DNA of 64,000 nt. Source: Sediminicoccus rosea. Its GTDB lineage: Bacteria; Pseudomonadota; Alphaproteobacteria; Acetobacterales; Acetobacteraceae. The stretch's first letter is position 1, and every line of letters begins with the position of its first letter. This document shows, one piece after another, positions 1 through 64,000 of the stretch. The translations under genes and the position numbers were made by a program. Below the pieces are notes generated by a model. The model saw only the letters and a list, made by a program, of their open reading frames with translations, was not told the origin of the DNA and did no database searches. Location: contig NZ_CP137852.1 in assembly GCF_033547095.1 (NCBI RefSeq), positions 2,473,501-2,537,500 of the forward strand, written 5' to 3'.

Positions 1-906
1 CGGCCCATCACCATCATCAGCGGCTTCCCCAATGGCTCGGGCATCGACATCTACATGCGCCGCATGGCCGAGCCGCTGGGCCGCGCGCTGGGGGGCGCCA
101 CCATCATCGTGGACCACCGCACCGGGGCCGGGGGCAATATCGGCTCGGACTTCGTGGCGAAGGCGCGGCCGGATGGCTACACCTTCTACTTCGGCACGGC
201 CGGCACGCATGCGATCAATGCGAGCCTCTACCGCACGCTGCCGTTCGATGTGGTGCGCGACTTCACGCCCATCGCGCATCTGGGCGATGTGCCCAACGCG
301 CTGACCGTCAGCATCGAGCGCCGGCCGCAATACACGGATTGCGCCGCGCTGCTGGCGGCCGCCCGCGCCAATCCGGGGCGGCTGAATTATGCCTCCACCG
401 GCAATGGCGCTTCCACGCACCTGGCCGGCGCGCAATTCGCGGTCGCTGCCAATGTGGACCTGACGCACGTGCCCTATCGCGGCCAGCCCGGCGCGCAGAC
501 GGCGCTGCTGGCGGGCGATGTGGATTTCTTCTTCAACCAGGTGGGCCCCGCACTCGGCCCCATCCGCCAGGGGCAGACCCGCGCTCTGGCGGTGACGACG
601 GCGCAGCGCCTCTCCATCCTGCCCGACGTGCCGACGGTGGCCGAGGCCTGCAACCTGCCGGGCTTCGTCAGCACCACCTGGTACGGCATGTTCGGCCCGG
701 CCAACCTGCCGGCTCCCATCGTGGAGCGCTTCTCGAACGCCCTCACCACCGTGCTGCGCGACCCCGAGTTCAGCAACTGGCTGGTGACCACGCAGGGCAT
801 CGCGCTGCCGCCGGTCTTCACGCCGGCCGAATTCGCCGCGATCCAGCGGCGTGACATCGCGAGCTGGGCCGAGATCGTCCGCCGCTCGGGCGCCTCGGTG
901 GATTGA
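1..906 (+). CDS. Bug/TctC-family tripartite tricarboxylate transporter substrate-binding protein (5' truncated)
   Basis: The reading frame is open from base 1, so the N-terminus, including any signal peptide, lies outside the window; 301 residues are visible. The visible start (ITIISGFPNGSGID) matches the family's first beta strand and ligand loop, followed by the typical VDHRTGAGGNIGSDFVAKA and PDGYTF blocks, a LNYASTGNGASTHLAG block and a VPTVAEA block near the C-terminus. Proteins of this family bind small carboxylates in the periplasm. No tctA/tctB membrane gene is next to it, as is common for orphan Bug proteins. A hydrolase gene starts one base after its stop, so the two are probably co-transcribed. 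The ligand cannot be told. Confidence 0.93.
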   Translation, partial: RPITIISGFPNGSGIDIYMRRMAEPLGRALGGATIIVDHRTGAGGNIGSDFVAKARPDGYTFYFGTAGTHAINASLYRTLPFDVVRDFTPIAHLGDVPNALTVSIERRPQYTDCAALLAAARANPGRLNYASTGNGASTHLAGAQFAVAANVDLTHVPYRGQPGAQTALLAGDVDFFFNQVGPALGPIRQGQTRALAVTTAQRLSILPDVPTVAEACNLPGFVSTTWYGMFGPANLPAPIVERFSNALTTVLRDPEFSNWLVTTQGIALPPVFTPAEFAAIQRRDIASWAEIVRRSGASVD

Positions 907-907
907 G

Positions 908-1744
908 GTGCGGCGGCGCGCGCTGGTCGGTGGCCTTCTGATGGCGCCGCTCATCGGCCAGGCCGCCGGGCCGGCTCGCGTCAGCTTCGAGGAGCCGAGC
1001 GGTGCCACGCCCGGCCCGATGAACGTGTTCCTGCACCGCCCCGCCGCCTGGCGGCCGGGCGGGCCCGTCGCGGTCGTCATGCACGGCATGGGGCGCAACG
1101 CCGATGGCTATCGCGACGCCTGGATCGCCCCGGCCGAAGCGCATGGATTCCTGGTGATCTGCCCGGAATTCTCCAATGCCAAGTTCCCGGGCGTGGAGTT
1201 CTACAACTACGGCCATGCCCGCGCGCCCGAGGCGGCCTGGACCTTCTTCGCCCTGGACCGCGCGGTGGCGGCGGCGCTGGCCGCGGTGGGTGCGCCGGCG
1301 CAGCCCTTCGCGCTCTATGGCCATTCGGCCGGCGCGCAATTCGTGCACCGCTACCTGCTGCTCACCGGCGCGCCGCACGCGAGGCGCATCGTGATCGCCA
1401 ATGCCGGCTGGTATTCCTGGCCCCGCTTCGACATCGCCTTCCCGCATGGCCTGGGCCAATCCTCGGCCACCGAGGCGGGGCTGCGCGCGGCGCTCGGCCG
1501 GCCGGTGACGATCCTGCTGGGCGAGGCCGACAACGATCCCACCCATTTCCAGCTGCGGCGCGACGCGGCGACCGATATGCAGGGGCTGCACCGCTTCGAG
1601 CGCGGGCAGAACTTCTTCGCGGCGGGCCGGGCGGCGGCGGCGGAGCGCGGCGTGCCCTTCGGCTGGACCCTCGCGACCGTGCCCGGCGTCGCCCATTCCA
1701 ACAGCGGCATGGCGGCGGCCGCCGCGGCGATCCTCGCCGTCTGA
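908..1744 (+). CDS. Exported alpha/beta hydrolase (PHB depolymerase/feruloyl esterase-like)
   Basis: About 278 residues from a GTG start one base after the stop of the preceding Bug gene. The N-terminus (VRRRALVGGLLMAPLIGQAAG) looks like a Sec or Tat signal peptide, and this decides the start; a longer upstream frame would bury it. An oxyanion-type HGMGRNADGY lies near residues 59-68, the nucleophile elbow GHSAG has Ser near 140, and PGVAHSNSG near the C-terminus supplies a candidate catalytic His. The family hydrolyses ester bonds, and the substrate is unknown. Co-location with a solute-binding protein suggests release and capture of an organic acid, which is inference. Confidence 0.8.
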   Translation: MRRRALVGGLLMAPLIGQAAGPARVSFEEPSGATPGPMNVFLHRPAAWRPGGPVAVVMHGMGRNADGYRDAWIAPAEAHGFLVICPEFSNAKFPGVEFYNYGHARAPEAAWTFFALDRAVAAALAAVGAPAQPFALYGHSAGAQFVHRYLLLTGAPHARRIVIANAGWYSWPRFDIAFPHGLGQSSATEAGLRAALGRPVTILLGEADNDPTHFQLRRDAATDMQGLHRFERGQNFFAAGRAAAAERGVPFGWTLATVPGVAHSNSGMAAAAAAILAV

Positions 1745-1789
1745 ATCGCGCGAGTTGACGCTTGCGTGACAGGGGTGCCTTTGCGTATT

Positions 1790-1809
1790 GTCATTGACAT
1801 GTCAGTGAC
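1790..1809. promoter_or_regulatory. Probable GntR operator (near-perfect 20-bp dyad)
   Basis: The dyad is centred on the perfect 10-bp palindrome TGACATGTCA (1795-1804), with flanking arms GTCAT and GTGAC that differ from perfect symmetry at one position. It ends 12 bases before the ATG of the GntR-family gene at 1822 and overlaps a possible -10 (TATTGT, 1786-1791) that has a weak -35 (TTGCGT, 1762-1767) 18 bases upstream. Size and position fit autoregulation by a FadR/FCD-type GntR protein, but binding is inferred. Confidence 0.55.
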
Positions 1810-1821
1810 CGCCACAGCCCC

Positions 1822-2505
1822 ATGTCGTTGGTGACCTCCCTGGAAGTGCCACCCTCGCTCACCGAGCGGGCCGTCGCGGCGCTGCGCCGTGAGATCCTGA
1901 CCACGCGCCTCGCCCCCGGCGAGACCGTGTCAGAGGCCGCGGTCGCGGCCCATCTGGAACTCGGCAAGGCGCCGGTGCGCGCCGCCCTTGCGCGCCTGGC
2001 CGAAGAAGGCCTCGTCCAGGCCGTCCCGCGCCGCGGCTGGATGGTCAGCCTCGTCACCATCCGCGACATCCATGAGGTCTTCGACCTGCGCCTGATGCTG
2101 GAGCCCGAGGCCGCGCGCCGCGCCGCCGGCCGGGTGGATGCCGTCATGCTGCGCCGCCTCGATGCCATCTGCGCCGAGGGCTATGACTGCGCCGATGCCG
2201 AGAGCGCCATGTGCTTTCTCGACGCCAACAAGCAGTTCCACGTCGCCATCGCCGAGCTTTCGGGCAATGCGCGCCTCGCCCGCCAGCTCGATCGCCTGCT
2301 GGATGAGAGCACGCGCATGCTGGTCCTGGGCCTGCGCCCGCGCGACCGCACGGGCGAGATGGCGCATGAGCACCACGCGCTGGTCGAGGCGCTGGCGCTG
2401 GGCCGTGCCGAAGAGGCCGCCCGGATCATGCACGAACAGGTTTCCGCGAGCCGCCAGATGGTGCTGGCAGCCCTCACCGCGCCCGATGCGAGGACCGCCG
2501 TATGA
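1822..2505 (+). CDS. GntR-family (FadR/FCD subfamily) transcriptional regulator
   Basis: 227 residues. An N-terminal winged helix-turn-helix (about 10-75, with LAPGETVSEAAVAAHL and PVRAALARLAEEGLV) is followed by an all-helical FCD ligand domain (about 85-210). The metal-site pattern of that domain is recognisable in FLDANKQFHVAIAELSGN and HEHHALVEAL. It overlaps the next gene by four bases (ATGA), so regulator and cupin are co-translated. A dyad just upstream is its likely operator. The ligand is unknown; the adjacent cysteine-dioxygenase-like enzyme suggests a thiol or small organic acid, which is inference. Confidence 0.9.
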   Translation: MSLVTSLEVPPSLTERAVAALRREILTTRLAPGETVSEAAVAAHLELGKAPVRAALARLAEEGLVQAVPRRGWMVSLVTIRDIHEVFDLRLMLEPEAARRAAGRVDAVMLRRLDAICAEGYDCADAESAMCFLDANKQFHVAIAELSGNARLARQLDRLLDESTRMLVLGLRPRDRTGEMAHEHHALVEALALGRAEEAARIMHEQVSASRQMVLAALTAPDARTAV

Positions 2506-3032
2506 ACATGATCTCGGCCCGCCCCAGCCTGGAGAAAGCCGGGCTGGACAACCTGCTCTCCGACATCCGCGTGGCCGCGCGCCGCCCGCTGGAGGAGCGC
2601 CCGGGTGCCGTCGCCGCCGCCATCGCGCCCTATCTGGGCGATGCCTGCCTGCTGGACGGCAAGGACTGTCCCTCCAACCCCGACCGCTATGTCCGCCACC
2701 TGCTGGATGAGGGCGAGGGCTATGCCGTGGTGGCCCTGGTCTGGCGGCCCGGCCAGATGTCGCCCGTGCATTCGCACCACACCTGGTGCGCGCTGGGCGT
2801 CCACCGGGGCACGCTGACCGAGCATTTCTTCGCACCAGGCACCGATGCGGGCGCGCTGCCCCGGCCCAAGGCCGCGCATCTGCGCGCCGAGGGCGATACG
2901 AGCCACGGCCCGGGCTGCCCGGACCTGATCCACCGCATCGCCAATTGCTGCGCAGAGACGGCGGTCTCCATCCATGTCTATGGCGTGCCCTATGCGGAAT
3001 TCGCCGACGGGGTGAACCGCATCCTCGCCTGA
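2502..3032 (+). CDS. Cysteine dioxygenase-like cupin
   Basis: 176 residues, a single cupin domain of the cysteine-dioxygenase type. The motif PVHSHHTWCALGVHRG at 88-102 supplies two iron-binding histidines (H90, H92), and H144 in DLIHRIAN is the likely third. Relatives oxidise the thiol of cysteine or 3-mercaptopropionate to a sulfinate with O2, or belong to uncharacterised metal cupins; the substrate here is not settled. The start overlaps the GntR stop (ATGA), which implies that GntR controls it. The DMT exporter 55 bases downstream may belong to the same unit. Confidence 0.82.
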   Translation: MNMISARPSLEKAGLDNLLSDIRVAARRPLEERPGAVAAAIAPYLGDACLLDGKDCPSNPDRYVRHLLDEGEGYAVVALVWRPGQMSPVHSHHTWCALGVHRGTLTEHFFAPGTDAGALPRPKAAHLRAEGDTSHGPGCPDLIHRIANCCAETAVSIHVYGVPYAEFADGVNRILA

Positions 3033-3045
3033 CCGCCATGCAGCG

Positions 3046-3068
3046 GCGCGGGTTGACGCAACCCGCGC
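3046..3068. other. Intergenic hairpin between cupin and DMT exporter
   Basis: Arms GCGCGGGTT (3046-3054) and AACCCGCGC (3060-3068) pair perfectly over 9 bp around a 5-base loop, followed at once by a smaller GTGC/GCAC hairpin (3069-3079). There is no T-tract, so it is not a canonical intrinsic terminator. It may attenuate or stabilise the transcript before the exporter gene. Confidence 0.4.
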
Positions 3069-3087
3069 GTGCATCGCACCTGGGGCC

Positions 3088-3981
3088 GTGAACATCAGCC
3101 CCAAGATCCTGGCCGGCCTGCTCATCGGGCTCCTGGCCTCCACCATCTGGGGTGGGCATGCCGCCGTCGCGCGGCTGGCGCTCAGCGGGCAGGGCCTTCA
3201 TGTCCTCGACCTTCTCTTCTGCCGCTACATCCCGGCCTCGCTGCTGTTGCTGCCGCTGATCTGGCGCGAGCGCGCGGCCATGAGGAACCTCGGCTGGCGC
3301 CGCATCTTCGCGCTCTTCCTCTTCGGTGGAATGTGCAACCTCATCCTCTTCGTCGGCGCGCTGAACTACGCGCCGGCGACCCATGGCTCGACCATCGCGC
3401 CGATGACCAACCCCGTGGCGGGCGCGCTCTTCGCTTGGTGGCTCCTGAAGGAGCGGCCCACGCCCGGGCGCCTCGCGGCACTCGCCGCCATGCTGGCCGG
3501 GGTGCTCATCATCGCCTGGGACGGGCTCGGCATGCATCCCGGCGCCTGGCGGGGCGACCTGATGCTGATCGGCGCGGGTGCCACCTGGGCGATGTTCACC
3601 ATCCTGCTGCGCCGCTGGCAGGTGCCGGCCATCCCGGCGACGGCGGCCGTGACGCTCGTCTCGGTGCCCTTCGTGCTGCCGCCCTTCCTCTGGTTCCGCG
3701 CCGAGGCCTTCTTCGCCCTGCCCACCCCGCTCATCCTCTGGATGCTGGTGGCGCAGGGCGTGCTGCTCGGCGTCGTCTCCATGCTGCTCTTCGCGCGCAG
3801 CGTGGAAATGTTGGGCGCCACGCGCGCCAGCACGCTGTCCGTCGTGGTGCCGGTGATGGGCCTCATCACCTCGGCGCTGCTGCTGGGCGAGACGATCGGC
3901 CCGGTGAAGGCGCTGGGGGCCACGCTGTCGGTGAGTGCGATGCTGGTGGCGGTGCTCTTCACCGGCCGCCGCGTGGGCTGA
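3088..3981 (+). CDS. EamA/DMT-superfamily transporter
   Basis: 297 residues from a GTG start, with ten predicted transmembrane segments in two EamA repeats. The N-terminal repeat begins LLIGLLASTIWGGHAAVARLAL; the second ends in VVPVMGLITSALLLGETIGPVKALGATL, the typical last-helices motif. Members export amino acids, metabolites or drugs across the inner membrane. Its stop abuts the stop of the convergent AraC gene with no bases between, leaving no room for a terminator between them. Confidence 0.88.
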   Translation: MNISPKILAGLLIGLLASTIWGGHAAVARLALSGQGLHVLDLLFCRYIPASLLLLPLIWRERAAMRNLGWRRIFALFLFGGMCNLILFVGALNYAPATHGSTIAPMTNPVAGALFAWWLLKERPTPGRLAALAAMLAGVLIIAWDGLGMHPGAWRGDLMLIGAGATWAMFTILLRRWQVPAIPATAAVTLVSVPFVLPPFLWFRAEAFFALPTPLILWMLVAQGVLLGVVSMLLFARSVEMLGATRASTLSVVVPVMGLITSALLLGETIGPVKALGATLSVSAMLVAVLFTGRRVG

Positions 3982-5016
3982 TCAGAAGGCGCGCAGCCAG
4001 TCCCGCAGCGCGGGGGCGGAGGGGCCGTCCAGCGCCAGCGGCCGCATCGCATGGCCGGCCAGGGCGGCCGCGCGCACCTCGCTCGGCGTCGCGCCGAATT
4101 CGCGGCGGAAGGCGCGGCTGAAGGCGGAAGGGTCATGGAAGCCGCAGGCCTCGGCCACCTGGGCGATGCTACGGCCATCCCGGTCGTCGCTCAGCGCGGC
4201 GTGGCTCGCCTCCAGCCGAAGCTTCTGGATGTAGCGCGCCACACCGCCCTCGCCCTCCAGCAGGCGGTAGAGCTGCGAGCGCGAGGTGCCAGCGAGCCGG
4301 CAGAGCAGTTGCGGCGAAAGCCGGGCCGAGCCCAGATGGGCGCGGATGGCGCGGCGCACGCGGGCAAGGCGCGTCGCCTCCATCTGGCCCTCGGCCAGCG
4401 CCAGCCGATCCGGGTTGGGTTGGACGCAGGCGGCGACCATGGCGGCGATGGCCTCGGGCAGGCGGGCCGCCTCCTCGGGCTCGAGCTGCGGGATGCGGCG
4501 CGCCAGGAGCTGCATGTAGTCGGCCAGCAACTGGCCCAGCATGCCCTGCAGCGGCATGTCGCAGGCGGCATCCAGCGGGCCGGCCAGCGCCTCCAGCCGG
4601 TCGCGCGAGAGGTAGAGCTGCAGGCGCTGGTCGGCATCGCGCTCGCTCACCAGCTCCTGGCCCAGGCTGACGATGAAGGGCACGCCGGCCGGGATGCGAA
4701 CCCGCCCGCGCGGCGTCTGCAATTGCGTCTCGGCGCCGCCGAGCGTGAGCGACCAATGGTCCACCGGATTGCGGCGCACCAATTGCCGCGTGCGCATCAC
4801 GCGCAGCCCCGGTGCCGTGACCTGGCTGATCCCCATCCCGGCAAGCGGCCAGGCGAGGCTCTCGGCGAGGAAGCCCGCGCCGTCGGGCTCCGGCTGCTCC
4901 AGGTCGAAGACGGAATCGAACCAGCCTCGCCAGGCGGCCACCTGCTCGTCGGGCCGCAGGCCGTGCGTGCGCAGGATGACGGGCTGGAAGCCACGGGGCG
5001 CGGGAGGGGTGCTCAT
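3982..5016 (-). CDS. AraC-family transcriptional regulator (AraC-binding-like N-terminal domain)
   Basis: 344 residues. The C-terminal third carries the two AraC helix-turn-helix units, ending in the hallmark AEACGFHDPSAFSRAFRREFGATPSEVR; the N-terminal two thirds resemble the AraC-binding-like ligand domain. The start is set by an ATGA overlap with the upstream thioesterase gene, making it the last gene of the leftward hutH-hutI-thioesterase-araC unit. Position suggests control of histidine or aromatic catabolism, although classical hut regulation uses HutC (GntR type), so this is inference. Confidence 0.85.
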   Translation of the reverse strand: MSTPPAPRGFQPVILRTHGLRPDEQVAAWRGWFDSVFDLEQPEPDGAGFLAESLAWPLAGMGISQVTAPGLRVMRTRQLVRRNPVDHWSLTLGGAETQLQTPRGRVRIPAGVPFIVSLGQELVSERDADQRLQLYLSRDRLEALAGPLDAACDMPLQGMLGQLLADYMQLLARRIPQLEPEEAARLPEAIAAMVAACVQPNPDRLALAEGQMEATRLARVRRAIRAHLGSARLSPQLLCRLAGTSRSQLYRLLEGEGGVARYIQKLRLEASHAALSDDRDGRSIAQVAEACGFHDPSAFSRAFRREFGATPSEVRAAALAGHAMRPLALDGPSAPALRDWLRAF

Positions 5017-5450
5017 CGTGCCGGTCCGTCCGGCGGACGGCCGCGCACCCAGCTGGTGGTCACGTGCACAGAGACGTCCTTTGTTTCCAGGGGGCGGACC
5101 AGGATCTCCCCGAAGATGCTGCGCCCCTGGCCTTTGATCAGCCGCGCGGTCGCGGATATGGGGCCGGGGCCGCAGGGGCGCAAGAAATTCACATGCATGT
5201 TCGCGGTCAGGCTCTCGTCGCGCCCCTCGCTGCCCGCCAGCAGCACCGCCCACATGGCCATGTCGGCCAGGCCCATGATGGCGGGGCCGGAGACGGTGTT
5301 GCCCGGGCGCAGCAGCGCGGGGTTGTGCGGCAGCTCCAGCACCGCCTCCTCCGCGCTGGCCGAGAGGACGCGCACGCCCCAGGCCGCGGCCAGCGGCACG
5401 CCACGATGGATGATGGCCTCGATCTCGGCCAGGGAGAGGGGGGGCGTCAT
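5013..5450 (-). CDS. PaaI-family hotdog-fold acyl-CoA thioesterase
   Basis: 145 residues, one hotdog domain. The motif [23 protein letters not shown] aligns with the HGGxxxALAD-type active-site helix of PaaI thioesterases (the acidic residue is the Asp of GLADMA), followed by [27 protein letters not shown]. Such enzymes hydrolyse acyl-CoA thioesters. It is translationally coupled on both sides: its ATG overlaps the hutI stop and its stop overlaps the AraC start. A thioesterase has no step in histidine breakdown, so its role in this unit is unclear. Confidence 0.85.
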
Positions 5451-6661
5451 GCGGGCAGGCCGGCCACGACGCGCCCCGCGCAGGGATTGCCGCCCAGCCA
5501 GTAGCAGAGCTCCGCCGGACGCTGGATGCGGTAGAGGGCGAGGTCGCAGCGCATCCCCTCCGCCAGCACGCCACGATCGGCAAGGCCGAGTGCCGCGGCG
5601 GCGTGGCGGGTCACGCCCAGCAGCGCCTCTGGCACCGTCATCCGGAACAGCGTGCAGCCGAGGTTGAGCATCAGCAGCAGCGAGAGCGCGGGCGAGGAGC
5701 CCGGGTTCATGTCGGTGGAGAGCGCCATGCGGCAGCCATGTTCGCGCATGGCGGCGATCGGCGGGAAATGCGTCTCGCGCAGCATGAGCGTGGCGCCGGG
5801 CAGCAGGACGGCGACGGTGCCGGCCTTCGCCATGGCGGCGATGCCCGCGGCGTTGCTGCGCTCCAGATGGTCGGCCGAGAGCGCGCCATGGGCGGCGGCC
5901 AGCGCCGCGCCGCCGCCATCGGTCAGCTGGTCGGCATGCAGCTTCACCGGCAGGCCGAGGCGCTTCGCCGCGGTGAAGAGCGTCGCGGTCTCGTCGGGCG
6001 TGAAGGCGATGCTCTCGCAGAAGGCATCCACCGCATCGGCCAGGCCCTCGGCCGCCGCGCGGGGCAGGATCTCCTCCACCACATGGCGCAGGTAGTCGCC
6101 CTGGCGGCCCTTGTATTCCGGCGGCACGGCATGGGCGGCGAGGAGCGAAGTCACCACGCTCACCTGACGCTGCGCGCCCAGCGCGCGGGCAGCGCGGAGC
6201 TGGCGCAGTTCGGCGTCCAATTCCAGCCCGTAGCCCGACTTGATCTCGACGGTGGTGACGCCCTCGCGCAGCAGCGCATCCAGCCGGGGCAGGGCGGCCT
6301 GGACGAGCTGCGCGTCATTCGCGGCGCGTGTGGCGCGCATGGTGGAGAGGATGCCACCGCCGGCGCGGGCGATCTCCTCGTAGGTCGCGCCGCCGAGGCG
6401 CATCTCGAACTCGGCCGAGCGGTTGCCGCCGAAGACGAGATGGGTGTGGCAATCGATCAGCCCGGGCAGGATCCAGGCGCCGCCGCAATCGGTGACCGGT
6501 GCATCATGCGCGGGCAGCGCCGCACGCGGCCCGATCCAGGCGATGCGGCCATCCCTGGCCGCGACGGCGCCATCCTCGATGATGCCCAGCGCGTCATCCC
6601 GCATGGTGGCGAGGTGCGCGTTCAGCCAGACATGGTCGAACACCGGAGGCGGGGGGCTCAT
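5447..6661 (-). CDS. hutI: Imidazolonepropionase
   Basis: 404 residues, the normal length for HutI. It opens the imidazolone ring of 4-imidazolone-5-propionate to give N-formimino-L-glutamate, the third step of histidine degradation, in the cytoplasm. This is an amidohydrolase-fold metalloenzyme: [12 protein letters not shown] supplies H72 and H74, KLHADQ and SADHLERSN give later metal and substrate residues, and [10 protein letters not shown] carries the conserved Asp. The start overlaps the hutH stop by four bases. The urocanase gene (hutU) that would make its substrate is not in the window. Confidence 0.96.
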
Positions 6662-8160
6662 GCCAGCGGGACTTCCACGTCGCGCAGCAGGGCGCGGGCG
6701 GCGGCGATGTCGGGCGCCATCAGCCGATCCTCATCCCAGGGGGCGACCACGCCGCGCAGCCGGGCATGCGCGGCCTCGATCGCGGCGCTGCTGGTGAGTG
6801 GGCGGTGGAAGCCGATGCCCTGCGCAGCGGCGAGGTATTCGATGGCGAGGATGCCCTCGACGTTCTCGGCCATGGGGGTCAGGCGCAGCGCGGCATTGGT
6901 CGCCATGGAGACATGGTCCTCCTGGTTCGCGGAGGTGGGCAGGCTGTCCACGCTGCGCGGCGTCGCCATGGCGCGGTTCTCGGCGGCGAGCGCGGCCGCC
7001 GTCACCTGCGCGATCATGAAGCCCGAATTCAGCCCGCCCGCCTGCACCAGGAAGGCCGGCAGGCCGGAGAGCACGGGGTCGGTCAGGAGTGCGATCCGCC
7101 GCTCGGCGATGGCGCCGATCTCGGCGAGCGCGAGCGCCAGCGTATCGGCCGCGAAGGCCACGGGCTCGGCGTGGAAATTGCCGCCGGAGAGGAGTTCGCC
7201 GCCCGCGACCAGCAGCGGATTGTCCGTCACAGCATTGGCCTCGCGCTCCAGCGTGCCGCCGGCCTGTTCGATCAGGTCGAGGCAGGCGCCCATCACCTGG
7301 GGCTGGCAGCGGAGGCAATAGGGGTCCTGCACGCGGATGTCGCCCTCGCGATGGCTGTCGCGGATGGCGCTGCCGGCGAGCAACTGGCGCAGCGCCTCCG
7401 CCACGCGGATCTGGCCGGGCTGGCCGCGCAGCGCATGGATGCGCGGATCGAAGGGCGTGTCGGAGCCGCGCGCGGCATCCACGCTCATCGCCCCCGTCAG
7501 CAGCGCGGCGCGCAGCAGGTCCCCCGCGCGGTAGAGGGCATCGAGCGCGATGGCGGTGCTGACCTGCGTGCCGTTCAGCAGCGCCAGACCCTCCTTCGGC
7601 CCCAGCACCAGCGGCGCACGGCCGATGGCGGCGAGTGCCGTCGCACCGCCATGAGTCACATGCTGCGCGTCGGTCGCCGAACCCTCGCCCACCAGCACCA
7701 GAGAGAGATGCGCGAGCGGCGCGAGGTCACCCGAGGCGCCGACCGAGCCCTGGGCCGGCACGTCGGGCAGCATGTCGGCCTCCAGCAGGGCGAGCAGGGT
7801 CTCGACGATCTCGGGCCGCGCACCCGAGGCGCCGCGCGCGAGGGAGGCCGCCTTCAGCGCCAGGATCAGCCGCACGACGGGGCGCGGCAGATTCGCCCCG
7901 GTGCCGGCCGCGTGGCTGCGCAGCAGGTTGAGCTGGAGCTTCGCGAGGTCGCCCTCGGCGATGCGGGTGGAGGCGAGCTTGCCGAAGCCCGTGTTGACGC
8001 CGTAGAGCGCGGCGCCGCTGGCCAGCGCCTTCTCGAGGGTGGCGAGCCCGGCCGCGACATCATCGCGCCAGCCCGGCGCCAGCGTGAGCGGGGCCCCATC
8101 GCGGATGGCGCGCCAATCGGGAAGCCGGGCCTGGCCGGCGGCAAAGGTGATGCATGTCAT
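6658..8160 (-). CDS. hutH: Histidine ammonia-lyase
   Basis: 500 residues, typical length. It converts L-histidine to urocanate and ammonia. The self-formed MIO electrophile comes from Ala142-Ser143-Gly144 within [14 protein letters not shown]; Tyr53 in YGVNTGFG is the conserved catalytic tyrosine, and [10 protein letters not shown] and the GGNFHAEP block are intact. It is the first gene of a leftward unit with hutI, a thioesterase and an AraC regulator, and faces hutF across 100 bases that probably hold both promoters. I found no convincing operator in that gap, only GC-rich short dyads. Confidence 0.97.
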
Positions 8161-8260
8161 GCTTGCCAGAATAGAACGCCCCGCGCCGGGGGGCCATCAC
8201 GGGCTTGCGCCGGACTGGCCGGGCCGCGATGTTTCTCCGCATCGTCACCAAGGGATTCCG

Positions 8261-9619
8261 ATGGCCGAGTTCTTTGCCCACCACGCCCTGTTGCCCGGCG
8301 GATGGGCCGCCGATGTGCGGATCGCCTGCGACGCCGCGGGCCAGATCACCGAGGTCACGCCCGGGGCCGCCCCCGGTGCCGCGCGCCGCCTGCGCGGCCA
8401 TGTCATTCCCGGCATCGCCAACCTGCACAGCCACGCCTTCCAGCGCGCCATGGCCGGCGGCGCCGAGCGCCGCAGCCCCGCGGGGCGCGACAGCTTCTGG
8501 ACCTGGCGCGAGACCATGTACCGCTTCGCCCTCAGCATCACGCCGGAGGATGCGGAAGCCATCGCCGCCCAGCTCTATGCCGAATGCCTGGAGCGCGGCT
8601 TTACCCAGATCGCCGAGTTCCACTACCTGCACCACGCGCCGGATGGCGCGCCCCATGCCGACCGCTCGGAGATGGCGCAGCGCCTCTTCGCGGCTGCGGC
8701 GGGCACGGGCATGGGCATCACCATGCTGCCCAGCCTCTACCGCCATGGCGGCATCTTCGGCGCGCCGCCGCATGACGGGCAGCGCCGCTTCCTGAACGAC
8801 CTGGACGGGTTCCACGAGATCCTCGCCCGCGTGCAGGCCACCGCCGCCACGCAGCGCAACGCCGCCTGGGGTGTGGCGCCGCACAGCCTGCGCGCGGTGA
8901 CGCCCGCCATGCTGCAGGCGATGGCGGCGCTCGATTGCCCCATCCATATCCACGCCGCCGAGCAGGAGAAGGAGGTGGAGGAATGCCTCGCCGCCACCGG
9001 CCTGCGCCCCGTGGAATGGCTGCTGCGGAACACGCCGCTGGATGCGCGCTGGGTGCTGATCCATGCGACGCACATGACGGCGGAGGAAACCCGCGCCTTG
9101 GCCGCGACCGGCGCCGTGGCGGGGCTTTGCCCGAGCACCGAGGCCTCGCTGGGCGATGGCGTCTTCCCGCTGCCCGACTACCTCGCCGCCGAGGGGCGTC
9201 TCGGCTTCGGCACGGACAGCCATGTGGGCATCTGCCCCGCCGCCGAGCTGCGCCAGCTCGAGACCAGCCAGCGCCTCGCGCTCGAGCTGCGCAGCGTGGC
9301 CACGGACGAGGCGCGGCCGCATCCCGGGCGCGGCCTGCTGGAACGCGCCGTGGCCGGCGGCGCCCAGGCCTGCGGCGTGGCGATGGGCGGCATCGCCCCC
9401 GGCCTGCGCTGCGACCTGGTGGAGCTGGATGACGAGCACCCGACGCTGGTGGGCCGCCACGGCGACGGGTTGCTGGACGCCTGGTGCTTCGGCCCGGCTG
9501 ACCGGATGGTCCGCAGCGTGGCCGTGGGCGGCACGGTGGTGGTGGAAGGCGGCCGCCACATCCGCGAAGGCGCGATCCGCGAGAATTTCACCCGCACGAT
9601 GAAGAGGCTCGGCGCATGA
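8261..9619 (+). CDS. hutF: Formimidoylglutamate deiminase
   Basis: 452 residues from the ATG at 8261; a longer in-frame extension upstream has no family similarity. HutF deiminates N-formimino-L-glutamate to N-formyl-L-glutamate and ammonia, the branch used by organisms that finish histidine breakdown with N-formylglutamate deformylase (HutG) instead of formiminoglutamase. NLHSHAFQRAMAG gives the metal ligands H56 and H58; HIHAAEQ, HATHM and GTDSH supply the remaining metal and catalytic residues. The gene overlaps the next SDR gene (ATGA). hutG is not nearby. Confidence 0.94.
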   Translation: MAEFFAHHALLPGGWAADVRIACDAAGQITEVTPGAAPGAARRLRGHVIPGIANLHSHAFQRAMAGGAERRSPAGRDSFWTWRETMYRFALSITPEDAEAIAAQLYAECLERGFTQIAEFHYLHHAPDGAPHADRSEMAQRLFAAAAGTGMGITMLPSLYRHGGIFGAPPHDGQRRFLNDLDGFHEILARVQATAATQRNAAWGVAPHSLRAVTPAMLQAMAALDCPIHIHAAEQEKEVEECLAATGLRPVEWLLRNTPLDARWVLIHATHMTAEETRALAATGAVAGLCPSTEASLGDGVFPLPDYLAAEGRLGFGTDSHVGICPAAELRQLETSQRLALELRSVATDEARPHPGRGLLERAVAGGAQACGVAMGGIAPGLRCDLVELDDEHPTLVGRHGDGLLDAWCFGPADRMVRSVAVGGTVVVEGGRHIREGAIRENFTRTMKRLGA

Positions 9620-10368
9620 CGGCACCGCTTCAGGGCAAGATCGCCTATGTCACCGGCGGCAGCCGCGGCATCGGCCGCGCCTCTGCCATCGCCTTCGCCG
9701 AGGCCGGCGCCGATGTCGCCATCTGCCACCTCGATGACGAGGCGGAGGCGCGCACGCTGGTCCAGGCCGTCACCGCGCGCGGCCGGCGCGGCTTCCAGAT
9801 GGCGGCGGACATGGGCGAGGTCGCGCAGATCAACGCCTTCACCGCGGCGGCGGAAGCCGCACTCGGCCCCTGCGACATCCTGCTGAACAATGCGGGGATG
9901 AACATCCGCAACCCCTTCGGCGAGATCACCGAGGCGGAGTTCGACCGCATGGTGGCGGTCCATCTCAAGGGCATGTTCTTCATGGCCCAGGCCGTCTATC
10001 CCGGCATGGTGGCGCGCGGCGGCGGACGGATCATCAACATCGCCTCGCAGCTCGCCCTGAAGGGCTCGCCCGGCATCGTCACCTATTGCGCGGTGAAGGC
10101 GGGCATCATCGGCTTCACCCGCGCACTGGCGCATGAGGCGGGGCCGAGGGGCGTGCTGGTGAACGCCATCGCCCCCGGGCCGGTGGAAACCGACCTGACG
10201 CGCGCGCGCGGGCCGGAATGGAAGGCACGGATCTCGGCCAGCCTGCCGCTCGGCCGGATCGGCCAGCCGGAGGAGATCTCGGCCACGGCCGTGCTGCTGG
10301 CGGGGCCGGGCGGCAGCTTCTATACGGGCGCCTGCCTCTCGCCCAATGGCGGGGATGTGATGCATTGA
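9616..10368 (+). CDS. Short-chain dehydrogenase/reductase
   Basis: 250 residues, a classical SDR. The nucleotide loop TGGSRGIG lies at 13-20 and NNAG at 91-94, and the catalytic set is complete: S144, Y157 and K161 (YCAVK). The C-terminal SPNGGDVMH replaces the more usual VDGG. It oxidises or reduces a hydroxyl/carbonyl group with NAD(P)H; the substrate is unknown. Overlaps with hutF upstream and with the TTG start of the GNAT gene downstream indicate a three-gene unit, but no known hut step needs an SDR. Confidence 0.88.
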   Translation: MTAPLQGKIAYVTGGSRGIGRASAIAFAEAGADVAICHLDDEAEARTLVQAVTARGRRGFQMAADMGEVAQINAFTAAAEAALGPCDILLNNAGMNIRNPFGEITEAEFDRMVAVHLKGMFFMAQAVYPGMVARGGGRIINIASQLALKGSPGIVTYCAVKAGIIGFTRALAHEAGPRGVLVNAIAPGPVETDLTRARGPEWKARISASLPLGRIGQPEEISATAVLLAGPGGSFYTGACLSPNGGDVMH

Positions 10369-11213
10369 GCGCCGCTCTCGACATCCGGCCGATGCGGCCC
10401 GACGAGGTTCCGCTCGCGGTCGAATGGGCGGCGCGCGAGGGCTGGAATCCCGGCCTGAATGACGCCACGGCCTTCGGCGCGGCGGACCCGCAGGGCTTCC
10501 TCTGCGCGATGCGCGGCGGCGAGATGCTGGCCTGCATCACGGCGGTGAAGACCGGCGCCGATTTCGGCTTCATCGGCTTCTACATCGCGCGGCCGGATAT
10601 CCGGGGGCAGGGGATCGGCTTCGCGCTGTGGCAGGCGGCCATGAAGCGCCTGGAGGGGCGCTGCATCGGCCTCGACGGCGTGGTGGCGCAGCAGGCGAAC
10701 TACCGGAAGGTGGGCTTCACGCTGGCCTGGAACAATGCGCGCTATCAGGGGGCGGCGCCGCTGATCCCGCCAGGCGACGGCGTGCGGATGGTGGACGCGG
10801 CGGAGGTGGATTTCGCGGCTCTGCTGGCCTTCGATGCCGGCTGTTTCGGCACGCCACGCCCTGATTTCCTCCGTGCTTGGATCAGCACGCCCGGGCATCG
10901 CGCACGCGTTGCGCTGGGGCCATCCGGAATTGCGGGCTATGCCGTGCTGCGACCGTGCCTCGAGGGCTCGAAGCTTGCGCCGCTCTTCGCGCTGGAAGCG
11001 GCGGTGGCGCGCGCGCTGATCGCTGATCTCGCGCCGCATCGCGCACCCGGCCCCTTCATCCTCGACCTGCCCGAACCGCATGCCGAGGCGGTGGCGCTGG
11101 CGCAGGGGATGGGCTTGGAGAAGACTTTCGAGACGGCGCGGATGTACACACGCGAGCCGCCCGTGATGGCGCGTGAGCGCATCTTCGGGCTGACCAGCTT
11201 CGAACTGGGGTAG
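10365..11213 (+). CDS. Double-domain GNAT acetyltransferase (YitH-like)
   Basis: 282 residues. The start is most likely the TTG at 10365, overlapping the SDR stop; the first internal ATG (10392) would remove the opening beta strand LDIRPM. The N-terminal GNAT domain has the acetyl-CoA loop RPDIRGQGIGFALWQAA (V/I-R-x-x-G-x-G pattern), and a second region (about 145-275) resembles the C-terminal acetyltransferase-like domain of YitH proteins. The acceptor substrate is unknown. Its stop abuts the stop of the convergent cupin gene with zero spacing. Confidence 0.8.
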   Translation: MSAALDIRPMRPDEVPLAVEWAAREGWNPGLNDATAFGAADPQGFLCAMRGGEMLACITAVKTGADFGFIGFYIARPDIRGQGIGFALWQAAMKRLEGRCIGLDGVVAQQANYRKVGFTLAWNNARYQGAAPLIPPGDGVRMVDAAEVDFAALLAFDAGCFGTPRPDFLRAWISTPGHRARVALGPSGIAGYAVLRPCLEGSKLAPLFALEAAVARALIADLAPHRAPGPFILDLPEPHAEAVALAQGMGLEKTFETARMYTREPPVMARERIFGLTSFELG

Positions 11214-11546
11214 TCAGTCCACGATGAAGAGGGTGACGCCCGTCTCGGTGCGGGAGCGGTGCGGCGAATCCCCGAAGTCGGAGACCTGGTAACTCATGCC
11301 GGCCTTCATCGGGAAGGTGCGGCCGTCCTTCAGTTCTGAGACCATCTCGCCCTTCACGACGTAGATGATGTGGCCGCGGTCGCACCAATGGTCGGCGAGG
11401 TAGCCGGGCGAGTATTCGACGAGGCGGACGCGGATGTCGCCGATGTTGAGCGTGCGCCAATGGCCCATGCCCGTCTCGCCTGGGTGTTCCGTGCGCGGGA
11501 CATCGTCCCAATCGGTCACGGTGAAGGGCAGGGGCGGGATCTTCAT
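11214..11546 (-). CDS. Small cupin-fold protein (DHCW-like)
   Basis: 110 residues, one compact cupin barrel. LADHWCDRGHIIYVVKGEMVSELKDGR is the cupin motif 1 region and matches the small cupins named for a DHCW-type motif; HRSRTETGVTLFIVD closes the barrel. The biochemical role of this family is not established. The ATG at 11546 is preceded by a repeat with two perfect hairpins, separating it from the DUF35/thiolase pair upstream. Confidence 0.75.
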   Translation of the reverse strand: MKIPPLPFTVTDWDDVPRTEHPGETGMGHWRTLNIGDIRVRLVEYSPGYLADHWCDRGHIIYVVKGEMVSELKDGRTFPMKAGMSYQVSDFGDSPHRSRTETGVTLFIVD

Positions 11547-11560
11547 GAGGTGCCTGGAAT

Positions 11561-11622
11561 GGAGGTGCAGGAACCTGAGGTTCCTGCCGGGATGCTCGAA
11601 GGGCGGAGCCCTTCGAGCATCC
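11561..11622 (-). repeat. Two-hairpin intergenic repeat, copy 1
   Basis: Hairpin A has arms GCAGGAACC (11567-11575) and GGTTCCTGC (11579-11587). Hairpin B has 15-bp arms GGATGCTCGAAGGGC (11590-11604) and GCCCTTCGAGCATCC (11608-11622) with a 3-base loop. Hairpin A and its flank GGAGGT...CGGG recur exactly, in the opposite orientation, at 34089-34115. Read on the minus strand the order is GC-rich hairpin, short linker, second hairpin, ACCTCC, as in the other copies of this family. Confidence 0.75.
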
Positions 11623-11632
11623 CTCAGTGGCT

Positions 11633-12040
11633 TTAGGCCAAGACGAAGACGGGAACGGGCGCCCCATCGCCTTCGGTCGCGCGGAACTTCACCTTCACCT
11701 TCTGTCCAACCTTCAGCGCGTCGAGGTCGCACTCGACGATGTTGGTCAGCATGGTGGGGCCTTCGGCCAGCGTCACATAGGCGACGCAGAAGGGTTCCTT
11801 CCCGCGCGCCACGCTGTAGCTGTAGATCACGCCGTCGCCCGAGGCTTCCACGAACTCGACATTGTTCGAGAGCGTGAAGGGCGAGACATGCCGCGGGTAG
11901 TGGAAGAGCTTGCCGGTATCCAGGCACTTGCCGAGGATCAGCTTGCCCGCGCGGCAGCCGTCGAAATAGACCTTGTTGTCCGGGCTCTCGGCCGGGGCCG
12001 CGGGGGTGCGGTCAAAGGACATGGTGGCCATGGTGATCAC
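11633..12040 (-). CDS. DUF35 OB-fold protein, acyl-CoA-associated partner of the thiolase-like protein
   Basis: 135 residues from GTG 12040, or 129 from an internal ATG at 12022. The N-terminal rubredoxin-like segment (YFDGCRAGKLILGKCLDTGKLFHYPRHVSPF) is followed by an OB-fold (VIYSYSVARGKEPFCVAYVTLAEGPTMLTNIVECDLDALKVGQKVKVKF). Stand-alone DUF35 proteins bind acyl-CoA chains and form obligate complexes with thiolase-superfamily enzymes, as in steroid side-chain cleavage (ChsH2/Ltp2). The GTGA overlap with the upstream thiolase-like gene fits a stoichiometric complex. Only some of the zinc-ribbon cysteines are present. Confidence 0.85.
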   Translation of the reverse strand: MITMATMSFDRTPAAPAESPDNKVYFDGCRAGKLILGKCLDTGKLFHYPRHVSPFTLSNNVEFVEASGDGVIYSYSVARGKEPFCVAYVTLAEGPTMLTNIVECDLDALKVGQKVKVKFRATEGDGAPVPVFVLA

Positions 12041-13203
12041 TCCCGCTCCAGGATGACGGTGCCGCAGCCATGCCGCGAACCGAGGTTGCCGCCCTTGCCG
12101 TTGGCGAGGACGAGATCGGCGTTCTTCACCTGCACGGCGGGGTGGGCTTCGCCGCGCGCCTGGCGCACCGCCTCGATCACCTTGGTCATGCCGCCGCGGT
12201 TGCTCGGGTGGTTGTTGCAGAGGCCGCCGCCATCCGTGTTGAAGGGCAGCTTGCCGACGCCCGAGATCAGGTTGCCATCGGCCACGAACTTGCCGCCCTG
12301 GCCCTTCTCGCAGAAGCCGAGATCCTCGATCTGCACGACGACGCTGATGGTGAAGCTGTCATAGATCGAGGCGTACTTGATGTCGGAAGGCTTCACGCCG
12401 GCCTTGTTGAAGGCCATCGGGCCCGACATCTTCGTGGCGGAGTAGGTGAGGTCGATCCCGCCGGCATTCTGGTGCTTGTAGGCCTCGCCCCAGCCCTTCA
12501 CGCCGACCTTCGGGCGGTTGAGCGTGCGCGCGATTTCCGGCCGGGCGATGATCAGCGCGCCGCCGCCATCGGAGATGACGCAGCAGTCGAGGCGATGCAG
12601 CGGATCGGCCACCATGGGCGAATTCACCACGTCTTCCACGGTGACGACCTTGGGCAGCATCGCATGCGGGTTGTGCTGCGCATGGTGCGAGGCCGCGACC
12701 TTCACCCAGGCGAGCTGCTCGCTCGTCGTGCCGAACTCATACATGTGCCGCATGGCGACGTTGGCGTGCATCGTCGCGATGGTGCGGCCATAGGGCAGCT
12801 CGAAGCTCTCATCGGGCACGCCGACGCCGGCGGAGCGCACGGCGGTGCCGGTCTGCATGCCCTCGGCGCGCGGGCGGCCGGCCAGTGTGATCAGCGCCAC
12901 GTTGCACTTGCCTGCGATGATGGCTTCCACCGCATGGCCGACATGGATGACGTAGGAGGAGCCGCCGCTTTCCGTCGTGTCGTAGTGGCGCAGCTTGTTG
13001 AGGCCCATGTAGTCGATCATGGACAGGCCACCCATGCCGGGCGCATCGCCCGCGCAGAAATAGCCATCAATGTCGGCGGCGGTCAGGCCGGCATCCTGCA
13101 GCGCGCCGTAGGCGACCTCGGCATGCAGCTGCGCGGTGGATTTCGTCTCGGCCTTGCGCGTCGGGTGCTCGAAAGCGCCCACGATGTAGGCGGGATTCTT
13201 CAT
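12037..13203 (-). CDS. Thiolase-superfamily protein (SCP2/Ltp2-like), nucleophilic Cys absent
   Basis: 388 residues of thiolase fold, from MKNPAYIVGAFEHPTRKAE to GNLGSRHGCGTVILERE. At the canonical nucleophile site (C-x-S-G) the sequence reads T77-E-S-G-G-S-S, so the acylated cysteine is missing. The C-terminal GGGLCNNHPSNRGG keeps the active-site His. Losing the Cys while pairing with a DUF35 protein is the hallmark of Ltp2-type retro-aldolases and related SCP2-like proteins rather than true thiolases. It likely acts on a CoA thioester, perhaps in side-chain cleavage; the substrate is unknown. It is the first gene of a two-gene unit. Confidence 0.85.
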   Translation of the reverse strand: MKNPAYIVGAFEHPTRKAETKSTAQLHAEVAYGALQDAGLTAADIDGYFCAGDAPGMGGLSMIDYMGLNKLRHYDTTESGGSSYVIHVGHAVEAIIAGKCNVALITLAGRPRAEGMQTGTAVRSAGVGVPDESFELPYGRTIATMHANVAMRHMYEFGTTSEQLAWVKVAASHHAQHNPHAMLPKVVTVEDVVNSPMVADPLHRLDCCVISDGGGALIIARPEIARTLNRPKVGVKGWGEAYKHQNAGGIDLTYSATKMSGPMAFNKAGVKPSDIKYASIYDSFTISVVVQIEDLGFCEKGQGGKFVADGNLISGVGKLPFNTDGGGLCNNHPSNRGGMTKVIEAVRQARGEAHPAVQVKNADLVLANGKGGNLGSRHGCGTVILERE

Positions 13204-13316
13204 GGGGCTCGGTGCCCTTTCCTGGCGATCATCGCATCCTCCCGGATGAGTGGTCCGCTGCCTTGTGGCGCGGCGGGAAGAGCCTCGCTTCCATGCCGCA
13301 TTCCGTCAACCTCGCC

Positions 13317-14318
13317 TCAGCCGAGATTGAGCCGCCGCGCGAGGTCCCGATAGAGCGCGATCTGCGCCTCCACCATCGCGCGCATGGCTGCCCCGTCCAG
13401 GTAGCGCGGCACGCTGCCGGTGCGGCGCGTGGCGGCGAGCCATTCGGCATCCTGCGTCGTCGCCCGCGCCACGCGGCCCCAGAATTCCAGCACGGGGGGC
13501 GGCAGGTTGGCGGGGCCGGCCAGCGCATTCCAGCCGGCGAGTTGCGAGAGGGCGGGCAGCCCCGCCTCGGCCGCGGTGGGCACGCCGGGCAGGCTCGGCA
13601 GGCGCGCATCGCCGCTCACCACCAGCGCGCGCACCTGGCCCTGCTGGATGGCGCCCAGCATGTCGCCCAGGTTGTTGCCGACGAATTGCGCGTGCCCCCC
13701 CAAGAGCGCCGTCAGCGCCTCGCCGCCGCCGCGGAAGGGCAGCGCCTGGGCGGCGTCGATCGGCAGGTTGGCGCTGGCCAGCATGTGCCGGATGCCGAGG
13801 TCGAGGATGGTGGCGGGCCCGCTGGTCGCGAAGTTCAGCGTCCCGGGCGCGGCGCGGATCGCCGCCAGCAGCGCGGCCAGGTCACGCCAGGGCGCATCGG
13901 CGCGCACGCAGATGACGAAAGGGTTCTCGTCCAGCAGCGCGAGCCAGGTGAAATCCTCGACGCTGTAGGGCGTGCGCGGATCGGTCGCCGGCAGGATGGC
14001 AGAGGAGCCGACGCGGGCCAGCAGCAGGGTCTGCCCGTCCGGCTTGGCGCGCGCCACGTATTGCGTGCCGATGGCGCCCGAGGCCCCGGTGCGGTTCTCG
14101 ACCACGATGGGCTGCGCGGGCTGGCCCATGTGCCGCACCGCATGGGCCGCGAAGAGCCGGGCCGCGATGTCGGCCGCGCCGCCGGCCGAGAAGGGGGCCA
14201 CCAGCGTCACCGGCCGGTCGAGGACGGAAGCCGTCCCTTGGCCCGCCCCCGGGCCCACCCCTTGCGCCATGGCCGGCGCCGCGAGGCAGGTGAGCATGAG
14301 GGTCCGACGTGCGATCAT
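13317..14318 (-). CDS. Bug/TctC-family substrate-binding protein
   Basis: 333 residues with a signal peptide (MIARRTLMLTCLAAPAMAQG). Family blocks are RPVTLVAPFSAGGAADIAAR, VVENRTGASGAIGTQYVA, PDGQTLLL, LNFATSGPATILDLGIRHML and VPTAAEAGLPAL. It is a periplasmic carboxylate-binding protein, and no membrane components are adjacent. It lies between the thiolase operon and a divergent transglycosylase, so it may be transcribed alone. The ligand cannot be inferred. Confidence 0.92.
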   Translation of the reverse strand: MIARRTLMLTCLAAPAMAQGVGPGAGQGTASVLDRPVTLVAPFSAGGAADIAARLFAAHAVRHMGQPAQPIVVENRTGASGAIGTQYVARAKPDGQTLLLARVGSSAILPATDPRTPYSVEDFTWLALLDENPFVICVRADAPWRDLAALLAAIRAAPGTLNFATSGPATILDLGIRHMLASANLPIDAAQALPFRGGGEALTALLGGHAQFVGNNLGDMLGAIQQGQVRALVVSGDARLPSLPGVPTAAEAGLPALSQLAGWNALAGPANLPPPVLEFWGRVARATTQDAEWLAATRRTGSVPRYLDGAAMRAMVEAQIALYRDLARRLNLG

Positions 14319-14423
14319 TGGGGGTTCTTGCCTCCCGGTTCGTGACTGGCCTGGGGGGCAGCATGCCCGGGATCGGACGGCAAGGGTTGCCCTTTCGCTT
14401 CACGCCATGCTACCGCGTGTTGC

Positions 14424-15392
14424 ATGTTAACCAAGACTGGCCTGCCCAGGGGGGCGAGCGCACGCTCCGCGCCCCGGCACCCACCACTGGTTCGCGCGCC
14501 GCACCGCTTCGTGCAGCGTGGATCCTTCCCCCGGGGAAGCCTTCGTGGCCTCGCTCTCAGTGCCTTCACGGCCTGGGTGCTGGGCGCGCTGACCTGGGGC
14601 CTGCCCGGGACCGCGCGCGCCACCGAAGCCCGTCCCCAGGCGGCAAGCCGGCCGGCCGCCTCGGCCCCGGCGCGCCCCCAAGCGGCCCGGCCTGCCGCCA
14701 ATACCGCCGCCCGCCCGAGCGCCAACCAGGGCGCCCGGCGGCCCGCCCATACCCGCACGGCCCAGCGCGCGCGCCCGCCGGCCGGCACCACTCGCATGCG
14801 CGACGCCCCGCAGGAGCTGATCCCGGTCCTCGCCGCCGACATGCCGACCGGCACCGCCCAGCTCTCGCCCCGCGCCGCCTGCCTCCAGGCCACCCAGCGC
14901 GCCGAGCAGGTGCACGGCCTGCCCACCGGCCTGCTGACCGCCGTCGCGCTCGCCGAGAGTGGCCTGCATGCCTATGCCCTCTCCATCGGCGGCCGGGCCC
15001 ATTTCCCGCCGACGGAGGAAGCCGCCCGCCAGCTGGTGAACAGCGCGCCACCCCGGCGCAGCATCATGGCGGGCTGCGTGCAGGTGAATGCCCGCGTCCA
15101 TGCCCGGAACTCGCATTGGCCGCTCAACCCCGATGCCTCGGCCGACTGGGCCGGCGGCATGATGGCCCGCTGGGCGCGCGAGACGGGCAGCTGGTCCACC
15201 GCGCTGCGCCGCTGGCATGGCGGCAGCCCGGCCTCGACCCAGCGCCTGGTGTGCCGGGTGAAGGCCAAGATGGAAGTCACGAGCCCGGGCAGCGACATCT
15301 TCGAGGATTGGAACTGCGCCACGGGCCTCGCCGACCGCACGCGGCGCAATGGCGAGATCCACCTCGCCACCGCCCAGCGCCAGACGCAGTAG
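14424..15392 (+). CDS. Lytic transglycosylase (SLT-domain) protein
   Basis: 322 residues. A long N-terminal region contains a hydrophobic export segment (about 41-66, LRGLALSAFTAWVLGALTWGLPGTARA) and a Pro/Ala/Arg-rich linker (about 67-125). The SLT-like domain has the catalytic glutamate E178 in LLTAVALAESGLHAYAL and the later GCVQVNARVHARN and WSTALRRWHGG motifs. Such enzymes cleave peptidoglycan with formation of 1,6-anhydromuramic ends, often serving secretion or flagellar machines. The stop codon falls inside a 13-bp tandem repeat. The start could lie further downstream, nearer the hydrophobic segment. Confidence 0.78.
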   Translation: MLTKTGLPRGASARSAPRHPPLVRAPHRFVQRGSFPRGSLRGLALSAFTAWVLGALTWGLPGTARATEARPQAASRPAASAPARPQAARPAANTAARPSANQGARRPAHTRTAQRARPPAGTTRMRDAPQELIPVLAADMPTGTAQLSPRAACLQATQRAEQVHGLPTGLLTAVALAESGLHAYALSIGGRAHFPPTEEAARQLVNSAPPRRSIMAGCVQVNARVHARNSHWPLNPDASADWAGGMMARWARETGSWSTALRRWHGGSPASTQRLVCRVKAKMEVTSPGSDIFEDWNCATGLADRTRRNGEIHLATAQRQTQ

Positions 15393-15428
15393 CCGGACGC
15401 AGTAGCCGGACGCGGCAGCCGCACGCAG
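15383..15428. repeat. 13-bp tandem repeat overlapping a stop codon
   Basis: Two exact copies of GACGCAGTAGCCG (15383-15395, 15396-15408), a third with two changes (15409-15421) and a half copy (15422-15428). The TAG stop of the transglycosylase gene (15390-15392) is in the first unit. Because 13 is not a multiple of three, slippage would usually leave the first stop intact and change only the trailer. Confidence 0.75.
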
Positions 15429-15448
15429 GACCCGCGGTGCGGTGGGGG

Positions 15449-16324
15449 CTATTCCTTCACCGCGCCGGTCAGGCTGCTCACATAGTAATCCACGAAGAAC
15501 GAGTAGAAGATCGCGACCGGCAGCGAGCCGAGCAGCGAACCCGCCATCAGCGCCCCCCATTGATACACGTCACCCGTCACAAGCTCCGTCAGGATGGCGA
15601 CCGGAACCGTCTTGTTCTCGCTGCTCTGGATGAAGGCGAGCGCGTAGATGAACTCGTTCCAGCTCAGGGTGAAGGAGAAGATGCCCGCGCTGATCAGGCC
15701 GGGCACCGCCAGCGGCAGCGTGATCTGCCGCAGGATCTGCAGGCGCGTCGCGCCATCGATCAGCGCGCATTCCTCCAGCTCATACGGGATGGACTTGAAG
15801 TAGCCGATCAGCAGCCAGGTGCAGAAGGGCACGAGGAAGGTCGGATAGACCAGGATCAGCGCCATCGGGCTGTCGAACAGGCCGAGCTGCACCACCATCG
15901 TCGCCAGCGGGATGAAGAGGATGGAGGGCGGCACGAGATAGGCCAGGTAGATCGCCAGGCCCACATACTGGCTGCCCCGGAAGCGCAGGCGCTGGATCGC
16001 ATAGGCGGCCAGCGTGCTGGCGAAGAGCGACAGGAAGGTCGCCCCCACCGACACCATCATCGTTGTCCACAGCCAGGACGGGTAGGAGGTCTCGAACAGC
16101 AGCTTGCGGATGTGCTGCAAGGTGGGCGAGGTGATCCAGAACGGGTTGTGCGTCGCGAAGTCATACAGCTCCGCATCCGGTTTGAAGGCCGTCACCGTCA
16201 TCCAGTAGAACGGGAAGAGCAGGATCAGCAGGAAGCAGGACAGCGGGATCCAGAGCACCACCATGCGGCGTGCGCGGCTGTCCCACTGCATCGTCTCCGG
16301 CGCTGCGGTCGAAGCATTGCTCAT
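15449..16324 (-). CDS. Sugar-type ABC transporter permease (MalG/UgpE-like)
   Basis: 291 residues from the ATG at 16324 (MSNASTAAPETMQWDSRARR); a longer frame would run through the upstream repeat region. Six transmembrane helices and the cytoplasmic EAA loop EECALIDGATRLQILRQITLPLAVPG, which docks on the ATPase, are clear. This is the second permease of a CUT1-type importer, translocating a sugar or polyol-like solute inward. It is the last gene of the operon and is separated from the first permease by 237 bases filled with hairpin repeats. Confidence 0.92.
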   Translation of the reverse strand: MSNASTAAPETMQWDSRARRMVVLWIPLSCFLLILLFPFYWMTVTAFKPDAELYDFATHNPFWITSPTLQHIRKLLFETSYPSWLWTTMMVSVGATFLSLFASTLAAYAIQRLRFRGSQYVGLAIYLAYLVPPSILFIPLATMVVQLGLFDSPMALILVYPTFLVPFCTWLLIGYFKSIPYELEECALIDGATRLQILRQITLPLAVPGLISAGIFSFTLSWNEFIYALAFIQSSENKTVPVAILTELVTGDVYQWGALMAGSLLGSLPVAIFYSFFVDYYVSSLTGAVKE

Positions 16325-16358
16325 GGCGTAGGCCCTGTGACGAGATGAGGCGCGGGTT

Positions 16359-16438
16359 GCGAGGGGCGCTGCCCCTCGCGCTCCCCGCCGAGGGCCCAGG
16401 CCCTCGGAACCCATGTGATGGGATTTCGGGAGAGGGGC
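16359..16438 (+). repeat. Two-hairpin intergenic repeat, copy 2
   Basis: Hairpin 1 has arms GCGAGGGGC and GCCCCTCGC (16359-16379, loop GCT). After a CCCC linker, hairpin 2 has arms CCGAGGGCC and GGCCCTCGG (16388-16407, loop CA), then AACCCATG and the tail ATGGGAT...GGGAGAGGGGC (16418-16438). The tail pairs with the inverted copy 3 at 16471-16491. Stem sequences differ from the copies at 23.3 and 34.1 kb, but the architecture is the same. Confidence 0.75.
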
Positions 16439-16470
16439 AGAATGGGGCTTTGGGCCCGGAGCGCGCATCG

Positions 16471-16545
16471 GCCCCTCTCCCAAGATCCCATGATCGGTTT
16501 CCAAAGGCCCCGGCCTTTGGTGGGGTGCAGGGGCAAAGCCCCTGC
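16471..16545 (-). repeat. Two-hairpin intergenic repeat, copy 3 (inverted to copy 2)
   Basis: On the minus strand: hairpin 1 with arms GCAGGGGC and GCCCCTGC (16527-16545, loop TTT), an ACCCC linker, hairpin 2 with arms CCAAAGGCC and GGCCTTTGG (16501-16520), then AAACCGAT and the tail that mirrors copy 2. Copies 2 and 3 face each other, giving a long interrupted inverted repeat (16418-16438 against 16471-16491) between two permease genes of one operon. Confidence 0.75.
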
Positions 16546-16561
16546 GAAGCAGCGCCCCATC

Positions 16562-17518
16562 TCAGTCATTGCCTTCGCCCTGCTGCCACTTGCGGCGGGC
16601 GAGGGCGAAGTAGCTGAACAGCGTCGCGAAGACGAGGAAGGGGATCATCGAGACGGCGATGGCCGCCCCCTCGCCGAGCTGCCCGCCCGGGATGCCGCGC
16701 TGGAAGGCGAGGGTGGCCAGCAGGTGGGTGGAGTTCACCGGCCCGCCACGCGTGATGGCGTAGACCAGCTGGAAGTCGGTGAAGGTGAAGATGATCGAGA
16801 AGGTCATCACGATCGCGAGGATGGGCATCAGCATCGGGAAGGTGATGTAGCGGAAGCGCTGCCAGCCCGAGGCGCCATCGAGCAGGGCCGCCTCGTAGAG
16901 CGAGGGCGAGATGGTCTGAAGCCCCGCGAGCAGCGAGATGGCCACGAAGGGAATGCCGCGCCAGATATTGGCGACGATGAGCGAGTAGCGCGCCGGCCAT
17001 TCGCTGCCGATGAAGTCGATATTGGTGGTGCGCCAGCCCAGCACATCCACGAAGACGTAGCTGATGATGGAGAATTGCGGGTCGTAGATCCACCAGAAGG
17101 CGATGGCGGAGAGCACGGTGGGCACGATCCAGGGCAGCAGGATGATGGCCCGGATCAGCGACTTGAAGGGCATGTGCTGGTTCAGCAGCAGCGCAAGCCA
17201 CAGGCCCAGCGCGAATTTCCCGATGGTCGCGATGCCCGTGTAGAACACGCTGAAGAAGACGGCGTTCCAGAAGATCGGGTCGGTGAAGAGGTATTCGAAG
17301 TTCTCGAGGCCGACATAGATGCCGCGCCGGCCGATGGTGGCATCGGTGAAGGCGAGGTAGATGCCCAGCCCCAGCGGATAGGTCAGGAAGACGCCGAGCA
17401 GCCCCATGGCGGGCAGGAGGCAGGCGATGATGAGCACCGCCTTGTTGTCGAAGAAGCGCGAGAGCGCCGTCTGCGGCGGGCGCATCCTGGACCAGTGCTG
17501 GTGTGTGGTGGCGTCCAT
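16562..17518 (-). CDS. Sugar-type ABC transporter permease (MalF/UgpA-like)
   Basis: 318 residues with six or more transmembrane helices; the EAA loop is YEAALLDGASGWQRFRYITFPMLMP. The N-terminal cytoplasmic stretch (MDATTHQHWSRMRPPQTALSRFFDNK) precedes the first helix. This is the first permease of a CUT1-type importer and forms the heterodimeric channel with the 15449-16324 product. It is transcribed leftwards after the binding-protein gene with a 65-base gap. Confidence 0.93.
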   Translation of the reverse strand: MDATTHQHWSRMRPPQTALSRFFDNKAVLIIACLLPAMGLLGVFLTYPLGLGIYLAFTDATIGRRGIYVGLENFEYLFTDPIFWNAVFFSVFYTGIATIGKFALGLWLALLLNQHMPFKSLIRAIILLPWIVPTVLSAIAFWWIYDPQFSIISYVFVDVLGWRTTNIDFIGSEWPARYSLIVANIWRGIPFVAISLLAGLQTISPSLYEAALLDGASGWQRFRYITFPMLMPILAIVMTFSIIFTFTDFQLVYAITRGGPVNSTHLLATLAFQRGIPGGQLGEGAAIAVSMIPFLVFATLFSYFALARRKWQQGEGND

Positions 17519-17583
17519 CAGGGCAACTCCCGGGGGTCAGGCTCCACGCGGCGGCTGCCGCGTGGAGTTCGCTGGGTTTGGGC

Positions 17584-18915
17584 TTACCGCCGGCGGAAGA
17601 AGCGCGCGGCGCGGCGCTCGGCCTCGCGCGCGGCGGCTTCCGGCGTGGCCTGGCCCGAGGCGACCGAGGCGCACATCTGCACCATCACGTAGTCGGCATT
17701 GGCCGCGGCCGAGCCTTCCGTGATCGGCCCCTTGAAGCCATTCCAGAAGTCCGTATCCATCGTGTCCTTGAAGATCGCGACCTTGGGGTCGCCCTGCCAG
17801 GTGCGCGAGGCGTTGAAGGCGTTCAGCGGCTGCGCCCAGTAGCCGATATTGGCCTGCAGCCACGGATCGTATTGCGGCGCTTCCATCATGAAGGCGAGGA
17901 AGGCCTTGGCCGCGTTCGGGAAGCGCGTATGGCGGAACACCATGGCGTTCAGCGTCAGCCCCGCATTGGGCGGCGAGGCGGCGATGCCCTTGGGCGTCAG
18001 GCTGTGCTCGGTGTCGGCGGCGATCGGCGCCGTCGCCGGGTCGTTCTTCATGGAGAAGTAGAGCGAGACGCCGTTCTGCGTTAGGAAGCACTCGTTGGAG
18101 GCGAAGGCGCGGTTGTTGCTGATGTCGCCCCAGGCCAGCGTGCCGGGGATGAAGGTCGGATAGAGCTCGCGCAGGTAGTTCAGGGCGGCGATGGTCTCGC
18201 GGCTGTTGATACCGGGCGTGCCGTCCTCGTTCACCAGGTGCCCGCCGAAGGACCAGACGAGCCAGCTGGCGAAGGCATTGCCGTCACCCACCGCATTGCC
18301 GAGCGCGAAGCCGGCCGGCTTGTTCGCCCGGCGCAGCGCCTGGCAGAGGCGCAGGATGCCGGCATGGTCTTCGGGCGGGGCCTGGAAGCCCACCTCGTTC
18401 AGCGCGGATTTCCGCCAGACCCAGGGGCCGCCCGAGGCGCCGAAGGGCAGGCCGATCCAGTTGTTGGTGTTGTGGCGGCGGCCGTAGCGGAGTGCCAGCT
18501 TCTTCCAGCCGCCATACTTGGCGCCGAGATACTCGGCGATGTCGGTGAGTTCGATCAGCTTGTCCTGGAAGACGTGCGGCGCCTCGTTGAAGCCGATGAT
18601 CACATCGGGGCCGGCACCCGTGTTGGCGGTGACGCCGGTCTGCTGGGTGATGTCCTCCCAGGCCACGAAATCCACGCGGACCTGCACGCCGGTGGCGGCG
18701 GTGAAGCGCGCGGCATTGGCGCGGAACACGTCCTCATCGGGCTGGACGAAGCGCACCGGGCGCAGCACGCGCAGCGTGGCGCCGTTCTCGATCGGCAGGC
18801 GGGGCGGCGCGACATTGGCGGCGGCGATGTTGCTCGCGGTCTGGGCCAGGGCGTCGCCGGCGATGAGGCCGGCGCCGAGGCCGCCCACGAGGCGGCGGGT
18901 GATGCTGAAGGTCAT
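17584..18915 (-). CDS. ABC transporter extracellular solute-binding protein (family 1)
   Basis: 443 residues. The N-terminus ITRRLVGGLGAGLIAGDALAQ has a twin-arginine-like signal (RR followed by a hydrophobic run), suggesting Tat export. The body is a family 1 type binding protein (VRFVQPDEDVFRANAARFTAATGVQVRVDFVAWEDITQQ, ANTGAGPDVIIGF), with the C-terminal helical region FPNAAKAFLAFMMEAPQYDPWLQANIGYW. It delivers the solute to the two permeases. The solute is unknown; CUT1 binding proteins usually take oligosaccharides, polyols or glycerol phosphate derivatives. Confidence 0.9.
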   Translation of the reverse strand: MTFSITRRLVGGLGAGLIAGDALAQTASNIAAANVAPPRLPIENGATLRVLRPVRFVQPDEDVFRANAARFTAATGVQVRVDFVAWEDITQQTGVTANTGAGPDVIIGFNEAPHVFQDKLIELTDIAEYLGAKYGGWKKLALRYGRRHNTNNWIGLPFGASGGPWVWRKSALNEVGFQAPPEDHAGILRLCQALRRANKPAGFALGNAVGDGNAFASWLVWSFGGHLVNEDGTPGINSRETIAALNYLRELYPTFIPGTLAWGDISNNRAFASNECFLTQNGVSLYFSMKNDPATAPIAADTEHSLTPKGIAASPPNAGLTLNAMVFRHTRFPNAAKAFLAFMMEAPQYDPWLQANIGYWAQPLNAFNASRTWQGDPKVAIFKDTMDTDFWNGFKGPITEGSAAANADYVMVQMCASVASGQATPEAAAREAERRAARFFRRR

Positions 18916-18951
18916 TTTCGTTTCTCTCCCTTGGTGGTGTTGAGCGAGCCG

Positions 18952-19997
<1,046 letters not shown>

Positions 19998-19998
<1 letters not shown>

Positions 19999-21641
19999 CA
20001 GAACCTCGAGACCTGGGTTTCCTTGGAGGTGATGAACTCCAGGAGGGCGGGGGTGCCGTTCTTCGTCTGTGCGATGCCGCGCTGGATGGCGGGGACGATC
20101 TGGTCGGGCGTCGTCACCCGCTCGCCGTAGCCGCCAAAGGCCTTGGCCATGTCAGCGTAGTTGCCGCTGATATCGGTGGTGCGGAACTTCTCGGTGCTGA
20201 GCGCCATGATCTTCAGCTCGATCGCCATGGAGAAGTTGTTGAGCAGGATGGAGAGGATCGGGATGCGCTCGCGCACCGCGGTCTCGAAATCCATGCCCGT
20301 AAAGCCGATGGCCGCATCGCCCCACACATTGATGCAGAGCTTGTCGGGCGCGGCGAGCTTCGCCCCCATGGCAAGGCCGAGCCCGTAGCCCAGCTGCGTC
20401 GTCTTGCCCCAGCCGAGATAGGAGAGCGGCGTGCGGCTGATCCAGAAGGGCGAGAGCTGGTCACGCGGCGAGCCGGCGTCATGGGTGATGATGGTCTGGT
20501 CCGGGTCCACCGTGCGCCAGAGGTCGCGCAGCACGCGATAGGGGTTGAGCGGCGCGTCGTTGGAATCCCGCTTCTCCGCCCATTTCGCGAGCCAGGGCGC
20601 GCGCAGCGCCTCGATCGCGGCCTGCACGGGCGCATGCGGGCGGGGCGTCTTGATGTGCCCGCTGACCTCGTCGATGAGCGCCTGCAGCACGAGTTGCGCG
20701 TCGCCCAGCAGGCCGATGTCGCAGCGGATGTCCTTGTCCAGATGGTCCGGGTCCAGCGTCGCGTGGATGTATCTGGGCCCGCCATCCTTGGTCTGGGCAG
20801 GCATCTTGATGCCGAAATTGGTCTCGGTGAAGGAACAGCCGACGCCGAAGATCACATCCGCATCATCCAGGAACTTCCGCACCGGATGCGGCATGGCGAG
20901 CCCGCCCGAGCCGAGCGCGAGCGGATGGTCCTCGGGGAAGGAGGACTTGCCGCCGAGGCTGGTGGTGACGGGTGCGGCCAGAAGCTCGGCCAGCTCGCGC
21001 AGCTGCGGCCAGGCCTGGGCCCAATGGATGCCGGTGCCGGCATAGATCACCGGACGCTTCGCGTTCACCAGCATCTCGGCGGCACGCTTCACGTCCGCCG
21101 GATCAGGGGCCGAGCGGACGGCGAGGACGGGCGTGTAGCTCCAGTTCTCCGGCATCTCCTCCTGGAACATGTCGGTCGGGATCTCGACGATGACGGGCCC
21201 GCCGCGGCCATTGCGCAGGCGCGCGAAGGCGCGACGCATGATGTTGGGCACCTCGGCCGCGCTCATGATCGCCTCGGTGGACTTGGCGATGCCCTTCATC
21301 TGCACGGTGCTGTTGTAGTTGGGCGGCACATGGGCGATGCGGCGCGGATAGCCCATCGGCAGCACCAGCACGGGCACGCTCTCGCCGAAGCACTGCGCGA
21401 CGCCGCCATAGGCGTTCTCCGCCCCCGGCCCATGCTGCATGCAGAAGGCGCCGAGCTTGCGGGCCGAGGTGACGCGGCTGATGGCGTCCGCCATGTGCAG
21501 GCCGATCCGCTCCTGCCGGACCATGACGGGCCGGATGTCGATCGCCGCGCAATGCTCGATCATGTGGTTCACCGGATAGCCGGTGAGCACCTCGATCCCC
21601 TCGCGCCTCATGATTTCCGCGATGGCGTCGCCAACTTTCAT
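19998..21641 (-). CDS. Thiamine-diphosphate-dependent enzyme (acetolactate synthase/decarboxylase family)
   Basis: 547 residues from ATG 21641; a GTG 12 bases upstream is an alternative start. All three POX-family domains are present: the PYR domain with the cofactor-activating Glu44 (VRQERIGLHMADA), a central domain, and the PP domain with the ThDP/Mg motif GDAAIGFTGMDFETAVRERIPILSILLNN. Such enzymes decarboxylate 2-oxo acids or carboligate aldehydes. It is the first gene of an operon with a complete sugar-type ABC importer, so it probably acts on the imported compound or a derivative. The reaction cannot be assigned from sequence alone. Confidence 0.88.
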
Positions 21642-21678
21642 GCCGCCCTGCACTCCCCAGAATTATTTCTTGAGAGGA

Positions 21679-21708
21679 AGGCTAGCCCCCGCTTCGCACG
21701 CCCTGCAA
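21679..21708 (-). promoter_or_regulatory. Candidate promoter of the ThDP enzyme-ABC operon
   Basis: Read on the minus strand: TTGCAG (21703-21708), an 18-base spacer and TAGCCT (21679-21684), about 40 bases before the ATG at 21641. The -35 lies in one of two direct repeats GCCCTGCAA (21700-21708 and 21726-21734), which flank a small AGCAT/ATGCT dyad (21708-21725). The arrangement suggests operator sites shared with the divergent amidase genes. Confidence 0.35.
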
Positions 21709-21751
21709 GCATGGCAATCTATGCTGCCCTGCAACAGAGAGAGATTGGCCC

Positions 21752-21940
21752 ATGCCTGAGCCGCTGCCCCCCGCAGAATTCGCCACCCTGATGGCCCAGG
21801 CAGGCATCTCCCTGCCGGCGGCGGAGGTCGAGGACCTGCGCCACGCCCACGCCAAGCTCGCCGGCATGCTGGAGGCGCTGCGCAAGCCCGCGCCGAAGCT
21901 GGTGGCGGAGCCGGCCTTCACCTTCTCGACGGAGAAGTGA
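21752..21940 (+). CDS. Small GatC/AtzG-like amidase partner
   Basis: 62 residues: MPEPLPPAEFATLMAQAGISL, then an amphipathic helix (AAEVEDLRHAHAKLAGMLEALRKP) and an extended tail. Length, helix-plus-tail layout and position directly before an amidase gene match the AtzG/DUF4089 proteins that wrap around and stabilise AtzE-type amidases, as GatC does for GatA. Assignment rests mainly on context and architecture. Its stop overlaps a possible GTG start of the amidase, which suggests a 1:1 complex. Confidence 0.65.
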   Translation: MPEPLPPAEFATLMAQAGISLPAAEVEDLRHAHAKLAGMLEALRKPAPKLVAEPAFTFSTEK

Positions 21941-21942
21941 GC

Positions 21943-23310
21943 ATGATCCCCACCATCGCCGAAGCCGCGGGCCTGATCGCCGCGAAGAAGCTCTCGCCCG
22001 TGGAACTCATGAAGGAGTGCGAGTCGCGCATCGCCGCCCAGAACGGTGCGCTGCACGCCTTCATCCTGGAGACACCCGAGCGCGCGCTCGCCGATGCCAA
22101 GGCGGCCGAGGCGCGCCAGATGGCCGGCACGCTCAAGGGCAGGCTCGACGGCATCCCCATCGGCCACAAGGACATCTACTCGACGGCCGGCATCCGCACG
22201 ACCTGCCATTCCGCACAGCTGCTCGACAATGTGCCGAGCGAGGACGCCGTCACCGTCGCCAAGTGGCGCGATGCGGGCGTGGTGCTGATGGGCAAGCTCG
22301 CCACCCATGAATTCGCCTTTGGCGGGCCGAGCTTCGACCTGCCCTGGCCGCCGGCGCGCAACCCCTGGAACACGGAGTGCTTCACCTCCGGCTCCAGCAG
22401 CGGCACGGGGGCGGCGGTGGCCGCGGGGCTCGTGCTGGGCGGCACGGGTTCCGACACGGGCGGCTCCATCCGCGGGCCGGCCGCGCTCTGCGGCATCGCC
22501 GGCATCAAGCCGACCTATGGGCTCTGCTCGCGCACCGGCATCTATCCGCTGGCGCAGACGCTGGACCATGCCGGCCCCATGGCCTGGACCAGCGAGGATT
22601 GCGCCATCCTTCTCGAAGCCATGGCGGGCCACGACCCGAGCGACCCCGGCAGCGCCGACCGCCCGGCTCCGCGCTTCGACCTGGCGCAGGATTGGCGCGG
22701 CCGCCGCGTCGGGCTGATCCGCCACATGCATGAGGTGGACAATCCGGTCAGCGCAGCGACGCTGAAGGGCATCAACGAGACGGCCGAAATCCTGCGCAAG
22801 CTGGGCGCCACCGTGGTGGATGTCACGCTGCCTTCGCTGCAGGAATTCAACGCGGCGGGCTGGGTCACGCTCTCGGGCGAGGCCTGGGCGGTGCATGAGG
22901 AGTGGATGCGCAGCCAGCCGCTGAAATACGGCGAATTCCTGCGCGGACGCCTGGCGCTGGGTGGCCTGCTCTCGGCGGGCGACTACATCCAGGCGCAGCG
23001 CCAGCGGCGCGACCTCATCGCGCGCAGCATCGCGGCCGCGGCCGATGTGGACCTGCTGCTCACCGCCGCCGCGCCCGGCGAGGCGCCCAAGATCCGCGAG
23101 GTGCCGAAATGGGCGAGCCTCGAGAAGCCCAACTTCACCATCGCCTTCAACCTTCTGGGCTGGCCGGCGCTGACCATCTGCACGGGCTTCGGCGAGGGCG
23201 GGCTGCCGGTGGCCGCGCAGATCATCGGCAAGCCCTGGCAGGATGGGCTGGTGCTGGCGGCGGGCCATGCGGTGGAGCGGGAGAACGGCGCCCGCGCGAA
23301 GCGGCCCTGA
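21943..23310 (+). CDS. Amidase-signature hydrolase (AtzE/GatA-like)
   Basis: 455 residues from ATG 21943; a GTG at 21937 overlapping the upstream stop is an alternative. The Ser-cisSer-Lys triad of the amidase signature family is visible: K76 in IPIGHKDIYSTAG, the cis-Ser near 152 in GSSSGTGAAVAAG, and the nucleophile S175 in GSDTGGSIRGPA. The family hydrolyses amides, carbamates or carboxybiuret-like compounds. With the AtzG-like gene it forms a two-gene unit, divergent from the ThDP enzyme-ABC operon. The substrate is unknown; cyanurate pathway neighbours such as AtzD or AtzF are not present. Confidence 0.9.
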   Translation: MIPTIAEAAGLIAAKKLSPVELMKECESRIAAQNGALHAFILETPERALADAKAAEARQMAGTLKGRLDGIPIGHKDIYSTAGIRTTCHSAQLLDNVPSEDAVTVAKWRDAGVVLMGKLATHEFAFGGPSFDLPWPPARNPWNTECFTSGSSSGTGAAVAAGLVLGGTGSDTGGSIRGPAALCGIAGIKPTYGLCSRTGIYPLAQTLDHAGPMAWTSEDCAILLEAMAGHDPSDPGSADRPAPRFDLAQDWRGRRVGLIRHMHEVDNPVSAATLKGINETAEILRKLGATVVDVTLPSLQEFNAAGWVTLSGEAWAVHEEWMRSQPLKYGEFLRGRLALGGLLSAGDYIQAQRQRRDLIARSIAAAADVDLLLTAAAPGEAPKIREVPKWASLEKPNFTIAFNLLGWPALTICTGFGEGGLPVAAQIIGKPWQDGLVLAAGHAVERENGARAKRP

Positions 23311-23316
23311 TCAGCG

Positions 23317-23385
23317 AGGGGGCCTTGCCCCCTGGCGCTCCCCCAGCAGGGAACAAGTCCCCTGCACCCCGCGTGTCGGAGGTGC
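23317..23385 (+). repeat. Two-hairpin intergenic repeat, copy 4
   Basis: Hairpin 1 has arms AGGGGGC and GCCCCCT (23317-23333, loop CTT). After a linker ending CCCCCA, hairpin 2 has arms GCAGGG and CCCTGC (23346-23365), then ACCCCG and the conserved block TCGGAGGTGC (23376-23385), which also flanks copy 5 at 34 kb. It lies between the amidase stop and the FAD oxidase start. Confidence 0.7.
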
Positions 23386-23440
23386 GGGCAACGGGTGAAG
23401 ACCACGCAGGTTTTCACCCTGCTGGGGAGGTTGAGGGGCG

Positions 23441-24583
23441 ATGTCCCTCAAGAGGAGACCGGAGTTGGAACGCAGCTACGACCTGATCGTCATCGGCCAT
23501 GGCATCGTCGGCCTTGCCCACGCCCTGGCCGCCGCCCGCGCCGGGCACCGCGTGGCGGTGCTGGACCGGGATGCGCAGCCCAATGGCGCCTCCATCCGCA
23601 ATTTCGGCTTCGTCACCGTCACCGGCCAGGGCTGGCCGCACACCTGGCGCCGCGCCCGCCGCGCGCGCGCGGTCTGGGCGGGCGTGGCGGAGGAGGCCGG
23701 CATCCCCGTGCTGCAACGCGGCCTGCTGATGGCCGCGCGCCGGCCCGAGGCGCTGGCGGTCATCGAGGAATTCGCGGCGGGACCGATGGGCGAGGGCTGC
23801 CGCATCCTCCGCCCCGATGAGATGCCGGCGCCCCTCGCGCCCGGCCTGATGGGCGCGCTGCATTCGCCGCACGAACTCCGCGTGGAAAGCCGCGAGGCGT
23901 TGCCCCGGCTGCGCGCCTGGCTGGCCGAACGCCATGGCGTCGCGATCTTCCCGCAATGCGCGGCGCTCTCGGTCGAGACAGGCGCGGTGCATACGCCACA
24001 GGGCCGCTTCACCGCGCCCCACATCGTGGTGTGTCCAGGGACGGACCTCACTTCCCTCTTCCCCGAGGCCTTCGCCGCCCGCCGGACCACGCTGTGCAAG
24101 CTGCACATGTTGCGCCTGGCGGATCCCGGCTGGCGGCTGCCCGCGCCGGTGATGAGCGACCTCGGCCTGCATCGCTACCGCGGCTATCACGGCGCCCCCT
24201 CGCTGCCCGCGCTGCGCGCGCGGCTGGAGGCGGAGCAGAAGCCGCAGCTCGACAACGGCGTGCACCTGATCGTCGTGCAATCGGCCGATGGCAGCCTCGT
24301 CGTGGGCGACAGCCATCACTACGCGGCCACGCCCGACCCCTTCCAGCCGGAAGCCGTGGATGCGCTGATCCTGGAGGAATTCGCCGCCGTGCTGGGCGCG
24401 CCGCCGCCGGTGACGGAACGCTGGATCGGCATCTACCCCTCCGGCCCCGAGGATGCCTTCTTCGAGGCGCCCATGCCCGGCGTGCGGCTCGTCTCCGTCA
24501 CCTCCGGCACCGGCGCCTCCACGGCCTTCGGCCTCGCCGAGGAGGTTCTCGCGGATCTGATGCAGATGGAGTTTTCCGAATGA
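23441..24583 (+). CDS. FAD-dependent amine oxidase (DAO family, aminophosphonate-associated)
   Basis: 380 residues. The N-terminal FAD dinucleotide fold is LIVIGHGIVGLAHALAAARAGHRVAVLDRD, and GASIRNFGFVTVTGQG matches the TIGR03364-like DAO clade that recurs beside phosphonatase genes. The start is supported by a GAGGGG ribosome site. It overlaps phnX by four bases (ATGA). A likely job is oxidative deamination of 2-aminoethylphosphonate or its N-methyl or hydroxy derivative to phosphonoacetaldehyde (or its hydroxy analogue), releasing amine and H2O2. That role follows from the family and neighbour, not from active-site proof. No phosphonate transporter or PhnW transaminase is present. Confidence 0.82.
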   Translation: MSLKRRPELERSYDLIVIGHGIVGLAHALAAARAGHRVAVLDRDAQPNGASIRNFGFVTVTGQGWPHTWRRARRARAVWAGVAEEAGIPVLQRGLLMAARRPEALAVIEEFAAGPMGEGCRILRPDEMPAPLAPGLMGALHSPHELRVESREALPRLRAWLAERHGVAIFPQCAALSVETGAVHTPQGRFTAPHIVVCPGTDLTSLFPEAFAARRTTLCKLHMLRLADPGWRLPAPVMSDLGLHRYRGYHGAPSLPALRARLEAEQKPQLDNGVHLIVVQSADGSLVVGDSHHYAATPDPFQPEAVDALILEEFAAVLGAPPPVTERWIGIYPSGPEDAFFEAPMPGVRLVSVTSGTGASTAFGLAEEVLADLMQMEFSE

Positions 24584-25377
24584 TCCAGGCCGTCATCCTC
24601 GACTGGGCGGGCACCGTGCTCGACCATGGCAGCCGGGCCCCCATGGCGGCCTTCGTGAAGGCCTTCGCGCATTTCGGCGTGGCGATCAGCATCGAGGATG
24701 CGCGCGGGCCCATGGGCATGGCCAAGCACGACCACATCCGCCTCGTTGGCCGCGCGGTGAACGGGGTCTGGCGCGCGAAGCGCGGGCATGACTTCGACGA
24801 GGCGGACATGGAGGCGATCTTCGCCGTCTTCGAGCCGCTGAACGTCGCCGCCGTGAAGACGCCCGAGCATTCGACGCTGATCGCTGGCGCGCGCGCGGCA
24901 CTGGATTGGTGCCGGGCGCGCGGCATCCGCATCGGTTCCACCACCGGCTATACCCGCCCGATCATGGAGGAGCTGGCGCCGCTCGCCGCCGCCCAGGGCT
25001 TCACGCCCGAGGTGATGGTCTGCGCGGGCGACCTGCCGGCCGGCCGGCCCGCGCCGCTGCAGATGTGGTACGCGATGGCACGGATGGGCATCTGGCCCGC
25101 CGACACCGTCGTCAAATGCGACGACACGCCGCCTGGCATCGGCGAGGCGCGGAACGCGGGCTGCTGGGCCGTGGGCTTCGCGCTGTCCGGCAATATCGCG
25201 GGGCTCTCCGAGGCGGAGATGGCGCTGGCGAGCGAAGCCGATAAGGCCGTGATGCGGGCGCGCGCGACGGCGGAACTGACCGCGTCGGGCGCGCATCTCG
25301 TCGTGGATTCCATCGCCGACCTGCCGCGCGCGGTGGCCGCGATCGAGGCGCGGATGGCGGCGGGCGAGAAGCCCTGA
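24580..25377 (+). CDS. phnX: Phosphonoacetaldehyde hydrolase (phosphonatase)
   Basis: 265 residues, HAD superfamily. Nucleophile D8 is in AVILDWAGTVLDHGSRAP and the Schiff-base lysine K49 in GPMGMAKHDHIR; their spacing equals that of the characterised Bacillus cereus enzyme (D12, K53). GRPAPLQMWYAM and KCDDTPPGIGEA complete the HAD motifs. It cleaves the C-P bond of phosphonoacetaldehyde to acetaldehyde and phosphate in the cytoplasm. Translational coupling to the FAD oxidase implies a two-enzyme route from an aminophosphonate to phosphate. Confidence 0.93.
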   Translation: MIQAVILDWAGTVLDHGSRAPMAAFVKAFAHFGVAISIEDARGPMGMAKHDHIRLVGRAVNGVWRAKRGHDFDEADMEAIFAVFEPLNVAAVKTPEHSTLIAGARAALDWCRARGIRIGSTTGYTRPIMEELAPLAAAQGFTPEVMVCAGDLPAGRPAPLQMWYAMARMGIWPADTVVKCDDTPPGIGEARNAGCWAVGFALSGNIAGLSEAEMALASEADKAVMRARATAELTASGAHLVVDSIADLPRAVAAIEARMAAGEKP

Positions 25378-25566
25378 GGCCTTCTTAAGCCAAGCCGCCT
25401 CGCCTGATGACGCGGATCATGCGGCAAAACCAATGCCTGGAGCCGTTTCACCGCCCCTGCTTGCGTTGAACCGGCGCTGGACCACGCTGCGTTCACGCCG
25501 CATGGCCCAGGCTTGGCTGAGAGGATGCTTCAGCGTTTCGGCGATTCCGCCTCGACGCATCATGCG

Positions 25567-26394
25567 CTAGCCCGCGATCCGCGCCTGGTCGCGCCCGCCT
25601 TCCTTCGCGGCATAGAGCGCCTGGTCCGCCGCCTGGAAGCCGCGCTCCAGCGCCAGCACATCCGAGCTTTCGATGGCCGCGATGCCGGCCGACAGCGTCA
25701 GCCGGCGCGCCGGCGCGCCCGGATGCGGCACGATCTCGGTGATCGCCTCGCGCAGGCGGTTCACCAGGGGCAGCGCCTCGCTGGGCGTGAGGCCGGGCAG
25801 GACAAGCGCGAATTCCTCCCCGCCCACGCGGCCCAGCGCATCCTCGCGCCGGATTGCGCCTTGGGCGGCCCTGGCCACGCCCTTCAGCAGCGTATCGCCC
25901 GCGGCATGGCCCCATCCGTCATTCACCGACTTGAAGTGGTCAATGTCGAGCATGACGGCGACGCTCGGCTGACCCTGGCGCGCCGCGCGGGCGAGGGCGG
26001 CCTCGGCCAGCCGCGCGAAGCCCATGCGGTTGGGCAGGCCGGTCAGTGGGTCATGCGCGGCGGCCTCGGCCAACTCCGCCTCCAGCCGGTCCCGCGCGGC
26101 GAAGGCATGGGCCATGCGGAGGAAGAAGAGCGGCACGAGGAAATCCACCGCGAGCCAGACCCAGTTGATCAGCTCGACCCGGATGCCGGCCTTGCGGATG
26201 CCCTCGTCCAGCCCGCTGCCCAGGTGCAGCAGGCCCACCAGCACCATGAGGGCCGCGCCCGCGAGCCCACGAAACCGGTGGTCGGGCCGGCTGGTGTAGC
26301 CCATGCCCATCCGCCAGCCGACCAGCGCCGCATAGAAGCACAGCCCCGCCAGCGCGACGCGGGAGGCGAGAAACAGCTCGTCATCCAGGTTCAT
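25567..26394 (-). CDS. Membrane diguanylate cyclase (GGDEF domain)
   Basis: 275 residues. Three hydrophobic segments (about 10-30, 43-62, 76-95) anchor a GGDEF domain that starts at HDPLTGLPNRMGF (114-126). The active site is GGEEF at 191-195, an active variant, and the allosteric product-inhibition site RxxD (R182-D185) sits exactly five residues before it. It makes cyclic di-GMP from GTP and should show feedback inhibition. Its ATG overlaps the stop of a Bug solute-binding protein gene, linking the two. Confidence 0.93.
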   Translation of the reverse strand: MNLDDELFLASRVALAGLCFYAALVGWRMGMGYTSRPDHRFRGLAGAALMVLVGLLHLGSGLDEGIRKAGIRVELINWVWLAVDFLVPLFFLRMAHAFAARDRLEAELAEAAAHDPLTGLPNRMGFARLAEAALARAARQGQPSVAVMLDIDHFKSVNDGWGHAAGDTLLKGVARAAQGAIRREDALGRVGGEEFALVLPGLTPSEALPLVNRLREAITEIVPHPGAPARRLTLSAGIAAIESSDVLALERGFQAADQALYAAKEGGRDQARIAG

Positions 26395-27341
26395 TCGGCG
26401 CGGATGTTCCCGGCGCGGATGACCTGGCCCCAGGCGGCGATCTCGGTCTGGAGGAATTCACGGAACTGCTGCGGCGACATGTCCACCACGACACCGCCCT
26501 GGCTCACGATGCGCTCGCGCTCGCGCGGGCTGGTCGCGAAGCGGCGGCCCTCGGCGTTCAGGCGGTTGACGATGGCGGCCGGCGTGCCGGCCGGCGCCAC
26601 CAGCCCCGACCACGTCTGCGAGGCGTAGCCCACGGCACCCTGCTCGGCCATGGTCGGCAGGTCGGGCCAGGAGGGATGCCGCTCGCGCGTCGTGATGCCG
26701 AGCGCCTTCAGCCGCCCTCCGCGGATATGCGGGCCGGAGGAGGAGGAACTGTCGAACAGCACGTCGCAATGGCCCGCGATCGTGTCCACCAGGGCGGGGC
26801 CGGAGCCCCGATGCGGGATGTGCGTCATTTCCACATTCATCGCGCGCGCGAACATCTCGCCCGAGAGGTGCGAGGGCGAGGCGACGCCGATCGAGCAGTA
26901 GTTGATCTGCCCGCGCCGCGTCGCCGCCCAGGCCACGAATTCCTGCATGGTGTTGGGCGGCCGGTTGGTCGGCACCACCATCATCAGCGGCGTCACCGAG
27001 GGCAGCAGCACATGCTCGAAGCTGCGGATCGGGTCATACCCGGCCTGGAGCATCTGCGGCAGGATGGAGAGCGGGCCGCTCGCCGTCATGGAGAGCGTAT
27101 AGCCATCCGGGGCGGCGCGCGCCGCCATCTCCGTGCCCAGCATGCCCGAGGCGCCGGAGCGGCTTTCCACCACGAAGGGCTGGCCGAACACCTCCTGGTA
27201 ATGCGTGGCGACCAGGCGGGCCACCGCCTCGGTCCCGCCGCCGGGCGGGAAGGGAACGATGATGCGGACCGGCCGCTCCGGCCAGGTCTGCGCGAGGGCG
27301 ATGCCGGGGAGCAGCAGGGCAGCGAGGACGTAGCGCAGCAT
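26391..27341 (-). CDS. Bug/TctC-family substrate-binding protein
   Basis: 316 residues from ATG 27341 (MLRYVLAALLLPGIALAQ), a clear signal peptide that decides the start over a longer frame. Blocks RPVRIIVPFPPGGGTEAVAR, VVESRSGASGMLGTEMAARAAPDGYTL and LPTMAEQGAVGY define the family. Its stop overlaps the diguanylate cyclase start (ATGA). A periplasmic ligand-binding protein encoded with a membrane GGDEF enzyme could feed ligand information to it; the cyclase lacks a large periplasmic domain, so this is tentative. Confidence 0.92.
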   Translation of the reverse strand: MLRYVLAALLLPGIALAQTWPERPVRIIVPFPPGGGTEAVARLVATHYQEVFGQPFVVESRSGASGMLGTEMAARAAPDGYTLSMTASGPLSILPQMLQAGYDPIRSFEHVLLPSVTPLMMVVPTNRPPNTMQEFVAWAATRRGQINYCSIGVASPSHLSGEMFARAMNVEMTHIPHRGSGPALVDTIAGHCDVLFDSSSSSGPHIRGGRLKALGITTRERHPSWPDLPTMAEQGAVGYASQTWSGLVAPAGTPAAIVNRLNAEGRRFATSPRERERIVSQGGVVVDMSPQQFREFLQTEIAAWGQVIRAGNIRAE

Positions 27342-27429
27342 GAACGGGCCTCCATCTTGGGGAAAGCCAGCGTGGCATCCGCCGCACCCGGCTTGCAAGG
27401 CCGCCGGGAGGGGTTATGCCGGACAGGCG

Positions 27430-28278
27430 ATGAACATCCTCTCGATCCAGTCCTGGGTGGCCTATGGCCATGTGGGCAACGCCTCCGCGATGTTTCCCCT
27501 GCAACGCCTCGGCGCCGAGGTCTGGGCCATCCATACGGTGCAGTTCAGCAACCACACCGGCTATGGCGCGTGGCGCGGCCAGGTCCTCGGCGCGCAACTG
27601 ATCCGTGACTGCGTGCAGGGCATCGGCGAGCGCGGCGCGCTGCCGGCCTGCCACGCGGTGCTCTCGGGCTATATGGGGGATGCCGAGATCGGCGCTGCCA
27701 TCCTCGACGCAGTGGCCGAGGTGAAGGCGGCCAACCCCGCGGCGCTGTGGTGCTGCGATCCCGTGCTGGGCGATGACGGGCGCGGCATCTATGTGCGCCC
27801 CGGCATCCCCGAATTCCTGCGCGACCGGGCCATGCCGATGGCTGACATCGCCACTCCCAACCGCTTCGAGCTGGAATGGCTGACCGGCATGGTGGTGACC
27901 GACCTTGCCTCGGCGGAAGCGGCGGTGACGCGGCTGCAGGCCATGGGCCCGCGCTGCGTGCTGCTGACGAGCCTCGACCTGCCCGACATGCCGGAGGGCT
28001 CCATCGGCATGCTCGCGGCGGAAGGCGGCCGCTTCTGGCGGGTGACGACGCCGCTGCTGCCGGTCAGCGTGAATGGCGCGGGCGATGCGATCGCGGCGCT
28101 GTTCCTGTTCCACCGGCTGCGGACGGGCGATGCGGGGGAGGCGCTCTCCGCCGCCGCCTCCTCGGTCTTCGGCGTGCTGCGACGCACGGCGGAGGCGGGC
28201 TCGCGCGAATTGCTGACGGTGGCGGCGCAGGAGGAATTCGTGGCCCCCTCGCGCCGGTTCGACGCGATCCGCTGCTGA
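27430..28278 (+). CDS. pdxY: Pyridoxal kinase
   Basis: 282 residues from the ATG at 27430. PdxY/PdxK ribokinase fold: MNILSIQSWVAYGHVGNASAMFPLQRLG at the N-terminus, the VLSGYMGD and DPVLGDDGRGIYV blocks, and the ATP/anion-hole motif SVNGAGDAIAALF with the catalytic Asp near the C-terminus. It phosphorylates pyridoxal in B6 salvage. A perfect 12-bp hairpin follows its stop. Confidence 0.95.
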   Translation: MNILSIQSWVAYGHVGNASAMFPLQRLGAEVWAIHTVQFSNHTGYGAWRGQVLGAQLIRDCVQGIGERGALPACHAVLSGYMGDAEIGAAILDAVAEVKAANPAALWCCDPVLGDDGRGIYVRPGIPEFLRDRAMPMADIATPNRFELEWLTGMVVTDLASAEAAVTRLQAMGPRCVLLTSLDLPDMPEGSIGMLAAEGGRFWRVTTPLLPVSVNGAGDAIAALFLFHRLRTGDAGEALSAAASSVFGVLRRTAEAGSRELLTVAAQEEFVAPSRRFDAIRC

Positions 28279-28290
28279 GGGGCCCGCTGA

Positions 28291-28320
28291 TGCAACGCTG
28301 GCGCCAGCGCCAGCGTTGCA
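28291..28320. repeat. Perfect 12-bp inverted repeat between pdxY and the AI-2E transporter
   Basis: Arms TGCAACGCTGGC (28291-28302) and GCCAGCGTTGCA (28309-28320) with a 6-base loop GCCAGC. It begins 12 bases after the pdxY stop and ends 4 bases before the AI-2E ATG, covering the place where a ribosome site should be. There is no T-tract for intrinsic termination. Confidence 0.8.
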
Positions 28321-28324
28321 TGGC

Positions 28325-29365
28325 ATGAGCTTGCACGCGGCCATTCATCGCAGGATCGTCGCCGGGATCGTCCTGGCGGCGGCCCTGCTCCTGATCCTGG
28401 TCTTCGCGGTGGATGTGGCGCTGGTCGTCTTCGCCGCGATCCTCCTGGCCATCCTGCTGCATGGTGGCAGCGAAGCGCTGGCCCGCTGGACGGGCATCGG
28501 CCGCGGCTTCGCCCTGGCTGGCTTCGTCCTCGTCCTGGTGGCCTGCCTGGGGCTGCTGGTGCTGGTGGCCGCGCCGGTCCTGGCCGAGCAGGCGGTGCAG
28601 CTCTGGCAGCAATTGCCCCTGGCGCTGGATGCGCTGCGGGCGCGCATCGCCGCGCAAAGCTGGGGGCCCGGGCTGCTCGAGCAGTTCTCCCCCGAGACCG
28701 TGGTCAGCACCGGCTCGGGCGGGGCGCTCGCGGGGCGGGCCACCTCCGTCCTCGCCTCGGGCTTCGGCGCGGTGGTGGACCTCGCCATCATCGCCGTGAT
28801 CGCGATCTTCCTCGCGGCCGATCCCGCGACCTACCGGGCGGGCTTCGTCCTGCTCCTCGCCCCCGAGGACCGCGAGCGCGCGCTCCGCGTGCTGGATGAA
28901 GTGACCGGGACGCTGCGCGGCTGGCTGGTCGCGCAGCTCCTGGCGATGGCGGTGATCGGCGCCCTGACCACGATCGGGCTCTGGCTGCTGGGCGTGAAGC
29001 TCGCGGTGGTGCTCGGGGTGATCGTGGCGCTGCTCAGCTTCATCCCCAATCTCGGCCCCATCCTGGCGGCCGCGCCCGCCGTGCTCCTGGCCCTGGCGGA
29101 GAGCCCCATGCTCGCGCTCTATGTGGTGGCGCTCTACATCCTGGTGCAGGTCATCGAGGGTAATGTGACGACGCCCCTGATCCAGAGCCGGAGCATCGCG
29201 CTGCCGCCGGCGCTGATCCTGGCGGCGCAGTTGCTGATGGCCGGCGTCTCGGGGCTGCTCGGCCTGGCGCTGGCCACGCCCCTGGTGGCGGTCCTGCTCA
29301 CGCTGACGCACCTGCTCTACGTGCGGGGCTATCTGGAGCCGGGGACGCCCGGCCCGGTGAGGTGA
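28325..29365 (+). CDS. AI-2E/PerM-family transporter
   Basis: 346 residues from ATG 28325; a TTG at 28316 is possible but lies inside the hairpin. Seven or eight transmembrane helices with the family's central cytoplasmic or amphipathic region (LPLALDALRARIAAQSWGPGLLEQFS) and the conserved C-terminal LLSFIPNLGPILAAAPAVLLAL and VIEGNVTTPLIQSRSIALPPALILAAQLLMAG. Members export autoinducer-2, or act as ion antiporters. The stop lies one base from the stop of the convergent yeiH-like gene. Confidence 0.92.
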   Translation: MSLHAAIHRRIVAGIVLAAALLLILVFAVDVALVVFAAILLAILLHGGSEALARWTGIGRGFALAGFVLVLVACLGLLVLVAAPVLAEQAVQLWQQLPLALDALRARIAAQSWGPGLLEQFSPETVVSTGSGGALAGRATSVLASGFGAVVDLAIIAVIAIFLAADPATYRAGFVLLLAPEDRERALRVLDEVTGTLRGWLVAQLLAMAVIGALTTIGLWLLGVKLAVVLGVIVALLSFIPNLGPILAAAPAVLLALAESPMLALYVVALYILVQVIEGNVTTPLIQSRSIALPPALILAAQLLMAGVSGLLGLALATPLVAVLLTLTHLLYVRGYLEPGTPGPVR

Positions 29366-29366
29366 G

Positions 29367-30392
29367 TCAGATCACCGCCACGCCCAGCAGCGCCAGCAGC
29401 GTGATGAAGAGCGTGCTGGCCACGCCCAGCAGCAGCGGCGCCGCCCCCCGCGCATGCAGCGCCCGCAGGTCGGTCTGCAGGCCCAGCGCCGCGACCGAGG
29501 CCGCCAGCATGATGGGCACCACGAAGCGCGAGGCCTCCACCACCGCCTTGGGGACAAGGCCCGTGCTGCCGATGACGACCAGCGCCAGGAAGCCGAAGGC
29601 GAACCAGGGCACGGGCGCCTTGGCGTGCCCGGCCTCGCCCATGTGGCTCTTCGCCACCCACCAGCCGAGCGCCACGACGGCCGGCGCCAGCAGGAAGACG
29701 CGGGCGAGCTTCATGACGGTGCCGGTCTGCGCCGCCTCCGGCCCGCCGGCGGCCGCGGCGCCCACCGCCTGCACCACCTCATGGATCGCGGCCCCGGCCC
29801 AGAGGCCGTAGGTGTTGGCCGACATGCCCATGAGGTCGCCCAGATAGGGGAAGGTGATCAGCGCGACGGTGCCGCAGAGCGTGATGACGGCGAGCGCATA
29901 GGTCACGTCCTCATCCTTGCCGCGCGCCACCTGGTTGGCCGCGACGATGGCGGATGCGCCGCAGATCGCCGTGCCGGTGCCGATCAGCAGCGAAAGCTTC
30001 GGGTCCACGCCCATGACGCGGCCGAGCCAGATGGTGAAGGGCAGCGTCAGCCCCACCACCAGGAAGGCGAGCACCAGCGCGCCCAGGCCGAGCGAGGCCA
30101 GCATGCCGAGCGTGACCTGGAAGCCCAGCAACACGATGGCGGCACGCAGCACAGGCCGCACCGCATAGCTGATGCCGGGCTTGAGGCTGGCTGGCCGGCC
30201 GATCACCGCGCCGAGTCCCACGCCCAGCACCAGCGCCACCACCACCGGGTTCAAGGCCGCGATGCCGGTCATGTTGCGGATGATGATGGCGATGGCCGCG
30301 ATCACCAGGCAGAGGCCGAGGCCAGGGGCCAGGCTGCGCAGCCGGTCCGGAAAGGATTGGGCGGCGCTGGGTGCGCTGGTCGGGGCTGCCAT
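29367..30392 (-). CDS. YeiH-family putative sulfate/sulfonate exporter
   Basis: 341 residues from ATG 30392; a TTG at 30404 is an alternative start. About ten transmembrane helices; family blocks are GLGAVIGRPASLKPGISYAVRPVLRAAIVLLGFQVTL, GTGTAICGASAIVA and WAGAAIHEVVQAVGAA. The E. coli YeiH homologue is uncharacterised; members near taurine genes have been proposed as sulfate exporters. No such genes are adjacent here. Confidence 0.92.
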   Translation of the reverse strand: MAAPTSAPSAAQSFPDRLRSLAPGLGLCLVIAAIAIIIRNMTGIAALNPVVVALVLGVGLGAVIGRPASLKPGISYAVRPVLRAAIVLLGFQVTLGMLASLGLGALVLAFLVVGLTLPFTIWLGRVMGVDPKLSLLIGTGTAICGASAIVAANQVARGKDEDVTYALAVITLCGTVALITFPYLGDLMGMSANTYGLWAGAAIHEVVQAVGAAAAGGPEAAQTGTVMKLARVFLLAPAVVALGWWVAKSHMGEAGHAKAPVPWFAFGFLALVVIGSTGLVPKAVVEASRFVVPIMLAASVAALGLQTDLRALHARGAAPLLLGVASTLFITLLALLGVAVI

Positions 30393-30464
30393 GGATGCTC
30401 GCAATCAAGTCTGACTAGGATCGCCAGACGGTCCACCCGCAGGCGCGCAGCGTCAACCCATGGG

Positions 30465-31496
30465 CTATTCGGCAGCGAGCGGCATGGGTTGCGTGAGCCC
30501 GAAGGCCTCGGCCAGCAATGTCACGCTGCGGGCGCGGGCGGCCGCGTCATGGCAGGGCGTGAGCACCGCCACTTCCTGCACGCCAAGCTCGGCAGCGAGC
30601 GCCGCCAGCCGGTCCCGCACCTGCTCGCCCGTGCCGATGATGGCCGTGGCCCGCATGCGTTCGATTCGCGCGCGCTCGGCTTCGGAATAGGGGTGGGCCA
30701 GCGCCTCCTCGGCGGTCGGGAAGGGGGGGAAGCTGCCGCGGTCGCGGTGCAGGCGCCAAAGGGCGCGGGGCGCAAAGAGGCGCTCGGCCTCCGCCACCGT
30801 ATCGGCCGCCAGCGCATAGACGGCGACGGCGGCGTTGGGCGGCTGGCCGCGCATGTCGCGATACCCCTCGCGATACATGTGCAGCGCCTCGGCGGCACCG
30901 CGCCCGTCGGTGATGAAGTGGGCGAAGCAGTAGGGAAGGCCGAAGAAGGCCGCGACCTGCGCGCCATAGTCGCTGGAGCCCAGCACCCAGACCTCGGGCG
31001 CCGTCGCCACCTCGGGGCTGGCGCGCACCTCCCGGAAGGGGTGGTTCTCGGGCAGGCCATCGCCGAGCCAGCCCAGCAGGTCGCGCAATTGCGCGGGGAA
31101 GTGGTCGGCGGCGCTGGCGGCGTTGGGGTTGAGCGCATAGGCGGTACGCCCGTCACTGCCCGGCGCGCGGCCGAGACCGAGGTCGATGCGGCCGGGCGCG
31201 ATGGCTTCCAGCGCGCGGAACTGCTCGGCCACCTTCAACGCGGAATAATGCGGCAGCATGACGCCCGCGCTGCCGACGCGGATGCGCCGCGTGGTGGCGG
31301 CGATGGCGCTGATCAGGATCTCGGGCGCGCTGCCCGCATGGCTCTGGCTGTTGTGGTGCTCGGCCAGCCAGTAGCGGGCATAGCCCAGCCGGTCGGCCAG
31401 CTGCGCGATGGCCAGGCTCTCCTGGATCGCCTCGGCCGGGCCCTTGCCGGAGACGATGGTGGATTGATCGAGGATGGACAGCGCTGGCAAGGTCAT
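30465..31496 (-). CDS. LLM-class flavin-dependent monooxygenase (MsnO8-like)
   Basis: 343 residues, a luciferase-like TIM barrel. LSILDQSTIVSGKGPAEAIQESLAIAQLADRLGYARYWLAEHHN is the MsnO8-type N-terminus, with VGSAGVMLPHYSALKVAEQFRALEAIAPGRIDLGLGRAPGSD following and WVLGSSDYGAQVAA as the FMN-phosphate region. It uses reduced FMN and O2 to oxidise an unknown substrate. It is divergent from the deaminase gene, with 30 bases between starts. Confidence 0.92.
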   Translation of the reverse strand: MTLPALSILDQSTIVSGKGPAEAIQESLAIAQLADRLGYARYWLAEHHNSQSHAGSAPEILISAIAATTRRIRVGSAGVMLPHYSALKVAEQFRALEAIAPGRIDLGLGRAPGSDGRTAYALNPNAASAADHFPAQLRDLLGWLGDGLPENHPFREVRASPEVATAPEVWVLGSSDYGAQVAAFFGLPYCFAHFITDGRGAAEALHMYREGYRDMRGQPPNAAVAVYALAADTVAEAERLFAPRALWRLHRDRGSFPPFPTAEEALAHPYSEAERARIERMRATAIIGTGEQVRDRLAALAAELGVQEVAVLTPCHDAAARARSVTLLAEAFGLTQPMPLAAE

Positions 31497-31526
31497 GCCC
31501 GGAGCTTACCGGCAGCAGGGGATTGC

Positions 31527-31991
31527 ATGGAAGAGACGTTCCTTCGCCGCGCCTTCGCGCTGGCCTGCCAGGGTGTCGCCGAGGGCGGCGGACCCTTTGG
31601 CGCGGTCGTGGTCAAGGATGGCGCCATCATCGGCGAGGGGCGCAACAATGTCGTTCCCGGGCGCGATCCGACGCAGCATGCCGAGGTGGTGGCGATCCGT
31701 GCCGCCTGCGCGGCGCTGGGCACGCATGACCTGAGCGGGGCCGTCCTCTACACGAGCTGTGAGCCCTGCCCGATGTGCCTCTCCGCCACCTGGTGGGCGC
31801 GCATCGGCGAGATCGTCTATGGCAATGACCGTGCGGATGCGGCGGCGATCGGCTTCGACGACGCCGCGATCTACGAGGAGGTGGCCCGCCCCCTGGAAGC
31901 CCGCGCCCTGCCCATCCGCCGCCTGCTGGCGAGCGAGGCGCTGGAGGCCTTCCGCCTCTGGGAGGCTAAACCGGACAAGGTGCCCTACTGA
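31527..31991 (+). CDS. Nucleoside/guanine deaminase-like protein
   Basis: 154 residues, cytidine-deaminase fold. The zinc site is H51 with catalytic E53 (QHAEVVA), and C81 and C84 (TSCEPCPMCLSA). ATWWARIGEIVYGNDRADAAAIGFDD and the C-terminal LWEAKPDKVPY match the small guanine deaminases of the GuaD type, which convert guanine to xanthine with release of ammonia. A related tRNA or cytosine deaminase role is less likely. It converges with upp, another nucleobase-salvage gene. Confidence 0.85.
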   Translation: MEETFLRRAFALACQGVAEGGGPFGAVVVKDGAIIGEGRNNVVPGRDPTQHAEVVAIRAACAALGTHDLSGAVLYTSCEPCPMCLSATWWARIGEIVYGNDRADAAAIGFDDAAIYEEVARPLEARALPIRRLLASEALEAFRLWEAKPDKVPY

Positions 31992-32036
31992 CGCCGACCC
32001 GGACCCGAGGAGCCAGCTGCCGGAGGCCCTTTCCCC

Positions 32037-32678
32037 TCACTCCGTCCCGAAGCACCGATCCCCGGCATCCCCCAGGCCCGGGACGATGTAGCCATGCTCG
32101 TTGAGCCGCTCATCCAGCGCGCCGGCCAGGATGGCGACATCCGGATGCGCCGCCTGGAGTGCGGCAACCCCCTCCGGGGCGGCCACCACGCAGGCGAAGC
32201 GCACGACCTTGGCGCCGGCCTGCTTCACGCGATGGATGGCCTGGATGGCCGAGCCGCCGGTGGCCAGCATCGGGTCCAGCACCAGGGCGCCCCGACGGGC
32301 CAGGTCCTTGGGCAGGCGCACCACATATTCGCTGGGGGTCAAGGTCTGCTCGTCCCGGACCAGGCCAAGATGGCCGACGGGCGCGTCGGGCAGCACCATG
32401 CGCGCACCCTCCAGCAGGCCGAGCCCGGCGCGCAGGATGGCGACGAGGCAGGGCTCCATCTGCGTCAGCACCGGCGCCTCCATCCGGCTCACCGGCGTCT
32501 CGATGGCGGCGGTGGTCTCGGGCAGGTCACGCAGGGCTTCGCTCGCCAGGATGGCGCCGATCTCGGCGAGGACACGGCGGAAGGTGGCGCTGTCCGTCTC
32601 CTGCCGGCGGATGCGGGTGATCTTGGCGCGCAGCAGCGCGTGGCGGGGCGTGTGGAAATTGGCGCGGGTCTGGCTCAT
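32037..32678 (-). CDS. upp: Uracil phosphoribosyltransferase
   Basis: 213 residues, the usual length. It makes UMP from uracil and PRPP. The PRPP-binding motif LVLDPMLATGGSAIQAI, the uracil-binding tail GYIVPGLGDAGDRCFGTE and ILRAGLGLLEGA near 85 are all intact. It follows the OmpA-like gene by 55 bases on the same strand. Confidence 0.97.
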   Translation of the reverse strand: MSQTRANFHTPRHALLRAKITRIRRQETDSATFRRVLAEIGAILASEALRDLPETTAAIETPVSRMEAPVLTQMEPCLVAILRAGLGLLEGARMVLPDAPVGHLGLVRDEQTLTPSEYVVRLPKDLARRGALVLDPMLATGGSAIQAIHRVKQAGAKVVRFACVVAAPEGVAALQAAHPDVAILAGALDERLNEHGYIVPGLGDAGDRCFGTE

Positions 32679-32733
32679 GGCGCGGGCTTACCCGCCCGCC
32701 GCGCCGCGTTCAATCCAGGGTTCAGCCCTGGCT

Positions 32734-33183
32734 TCAGCGGGGGGCGGTCGGGCTCAGCACATCCACGGCGTCTCGCCCGCTCGGCGTGCGGCCGAGGGCG
32801 CGGATATCCACCCGGTTCTCCGCGAGGCCGCCCGCCACGAGCGCCGCCTTCACCGCCCGCGCGCGCGCGAGGGTGAGCCGGCGATGGCTGGAGAGGTCCT
32901 CGCCGCCGCTCGCCTCGCTGTTGAGCAGGATGCGGCCGATGCTGCTGGCCTGGAGCGCGGCCCCCAGCCGTTCCAGCGCGGCGCGCTGCTCGGCCTCCAG
33001 CGTGTCGCGCTCGGCGGGGAAGGCGACGCGCCAGATGCCCTGCGGCAGCGCCGTGATGCCGCGGGGCAGGTTCAGCGGCGGCATGGGCGGCAGCGCCACG
33101 GGGGGCGTGGCGGGCGTGCCCAGCGGTTGCGCCAGGGCCGGCAGGGGCAGAAGAAGCGCGAGGAAGAGCCGCCGGCGGGGCAT
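32734..33183 (-). CDS. OmpA-like periplasmic protein
   Basis: 149 residues. A signal peptide (MPRRRLFLALLLPLPALAQ) is followed by a short Pro-rich stretch and a partial OmpA/MotB-type domain (ILLNSEASGGEDLSSHRRLTLARARAVKAALVAGGLAENRVDIRALGRT). The usual NxxLSxxRA peptidoglycan-contact pattern is relaxed to SSHRRLTLARA, so peptidoglycan binding is uncertain. Its ATG overlaps the suhB stop (TGATG), so it is co-expressed with that enzyme, a combination for which I know no function. Confidence 0.75.
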   Translation of the reverse strand: MPRRRLFLALLLPLPALAQPLGTPATPPVALPPMPPLNLPRGITALPQGIWRVAFPAERDTLEAEQRAALERLGAALQASSIGRILLNSEASGGEDLSSHRRLTLARARAVKAALVAGGLAENRVDIRALGRTPSGRDAVDVLSPTAPR

Positions 33184-34046
33184 CAGCCGGCCTCGGCGCG
33201 GCCCTTGGCTGCGCCCTGGGCGGCGGCGGCGATGCTCTCGGCCACCACCTCGCGCAGCTTGCCATGCAGGTGCTGGTTGCCGGCCACCACATGCCCCTCG
33301 GCATAGGGATCGCCGCCATCGGGCGCGGTGACGATGCCGCCCGCCTCGCGCAGCAGCACGAGGCCCGCCGCGATGTCCCACTTGTTGAGGCCAAGCTCCC
33401 AGAAGCCGTCATACCGGCCGGCCGCGGTCCAGGCGAGGTCGAGCGCCGCCGAGCCGAAGCGGCGGATGCCCGAGACCTGCGGCATGAGCCGCACCAGCGT
33501 ATGGGTGAATTCCGCCTTGCGCGGGATGGCCGCGAAGGGAATGCCGGTGGCGAAGAGCGCCTCGCGCATGTCGCGCCGGCCGGAAACGCGCAGGCGCTTG
33601 TCGTTCAGGAAGGCGCCCATGCCCTTCTCGGCCCAGAAAAGCTCATCGGCGGCCGGGTTGTAGACCACGCCGGCCATGACCTCCGTCTTGTCCTCGGAGA
33701 TGCGCTTCTCGATGCCGACGCTGATGGCCCAGTGGGGGATGCCATGCAGGAAGTTGGTGGTGCCATCCAGCGGGTCCACCACCCAGCGCCATTCCCAGTC
33801 GGCATCGCCATGCGCGCCGCTTTCCTCCATCAGGAAGGCGAAGCCGGGGCGGGCCTTGGAGAGATCCTCGCGCAGGGATTGCTCGGCCCGCAGATCGGCC
33901 TGGCTGACGAAGTCGCCCGGGCCCTTCATCGAGACCTGGAGCTGCTCCACCTCGCCGAAATCGCGCAGCAGGCGCCGGCCGGCCTTGCGCACGGCGGAGA
34001 CGACGACGTTGAGGGCGGGGGAGAGGCGAGGGGACGAGCCCGACAT
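33183..34046 (-). CDS. suhB: Inositol-1-monophosphatase family protein
   Basis: 287 residues. The lithium-sensitive phosphatase motif WVVDPLDGTTNFLHGIPHWAISV supplies the metal-binding aspartates; the upstream FLMEESGAHG gives the metal Glu, and the C-terminal LNKWDIAAGLVLLREAGG gives the last Asp. It hydrolyses inositol phosphates and related sugar phosphates, and SuhB also acts in rRNA antitermination in enterobacteria. It sits downstream of efp, separated by a pair of hairpin repeats. Confidence 0.93.
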   Translation of the reverse strand: MSGSSPRLSPALNVVVSAVRKAGRRLLRDFGEVEQLQVSMKGPGDFVSQADLRAEQSLREDLSKARPGFAFLMEESGAHGDADWEWRWVVDPLDGTTNFLHGIPHWAISVGIEKRISEDKTEVMAGVVYNPAADELFWAEKGMGAFLNDKRLRVSGRRDMREALFATGIPFAAIPRKAEFTHTLVRLMPQVSGIRRFGSAALDLAWTAAGRYDGFWELGLNKWDIAAGLVLLREAGGIVTAPDGGDPYAEGHVVAGNQHLHGKLREVVAESIAAAAQGAAKGRAEAG

Positions 34047-34063
34047 TGGATTTCCTTTGAAGG

Positions 34064-34119
34064 CCAGGGGCTCTGCCCCTGGACCCCGGCAGGAACCTCA
34101 GGTTCCTGCACCTCCGATA
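34064..34119 (+). repeat. Two-hairpin intergenic repeat, copy 5
   Basis: Hairpin 1 has arms CCAGGGGC and GCCCCTGG (34064-34082, loop TCT), linker ACCCCG, hairpin 2 arms GCAGGAACC and GGTTCCTGC (34089-34109, loop TCA), then ACCTCCGAT. The second hairpin and flanks are identical to copy 1 at 11.6 kb in reverse orientation. It faces copy 6. Confidence 0.78.
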
Positions 34120-34121
34120 AA

Positions 34122-34176
34122 CATGGGTGCAGGGAACTGGTTCCCTGCTGGGGGTTTAAGGGGGCAAAGCCCCCTT
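34122..34176 (-). repeat. Two-hairpin intergenic repeat, copy 6 (inverted to copy 5)
   Basis: On the minus strand: hairpin 1 with arms AAGGGGGC and GCCCCCTT (34158-34176, loop TTT), linker ACCCCCA, hairpin 2 with arms GCAGGGAAC and GTTCCCTGC (34129-34148), then ACCCATG. Hairpin 1 overlaps the efp stop codon by two bases and could serve as its terminator, though the run of T after it is short. Confidence 0.78.
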
Positions 34177-34744
34177 AGTTCTTCGCCCGCTCGACGTAGG
34201 AGGCGTCTTCCGTCCGCACCACGATCCGCTCACCGGCCGTGATGAAGGGCGGCACCATGGTCTTCACGCCGTTCACCAGCAGCGCCGGCTTGTAGGAGGA
34301 GGAGGCGGTCTGCCCCTTCACCACCGGATCGGCCTCGGCGATTTCGAGCGTCACCGTCTCGGGCAGATCCATGGAGACGGGATCGCCTTCGATCAGGCGG
34401 ACATTCACCGTCATGTTCTCCTGCAGGAAGGCCAGGCGGTCCCCCAGGATGGCGGAGGGCACCTGCGTCTGCTCATAGGTCTCGGGATCCATGAGGACGA
34501 GGTTGTCGCCATCGGCGTAGGAATAGGTGAATTCCTTGTCCTCGGTGGTCAGCCGCTCGACGACATCGGCGGTGCGCCAGCGCTGGTCCTTCTTGGCCCC
34601 AGTCTTGATGTTGCGCATGTCCACCTGGATGATCGCGTTGCCCTTGCCCGGGATCATGATGTTCTGCTTGAGGATGGTGTAGCGCTGGCCCTCGAATTCG
34701 ATGACCATGCCGGCACGCATCTGGTTGGCCTGCATCTTCGCCAT
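34175..34744 (-). CDS. efp: Translation elongation factor P
   Basis: 189 residues, three beta-barrel domains. It binds between the P and E sites of the ribosome and relieves stalling on polyproline. K34 at the tip of domain I (NIMIPGKGNAI) is the position modified by EpmA-type lysylation in other bacteria; no epmA or epmB is in the window. The C-terminal YVERAKN is typical. efp-suhB adjacency is common in alphaproteobacteria. Confidence 0.97.
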   Translation of the reverse strand: MAKMQANQMRAGMVIEFEGQRYTILKQNIMIPGKGNAIIQVDMRNIKTGAKKDQRWRTADVVERLTTEDKEFTYSYADGDNLVLMDPETYEQTQVPSAILGDRLAFLQENMTVNVRLIEGDPVSMDLPETVTLEIAEADPVVKGQTASSSYKPALLVNGVKTMVPPFITAGERIVVRTEDASYVERAKN

Positions 34745-34857
34745 GGGCGGTGACCTGCTAATTTCTCTGGGGTTGATCTCAGGGCGCAGGGCTTACACGC
34801 CGAGGCCCGGATCGGCAAGGTTGCGCCCCGGTCCGGCCGAATGCGGCCAGGCGGAAC

Positions 34858-35238
34858 TCAGCCCGGCTCGACCTCGCCGCCCGCCGCCACCCAGTCCTTG
34901 AAGCCGCCGAGGTTGCGGACGTCCTGGTAGCCCATGGCCTTCAGCGTCTGCCCGGCCAGGGCCGCACGCCCGCCCGAGGCGCAATGGATGATGATGGTCT
35001 TGGCGCGGTCGAACTGGGCGTCATGCGTCGGCGCCTCGGGGTCGGCGCGGAACTCGAGCAACCCGCGCGAGACGGCGAGCGCGCCCTTGGCTTTGCCCGT
35101 GGTCTTCACCTCGGCCGCGTCGCGTACGTCGAGGATCAGCACATCCGGCCGGTCGGCGAGGGCCACGGCCTCTGCCCCCGAGATGCGCGGCACGGCGGCA
35201 TTGGCGGCGGCCAGCATGGCCTGCACGGTGACGGTCAT
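34858..35238 (-). CDS. Single-domain rhodanese
   Basis: 126 residues. The active-site loop HCASGGRAA has the persulfide-forming Cys86; VLILDVRDAAEVKTTG is the CH2A-type motif and YQDVRNLGGFKDWVAAGG the C-terminal helix. It transfers sulfane sulfur to a thiophilic acceptor in the cytoplasm. It is preceded by a strong AAGGGGG ribosome site and is located 113 bases upstream of efp on the same strand. Confidence 0.92.
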   Translation of the reverse strand: MTVTVQAMLAAANAAVPRISGAEAVALADRPDVLILDVRDAAEVKTTGKAKGALAVSRGLLEFRADPEAPTHDAQFDRAKTIIIHCASGGRAALAGQTLKAMGYQDVRNLGGFKDWVAAGGEVEPG

Positions 35239-35320
35239 GGTCGTTCCCCCTTGCGGTGTTCGGGCGCAAGGCTAGGGCCATTCGGCCCATGACGCCACAG
35301 GCAGGCGGTCCGCCCGCCCG

Positions 35321-36103
35321 TCATGTCCGCCCGGCGCGGAAGACGCTCGCGGCATGTTCCAGCGGCAGGCTGCTGATGCTGGCCGGGCCGGAGAAGGGCT
35401 GGTCCAACAGCACCGCCACATAGAGGAGGGAGGTCACGGTGAAGGCGACCATCGCCGTCATGAAGGCCTGGCCGAGCAGGTTCTCCGAGGCCAGGAAGAA
35501 GGAGAAGGCGACCATGATGACGGTCCCCGCGACCAGGGAGAACCAGAGCACCTTGGGCACGCTGCCCGCCATCGCGCCCAGGCGGGCGCGGCGCGCCTGG
35601 CTGATCCCCGCCAGGAGGTCGATGGATTTCGAGACGACGGTCTGGGTGCGGCTGCTGTCATCCACGATGGCGAGGTAGCGGCGCGTCACCTCGGTGAGCG
35701 CGAGCCCGGCCTCCGGCAGGGCCTCGCCGCGCGCCATGGCCGGCCATTCCCGCTGCACGGTCAGGTCGAGATAACCGAGCACCGCCTCGCGGACGCCGGC
35801 CGCCGCCGCCTCCGGCAGGCCGATGCTGAGGCGGTTGAGCGTCGTCCAGGCCGTCGCCTCCGTCGTCACCTGCCCCTCGGCCTCGTGAAAGCGCTCCCAG
35901 ACGGCGACGACGACGAAGCCGAGCAGGACGGCGTAGATCGCGCTGACCGCCTGGTATTTGTAGCCGCCCACCTCGTTGTTCCGCCGCAGCCATGCGAGGG
36001 GCGCGACGCGCCGCACCAGGCAGGAGAGGCCGAAGACGCTCGCGGTCGGCAGCAGGACCACCAGCAGGAAGCCGAGGAGCGCGTTCTGGTTGAGGAAGTT
36101 CAT
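35321..36103 (-). CDS. DUF4239 membrane protein
   Basis: 260 residues. Four likely transmembrane helices (about 8-30, 50-70, 187-207, 212-232) flank a central soluble region with ERFHEAEGQVTTEATAWTTLNRLSIGLP. The layout matches DUF4239, which is distantly bestrophin-like and may form a channel; function is not established. A run of six GC-rich codons ends it, and no neighbour gives a clue. Confidence 0.8.
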   Translation of the reverse strand: MNFLNQNALLGFLLVVLLPTASVFGLSCLVRRVAPLAWLRRNNEVGGYKYQAVSAIYAVLLGFVVVAVWERFHEAEGQVTTEATAWTTLNRLSIGLPEAAAAGVREAVLGYLDLTVQREWPAMARGEALPEAGLALTEVTRRYLAIVDDSSRTQTVVSKSIDLLAGISQARRARLGAMAGSVPKVLWFSLVAGTVIMVAFSFFLASENLLGQAFMTAMVAFTVTSLLYVAVLLDQPFSGPASISSLPLEHAASVFRAGRT

Positions 36104-36189
36104 CGGGTCTCTCCGGTGCGGGGCTCCGGCCCCGTCTTGCGCCGCGCCGCAGCCCCGGGCCAGCTCTCGCCCCGGGCCGTGCGGGCCGG

Positions 36190-37188
36190 TCAGGCGGCCG
36201 CCCGCCGCGTCCAGGGCATTGTGATGGTCGCCGTATATCCCTCATCGCCATAGCGCTGCTTCAGCGTCCCGCGCAGCGCGTGCTCGACCTGGCCCGAGAC
36301 CAGCTCGCTGCCGAAGCCGCGGCGCGTGGGCGGCACGGCCTTGGGCCCGCCGCGCTCCTCCCAGCGCAGCACCAGGCGCGGGCCGGCCGGCGAGGACTGG
36401 AGCTTCCAGGTCACGGTGACGGTGCCGGCGGTGCCTGACAGGGCGCCGTATTTCACTGCATTCGTCGCCATCTCATGCAGGACGAGCCCCATCGCGAGGG
36501 CGGGGGCGGGTTCGAGCGTGACCGGCGGGCCCGTGACCAGGCCGCGCCCTGCGCTCGCGAGGTGCGGCGCGAGCTGCCCCTGCACGAGGTCCGCCAGCGG
36601 GCCGGCGCTCGCCGCATATTCGGCGAGCTTCGCCGCGATCTCGCCCACCGGCAGGATCAGGTCCACCAGGCCGCCCGCGATCGCGCTGTCGGGCATGCCG
36701 TTATGTCCCGGCCCCAGTGCGTTGCTGCCCTGCGCGACCGTCAGCCCGCCCTGCTCCTTGATGGCCTTGATGCCGAGCGTCCCGTCATGGCCATAGCCCG
36801 ACAGCACGACGCCGATCGCGCGCTCCTGGAAATCCAGCGCCAGCGAGGAGAACAGCACATCGATCGAGCGCGGGTCGCGGCTGGAGGTGTCGCCCGGCTG
36901 GAGCATGATCCGGCCCTTGGAGACCGTCGCCAGCACGCCCGGGGGAATGACCAGGACCTGATCGGCCAGGATCGGCATGTCGTGTTCCGCGGCCAGCACC
37001 TCGAGCGCGCATTCGCGGCCGATGATCTCGGGCAGGGCGCTGCCGCGGTCGGGCGCGAGATGCAGCAGCACGATATAGGCGACTGCCGTGCCCTTCTGCG
37101 CGGCGTGGAAGAGGGCCCGCAGGGCTTCGACGCCGCCAGCGGAAGCTCCGATGGCGGCGACAGTGGCGACTGGCGGCACGGAGAACAT
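36190..37188 (-). CDS. CheB methylesterase fused to a partial HWE-type kinase ATPase domain
   Basis: 332 residues. Residues 8-190 form a complete CheB catalytic domain with the Ser-His-Asp triad: S16 (IGASAGG), H43 (LLHLAPDRGS) and D135 (GYGHDGTLG). Residues about 197-330 match the C-terminal half of HWE/HisKA_2 kinases (LADLVQGQLAPHL, GPPVTL, the N-box LVLHEMATNAVKYGALSG and the G-box RRGFGSELVSG). The CheR, PAS and His-box parts normally between them in CheB-CheR-PAS-HWE proteins are missing, as is the receiver domain. ATP binding looks possible, but no phosphoacceptor histidine of the usual type remains. It may be a deletion product or an ATP-gated esterase. Confidence 0.85.
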   Translation of the reverse strand: MFSVPPVATVAAIGASAGGVEALRALFHAAQKGTAVAYIVLLHLAPDRGSALPEIIGRECALEVLAAEHDMPILADQVLVIPPGVLATVSKGRIMLQPGDTSSRDPRSIDVLFSSLALDFQERAIGVVLSGYGHDGTLGIKAIKEQGGLTVAQGSNALGPGHNGMPDSAIAGGLVDLILPVGEIAAKLAEYAASAGPLADLVQGQLAPHLASAGRGLVTGPPVTLEPAPALAMGLVLHEMATNAVKYGALSGTAGTVTVTWKLQSSPAGPRLVLRWEERGGPKAVPPTRRGFGSELVSGQVEHALRGTLKQRYGDEGYTATITMPWTRRAAA

Positions 37189-37434
37189 CCTTCGAGATCG
37201 GTCCAGGGTGACACGGATGGGCGCCCCCCACCAAGGCGACCGGCAAGCGCCCTCCGTCGCCAGCCCCGGCTTTCGCAGGGATTACGGGCCGGATGCGGGC
37301 CCCGGTTCATCCGGCGTGGGGGGGCCGCCGCCGCATGGCTGCGCCTGCGCGACGCATCCCGGATTTGCCTGAAGCGCGCCAAGCCGGGTGGGGTTGCCAA
37401 CCCCAGGGCGGATATGTAGGAAGCGCCTCGGTTT

Positions 37435-37509
<75 letters not shown>

Positions 37510-37518
37510 TTCCCCCGC

Positions 37519-39003
37519 TCAGCGCCCTTCCAGCACACGCAGCGCCGCCAGCCGCCCGGACAGCGCCGCCATCGGCACGCCTGCGCCCGGATGCGCGCTG
37601 CCGCTCGCGACATGCAGTCCGGGCAGCTTGGTCTGCGTTCCCGGCCTTGCGAAGGTCGCGGACCAGCCATGCACCGCCTGGCCGTAAAGCGCGCCGCCCG
37701 TCGCGGGGAAGAGCGCGTCGAAGCCGGTGGGCGTCGTCAGGATCTCGCGCGCGGGGTCGCGCTCGACCGTCAGGCCGCAGCGGGCGAGCAGGGCGAAGGT
37801 GGCCCGTTCCGCCTCGGCGAGGGCGCCGGGCGGGATGGGGCGATAATCGCCGCGCGCCGGGGCGTTGATCAGGCAGAGCAGGCGCTCGGGCCCATCGAGC
37901 GCGCTGTCGTCATCGCCGCGATCCTGCGCGCAGACATAGACGGTGGGCGTGGAGGGCAGGCGGCCCTGTTGCGTGAGCTCATCGAATTCGCGCGTGTAGT
38001 CGCCCGAGAAGAACACATTGTGCCGCACCAGCGGGAAGCCCTCGGTCCGCACATGCATGCCCCAGGTGACGGCGGAGAGCGAGCGGCGCGCGCGCGGCAC
38101 CGGGGCCACGGCGCCCATCGCCGCCTGGCCGAAGCGCCCGGCCGAGATCGCCGCCACATCGCCGTTGGAAATGATGGTGCCGGCCTCCAGCACCTCGCCA
38201 TCCGCGAGGCGGACGCCGGCGGCCCGTCCGCCTTTCACCAGGATCTCGGCGACATCGGACTCGTAGCGGAACCGGGCGCCCTTGGCGGCGGCCAGCGCCT
38301 CGAAGGCGCGGGCCACGCGATGCATCCCGCCCTCGACCAGCCAGACGCCCTCCTGTTCCACATGCGCGATCAGCATGAGCGTGGCCGGCGCCAGGAAGGG
38401 CGAGGACCCGACATAGGTGGCATAGCGGCCGAAGAGCTGGCGCAGCCGCGCATCCTGGAAATGCTCGCCCAGCGCGTTCCAGAGCGTGGAGAAGGGAGAG
38501 GTGGCGAGCAGCCGCCCCATGCCGCCGATTCCCGCCCGGCTCACGAGCCCCATGGGCGAGGGGCGGGAGGCGCGGATGAAGGGTGCCTCCAGCGCCGAGA
38601 AGGTCTTCTTCGCCCGGGCGACGAAGTCGAGATAGCCGCGCGCCTCGGCCGCGCCCGCGAAGGCGCCGATGGCCTCGGCCGAGCGCTGGATATCGGCGAA
38701 GAGGTCGAGTCGCCCGGGCCGGCCATCCCAGGCGTGGCGCGCCAGGACCTCCACCGGCTGCAGCGTGAGATGCTCGGCGAGGCTGGTGCCGCAGGCGGCG
38801 AAGATTTCGTCGAAGACCCAGCGCATGGTGAAGACGGTGGGCCCGCCATCAATCCGCGCATCGCCGATGGCGAGGTGGCGCATCTTGCCGCCAGGGGCCG
38901 CCTGGCGCTCGAGGACGGTCACGTCATGCCCGCGGCTGGCAAGCATGGCGGCGGCGGTCAGGCCGGCGATGCCGGCCCCGATGATCAGGACGCGCTGGGT
39001 CAC
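37519..39003 (-). CDS. crtD: 1-hydroxycarotenoid 3,4-desaturase (methoxyneurosporene dehydrogenase)
   Basis: 494 residues from a GTG start at 39003. The FAD fold is RVLIIGAGIAGLTAAAMLASRGHDVTVLERQAAPGGKM; IDGGPTVFTMRWVFDEIFAACG is characteristic of CrtD rather than phytoene desaturase CrtI, and the C-terminal GLHVASGSAHPGAGVPMAALSGRLAA is the family signature. It introduces the C3,4 double bond in spheroidene/spirilloxanthin-type carotenoids at the membrane. It is the last gene of the leftward ppaA-ppsR-bchG-bch2-bchP-hemC-crtD operon, 19 bases after hemC. Another CrtI-like desaturase is possible but less likely. Confidence 0.85.
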   Translation of the reverse strand: MTQRVLIIGAGIAGLTAAAMLASRGHDVTVLERQAAPGGKMRHLAIGDARIDGGPTVFTMRWVFDEIFAACGTSLAEHLTLQPVEVLARHAWDGRPGRLDLFADIQRSAEAIGAFAGAAEARGYLDFVARAKKTFSALEAPFIRASRPSPMGLVSRAGIGGMGRLLATSPFSTLWNALGEHFQDARLRQLFGRYATYVGSSPFLAPATLMLIAHVEQEGVWLVEGGMHRVARAFEALAAAKGARFRYESDVAEILVKGGRAAGVRLADGEVLEAGTIISNGDVAAISAGRFGQAAMGAVAPVPRARRSLSAVTWGMHVRTEGFPLVRHNVFFSGDYTREFDELTQQGRLPSTPTVYVCAQDRGDDDSALDGPERLLCLINAPARGDYRPIPPGALAEAERATFALLARCGLTVERDPAREILTTPTGFDALFPATGGALYGQAVHGWSATFARPGTQTKLPGLHVASGSAHPGAGVPMAALSGRLAALRVLEGR

Positions 39004-39022
39004 GCGCTCAGTCTGGCACGCC

Positions 39023-40066
39023 TCAGGCGAAGACGTCAGCCGGGCTGTCCACCAGCATCTCCTCGCCCAGCGCCCGGCCGAGGCGCTCGGCATCGCAGGC
39101 ATCGCCGGTCAGGGTGCGGCGGAGGACGAAGCTGCCATCGGCACGGGCGATCAGGCCCGTGAGGCGGATCCGCCCGTCATCCGTCAGCGTCGCGTGGCCG
39201 CCGATCGGCGTCCGGCAGGAACCGTCCAGCGCGCCGAGGAAGGCGCGCTCGCACAGGCTGACGGGGCGCGAGCAGGGGTCGCAGATGGCGGAGAGCAGCT
39301 CGTGCAGCTCCACGTCATCGGCGCGGACGGTGACGCCGATGATGCCCTGGCAGGCGGCCGGCACCATGTCATCCGGGCTGATGATCACGCCCGCGTGATG
39401 CTCCAGCTCCAGACGCTTGAGGCCGGCGAGGGCCAGCAGCGAGGCATCGAACTCCCCGGTCGCGACGCGCGAGAGGCGAGTCTGCACATTGCCGCGGATC
39501 ACCTCGCAGCGGAGGTCGGGCCGGGCGTGCAGCAGCTGCGCCTGGCGCCGGACCGAGGCGGTGCCGACCAGGGCCCCCTTGGGCAGGGCGGCGAAGGGGT
39601 CCGCATTGGCGTGGTGCGCCGCGCTGGTGAAGCCGCGCGAGTCGCGGAAGGCGCTGCGATGGCAGGCATCGCCAAGGACGATCGCATCGCGCGGGTCCTC
39701 ACGCCGCAGGGTGCAGGCGAGCACGATGCCGGGCGGGAGTTCGGTCTCCAGGTCCTTCAGCGAATGGACCGCGAAATCCACGCGGCCATCCAGCAGCGCC
39801 TCATGGATTTCCTTGGCGAAGAGGCCCTTGCCGCCGATCTCGGCGAGCCTGCGATCCTGCACGCGGTCCCCCGCCGTGCTGATCTCATGCTCCTCGAAGG
39901 CCTCGACCTCGCGCAGCAGCGGGCAGACGGCGCGGATCAGGTCCAGGAAATGGCGCGTCTGATAGAGGGCGAGCGGCGAACCGCGCGTGCCCACCTTCAT
40001 CGGCAGGGTGGGGCCGTGGTGGCGCTTGGCGCGGGCCCGGGCGTGGTGGGGGGCGGCGAGGTCCAT
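39023..40066 (-). CDS. hemC: Hydroxymethylbilane synthase (porphobilinogen deaminase)
   Basis: 347 residues from ATG 40066, which overlaps the bchP stop (TGATG); ATG 40000 (MKVGTRGSPLALYQ) is an alternative that matches other HemC starts better. It polymerises four porphobilinogens to hydroxymethylbilane. The dipyrromethane cofactor Cys284 is in GALDGSCRTPIGG, with the catalytic region HSLKD (101-105) and the arginine-rich TASVRRQAQLL. A stretch around 131-162 is longer than usual. Its place inside a bacteriochlorophyll operon, away from hemD or hemE, suggests dedication to photosynthetic pigment supply or a second copy. Confidence 0.94.
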   Translation of the reverse strand: MDLAAPHHARARAKRHHGPTLPMKVGTRGSPLALYQTRHFLDLIRAVCPLLREVEAFEEHEISTAGDRVQDRRLAEIGGKGLFAKEIHEALLDGRVDFAVHSLKDLETELPPGIVLACTLRREDPRDAIVLGDACHRSAFRDSRGFTSAAHHANADPFAALPKGALVGTASVRRQAQLLHARPDLRCEVIRGNVQTRLSRVATGEFDASLLALAGLKRLELEHHAGVIISPDDMVPAACQGIIGVTVRADDVELHELLSAICDPCSRPVSLCERAFLGALDGSCRTPIGGHATLTDDGRIRLTGLIARADGSFVLRRTLTGDACDAERLGRALGEEMLVDSPADVFA

Positions 40067-41247
40067 CAGGCGCGCGCCAGACCGAGGAGGTGGGCCATGT
40101 CCTTGAAGAAGATCTTCACATGCGCCAGCGGGTCCTTCCGGACCAATTCCTTGTTCATGTAGGATTCCCACGTCAGGCGCTGGACGTCCTTGTCCATGCA
40201 CATCTTCACGAAACGCTCCCGCACCCAGTCATTGCGGTACCAGAAAAACTGCATGATCCCGAGGACCATGAAGACCTTGCCGTGATCCTTCATGAAGCGC
40301 TTGCGCGCGCTCCTCAGGGCCTTGGCATCGTTGGTGACGAGCGCCATCTGCACGGCCTCGGCCGCGAGTCGCCCGCCCAGCATGGCGTAGTAGATGCCCT
40401 CGCCCGAGGCGGGGGCGACGACGCCGGCGCTGTCACCGGCCAGGATCACATCTCGCCCGTTGTCCCACTTCTTCAAGGGTTTCATCGGGATGGGCGCGCC
40501 CTCGCGCCGGATGGTCTCGACGCCCGCCAGGCCATTCTCCTCGCGCACCATGGCCGTGGCGCCGCGCAGCGAGAATCCCTTCTGCGCGCTGCCCGTGCCG
40601 ATGCTGGCCGTGTCGCCATGCGGGAAGATCCAGGCGTAGAAGTCGGGGGAGGTGCGGCCATCATAGATGACGTCGCAGCGCTGCCCGTCGAAGCCGCTCT
40701 CCGGCACCTTCACGATCTCGTGATAGGCGAAGACGCATTTCGGGTGGCCCTGGCCCGGGATGGCCTGGAGCGCCAGCTCGCTGCGCGCGCCATTGGCAAT
40801 GATCACCATCCGGGCCCGGATGCGCGCGAGGCCGCTGCCGCCCTTCGGCTCATAGGTGATGACGGCGGTGCCGTCCGGGTCGCGCTCCAGGTCGTGCGAA
40901 GTGCCGCGGATCCATTCGGCGCCCGCCTCGGCCGCCCGCTCCCGCAGCCACTCGTCGAACTCGCAGCGGTCCACCATGCCGACATAGCCGCCGTTCTCGA
41001 CCGGCATGTCCACGCGGCGCCGCTTGGGCGAGATGATCTGCGCGTTGTTGATCTTCGCCTTGATCAGATGATCCGGGATGGCGAAGTCGCGGATCGCCCG
41101 CGGTGGGATGGCGCCGCCGCAGGGCTTGATGCGCCCCGCGCGATCCAGCATCGCGACCCGCTTGCCGGCGCGCGCCAGGTCATGCGCCGCCGTGGCACCC
41201 GAGGGGCCGCCGCCAACGACCAGCACATCATATGTGTCTTGGCTCAC
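40066..41247 (-). CDS. bchP: Geranylgeranyl (bacteriochlorophyll) reductase
   Basis: 393 residues. The FAD-binding fold YDVLVVGGGPSGATAAHDLARAGKRVAMLDRAGRIKPCGGAIPPRAI is the family hallmark, followed by VDRCEFDEWLRERA and the LAGDSAGVVAPASGEGIYYAM block. It reduces the geranylgeranyl tail of bacteriochlorophyll a to phytyl in three steps, at the membrane. It overlaps bch2 upstream (ATGA) and hemC downstream (TGATG). bchG-bch2-bchP is a conserved order in purple bacteria. Confidence 0.96.
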   Translation of the reverse strand: MSQDTYDVLVVGGGPSGATAAHDLARAGKRVAMLDRAGRIKPCGGAIPPRAIRDFAIPDHLIKAKINNAQIISPKRRRVDMPVENGGYVGMVDRCEFDEWLRERAAEAGAEWIRGTSHDLERDPDGTAVITYEPKGGSGLARIRARMVIIANGARSELALQAIPGQGHPKCVFAYHEIVKVPESGFDGQRCDVIYDGRTSPDFYAWIFPHGDTASIGTGSAQKGFSLRGATAMVREENGLAGVETIRREGAPIPMKPLKKWDNGRDVILAGDSAGVVAPASGEGIYYAMLGGRLAAEAVQMALVTNDAKALRSARKRFMKDHGKVFMVLGIMQFFWYRNDWVRERFVKMCMDKDVQRLTWESYMNKELVRKDPLAHVKIFFKDMAHLLGLARA

Positions 41248-42605
41248 GAAATGGCCTCCTTCATCGGGGTCATGCGGAGTTGGGCCAGCCGGGGCACGGC
41301 AAGCCGCGTCGCGATCAGGGCCGAGAGCAGGAAGAGCGCGGCCTCGCCCAGGAAGACGGCCGCGTAGGCTTGCGATGCGCTGCCCAGCATCCAGCGCGCG
41401 AGGTCGCAGATGACGGTGCCGCCGAAGCCGCCGAGCGCGAAGGCGATGGCCTGCGCCGCGCCCCAGAGGCCCATGCGCGTGCCGGTCCGCGCCGCACCCG
41501 CAAGCTGCATCATCGAGGCGATGGCGGCAGCCGCGAAGGCGCCATTGGCCAGGCCGAGCCCGATGTAGAGCACCTCCAGCGGCACATGCGCCACCAGCCG
41601 CGGCGCAAAAGCCAGCGCCACGAGCGCCGCCGCCGAGGCGATGCAGCCCCAGACCGTCCAGCCACGCAGCGAGGCGAGGCGCTGGCCGAAGAGGCCCGAG
41701 CCGAAGATCGCCATGATCACCATGCCGCCCAGCGTGCCGCCGTTCTGCATGCCGGCGAGCGCCGTGGATTGCCCGATCGAGCGGCCGAAGACCTCGCCCG
41801 CGAAGGGCTCGAGCACCAGGTCGGCCGCGCTGTAGGCCAGCATCGAGATGAAGACGAAGATGGTGAAGCGCCGCGCCGCCGGATCGGCCCAGACCTCGCG
41901 CAGCACGGCGGAGAAGGCGGGGCGCTCGCCCTCATGGGCGACGGGCGCGCGGGCGCCGCGTTCGATGCCGATCAGCGCGACGCAGGCGAGCAGGAAGGCC
42001 ACCAGCGAAACGCCGCCCGTGACGGCGACGAGGCGCAGCGGCGAGAAGGGATCGAGCAGCTTGCCCGCGACGCCCGCCGTCACCGCGAAGCCCACGATCA
42101 TCATGACCCAGAGGATGGTGGCGGCCGGCGCGCGGCGTTCCGGCTCGACCATCGAGGCCAGCATGGCGAGCAGCGAGGTGCCGGCCGCCCCCACGCCGAG
42201 CCCCACCAGGAAGAAGCCGAGGGCCGCCAGGGCCACGCCCCAGCCGAGCGAGAGGCTCATCAACGCCACCGCGCCCGCGGCCGTCACGCCGCCCAGCGCC
42301 AGAACCGCCATGCCGCCGATGATCCAGGGCGTGCGCCGCACCCCCATGTCGCTGCCATAGCCCAGGCGCGGGCGCAGCATCTGCACCGCATGATGAATCG
42401 CGACGAGGATGCCCGGCAGCATGGCCGGCAGCGCGTATTCCACCACCATCACGCGGTTCAGCGTGGAGGTGGTCAGCACGATGATGGCGCCGAGCGCCGT
42501 CTGCACCAGTCCCAGCCGGACGATGCTGATCCAGGAGAGCCCCGCCTCCGACCGCCGGTGGGCCTTGGCTTGGAGGCGTGCATCGGTGGCGCCAAGGCGC
42601 ATCAT
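41244..42605 (-). CDS. BCD-family MFS transporter of the photosynthesis cluster (Bch2/ORF428, PucC-like)
   Basis: 453 residues from the first of two adjacent ATGs (42605 or 42602), overlapping the bchG stop. Twelve transmembrane helices; RLGLVQTALGAIIVLTTSTLNRVMVVEYALPAMLPGILVAIHHAVQMLRPRLGYGSD is the conserved PucC/LhaA/Bch2 N-terminus. Position between bchG and bchP identifies it as the Bch2 (ORF428) member, thought to help deliver bacteriochlorophyll during light-harvesting complex assembly. It is a paralogue of the lhaA product at 54.6 kb. Confidence 0.9.
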   Translation of the reverse strand: MMRLGATDARLQAKAHRRSEAGLSWISIVRLGLVQTALGAIIVLTTSTLNRVMVVEYALPAMLPGILVAIHHAVQMLRPRLGYGSDMGVRRTPWIIGGMAVLALGGVTAAGAVALMSLSLGWGVALAALGFFLVGLGVGAAGTSLLAMLASMVEPERRAPAATILWVMMIVGFAVTAGVAGKLLDPFSPLRLVAVTGGVSLVAFLLACVALIGIERGARAPVAHEGERPAFSAVLREVWADPAARRFTIFVFISMLAYSAADLVLEPFAGEVFGRSIGQSTALAGMQNGGTLGGMVIMAIFGSGLFGQRLASLRGWTVWGCIASAAALVALAFAPRLVAHVPLEVLYIGLGLANGAFAAAAIASMMQLAGAARTGTRMGLWGAAQAIAFALGGFGGTVICDLARWMLGSASQAYAAVFLGEAALFLLSALIATRLAVPRLAQLRMTPMKEAIS

Positions 42606-43489
42606 GCCATCCCCCGCAGCGCGAAGGCGGTGGCCAGCATGCCGAGCACATACATCCCGATGCCCGTCGCGTTGTACCAGGGGGCCAGCTTCTTCGGGTC
42701 GCGCAGCATCTTCACCATGGCCGCGACCTGGCCGGCGAGAAGCAGGACCACCACAAGCGCGTGGATCGGCGCATCCCAGGCGAAGAGCAGGCCGATCACG
42801 ACCACCTGCGGGATCGCCATCATCCAGCAGGCGACCAGCGCCGCGCGCTCGGCACCCAGCTGCACCGGCAGGCTGCGCACGCCGGTGCGCGTGTCGCCCT
42901 CGATGGATTTGAAGTCGTTCAGCGTCATGATGCCATGCGCGCCGAGGCCGTAGAGCAGGGCCATGACGATGACGGGCAGGGCAGGCGCGCCACCGGAGAT
43001 GACGGCGGCGGCCGTGATCCAGGGCAGCGACTCGTAGCTGAGACCGCAGGCGAGGTTGCCCCACCAGCCATTGAGCTTCAGCCGCAGCGGCGGCGCCGAA
43101 TAGGCCCAGGCCAGCGCCAGCGCGACCACGGTGGCCGCGAATCCCCAGGCGCCCAGCGTGGCACCCACCAGCAGCGAGGCGAAGCTCCAGAAGATCGCGA
43201 TGTAGAGGCCGAGCCGGCCCGGAATGCGGCCCGAGGGAATCGGGCGATGCGGCTCGTTGATCGCGTCCACATGCCGGTCGAACCAGTCATTCACCGCCTG
43301 GCTCGTGGCGCAGACCATGGGCCCTGCCAGCAGGAGGCCGAGAGCGGCGAAGCCCCATTTGCCCTGCATCGGCGCACCCGAAGCCACCACCCCGCAGAGG
43401 AAGGCCCAGACCGGCGGAAACCAGGTGACGGGCTTGAACAGCTCGAGCACGGCCGAGGGGTCGGGGCGGGTGATGGCGGAGTCGGACAT
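42602..43489 (-). CDS. bchG: Bacteriochlorophyll synthase (chlorophyllide geranylgeranyltransferase)
   Basis: 295 residues, UbiA prenyltransferase superfamily, with seven to nine transmembrane helices. The Mg-diphosphate motif NDWFDRHVDAINEPHRPIPSGR spans about 67-88, with a second Asp-rich loop at DFKSIEGDTRTGVRSLP. It esterifies bacteriochlorophyllide a with geranylgeranyl diphosphate. It starts five bases after the ppsR stop, so regulator and synthase are co-transcribed. Confidence 0.96.
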   Translation of the reverse strand: MSDSAITRPDPSAVLELFKPVTWFPPVWAFLCGVVASGAPMQGKWGFAALGLLLAGPMVCATSQAVNDWFDRHVDAINEPHRPIPSGRIPGRLGLYIAIFWSFASLLVGATLGAWGFAATVVALALAWAYSAPPLRLKLNGWWGNLACGLSYESLPWITAAAVISGGAPALPVIVMALLYGLGAHGIMTLNDFKSIEGDTRTGVRSLPVQLGAERAALVACWMMAIPQVVVIGLLFAWDAPIHALVVVLLLAGQVAAMVKMLRDPKKLAPWYNATGIGMYVLGMLATAFALRGMA

Positions 43490-43493
43490 GCGC

Positions 43494-44897
43494 CTAGCTC
43501 TCCTCATCCGCATCGGCTTCGCCGATGCCGTAGCGGCGCAGCTTCACGTAGAGCGACTGCCGCGACAGGCCGAGCATCTCGGCCGCCGAGGCGCGGTTGT
43601 TGCCGGTGAGTTCGAGCGCCGCCTCGATGGCCAGCTTCTCGATCACGTCCGTCGCCTCGCGCACCAGTTCCTTCAGCGGCACGCGGCCGACGAGGTCGGT
43701 CAGCTGGCCGGCGGCCGGCAGGGCGGAGGCGGCCTCGGGCTGCAGCGCCGGGCGCGTGCCGATGTCGCGGATGGTGAAGCCGAAGCAGGGCTGGCCGCCA
43801 TCGATCACGGAAACGGCCGAGACCTCGACCTCCGCCTGGGAGCCGTGGTCGCCGCGCATGATGGTGCGGAACAGGCGCACGGGGCCGCGCCCGCGCACCT
43901 GGGCCAGCAGCACATCGAGCTCGATGGATTGCCGGCCGAGGAAGCGGGAGAGTTCCTCGCCACGCGCCTGCGCCTCGTTGGGCAGTTCGGCCAGGTCCAG
44001 GAAGGCGGGGTTGGCGGTGATGATGCGCCCATCCGCGCCGATCAGCACGAAGGCGTCGGGCGTGCTCTCCACGAAGCCGGCCAGCCGCGTGCTGGAGGTG
44101 GGGGCGGCGACCGGCTCGCGCTCGACGCCGAGATAGGCGAGGCGGACGAGGAACAGCGCGCTGCGCTCATGGCGCAGCAGCGATGCGGAGAGAAGAACCT
44201 CGCGGCCCGTGCCGGCGAGCATCACCCGCCGCTCCTCGGCCGTGCCGGCGCTCCGCACCGCGGCAAGGAGCGCCTCGATCTTCGGTCGCTCCTCGGCGGC
44301 GAAGGCGTCGAGGAAGCTCGGCTCCGCGCCGAAGAGGCGGTCTGCGGCGAGGTTCGCCTCCAGCACGCGCAGGCTCGCCGCATCCAGCACGAGCACCGGC
44401 TCGCCGGACATCTGGAAGAGCAGGCGGTAGCGCGTCTCGGCCTGGCGCAGCCGGCCATATTCCCGCTCCATCGCCTGCTGCGCCTCGACCAGTCGCTGCT
44501 GCAGCGAGGCGAGCAGCCTGAGGTCGCGCGCGAAGACGACGCTGCGGTCCGAGCCGGTGACCTGGTTCGCGGCGCAGAGCAGGGGCAGCGTCACGCCATC
44601 CATGCCGCGCAGGTTCAGGTGGCGCCAGCGCGGCGCCTCGTGCCCGGCGGCGCCGGCCAGCATTTCCTGCACCTTGCCGCGGCTGTCCTCCGCGACGGAA
44701 TCCACCAGCGAACGCCCGACCCACGCCTTCCGCCCACCCAGGGCGGCGGCGAGGTCGGCATTGCCGAAAGCCATGTCGCGGATCACGCCATCACCATCCA
44801 CCACCAGCGTCGCGTCAGCGGCGGCGGCAATCAGGCGGGATGCGGCTTCCGCATCCATGTCTCCCAGCGACTGGCCCGGGGTGCCAAATCCCAACAC
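43494..44897 (-). CDS. ppsR: Photosynthesis gene repressor PpsR/CrtJ
   Basis: 467 residues from a GTG start; the conserved N-terminal SLGDMDAEAAS supports it over ATG 44858. Three PAS-type regions (about 18-130, 155-260, 275-385), a coiled linker (130-157) and a C-terminal FIS-type helix-turn-helix (LTGNNRASAAEMLGLSRQSLYVKLRRYGI). Orthologues repress bch, crt and puc genes in oxygen, binding TGT-N12-ACA. Only two cysteines are present, C108 and C371; none is in the HTH or near residue 251, where Rhodobacter proteins carry their redox pair. It lies directly after ppaA, as in other purple bacteria. Confidence 0.93.
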   Translation of the reverse strand: MLGFGTPGQSLGDMDAEAASRLIAAAADATLVVDGDGVIRDMAFGNADLAAALGGRKAWVGRSLVDSVAEDSRGKVQEMLAGAAGHEAPRWRHLNLRGMDGVTLPLLCAANQVTGSDRSVVFARDLRLLASLQQRLVEAQQAMEREYGRLRQAETRYRLLFQMSGEPVLVLDAASLRVLEANLAADRLFGAEPSFLDAFAAEERPKIEALLAAVRSAGTAEERRVMLAGTGREVLLSASLLRHERSALFLVRLAYLGVEREPVAAPTSSTRLAGFVESTPDAFVLIGADGRIITANPAFLDLAELPNEAQARGEELSRFLGRQSIELDVLLAQVRGRGPVRLFRTIMRGDHGSQAEVEVSAVSVIDGGQPCFGFTIRDIGTRPALQPEAASALPAAGQLTDLVGRVPLKELVREATDVIEKLAIEAALELTGNNRASAAEMLGLSRQSLYVKLRRYGIGEADADEES

Positions 44898-44945
44898 GCG
44901 ATGTCCGTTCCTTCCAACAGGGGGGTGGGTTGTACGTCGCTGTTA

Positions 44946-45725
44946 TCATGGAGCCTCGGTCATGAGAGCCACCAGGGCCTCCGCCCGGCGCAGCGCCTCG
45001 GCCGCGTCGGGTGCGGTCGCGTCGGCGCCCACCACGCTGGCGAGGCCTGGCTCGGCCAGCAGGGCCGGGCCGCCGAGCATGACGGCCACATCGGGGTTGC
45101 GGGAATGGCGGCGGATGGCCGCGATCTGAGGGCCAAGCCCGGGCACGGCCTCGGCCGAGGCGACCGAGATGGCGACGATGCCGAACCATTGCTCGGCAAC
45201 GCGGGCCATGAGCGTCTCCTCGCTGTCCACCGCGTCGTCCACGATGGCCCAGCCGCCGGCCCGGAAGAACTCCGCGACCATGGCGATGCCCATGCTGTGC
45301 TGGTTGCCGATCGTCGGCATCATCAGGGCCGAGCGGCCGGCCCCGATCCGGGCGGAGGATGGAAGGCCGCGCCCGAGGCCGCGCAGCTGCTCGTGCAGGA
45401 CGATCATGCCGAGGGTGACCTCGACGAAGGAGCAGCGGTCCTGCTCCCACCATTCCCCCAGCCGGCGCGCCAGGAGTGTCAACAAAGTCAGACACAGATG
45501 CTCGGATGATTGGCCTTCCGTCCGGCGCTGTTCGATGGTCCGACGCAGCGTCTCGCTCTCGCCGCGGGTGAGGGAGGCCGTGAGGCGCTCGACCTCGGCC
45601 ACGTCCATGGGCTGGCGCAGCTCGGAGAGGAGGGGGATGACGTTCTGGCCCACGGCCAGCTCGATCTGTCGGGAGATGATGCCCAGGCGACGGCCGAAAA
45701 TCGAGCGGGCGAGGGGGTTCTCCAT
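44946..45725 (-). CDS. ppaA: Cobalamin-binding photosynthesis regulator PpaA/AerR
   Basis: 259 residues from ATG 45725; an in-frame ATG at 45776 would add 17 residues. A helical W-x(n)-EVT cap (EWWEQDRCSFVEVTLG) precedes a B12-binding Rossmann domain with PTIGNQHSMGIAMVAEFFRAGGW, in which H143 corresponds to the cobalamin-ligating His of AerR. AerR proteins sense light through B12 and act as antirepressors of CrtJ/PpsR. It is the first gene of the leftward operon, divergent from bchF across a 278-base regulatory region. Confidence 0.93.
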   Translation of the reverse strand: MENPLARSIFGRRLGIISRQIELAVGQNVIPLLSELRQPMDVAEVERLTASLTRGESETLRRTIEQRRTEGQSSEHLCLTLLTLLARRLGEWWEQDRCSFVEVTLGMIVLHEQLRGLGRGLPSSARIGAGRSALMMPTIGNQHSMGIAMVAEFFRAGGWAIVDDAVDSEETLMARVAEQWFGIVAISVASAEAVPGLGPQIAAIRRHSRNPDVAVMLGGPALLAEPGLASVVGADATAPDAAEALRRAEALVALMTEAP

Positions 45726-45833
45726 GGCTCCGGTCCCGGGTCTTTGGGCCGCCTTCCTCGCCGCGCTGTGCAACATGTTTTCGGCTTCCCTAATGACCCA
45801 TGGCGCTGGATCATCGTCCGAGCAGTCCCTGGT

Positions 45834-45891
45834 TGTCAATTCATCTTTACGTCAATCTTGCTTGACACCGGCGCGGGGGAACACCTAGCTT
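45834..45891. promoter_or_regulatory. Divergent ppaA/bchF control region: bchF-operon promoter with repeated GTCAA half-sites
   Basis: For the rightward operon a TTGACA -35 (45862-45867) and a TAGCTT -10 (45886-45891) are 18 bases apart. GTCAA occurs at 45835-45839 and 45851-45855, and inverted (TTGAC) at 45862-45866, so the last pair makes a GTCAA-N6-TTGAC palindrome overlapping the -35. TGT-N12-ACG at 45834-45851 misses the PpsR/CrtJ consensus TGT-N12-ACA by one base. About 110 bases of leader follow before bchF. Nothing else clear was seen in 45726-46003. Confidence 0.5.
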
Positions 45892-46003
45892 TCAGTCATC
45901 CTAAGGGAGCCGAGACAGCCGGGAGATGCGAATGGATCGGACCAGTTCCCCGACCCCCTCCGCCAACCGGTCCCGTCTCCCCGCAGCGGAGGGCTAGTCC
46001 ACC

Positions 46004-47850
<1,847 letters not shown>

Positions 47851-47854
47851 GGCG

Positions 47855-49382
47855 ATGCAGCTCACCCTCTGGACCTATGAAGGCCCGCCCCATGTGGGGG
47901 CGATGCGTGTCGCGGCCGCCATGGAAGGCCTGCACTACGTGCTGCACGCCCCGCAGGGCGACACCTACGCCGACCTGCTCTTCACCATGATCGAGCGGCG
48001 CAATTCGCGCCCGCCCGTCACCTACACCACGTTCCAGGCCCGCGACCTCGGCGGCGACACGGCGGAGCTGTTCAAGACCGCGCTGCGCGACGCCAATGAG
48101 CGCTTCCGGCCCGAGGCCATGCTGGTCGGCGCCTCCTGCACGGCGGAGCTGATCCAGGATGATCCGGGCGGGCTTGCCGCCAGCTCGGGGCTTTCCATCC
48201 CGGTGATCCCGGTGGAACTGCCGGCCTACCAGAAGAAGGAGAACTGGGGCGCGGCCGAGACGCTCTACCAGCTCATCCGCCGTTTCGCCGTGAAGATGGA
48301 GCGCGCGTCCGGCGCCGCGCCCCGCTGCAACATCCTGGGCCCGACGGCGCTCGGCTTCCGCCATCGCGATGACATCAAGGAGGTGCGCGGGATCCTCGCG
48401 CGGCTCGGCATCGCGGTGAATGTGGTGGCGCCGCTGGGCGCCCGCCCGTCCGATCTCGCGCGGCTCGGCGATGCCGATTTCAACGTGGTCCTCTACCCCG
48501 AGATCGCGGGGCAGGCCGCCTCCTGGATGCAGCGCAACCTGGGGCAGCCCTTCACCCGGTGCATTCCCATCGGCGTCGGTGGCACGCGGGACTTCATCGC
48601 CGAGGTCGCCGCTCTGGCCCAGGTGGATGCCAGCGATTTTCTCGCCGAGGAGAGTTCGCGTCTGCCCTGGTACTCGCGCAGCGTGGACAGCACCTACCTC
48701 ACCGGCAAGCGCGTCTTCATCTTCGCCGATGCCACCCATGCCGTGGCCGCCGCACGGGTCGCGGCCGAAGAACTCGGGTTCCAGGTCGTGGGCCTCGGCA
48801 CCTATTCCCGCGAGCAGGCGCGCGACGTGCGCGAGGCTGCGAAGCGCCACGGCCTCGAAGCGCTGATCACCGACGATTATCTGGAGGTCGAGGCCGCGAT
48901 CGCCGCCGCCCAGCCGGAGCTCGTGCTGGGCACGCAGATGGAGCGCCACGTGGCCAAGCGCCTGGGCGTCCCCTGCGCGGTGATCTCGGCACCCGTCCAT
49001 GTGCAGGATTTCCCCGCGCGCAACTCGCCGCAGATGGGCTTCGAGGGTGCCAATGTCCTCTTCGATACCTGGGTCCATCCGCTGATGATGGGCCTGGAGG
49101 AACACCTGATCGGGATGTTCCGCGAGGATTTCGAGTTCCACGCCGAGGCCGCGCCCTCGCATCTCGGCCATGCCGCCGCACCCCGTGCGGCCGCGCCGGC
49201 CGAGGAAGCGCCCGCGGTGGCCGAGGCCGCCGTGATCGAGGCGCCAGGTGCCGTCAGCTGGACGCCGGATGGCGAGCGCGAGCTGAAGAAGATCCCGTTC
49301 TTCGTGCGCGGCAAGGCCCGCCGCAACACGGAGCGCTTCGCCGAGATGAACGGCATCCGGACCATCACGGTAGAGACCCTGT

Positions 49383-49411
<29 letters not shown>
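47855..49411 (+). CDS. bchB: Light-independent protochlorophyllide reductase subunit B
   Basis: 518 residues, NifK-like. Asp36 ([12 protein letters not shown]), the unusual fourth cluster ligand, and Cys95 ([12 protein letters not shown]) fall at the same positions as in the Rhodobacter capsulatus enzyme. The C-terminal [41 protein letters not shown] is the conserved protochlorophyllide-binding tail, preceded by an Ala/Pro-rich linker (about 430-465). Its last 29 bases overlap the bchH start. Confidence 0.97.
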
Positions 49412-53913
<4,502 letters not shown>

Positions 53914-53914
<1 letters not shown>

Positions 53915-54612
53915 TGCACAGCGCGACCTACACCGAGCGGCGCAGCAAGCTCGAAGCCTATTTCGACCGGACGGCCGCCGCCGCCTGGCAGCGCCTGACG
54001 TCGGATGCGCCGGTCAGCGGTATCCGCGCCACCGTGCGCGCGGGCCGTGACGAGATGCGCAAGACGCTGCTCTCCTGGCTGCCGGAGGACCTGACCGGTC
54101 TGCGCCTGCTCGATGCCGGCTGCGGCACGGGCGCCCTGGCGAGCGAAGCCGCGCTGCGCGGCGCCGATGTCGTGGCGGTGGACCTCTCGCCCACTCTGGT
54201 CGAGTGCGCGCGGGAGCGCGCGCAGGAGATCGGTGGCCCGCAGCCGCATTTCGTGGCGGGCGACATGCTGGGCGAGGAGCATGGCGAATTCGACCATATC
54301 GTCGCCATGGACAGCCTGATCCACTACGACGCGCCTGACATCGTCGCGGCGCTGGCGCGCGCGGCGAAGCGTTGCCGTCGGTCCATGCTGTTTACCGTCG
54401 CTCCCAACTCGCCGTTGCTGAGCGCCATGATCACGGTGGGGCGCCTGTTCCCGCGCGGCGACCGGGCGCCCTTCATTGCGCCGCTGGCCGAATCCAAGCT
54501 GCGCCGCCTGATCGCAGCCGAGCCCGCGCTGCGCGACTTCACGGCGGGCCGCCACCGGAAGGTGCAGCGCGGCTTCTACACCAGCCAGGCCTATGAATGG
54601 GTGAGGCGATGA
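53914..54612 (+). CDS. bchM: Magnesium protoporphyrin IX methyltransferase
   Basis: 232 residues, class I SAM methyltransferase. SAM motif I is LRLLDAGCGTGALASEAALRGADVVAVDLS; GDMLGEEHGEFDHIVAMDSLIHY and KVQRGFYTSQAYEWVRR are typical for BchM. It methylates the C13 propionate of Mg-protoporphyrin IX, giving the substrate of AcsF. It overlaps bchL and lhaA. Confidence 0.96.
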
Positions 54613-56030
54613 GAGGCTTCAGCCTCGCCAAGCAATGGATGCGGCTCTCGCCCGCGATGCTGCCCTTCGCCGATGCGGCGACGGAGGAACTTCCGCTTTC
54701 GCGCCTGCTGCGCCTGTCCCTGTTCCAGATCTCCGTCGGCATGGCCGCGGTGCTGCTGATTGGCACGCTGAACCGCGTGATGATCGTGGAATTGCAGGTG
54801 CCCGCGGGTCTGGTCGCCGTCATGGTGGCGCTGCCGCTCGTCTTCGCGCCGCTGCGTGCGCTGATCGGCTTCCGTTCGGACAACTACGCTTCCGCGCTTG
54901 GGTGGCGGCGGGTGCCCTACATCTGGTTCGGCACCATCTTCCAGTTCAGCGGCTTCGCGATGATGCCCTTCGCGCTGATCCTGCTTTCGGGCGACACCAC
55001 GGGCCCGATGTGGGCGGGACAGGTGGCTGCCGCCATCTCCTTCCTGCTGGTGGGCGCCGGCATGCATATGGTGCAGACGGCGGGCCTGGCCCTCGCCACC
55101 GACATCGCGCCGCCCAAGGTCCAGGCCAAGGTGGTGGCGCTGCTTTCGGTCATGTTCCTGCTGGGCATGCTGCTCGCCTCGATCGTGTTCGGCGCGCTGC
55201 TGACGCCCTTCAGCCAGATCAAGCTCATCCAGGTGATCCAGGGGGCGGCCGCGCTCACCATGGTCATCAACTTCATCGCCGTGTGGAAGCAGGAGCCGCG
55301 CGTCCCGAACCGCAACATGGACCGCACAGAAGAGCCGAGCTTCATCGCTGCCTGGCGCGAGCTGCGGCAGACCGGCCCCTGGGGGCGGCGCCTGCTGGCG
55401 ACCGGCCTCGGCACCTTCGCCTTCTCTGCCCAGGATATCCTGCTCGAGCCCTATGGCGGGCAGATCCTGGGGCTGAGTGTCGGGGCGACGACGCTGCTGA
55501 CGGCGCTCTTCGCCTCGGGCGGCATCGTCGGATTCTGGCTTGCGGCCAAGCGCATCGGCGATGGTTCGGACGCCAACCGCATCGCGGGCTTCGGCGCGAT
55601 GTTCGGCACGCTGGGTTTCGCGGGCGTGCTGCTCGCGGCGCCGCTTGCCAGCACGGGCCTCTTCGCCTGCGGCGTCGCGGTGATCGGCTTTGGCGCTGGG
55701 CTTTTCGGCCATGGCACACTGACGAGCTGCATGCAGGCCGCGCCGGCGGACAAGATCGGCCTCGCACTCGGCAGCTGGGGGGCGGTGCAGGCCACCGCTG
55801 CGGGTCTCGCCATCGCGACCGGCGGCCTGCTGCGTGACACGCTCGCCGGCCTCGCCACCGGAGGGATGCTGGGGGACGTGCTCACCGGCCCCGCCGTCGG
55901 CTACGGCGCCGTCTACCTCATCGAAATCGCGCTTCTCTTCGCGACCCTCGCGGTGATCGGACCCCTGGTCCGCACGCCGCGACGCCTCGACTCACCGCTC
56001 GGACTTTCCGGGCCGCAGACTGCAACCTGA
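54609..56030 (+). CDS. lhaA: Light-harvesting 1 assembly factor (PucC/LhaA family)
   Basis: 473 residues from ATG 54609 (ATGA overlap with bchM). Twelve-helix BCD-family MFS fold; LFQISVGMAAVLLIGTLNRVMIVELQVPAGLVAVMVALPLVFAPLRALIGFRSDNYASALGWRRVPYIW is characteristic. Position between bchM and puhA identifies LhaA, needed for assembly of the LH1 antenna around the reaction centre. It is paralogous to the Bch2 protein in the divergent operon. Confidence 0.94.
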   Translation: MRGFSLAKQWMRLSPAMLPFADAATEELPLSRLLRLSLFQISVGMAAVLLIGTLNRVMIVELQVPAGLVAVMVALPLVFAPLRALIGFRSDNYASALGWRRVPYIWFGTIFQFSGFAMMPFALILLSGDTTGPMWAGQVAAAISFLLVGAGMHMVQTAGLALATDIAPPKVQAKVVALLSVMFLLGMLLASIVFGALLTPFSQIKLIQVIQGAAALTMVINFIAVWKQEPRVPNRNMDRTEEPSFIAAWRELRQTGPWGRRLLATGLGTFAFSAQDILLEPYGGQILGLSVGATTLLTALFASGGIVGFWLAAKRIGDGSDANRIAGFGAMFGTLGFAGVLLAAPLASTGLFACGVAVIGFGAGLFGHGTLTSCMQAAPADKIGLALGSWGAVQATAAGLAIATGGLLRDTLAGLATGGMLGDVLTGPAVGYGAVYLIEIALLFATLAVIGPLVRTPRRLDSPLGLSGPQTAT

Positions 56031-56037
56031 AGCCAAG

Positions 56038-56043
56038 AGGAGG
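56038..56043 (+). promoter_or_regulatory. Strong ribosome-binding site of puhA
   Basis: AGGAGG lies six bases before the puhA ATG. It is the only perfect Shine-Dalgarno I see in the superoperon, where most starts rely on overlap with the upstream stop, and fits the need for a structural protein in larger amounts than enzymes. Confidence 0.7.
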
Positions 56044-56049
56044 TCCGCC

Positions 56050-56829
56050 ATGCAGGCAGGCACCTATCTGACCAGTATCGATTACGCCACCGTCTCGATC
56101 TACGCCTTCTGGATCTTCTTCGGGGCGCTGGTGCTCTACCTGAACCGGGAGAGCAAGCGCGAGGGCTATCCGCTCGTGACACCCGGCCGGCCCAAGCAGA
56201 ACAATGTCGGCGGCTTCCCGGGCATGCCGGAGCCCAAGACCTTCCTTCTGGCCAACGGCACCACGGTGCAGGCGCCCAAGCCCGAGACCGAGCGCGAGAT
56301 CGCGATGGTCCCGATGGATCGCTCGCCCGGATCGCCCCTCATCCCGACGGGCGATCCGCTGGTGGATGGCGTGGGCCCCGCGGCCTATGTGATGCGCGGC
56401 ATGCACCCGGCCGTCCTGCATGATGACGGCACGCCCTCCATCGTGCCGCTGCGCATCGCGCCCGAGTTCAGCGTGGATGCGGGCGACCCGGATCCGCGCG
56501 GCTATGACGTGCTGGATGCGGATGGCGTCGTCGCCGGCCGCTGCGTGGATGTCTGGCTCGACAAGTCCGAGATGATCTTCCGCTACATCGAGGTCGCCGT
56601 GCAGACCGATACGGGCGAGCGGACGATGATGTACCCCGTGCCGCTCATCCGCGTGGATGGCGAGCGGCGCGTGGTCACGGTGCGCACCCTGCTGGCCAAG
56701 CACTTCGCCAACGCGCCCCGCCTCAGCTACCGCGACAGCATCACGCTCCGTGAGGAGGACATGGTCTCGGCCTATTGCGCCGGCGGCCAGCTCTACGCGA
56801 AGCCCGAGCGTTCGGAGCCCTGCCTGTGA
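56050..56829 (+). CDS. puhA: Photosynthetic reaction centre H subunit
   Basis: 259 residues. One N-terminal transmembrane helix (about 12-32, VSIYAFWIFFGALVLYLNRE) precedes the charged REGYPL segment and a cytoplasmic PRC-barrel domain (FSVDAGDPDPRGYDVLDADGVVAGRCVDVWLDKSEMIFRYIEV). It caps the L/M core and shapes proton uptake to QB. pufLM, its partners, are outside the window. Its stop overlaps the puhB GTG start. Confidence 0.97.
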   Translation: MQAGTYLTSIDYATVSIYAFWIFFGALVLYLNRESKREGYPLVTPGRPKQNNVGGFPGMPEPKTFLLANGTTVQAPKPETEREIAMVPMDRSPGSPLIPTGDPLVDGVGPAAYVMRGMHPAVLHDDGTPSIVPLRIAPEFSVDAGDPDPRGYDVLDADGVVAGRCVDVWLDKSEMIFRYIEVAVQTDTGERTMMYPVPLIRVDGERRVVTVRTLLAKHFANAPRLSYRDSITLREEDMVSAYCAGGQLYAKPERSEPCL

Positions 56830-57479
56830 GAGAGCACGAGATCGAGCCGGTTCCGGGCCTGCCCGAGAAGCTGCCGGAGGGGGAGGGCATCCTCTGGCAG
56901 GGCAGCCCGCGCTGGTGGTCACTCGCCAGCCGTGCGCTGCATTTGCGCGGTCTCGCCCTCTACTTCGCGCTCATGGTGGGCTGGAGCATCTGGAACGCGG
57001 CCAGCTCGGCCGCGAGCTTCGGCGAGGCGGCCTTCGCCTCGGCGACGTCGCTGGGCCTCGCGCTCCTCTGCCTCGCCGTGCTGGTCGTGATCGGCCGTGC
57101 GATGGCGCAGGCGGCCTTCTACACCATCACCAACAAGCGCGTGGTGCTGCGGGTCGGCGTCGCGCTGCCGATGACGATCAACATCCCCTTCACCGCGATC
57201 GAGACCGCCGCGGTGAAGCGCCATGCGGACGGGACGGAGGACATCGTCCTCACCCTCTCGTCGAAGCAGAAGATCGCCTGGCTCGCCCTCTGGCCGCATG
57301 CGCGGCCCTGGCGCGTGGCCCGGGCGGAGCCGATGCTGCGCGCGGTGCCCGTGACGTCCGGTGCGGCGCAGGTGCTGGCGCGCGCGCTGGCCGCCAGCGC
57401 CTCCATGCCGGTGACGCCAGTTGTCGAGCAGGGACGCGGGGTGCGTGACGGCGCGCTGCCCGGCGCGGCGGTGGCCTGA
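56826..57479 (+). CDS. puhB: Photosynthetic complex assembly protein PuhB
   Basis: 217 residues from a GTG start overlapping the puhA stop; EHEIEPVPGLPEKLPEGEGILWQGSPRWWSLASRAL is the conserved PuhB opening. Membrane helices near 40-60, 65-90 and beyond, with a PH-like segment (FYTITNKRVVLRVGVALPMTINIPF). PuhB aids reaction-centre assembly in Rhodobacter. TGATG overlap with puhC. Confidence 0.94.
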   Translation: MREHEIEPVPGLPEKLPEGEGILWQGSPRWWSLASRALHLRGLALYFALMVGWSIWNAASSAASFGEAAFASATSLGLALLCLAVLVVIGRAMAQAAFYTITNKRVVLRVGVALPMTINIPFTAIETAAVKRHADGTEDIVLTLSSKQKIAWLALWPHARPWRVARAEPMLRAVPVTSGAAQVLARALAASASMPVTPVVEQGRGVRDGALPGAAVA

Positions 57480-57922
57480 TGTTCACGCTCACCGATCGCG
57501 GCAATTTCCTGCCCCTGCTGACGGGCCTGGCCGTCATCTGCGGCGTGCTGTTCCTCGTCGGTGGGCGGCAGCCGCGCTCTGTCGAGGTTCGTGGCCTCGA
57601 GCAGCCGGCCGCTGAGCGGCTGGTTCGTTTCGAGGATGGCGCGGATGGCTCCATTGTCATCCGTGATGCGCAGAATTCGGCGGTTCTGGCGCGGTTTCCG
57701 GTAGCCGAAGGCGGCTTCGTGCGTGGTAGCATCCGTGCGTTGGCGCGTGAGCGTCGCCAGGAAGGTCAGGGTCGCGAGGCGCCGTTTCGCCTTGCCGTCT
57801 GGGCGGATGGCCAACTCACGCTCGACGATGCGGCGACCGGACGCCGGATCGACCTGACGGCCTTCGGCGCAACCAATGCCGGGGTCTTTTCGCGGTTGCT
57901 GACCGCGCAAGGAGAAGATTGA
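57479..57922 (+). CDS. puhC: Photosynthetic complex assembly protein PuhC
   Basis: 147 residues. One N-terminal membrane anchor (about 11-28, [20 protein letters not shown]), then a periplasmic domain with [59 protein letters not shown], the family core. PuhC helps organise the reaction centre-LH1 core in Rhodobacter. TGATG overlaps on both sides. Confidence 0.92.
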
Positions 57923-58260
57923 TGAGGAAGGCCCTTGTTGGTTTGTGGGACGACATCACCGGCCCGCGCACCATCACGGTTCCCTGCACCGTGGAGATCG
58001 AGCAGAGCTTCGACAGCTTCCACGCCCACGCGGTTCCCGAAGGTATCATGCTGCGCCCGGGGGACCGGGTGGTGGTGAACGGCGCACCCGACCACATCGC
58101 CTATGGCGAATGCACCAGCTACGAGACGACGGCGACGGTCTATCGCGCCGGGCCGATCACCAGGCTCTGGACCGAGATTTCGGCCATCGTCGAGCTGACC
58201 GAGCTGTATCATTGCGGCTTCGAGCCGAAGGAGTATGTGGCTGGGGAGTACGCGGCATGA
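57922..58260 (+). CDS. Conserved photosynthesis-cluster protein of unknown function (orf112)
   Basis: 112 residues, no signal peptide or membrane helix. [56 protein letters not shown] looks like a small beta-rich domain; the tail [30 protein letters not shown] ends in the acsF start. It is wedged between puhC and acsF with TGATG and ATGA overlaps, so it is certainly co-expressed with them. I recall genes of similar size between puhC and acsF in other proteobacterial clusters, but know no assigned function. A role with the cyclase or in assembly is inference. Confidence 0.85.
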
Positions 58261-59330
58261 ACCACATCAACCCCAACCCGCCGCGCCAGCTCAACGAGAC
58301 GACGCGGATGGCGACCACCGAGACGGTGCTCTCGCCGCGCTTCTACACGACCGACTTCGCGGCCATGGACGCGCTCGATGTCAGCTCCATCCGCGAGGAC
58401 TGGGACGAGCTGATGGCCGAGTTCCGGCGCGACCCGAACAAGGGTCATTTCGTCCGCACCGCGGTCTTCGACGAGTTCCGCATGGATGACCTGCCGGAGC
58501 CCCTGCAGAAGGAGCTGCTGGAATTCCTCGTGAGCTCCGTCACCGCCGAATTCTCCGGCTGCGTGCTCTATGCCGAGATCAAGAAGCGCATCAAGAATCC
58601 CGACATCAAGGAGCTGTTCGCGGTGATGAGCCGCGACGAGGCGCGCCATGCGGGCTTCATCAATGACAGCCTGAAGGACCTCGGCGTCGGCGTGGATCTG
58701 GGCTTCCTGACCAAGGCGAAGAAGTATCACTACTTCCAGCCGAAGTTCATCTTCTACGCGACCTATCTCAGCGAGAAGATCGGCTACGCGCGCTACATCA
58801 CCATCTACCGCCAGTTCGAGCGGCACCCGGAGCTGCGCTTCCACCCGATCTTCAACTGGTTCAAGGAGTGGTGCAACGACGAGTTCCGCCACGGCGAGGC
58901 CTTCGCGCTGCTGATGCGGGCCAACCCGCAGCTCACCAGCGGGATCAACGTGCTCTGGTGCAAGTTCTTCCAGCTCGCGGTCTTCGCGACGATGTATGTG
59001 CGTGACCATGCGCGGCCGGAGTTCCACAAGGCCCTCGGCATGACGCCCACGGAATACGACATGGAGGTGTTCCGCATCACCGCCGAGATCTGCAAGCAGG
59101 TCTTTCCGGTGACGCTGGACATCGAGGCGCCCGCCTTCCAGCGCAACATGGACCGCATGCTCGCGATCGCCGAGGCGATGGGCGAGACGCGGCGCAAGCC
59201 GGGCTTCCTGTCCAGCGTGAAGCGCTTCGGCCTCAGCATCGGCGCGGCCGCGGTCTTCGCGCGGCTCTACCTGATCCGCGGCCGCAAGGCCGAGCTTCCG
59301 GCGCAGGTGCGCCTGAGCCCGGCCTGGTAA
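58257..59330 (+). CDS. acsF: Mg-protoporphyrin IX monomethyl ester (oxidative) cyclase, aerobic
   Basis: 357 residues from ATG 58257. A membrane-associated diiron enzyme that builds ring E with O2. The ferritin-like ligands are visible: E98 (TAEFSG), E128 and H131 ([10 protein letters not shown]), probably E173 (SEKIGYAR), and E209 and H212 ([11 protein letters not shown]). The anaerobic alternative bchE is not in the window. It overlaps orf112 (ATGA) and is followed by puhE after 12 bases. Confidence 0.97.
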
Positions 59331-59342
59331 CGGGAGCCCCGC

Positions 59343-60158
59343 GTGCTGCAGCACATCCTCCCTGTCATCTTCGCGGTCTTCGTCTGGTGGTTCGGCACGG
59401 CGCTCGTCTTCCTGCTGGACCAACTTCCCAGGCGCAGCTTCCGCTGGACGATGGCTGGGGCGAGTGCGGCGCTCGTGGGGGCGCTCTACGGCACGGCGGC
59501 GCTGGCCGAGGATGTCACCGTCACGGGGGCTTATCTCGGCTTTGCCTGCGGCGTCGTGATCTGGGCCTGGGGCGAGATCGGGTTCCTGACCGGTCTGGTC
59601 ACCGGCCCCAGCCGCCAGCCCTGCCCGCCGGGGGCGGAAGGCTGGGGGCGCTTCATCGCGGCCCTGCGGACCATCCTCTACCACGAACTGGCCATCCTGG
59701 GCCTTGGCCTCGTGCTGCTGGCGCTGTTGTGGGATGCCCCTAACCAGATGGCCCTGCACACCTATCTGGTGCTCTGGATCATGCGTCAGAGTGCTAAAAT
59801 CAATATTTACCTGGGTGCGCGCAATCTGGGCGAGAGCATGCTCCCGCCCCACCTGGTCCATCTGGCGAGCTATTTCCGCCGGGGGACCATGAATGCGCTG
59901 TTCCCGGTCTCGGTCACCGGCGGGACCATCGCGGTCGTCGTCCTGGTCCAGCATGGCCTGGGCGCAGGGCCCTATGAAGCCGCCGCCACTACCTTGCTCG
60001 CGGCCCTGATGGCATTGGCCGTGATCGAGCACTGGTTCCTCATGCTGCCCCTCCCGCTCGATGGTCTCTGGACCTGGAGCCGGCCGGGGCAGGCCCCCAA
60101 CCACACGGTCCCATGCCCGCAGCATGTGGAAACGGCCCGGCTGCCGTTGCGGCCCTGA
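59343..60158 (+). CDS. puhE: Photosynthetic complex assembly protein PuhE
   Basis: 271 residues from a GTG start. Seven or so transmembrane helices; PVIFAVFVWWFGTALVFLLDQLPRRSFRW at the N-terminus and LVLWIMRQSAKINIYLGARNLGESMLPPHLVHLASYF in the middle are typical of PuhE (putative photosynthetic complex assembly protein 2). In Rhodobacter it modulates bacteriochlorophyll production and complex assembly. It is located between acsF and hemA, as in other clusters of this type. Confidence 0.92.
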   Translation: MLQHILPVIFAVFVWWFGTALVFLLDQLPRRSFRWTMAGASAALVGALYGTAALAEDVTVTGAYLGFACGVVIWAWGEIGFLTGLVTGPSRQPCPPGAEGWGRFIAALRTILYHELAILGLGLVLLALLWDAPNQMALHTYLVLWIMRQSAKINIYLGARNLGESMLPPHLVHLASYFRRGTMNALFPVSVTGGTIAVVVLVQHGLGAGPYEAAATTLLAALMALAVIEHWFLMLPLPLDGLWTWSRPGQAPNHTVPCPQHVETARLPLRP

Positions 60159-60176
60159 AACAAGAAAGGCCAGACG

Positions 60177-61388
60177 ATGAACTACGACACCCTCTTCCGC
60201 ACCCAGCTCGACGGTCTCCGCAAGGAGGGGCGCTATCGCGTCTTCGCCGACCTCGAGCGCCAGGCCGGGGCCTTCCCGAAGGCGAAGTTCCATGGCTCCG
60301 GCGGCGTGGGCGAGGTCACCGTCTGGTGCTCCAACGACTATCTCTGCATGGGGCAGAACCCCAAGGTCCTGGCCGCGATGCATGAGGCGCTGGACCGCAG
60401 CGGCGCCGGCGCCGGCGGCACGCGCAACATCGGCGGCACCAACCACGAGCACATCCTGCTGGAGCGCGAGCTGGCCGACCTGCACGGCAAGGACGCCGCG
60501 CTGCTGTTCAACTCCGGCTACATGTCGAACTGGGCGACGCTCTCCACGCTCGCCTCCCGCCTGCCAGGCTGCATCGTGCTGTCCGATGAGCTGAACCATG
60601 CCTCAATGATCGAGGGCATCCGCCACAGCCGCGCCCAGTGCATCGTCTGGAAGCACAATGACCTGGCGGACCTGCGCGAGAAGCTCGCCGCCATTCCGGC
60701 CGAGACGCCCAAGCTCATCGCCTTCGAGAGCGTCTATTCGATGGATGGCGACGTGGCCCCCATCCATGCCATCTGCGACCTGGCCGATGAGTTCGGCGCC
60801 ATGACCTACCTCGATGAGGTGCATGCGGTCGGCCTCTACGGCGCGCGGGGCGGCGGCATCTCCGAGCGGGACGGCGCGCAGCATCGCCTGACGGTGATCG
60901 AGGGCACGCTGGCCAAGGCCTTCGGCGTGATCGGTGGCTATATCGCCGGCTCCACCGACATGGTGGATTTCGTCCGCAGCTTCGCCTCGGGCTTCATCTT
61001 CTCGACCTCGCTGCCGCCGGCCGTCGCCGCCGGCGCGGCCGCCAGCATCCGCCACCTGAAGGAAAGTGCCGTCGAGCGCGAGCGGATGCATGAGCGCGTG
61101 GCCAAGGTCCGCGCCCGGCTGGACGAGCTGCAGATCCCGCATCTCGACAATCCGAGCCACATCGTTCCTGTGATGGTCTATGACGCGGTGCTCTGCAAGC
61201 AGATCAGCGACCTACTGCTGGAGGAGCACGGCATCTACGTGCAGCCCATCAACTTCCCGACCGTGCCGCGCGGCACGGAGCGGCTGCGCTTCACGCCCTC
61301 GCCGGCTCACACCGATGCCGACATCGACCACCTGATGTCCGCGCTGCAGCAGGTCTGGGCCCGCTTCCAGCCGAGGCGAGTCACCTGA
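60177..61388 (+). CDS. hemA: 5-aminolevulinate synthase
   Basis: 403 residues, PLP-dependent alpha-oxoamine synthase. It condenses glycine with succinyl-CoA, the first committed step to haem and bacteriochlorophyll. The PLP lysine is K247 ([17 protein letters not shown]); [17 protein letters not shown] and [12 protein letters not shown] are substrate and PLP motifs. Eighteen bases separate it from puhE, with a GAAAGG ribosome site. Placement inside the superoperon ties tetrapyrrole entry to photosystem expression. Confidence 0.97.
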
Positions 61389-61390
61389 GC

Positions 61391-62476
61391 ATGGACGGCT
61401 CGATCGTCGGGACCAGGCCGCGGGCGCGGAAGGCGGGCAAGAAGGCGGGGGCGCCGGCACAGCCGCGCCTCGTCTTCCCCTTCACGGCGATTGTCGGCCA
61501 GGAGGAGCTGCGCCTGTCGCTGAGCCTCTGCGCGGTGGATCCGAGCATCGGCGGCGTGCTGGCCCTGGGTGACCGCGGCACGGGCAAGTCCACGGCGATC
61601 CGCGCTCTCGCCGCCTTGCTGCCGCCCATGCGGGCGATCCAGGGCTGCGCCTACAACTGCGAGCCGGGCAAGCCGACCCCGGGCTGCGAGGCCTGCGCCC
61701 GCCGTGCGCCCAAGGCCGTGAGCGTGCCGGTGCCGGTGGTGGACCTGCCGCTCGGCGCCTCCGAGGATCGCGTGGTCGGTGCGCTCGATCTCGAAAAGGC
61801 GCTGGCCCAGGGCCAGAAGGCCTTCGAGCCAGGCCTGCTGGCGCGCGCCCATCGCGGCTTCCTCTACATCGACGAGGTGAACCTGCTGGAGGACCATCTG
61901 GTGGACCTCCTGCTCGATGTCGCGGCCTCAGGCGAGAATGTGGTGGAGCGCGACGGCCTCTCCATCCGCCACCCCGCGCGTTTCGTGCTGGTGGGCAGCG
62001 GCAATCCGGAGGAGGGCGAGCTTCGCCCGCAGCTGCTGGACCGCTTCGGCCTCTCCATCGAGGTGACGACGCCCTCCGACCTGCCGACCCGCATCGAGGT
62101 CATCAAGCGGCGCGACGCCTTCGAGCGTGACCCGCCCGGCTTCTGCGCCCAGTGGCAGCCGGAGGAGGAGGCGCTGCGCGCCCGCATCCTCGCGGCGCGG
62201 GACCTGCTGCCACGCGTCGAACTGGCCGATGACGTGCTGGAGATGGCGGCGAAGCTCTGCATGACCGCCGGCACGGATGGCTTGCGCGGCGAGCTGACGC
62301 TGATGCGCACCGCGCGTGCGCTGGCCGCCTTCGAGGGCGCCACGCAGGTCAGCCTCGACCATCTGCGCCGGCTCGCGCCCATGGCGCTGCGCCACCGTCT
62401 GCGTCGCAACCCGCTGGATGACGCGGTGGCCTCCACCCGCGTGGCCCGCGCGGTGCAGGAGGTCTTCGGGCCGTGA
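61391..62476 (+). CDS. bchI: Magnesium chelatase subunit I
   Basis: 361 residues, AAA+ ATPase. Walker A is GDRGTGKST at 60-68; Walker B/DEVN in [26 protein letters not shown]; arginine finger and sensor regions in [21 protein letters not shown]. The CxxC-rich loop ([21 protein letters not shown]) is the usual insert. Hexamers drive Mg insertion with BchD and BchH. It starts two bases after the hemA stop and overlaps bchD (GTGA). Confidence 0.97.
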
Positions 62477-64000
62477 ACACGCCGGCCCGGGGGCCATCGC
62501 CGGGCGAGGATGCGGCCATGGCGGCCTGCCTCCTGGCGGTGGACCCTGTCGGCCTTGGCGGCGCCGTCCTGCGCTGCCGGCCCGGCCTGGAGCGCGACCG
62601 CTGGCTGTCCCAACTCCGCGCGCTGCTCCCGGGCGACATGCCGCAGCGACGCCTGCCGCCGAATATCGGCGACGACGCGCTGCTGGGCGGGCTCGACCTC
62701 ACCGCCACCCTTGCGCGCGGCCGCCCGGTGCAGGCCATGGGCCTGCTGGAGGCGACGCGCGCCGGCCTGCTCGTCATGCCGATGGCCGAGCGCCTTTCCC
62801 GCGCCATTGTCGCCCGGCTGACGGCGGGGCAGGAGGCGCATGGCTACGCCATGGTGGCGCTGGACGAAGGCCAGGAGGACGAGGCTCCGCCGCCTGCCCT
62901 GGCCGACCGCCTGGCCTTCCAGCCCGATCTCAGCGAGGCGCCTGCGGCGTGCCCCTTCACCGGCGGCCAGGTCGCGGCCGCGCGGGACCGTCTGCCGCGC
63001 GTGGTGAGCGATGACGCGCTGATCGAGGCCATCCTGGCCACCGCCATGGCCTGCGGCATCACCTCGCTCCGCGCGCCAGCGCTGGCGTTGCGGGCCGCCC
63101 GCGCCTCGGCCGCGCTGCATGGCCGCACCGCGCCGGATGCGGAGGACGCTGCGCGCGCCGTGCGCCTGGTGCTCGGCCCGCGCGCCCTCATGCTGCCCGC
63201 GCCCCCCGAGGAGGCGCCGCCGCCCGAGCAACCGCCCGAGCCGCCGCCTGAGAGCGAGTCCAAGGCTGAGCCGCGCAACTCCGACGCGATGGAGGACGTG
63301 GTCCTCGACGCGAAGCATGCCGTGCTGCCGGCGCAGCTCCTGGCCACGCTCGCCGCCGCCGGGCTGCGCGCGCGCGTAGCGACGGCGGGCAAGCAGGGGT
63401 CGGAGCGCATTTCGCTCAAGCGCGGCCGACCCATCGGCACCCGTCCGGGCGAGCCGCGCAACGGCGCGCGCATCGCGCTGCTGGAGACGCTGCGCGCCGC
63501 CGTGCCCTGGCAAAAGCTGCGCCCGCGCCCCGCCCATGCCGCCATTGCCGTGCGGCGTGAGGATTTCCGTATCAGGCGCTTCCGCGAGCACAGCGAAAGC
63601 ACCGCGATCTTCGTGGTGGATGCCTCTGGCTCCGCCGCCCTGCACCGGCTCGCCGAGGCCAAGGGCGCGGTCGAGCTGCTGCTGGCCGAATGCTATTCGC
63701 GGCGGGACCGCGTGGCCGTCATCGCCTTTCGCGGCAAGGCGGCCGAGCTGCTCCTGCCCCCCACGCAATCGCTGGTCCGCGCGAAGCGGGCGCTGGCTGG
63801 ACTTCCTGGCGGCGGGGCCAGCCCGCTCGCCTCGGGCATGGATGCGGCACTCGCCCTGGCGCGGCTCGAACGTCGTGCCGGGCGCACGCCGCTCATCGTC
63901 GTGCTGACGGATGGCCGCGCCAATATGGCGCGTGATGGCCGCACCGGTCGCCCTATCGCGGAGGAGGATGCGTTGGCCGTGGCCAAGCTGCTGCAGGCCG
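62473..64000 (+). CDS. bchD: Magnesium chelatase subunit D (3' end outside window)
   Basis: 509 codons are visible from GTG 62473, overlapping the bchI stop; the end lies beyond the window. The N-terminal AAA-like domain lacks a Walker A (degenerate, as in other BchD). An acidic, Pro-rich linker ([20 protein letters not shown], about residues 242-261) leads to a C-terminal von Willebrand A domain with the MIDAS start [13 protein letters not shown] and the later LTDGRANM. BchD is the scaffold that couples BchI ATPase to BchH. Confidence 0.95.

What the first reader, a model, noticed from the sequence alone, without database searches (positions are those of the whole stretch)
11561..34176. Dispersed two-hairpin repeat family with compensatory stem changes
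Six units at four intergenic sites (11561-11622, 16359-16438, 16471-16545, 23317-23385, 34064-34119, 34122-34176) share one architecture: a GC-rich hairpin with a 3-base loop, a short C-rich linker, a second perfect hairpin, and a trailing ACC-type block (ACCCATG in two copies). Hairpin 2 arms are GCAGGGAAC/GTTCCCTGC, GCAGGAACC/GGTTCCTGC, CCGAGGGCC/GGCCCTCGG or CCAAAGGCC/GGCCTTTGG: the primary sequence changes but pairing is kept. That pattern suggests selection for structure (RNA or cruciform) or a mobile REP/BIME-like element. I know no described family of this layout.
Basis: seen in the sequence. Interest (0 to 1): 0.72.

Follow-up and report, generated by a model that had tools for sequence, protein, structure and literature searches.

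The report
Triplex-coded double-hairpin intergenic repeats
A family of intergenic repeats in acetic-acid-bacteria relatives carries two hairpins per unit, and each hairpin is followed by a short block that changes in step with its stem in the way expected of a three-stranded DNA fold, which gives a testable case for DNA triplexes being kept by evolution.

Summary
In detail: the six units are real and belong to a dispersed family (47 covariance-model hits at 37 sites in this genome; matches in 130 of 200 genomes of its family). REP/BIME membership fails: no constant tag, and no Y1 (RAYT-type) transposase in 24 of 25 same-family genomes. Arm G gives block C, arm A gives T or A, in parallel register. 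On the other strand these are the purine-motif triads G.G-C, A.A-T and T.A-T, so each hairpin plus block is a class I intrastrand-triplex motif. The rule survives collapse to 16 stem cores (60 of 76 purine positions; 0 of 20,000 shuffles) and holds in a later set; 664 control hairpins lack it. Closest known kind: BoxC/TM-ECO triplex repeats (PMC4666352). None of 37 sites lies between divergent genes, and relatives differ by presence and inversion. Triplex formation, function and route of spread are inferred, not shown.

The parts
11559..11623 (-). Unit F: H1 = 11589-11623 (16-bp stem, so its triad block GCATCCC overlaps the long stem), H2 = 11567-11587, block ACCTCCAT = 11559-11566
   Evidence: 67.5 bits; lies between genes 11214-11546(-) and 11633-12040(-)
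16359..16416 (+). Unit C: H1 16359-16379, block GCTCCCCG 16380-16387, H2 16388-16407, block AACCCATGT 16408-16416
   Evidence: 61.5 bits
16417..16491 (.). Interior of inverted pair C/D, itself an imperfect inverted repeat (GGGAGAGGGGC...GCCCCTCTCCC); the inner part or the whole element is inverted between species at this site
16492..16545 (-). Unit D: H1 16527-16545, block ACCCCA 16521-16526, H2 16501-16520, block AAACCGATC 16492-16500
   Evidence: 55.1 bits; C/D lies between two ABC-permease genes of one strand
23315..23372 (+). Unit E: H1, block CGCTCCCCC, H2 23346-23365 (imperfect), block ACCCCGCGT
   Evidence: 55.8 bits; between amidase 21943-23310(+) and DAO-type oxidoreductase 23465-24583(+)
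23376..23451 (-). Unit E', inverted partner of E, with an extra hairpin nested in H2
   Evidence: (27.1 bits); a like nested hairpin in several G006 copies
34063..34117 (+). Unit A: H1 34064-34082, block ACCCC, H2 34089-34109, block ACCTCCGA
   Evidence: 68.1 bits
34121..34177 (-). Unit B: H1 34157-34177 (contains the TAA stop of EF-P), block AACCCCC, H2 34129-34148, block ACCCATGT
   Evidence: 70.8 bits; A/B lies between EF-P 34175-34744(-) and inositol monophosphatase 33183-34046(-)

Best explanation
Each unit is two tandem copies of one module: a hairpin with a purine-rich 5' arm, followed after a short foot by a block that mirrors its own 3' arm. On the complementary, G-rich strand the module reads purine block - short loop - purine arm - loop - pyrimidine arm, which is the order of a class I (purine-motif) intrastrand triplex with G.G-C, A.A-T and T.A-T triads. 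I think evolution keeps this three-strand fold. When the G-rich strand becomes single-stranded (replication, transcription bubble or an ssDNA intermediate) the hairpin forms and the purine block folds back antiparallel into its major groove, locking it. Shown: the family, the hairpin covariation, the block-stem covariation with the purine-motif triad set, inverted pairing, location at gene 3' ends, presence/absence and inversion between relatives. Inferred: that the triplex forms in cells; that it pauses polymerases and promotes template switching and inversion; that spread runs through folded single-stranded DNA without a RAYT-type enzyme.
For: H2: 174 of 197 parsed units usable (183 of the 197 sequences are distinct). 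One row per distinct 9-nt arm (32 arms): 139 of 158 purine positions make purine-motif triads against 94.6 (sd 5.5) shuffled, 0 of 5000; over the 55 distinct arm+block combinations the block above arm A at positions 1-3 is A 23, T 26, C 5, G 3, and above arm G at positions 0-3 C 105 of 114. Plain-complement score by register (32 arms): offset 2 gives 97 against 60.1; offsets 0, 1, 3 give 34, 57, 64 against 37.8, 51.4, 52.0. H1 (95 distinct), positions 5-9 from the apex only: 236 against 139.6 (sd 8.6), 0 of 5000. Later set (60 regions of 24 genomes, 17 genera; 67 hits, 62 parsed): 22 arms 99 of 109 triads against 76.6 (sd 3.85), 0 of 5000; at positions 1-3 over A T 12 + A 4 (16 of 16), over G C 50 of 50; the 11 arms not seen before 49 of 54, 1 of 5000. 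Collapsed to 16 stem cores: 60 of 76 purine positions, 0 of 20,000; the 10 cores seen at least twice 44 of 50 positions, 0 of 20,000. Control: 664 hairpins of the own genome make 561 triads against 551.0 (sd 16.5), 286 of 1000; by plain complement 856 against 835.5, 178 of 1000. The loop joining third strand and arm in H1 is most often 3 nt (48 of the 103 combinations with a run of at least 4 triads), the length in TM-ECO (PMC4666352). At the orthologous amidase site stem and block changed together: four G / four C in G006, five / five in G015. At the permease site the inner part or whole element is inverted between species.
Against: No physical evidence of a triplex. PMC4666352 itself found no stable triplex of TM-ECO in vivo by DMS and duplex when the complement is present. 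H2 triad runs are mostly 4-5 nt (76 of 104 distinct), below the 6-nt stems used in that paper; in H1 61 of 125 combinations within the length limits reach 6, and 22 of 125 fall below 4. At block position 4 the rule weakens (over A: A 3, C 10, G 2, T 15). At the H1 foot, arm C is followed by block G in 24 of 45 cases, a plain complement that the purine motif does not explain. Other registers are not all silent: H2 offset 3 is reached by 3 of 1000 shuffles, H1 shift 2 by 6 of 2000, one of three antiparallel H1 registers by 0 of 1000 (327 against 305.4), and control hairpins show weak excess at registers 0 and 3 (12 and 14 of 1000); all are far smaller effects. Units are related by descent, so shuffle counts are not strict probabilities. 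R1 prefers ACC/CCCC tags. No strand split along the G006 chromosome was seen (222 of 300 shuffles reach the observed value), so no link to leading or lagging strand. Function is untested.
Confidence: 0.62

Rival explanations
1. REP/BIME elements: hairpins with a tag beside the foot, moved in trans by a Y1 (RAYT-type) transposase.
For: Size, intergenic location, inverted doublets and high copy number resemble REPs/REPINs (PMC3686654 and PMC8266576, passages read). That REPs are rare between divergent genes is recalled.
Against: No constant GT(A/G)G tag: the tag varies with the stem. PF01797 absent from 24 of 25 same-family genomes, with controls ringing; the one genome with it has 1 element.
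Confidence: 0.07
2. A single-strand mobile element whose cleavage block is chosen by base pairing with a guide in its own hairpin, as in IS200/IS605, run by an enzyme that PF01797 does not detect.
For: It would explain why each variant keeps its own matching block. Inverted pairs can enclose cargo ORFs. Near-identical copies sit at unrelated places, and G023 has a 250-bp version with at least 40 near-full-length copies scored out of 263 candidates.
Against: In IS608 the guide lies 5' of the hairpin and pairs A+16:T-3, A+17:T-4, i.e. antiparallel, with triplets (PMC5934647, passages); here the partner lies inside the stem in parallel register. No candidate enzyme was found; the GIY-YIG cargo is full-length in 1 of 120 genomes searched. 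No clear excess of direct repeats flanking 32 G023 copies.
Confidence: 0.13
3. RNA elements: 3'-UTR double hairpins that end transcription or protect mRNA 3' ends.
For: 0 of 37 own-genome sites and 0 of 31 G023 sites are divergent. Own-genome background: 48 of 418 gaps divergent (Fisher p 0.023), or 43 of 161 gaps of at least 60 bp (p 8e-5, but biased because the element lengthens its own gap). Convergent gaps are enriched, 17 of 37 against 50 of 418 (p 1.6e-6). H1 often starts within a few bases of a stop codon.
Against: No U-tract is seen after the units. In co-directional single sites H1 faces the upstream gene's end in only 7 of 11. The A-to-A changes suit the DNA purine motif, which PMC4666352 says does not form in RNA. 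Several pairs lie between genes of one apparent operon.
Confidence: 0.12
4. No selection: stems stay matched because template switching at quasi-palindromes copies one arm onto the other.
For: Inversions and partial loss at orthologous sites suggest that such events happen.
Against: Templated copying makes inverted or direct copies, not the mirror relation between a 3' arm and the block after it.
Confidence: 0.06

Closest known systems
BoxC / PIT / TM-ECO intrastrand-triplex repeats of enterobacteria (Holder et al. 2015, PMC4666352, about half read)
   Same: Short intergenic G/C-rich repeats of three co-linear blocks able to fold into a purine-motif triplex on one strand; often as inverted pairs (five sites in E. 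coli); variable between close relatives (abstract); not found with transposons, phages or plasmids there.
   Different: Class II order (Y-R-R) there, class I on the G-rich strand (R-R-Y) here; one highly conserved consensus there, 16 stem cores whose blocks change in step here; two motifs in tandem per unit; shorter triad runs in H2; other lineage; occasional cargo. Class II/IV sites in the window: 0.
REP / REPIN / BIME elements with RAYT (TnpA-REP)
   Same: Palindromic intergenic repeats with a tag beside the hairpin foot, inverted doublets, tens to hundreds of copies.
   Different: Constant GTAG-type tag and Y1 transposase there; variable stem-coded tag and no Y1 enzyme here.
CGTC-tagged palindromic repeats of alphaproteobacteria (PMC3733652, passages read)
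   Same: Alphaproteobacterial short palindromes with a tag at one end.
   Different: CGTC tag; that paper states they are missing in Acetobacteraceae.
IS200/IS605 ends (IS608)
   Same: Hairpin plus a nearby block recognised through base pairs and triplets (PMC5934647, passages).
   Different: Guide lies 5' of the hairpin and pairing is different; TnpA is required, and no PF01797 match exists here.

Membership tests
Intrastrand-triplex repeats, class I (class III on the other strand) | Three co-linear blocks: reverse-Hoogsteen purine block, purine arm, pyrimidine arm | tested here: met
Intrastrand-triplex repeats, class I (class III on the other strand) | G.G-C, A.A-T or T.A-T triads | tested here: met
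   139 of 158 purine positions; 99 of 109 in the later set; 60 of 76 over 16 cores; far above shuffles, not perfect
Intrastrand-triplex repeats, class I (class III on the other strand) | Stem of 6-15 triads and loops of 1-6 nt (search rule of PMC4666352) | tested here: inconclusive
   H1: 61 of 125 distinct combinations within length limits (30 of 155 outside) have contiguous runs of 6-8; of the 103 with runs of at least 4, 101 have a connecting loop of 1-6 nt. H2: 11 of 104 reach 6 contiguous triads, 76 have 4-5
Intrastrand-triplex repeats, class I (class III on the other strand) | The oligonucleotide folds into a triplex (CD/NMR) | not testable with these tools
   needs bench work
BoxC / TM-ECO | Consensus CCCTCNCCC-N(3-6)-GGGNGAGGG-N3-GGGNGAGGG, class II order | tested here: not met
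   0 class II/IV sites in the window with 5- or 6-nt stems; unit sequences differ
REP/RAYT | Constant GT(A/G)G tetranucleotide 5' of the hairpin foot | tested here: not met
   tag varies with the stem
REP/RAYT | Y1 transposase gene in the genome | tested here: not met
   PF01797: 0 in own genome; 1 of 25 same-family genomes
MITE of a DDE transposase | Target-site duplication next to the ends | tested here: inconclusive
   32 G023 copies: shared 5-mers 18 against 16.9 shuffled, 7-mers 3 against 1.2; ends are uncertain
Described RNA family (Rfam 15) | Match at gathering score | tested here: not met
   only a tRNA in the window; on six element loci, with E up to 1, one 19-bit hit at L303 1102-1147, away from the unit

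The most novel reading that the evidence does not exclude
These repeats are single-stranded mobile DNA whose identity signal is a DNA triple helix: the folded G-rich strand, with its own stem-matched third strand, is the substrate of an unrecognised non-Y1 copying or recombination system spread through Acetobacteraceae. They would be the first natural repeats in which base-triad covariation shows that a DNA triplex is under selection.
Probability: 0.22. Interest if true: 0.88.

Novelty: new variant of a known kind. Interest (0 to 1): 0.7.

Why it matters
Whether intrastrand DNA triplexes matter in bacterial cells is open: TM-ECO folds in vitro but was not seen as a stable triplex in vivo (PMC4666352), and its highly conserved sequence offers little covariation (my inference). 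Here many sequence variants keep the third strand matched to the stem, with the A-to-A and A-to-T alternation that the purine motif allows. That is comparative evidence of the kind used for RNA helices, and it names variants for direct tests (block-only mutants). It also describes a repeat family widespread in Acetobacteraceae, mostly without a detectable Y1 transposase, that shows inversion, absence and cargo.

Tried and rejected
RAYT/Y1 link: rejected. Rfam: nothing. A GIY-YIG cargo gene as mobiliser (L088, PF01541 22.8 bits against a cut-off of 22.6): full-length in 1 of 120 genomes, so cargo. Genes between units further apart in G006: DctM, DctQ and TctC transporters and one 202-aa ORF without a Pfam match, taken as ordinary. 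IS608-type guide code: compared with passages of PMC5934647 and PMC8266576, not the same pairing. Pyrimidine motif on the C-rich strand: fits fewer positions than the purine motif (97 against 139 of 158) because many A positions carry A. Antiparallel pairing: for H2 55, 46, 63, 54 against shuffled 46.7, 54.8, 58.1, 48.8; for H1 one of three registers exceeds shuffles. Replichore strand bias: none. Target-site duplications in G023: none clear. Clean empty sites: relatives lack the element at the permease site (gaps of 12-24 nt in 5 of 17 loci, 63 nt in a sixth), and at the amidase site in G009, G007 and G001 (16, 7, 8 nt; 7 of 21 loci measured), but flanks are too diverged for a base-exact boundary, and at the amidase site the absence in G009 looks like a loss. 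Part of the EF-P listing was cut from view; at EF-P loci I rely (R1 in 12 of 80 loci at E up to 0.05). My de novo unit finder was too loose for density (10 in the 400-kb sample against 6 in one Markov copy) and I did not use it for claims. Literature: a described family of this layout was not found in 10 searches of the held open-access library; subscription papers are not held. PMC6006769 was read in passages only. Rows dropped before counts: the six weakest of 53 in A2 and of 72 in A4; then 35 of the remaining 232 rows failed my hairpin parser or overlap test (197 kept), some units entering twice (183 distinct sequences); 5 of 67 (4 unparsed, 1 truncated). Limits: the genome search scores only part of its candidates (150 of 6040, 27 per genome), so copy numbers are lower bounds. 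The G006 stretches were chosen because they hold hits, so they say nothing about density. Gene contexts rest on my own gene caller, trained on this genome and also used on G023.
Full report
What is there. The window is G000:C1:2473501-2537500 of a 5.14-Mb, two-contig genome. Its genus is very probably Roseococcus (Acetobacteraceae): two relatives' contigs match named Roseococcus records by length (252,928 and 84,119 bases). The six units of the finding are present. Oriented alike they read hairpin 1 - C-rich block - hairpin 2 - ACC-type block. Sites 16359, 23315 and 34063 hold two units in inverted orientation with hairpin 1 outside; 11559 is single.

Family size. A covariance model from the six units (R1) has 47 matches at E up to 1 in the own genome (42 at E up to 0.01), at 37 sites, of which ten hold inverted pairs; only 150 of 6040 candidates were scored. 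Seven of the 47 lie in the window. Each of the 21 genus genomes searched has at least one match, and so do three of four other same-family genera tried (24 of 41 genomes in all; 0 of 16 genomes of other families of the class). In a draw of 200 genomes of the family, 130 match, in 70 of 102 genera (27 candidates scored per genome). G006 has at least 143. G023, of another genus, has 150 of 150 scored. There 27 aligned copies show one element of about 250 bp ending in a third, inverted hairpin with its own block, and the 40 scored of 263 candidates match it over most of its length.

Hairpin covariation. On the six units 91.1% of 90 cells pair and 7 of 15 pairs change on both sides. On 53 aligned units 94.1% pair, 11 of 15 pairs change on both sides, and no shuffle of 500 reaches the covariation score (the alignment was fitted to the model).

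Block covariation. Listing arms and blocks showed that each block follows its own stem: AGGAAAC-ACCTTC, AAGAAAC-ATCTTC, AGGAACC-ACCTCC, AAGAACC-ATCTCC, AGGGAAC-ACCCAT, AGGGGAC-ACCCCT, AAAGGCC-AAACC, AAAGGAC-AATCC, AAGGGCC-AACCCC; for hairpin 1 AGGGGC-ACCCC, GAGGGGC-CTCCCC, GAGAGGGC-CTCTCCC, GGGAGGGC-CCCTCCC, GAAGGGC-CATCCC. The relation is parallel, so ordinary Watson-Crick pairing within the strand cannot explain it. For H2, one row per distinct arm, the plain complement scores 97 at register 2 against 60.1 after shuffling (0 of 5000); registers 0, 1 and 3 give 34, 57 and 64 against 37.8, 51.4 and 52.0. For H1, restricted to positions 5-9 from the apex, 236 against 139.6 (0 of 5000). A control set of 664 hairpins from 400 kb of the same genome gives 856 against 835.5 by complement (178 of 1000) and 561 against 551.0 by triads (286 of 1000), with a weak excess of complement at registers 0 and 3.

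Why a triplex. Over the 55 distinct H2 arm+block combinations the block above arm G is C (105 of 114 at positions 0-3); above arm A at positions 1-3 it is A or T (23 and 26 of 57; C 5, G 3). On the other strand this is third-strand G over G-C, and A or T over A-T: the triads that PMC4666352 lists for the antiparallel purine motif. The pyrimidine motif on the C-rich strand allows only T and fits fewer positions (97 against 139 of 158). The order on the G-rich strand, purine block - purine arm - pyrimidine arm, is that paper's class I. The joining loop in H1 is most often 3 nt (48 of 103), as in TM-ECO. In a later set of 60 regions from 24 genomes (17 genera, two of them used before), 62 of 67 hits parsed; at positions 1-3 the block above A was T 12 and A 4, above G it was C 50 of 50, and the 11 arms not seen before gave 49 of 54 triads (1 of 5000). 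Collapsing everything to 16 stem cores leaves 60 of 76 purine positions as triads, 0 of 20,000 shuffles. An unbiased scan for this motif (5-nt stems) hits five of the six window units and gives 0 or 1 in 20 Markov copies; in single Markov copies of the other sets it gave 0 against 5 in the 400-kb sample and 3 against 51 in the selected G006 stretches.

Results against. At block position 4 the rule fades (over A: A 3, C 10, G 2, T 15). At the H1 foot arm C is followed by block G in 24 of 45 cases, which the purine motif does not predict. H2 triad runs are mostly 4-5 (76 of 104), shorter than the 6-nt minimum of PMC4666352; H1 reaches 6 in 61 of 125 and falls below 4 in 22 of 125. One antiparallel register of H1 exceeds shuffles (327 against 305.4), and so, slightly, do H2 register 3 and H1 shift 2. 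Shared ancestry inflates all shuffle tests, although the core-level test limits this. No physical evidence exists, and that paper found no stable triplex of TM-ECO in vivo.

Where they sit. With my own gene caller, 0 of 37 sites lie between divergent genes, 20 between co-directional and 17 between convergent genes (two of these with an overlapping gene call). Among all 418 gaps of the sample 48 are divergent and 50 convergent; Fisher p is 0.023 for divergent and 1.6e-6 for convergent. Nine of ten inverted pairs lie between co-directional genes. In G023, 21 sites are convergent, 10 co-directional, 0 divergent. The ends often lie within 20 bases of gene ends, so an element can fill the gap. Among 11 single co-directional sites the unit faces the upstream gene's end in 7, no clear orientation rule. 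G006 shows no strand split along its chromosome.

Dynamics. At the permease site, of 17 loci (own genome included) a full-length insert (gap 222-258) stands in seven, two of these differing strongly from the own one (L195, L197); gaps of 12-24 nt without it occur in five, 63 nt in one, and 72 nt with one leftover hairpin in G006; three could not be measured. G009 reads as the own element fully inverted; G019 and G005 have hairpins 2 swapped but hairpins 1 not. At the amidase site (7 of 21 loci measured) G000, G006 and G015 have the element, G017 one unit, and G009, G007 and G001 none. There G006 has GGGGC / GCTCCCC and G015 GGGGGC / GCTCCCCC, so stem and block changed together. In relatives, pairs sometimes enclose cargo: a GIY-YIG ORF (L088), a DUF6968 ORF (L281), an AT-rich stretch with a small ORF (L086) (the last seen by eye only).

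Mobiliser. I found no other enzyme. Flanks of 32 G023 copies show no clear target duplication.

Verdict. A real, abundant repeat family that works like the intrastrand-triplex repeats (BoxC/PIT/TM-ECO) but is not a member of BoxC: class, sequence and layout differ. Its special value is the triad covariation. I rate it a new variant of a known kind. How it spreads and what it does are open; my best guess is a DNA-level element whose folded G-rich strand drives its own rearrangement and copying and is tolerated at gene 3' ends.

Noticed in passing
L088:1501-2101; L281:7089-7554; L086:1501-1863: Inverted pairs of units enclose cargo: a GIY-YIG ORF, a DUF6968 ORF, and an AT-rich stretch with a small ORF seen by eye.
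   Followed up: partly
L297-L325, L348-L359 (genome G023): About 250-bp element; the 40 scored copies match over most of its length (86-93% identity apart from the query itself), with a conserved core of about 130 nt (GACTGC...GCAGTC and TGAGGTC...GACCTCA pairs) between the two-module end and a one-module inverted end. No Rfam match on the copies tried.
   Followed up: partly
window 23376-23451; L279:16295, L282:4166, L284:2040, L286:17279, L296:3461: A nested hairpin like GTGAAAACCTGCGTGGTTTTCAC sits in hairpin 2 of several copies in two genomes (and in L221, genome G015).
   Followed up: no
window 16417-16491: The interior of the C/D pair is a second inverted repeat (GGGAGAGGGGC...GCCCCTCTCCC); a similar stretch follows the own-genome copy at G000:C1:4280669.
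   Followed up: no
L099, L105 (genome G016): The only same-genus genome searched with Y1 transposases (3 PF01797 matches) has a single R1 match.
   Followed up: no
window 3046-3068, 17542-17567, 28290-28321: Isolated strong hairpins (10-14 bp) outside the family, possibly terminators.
   Followed up: no
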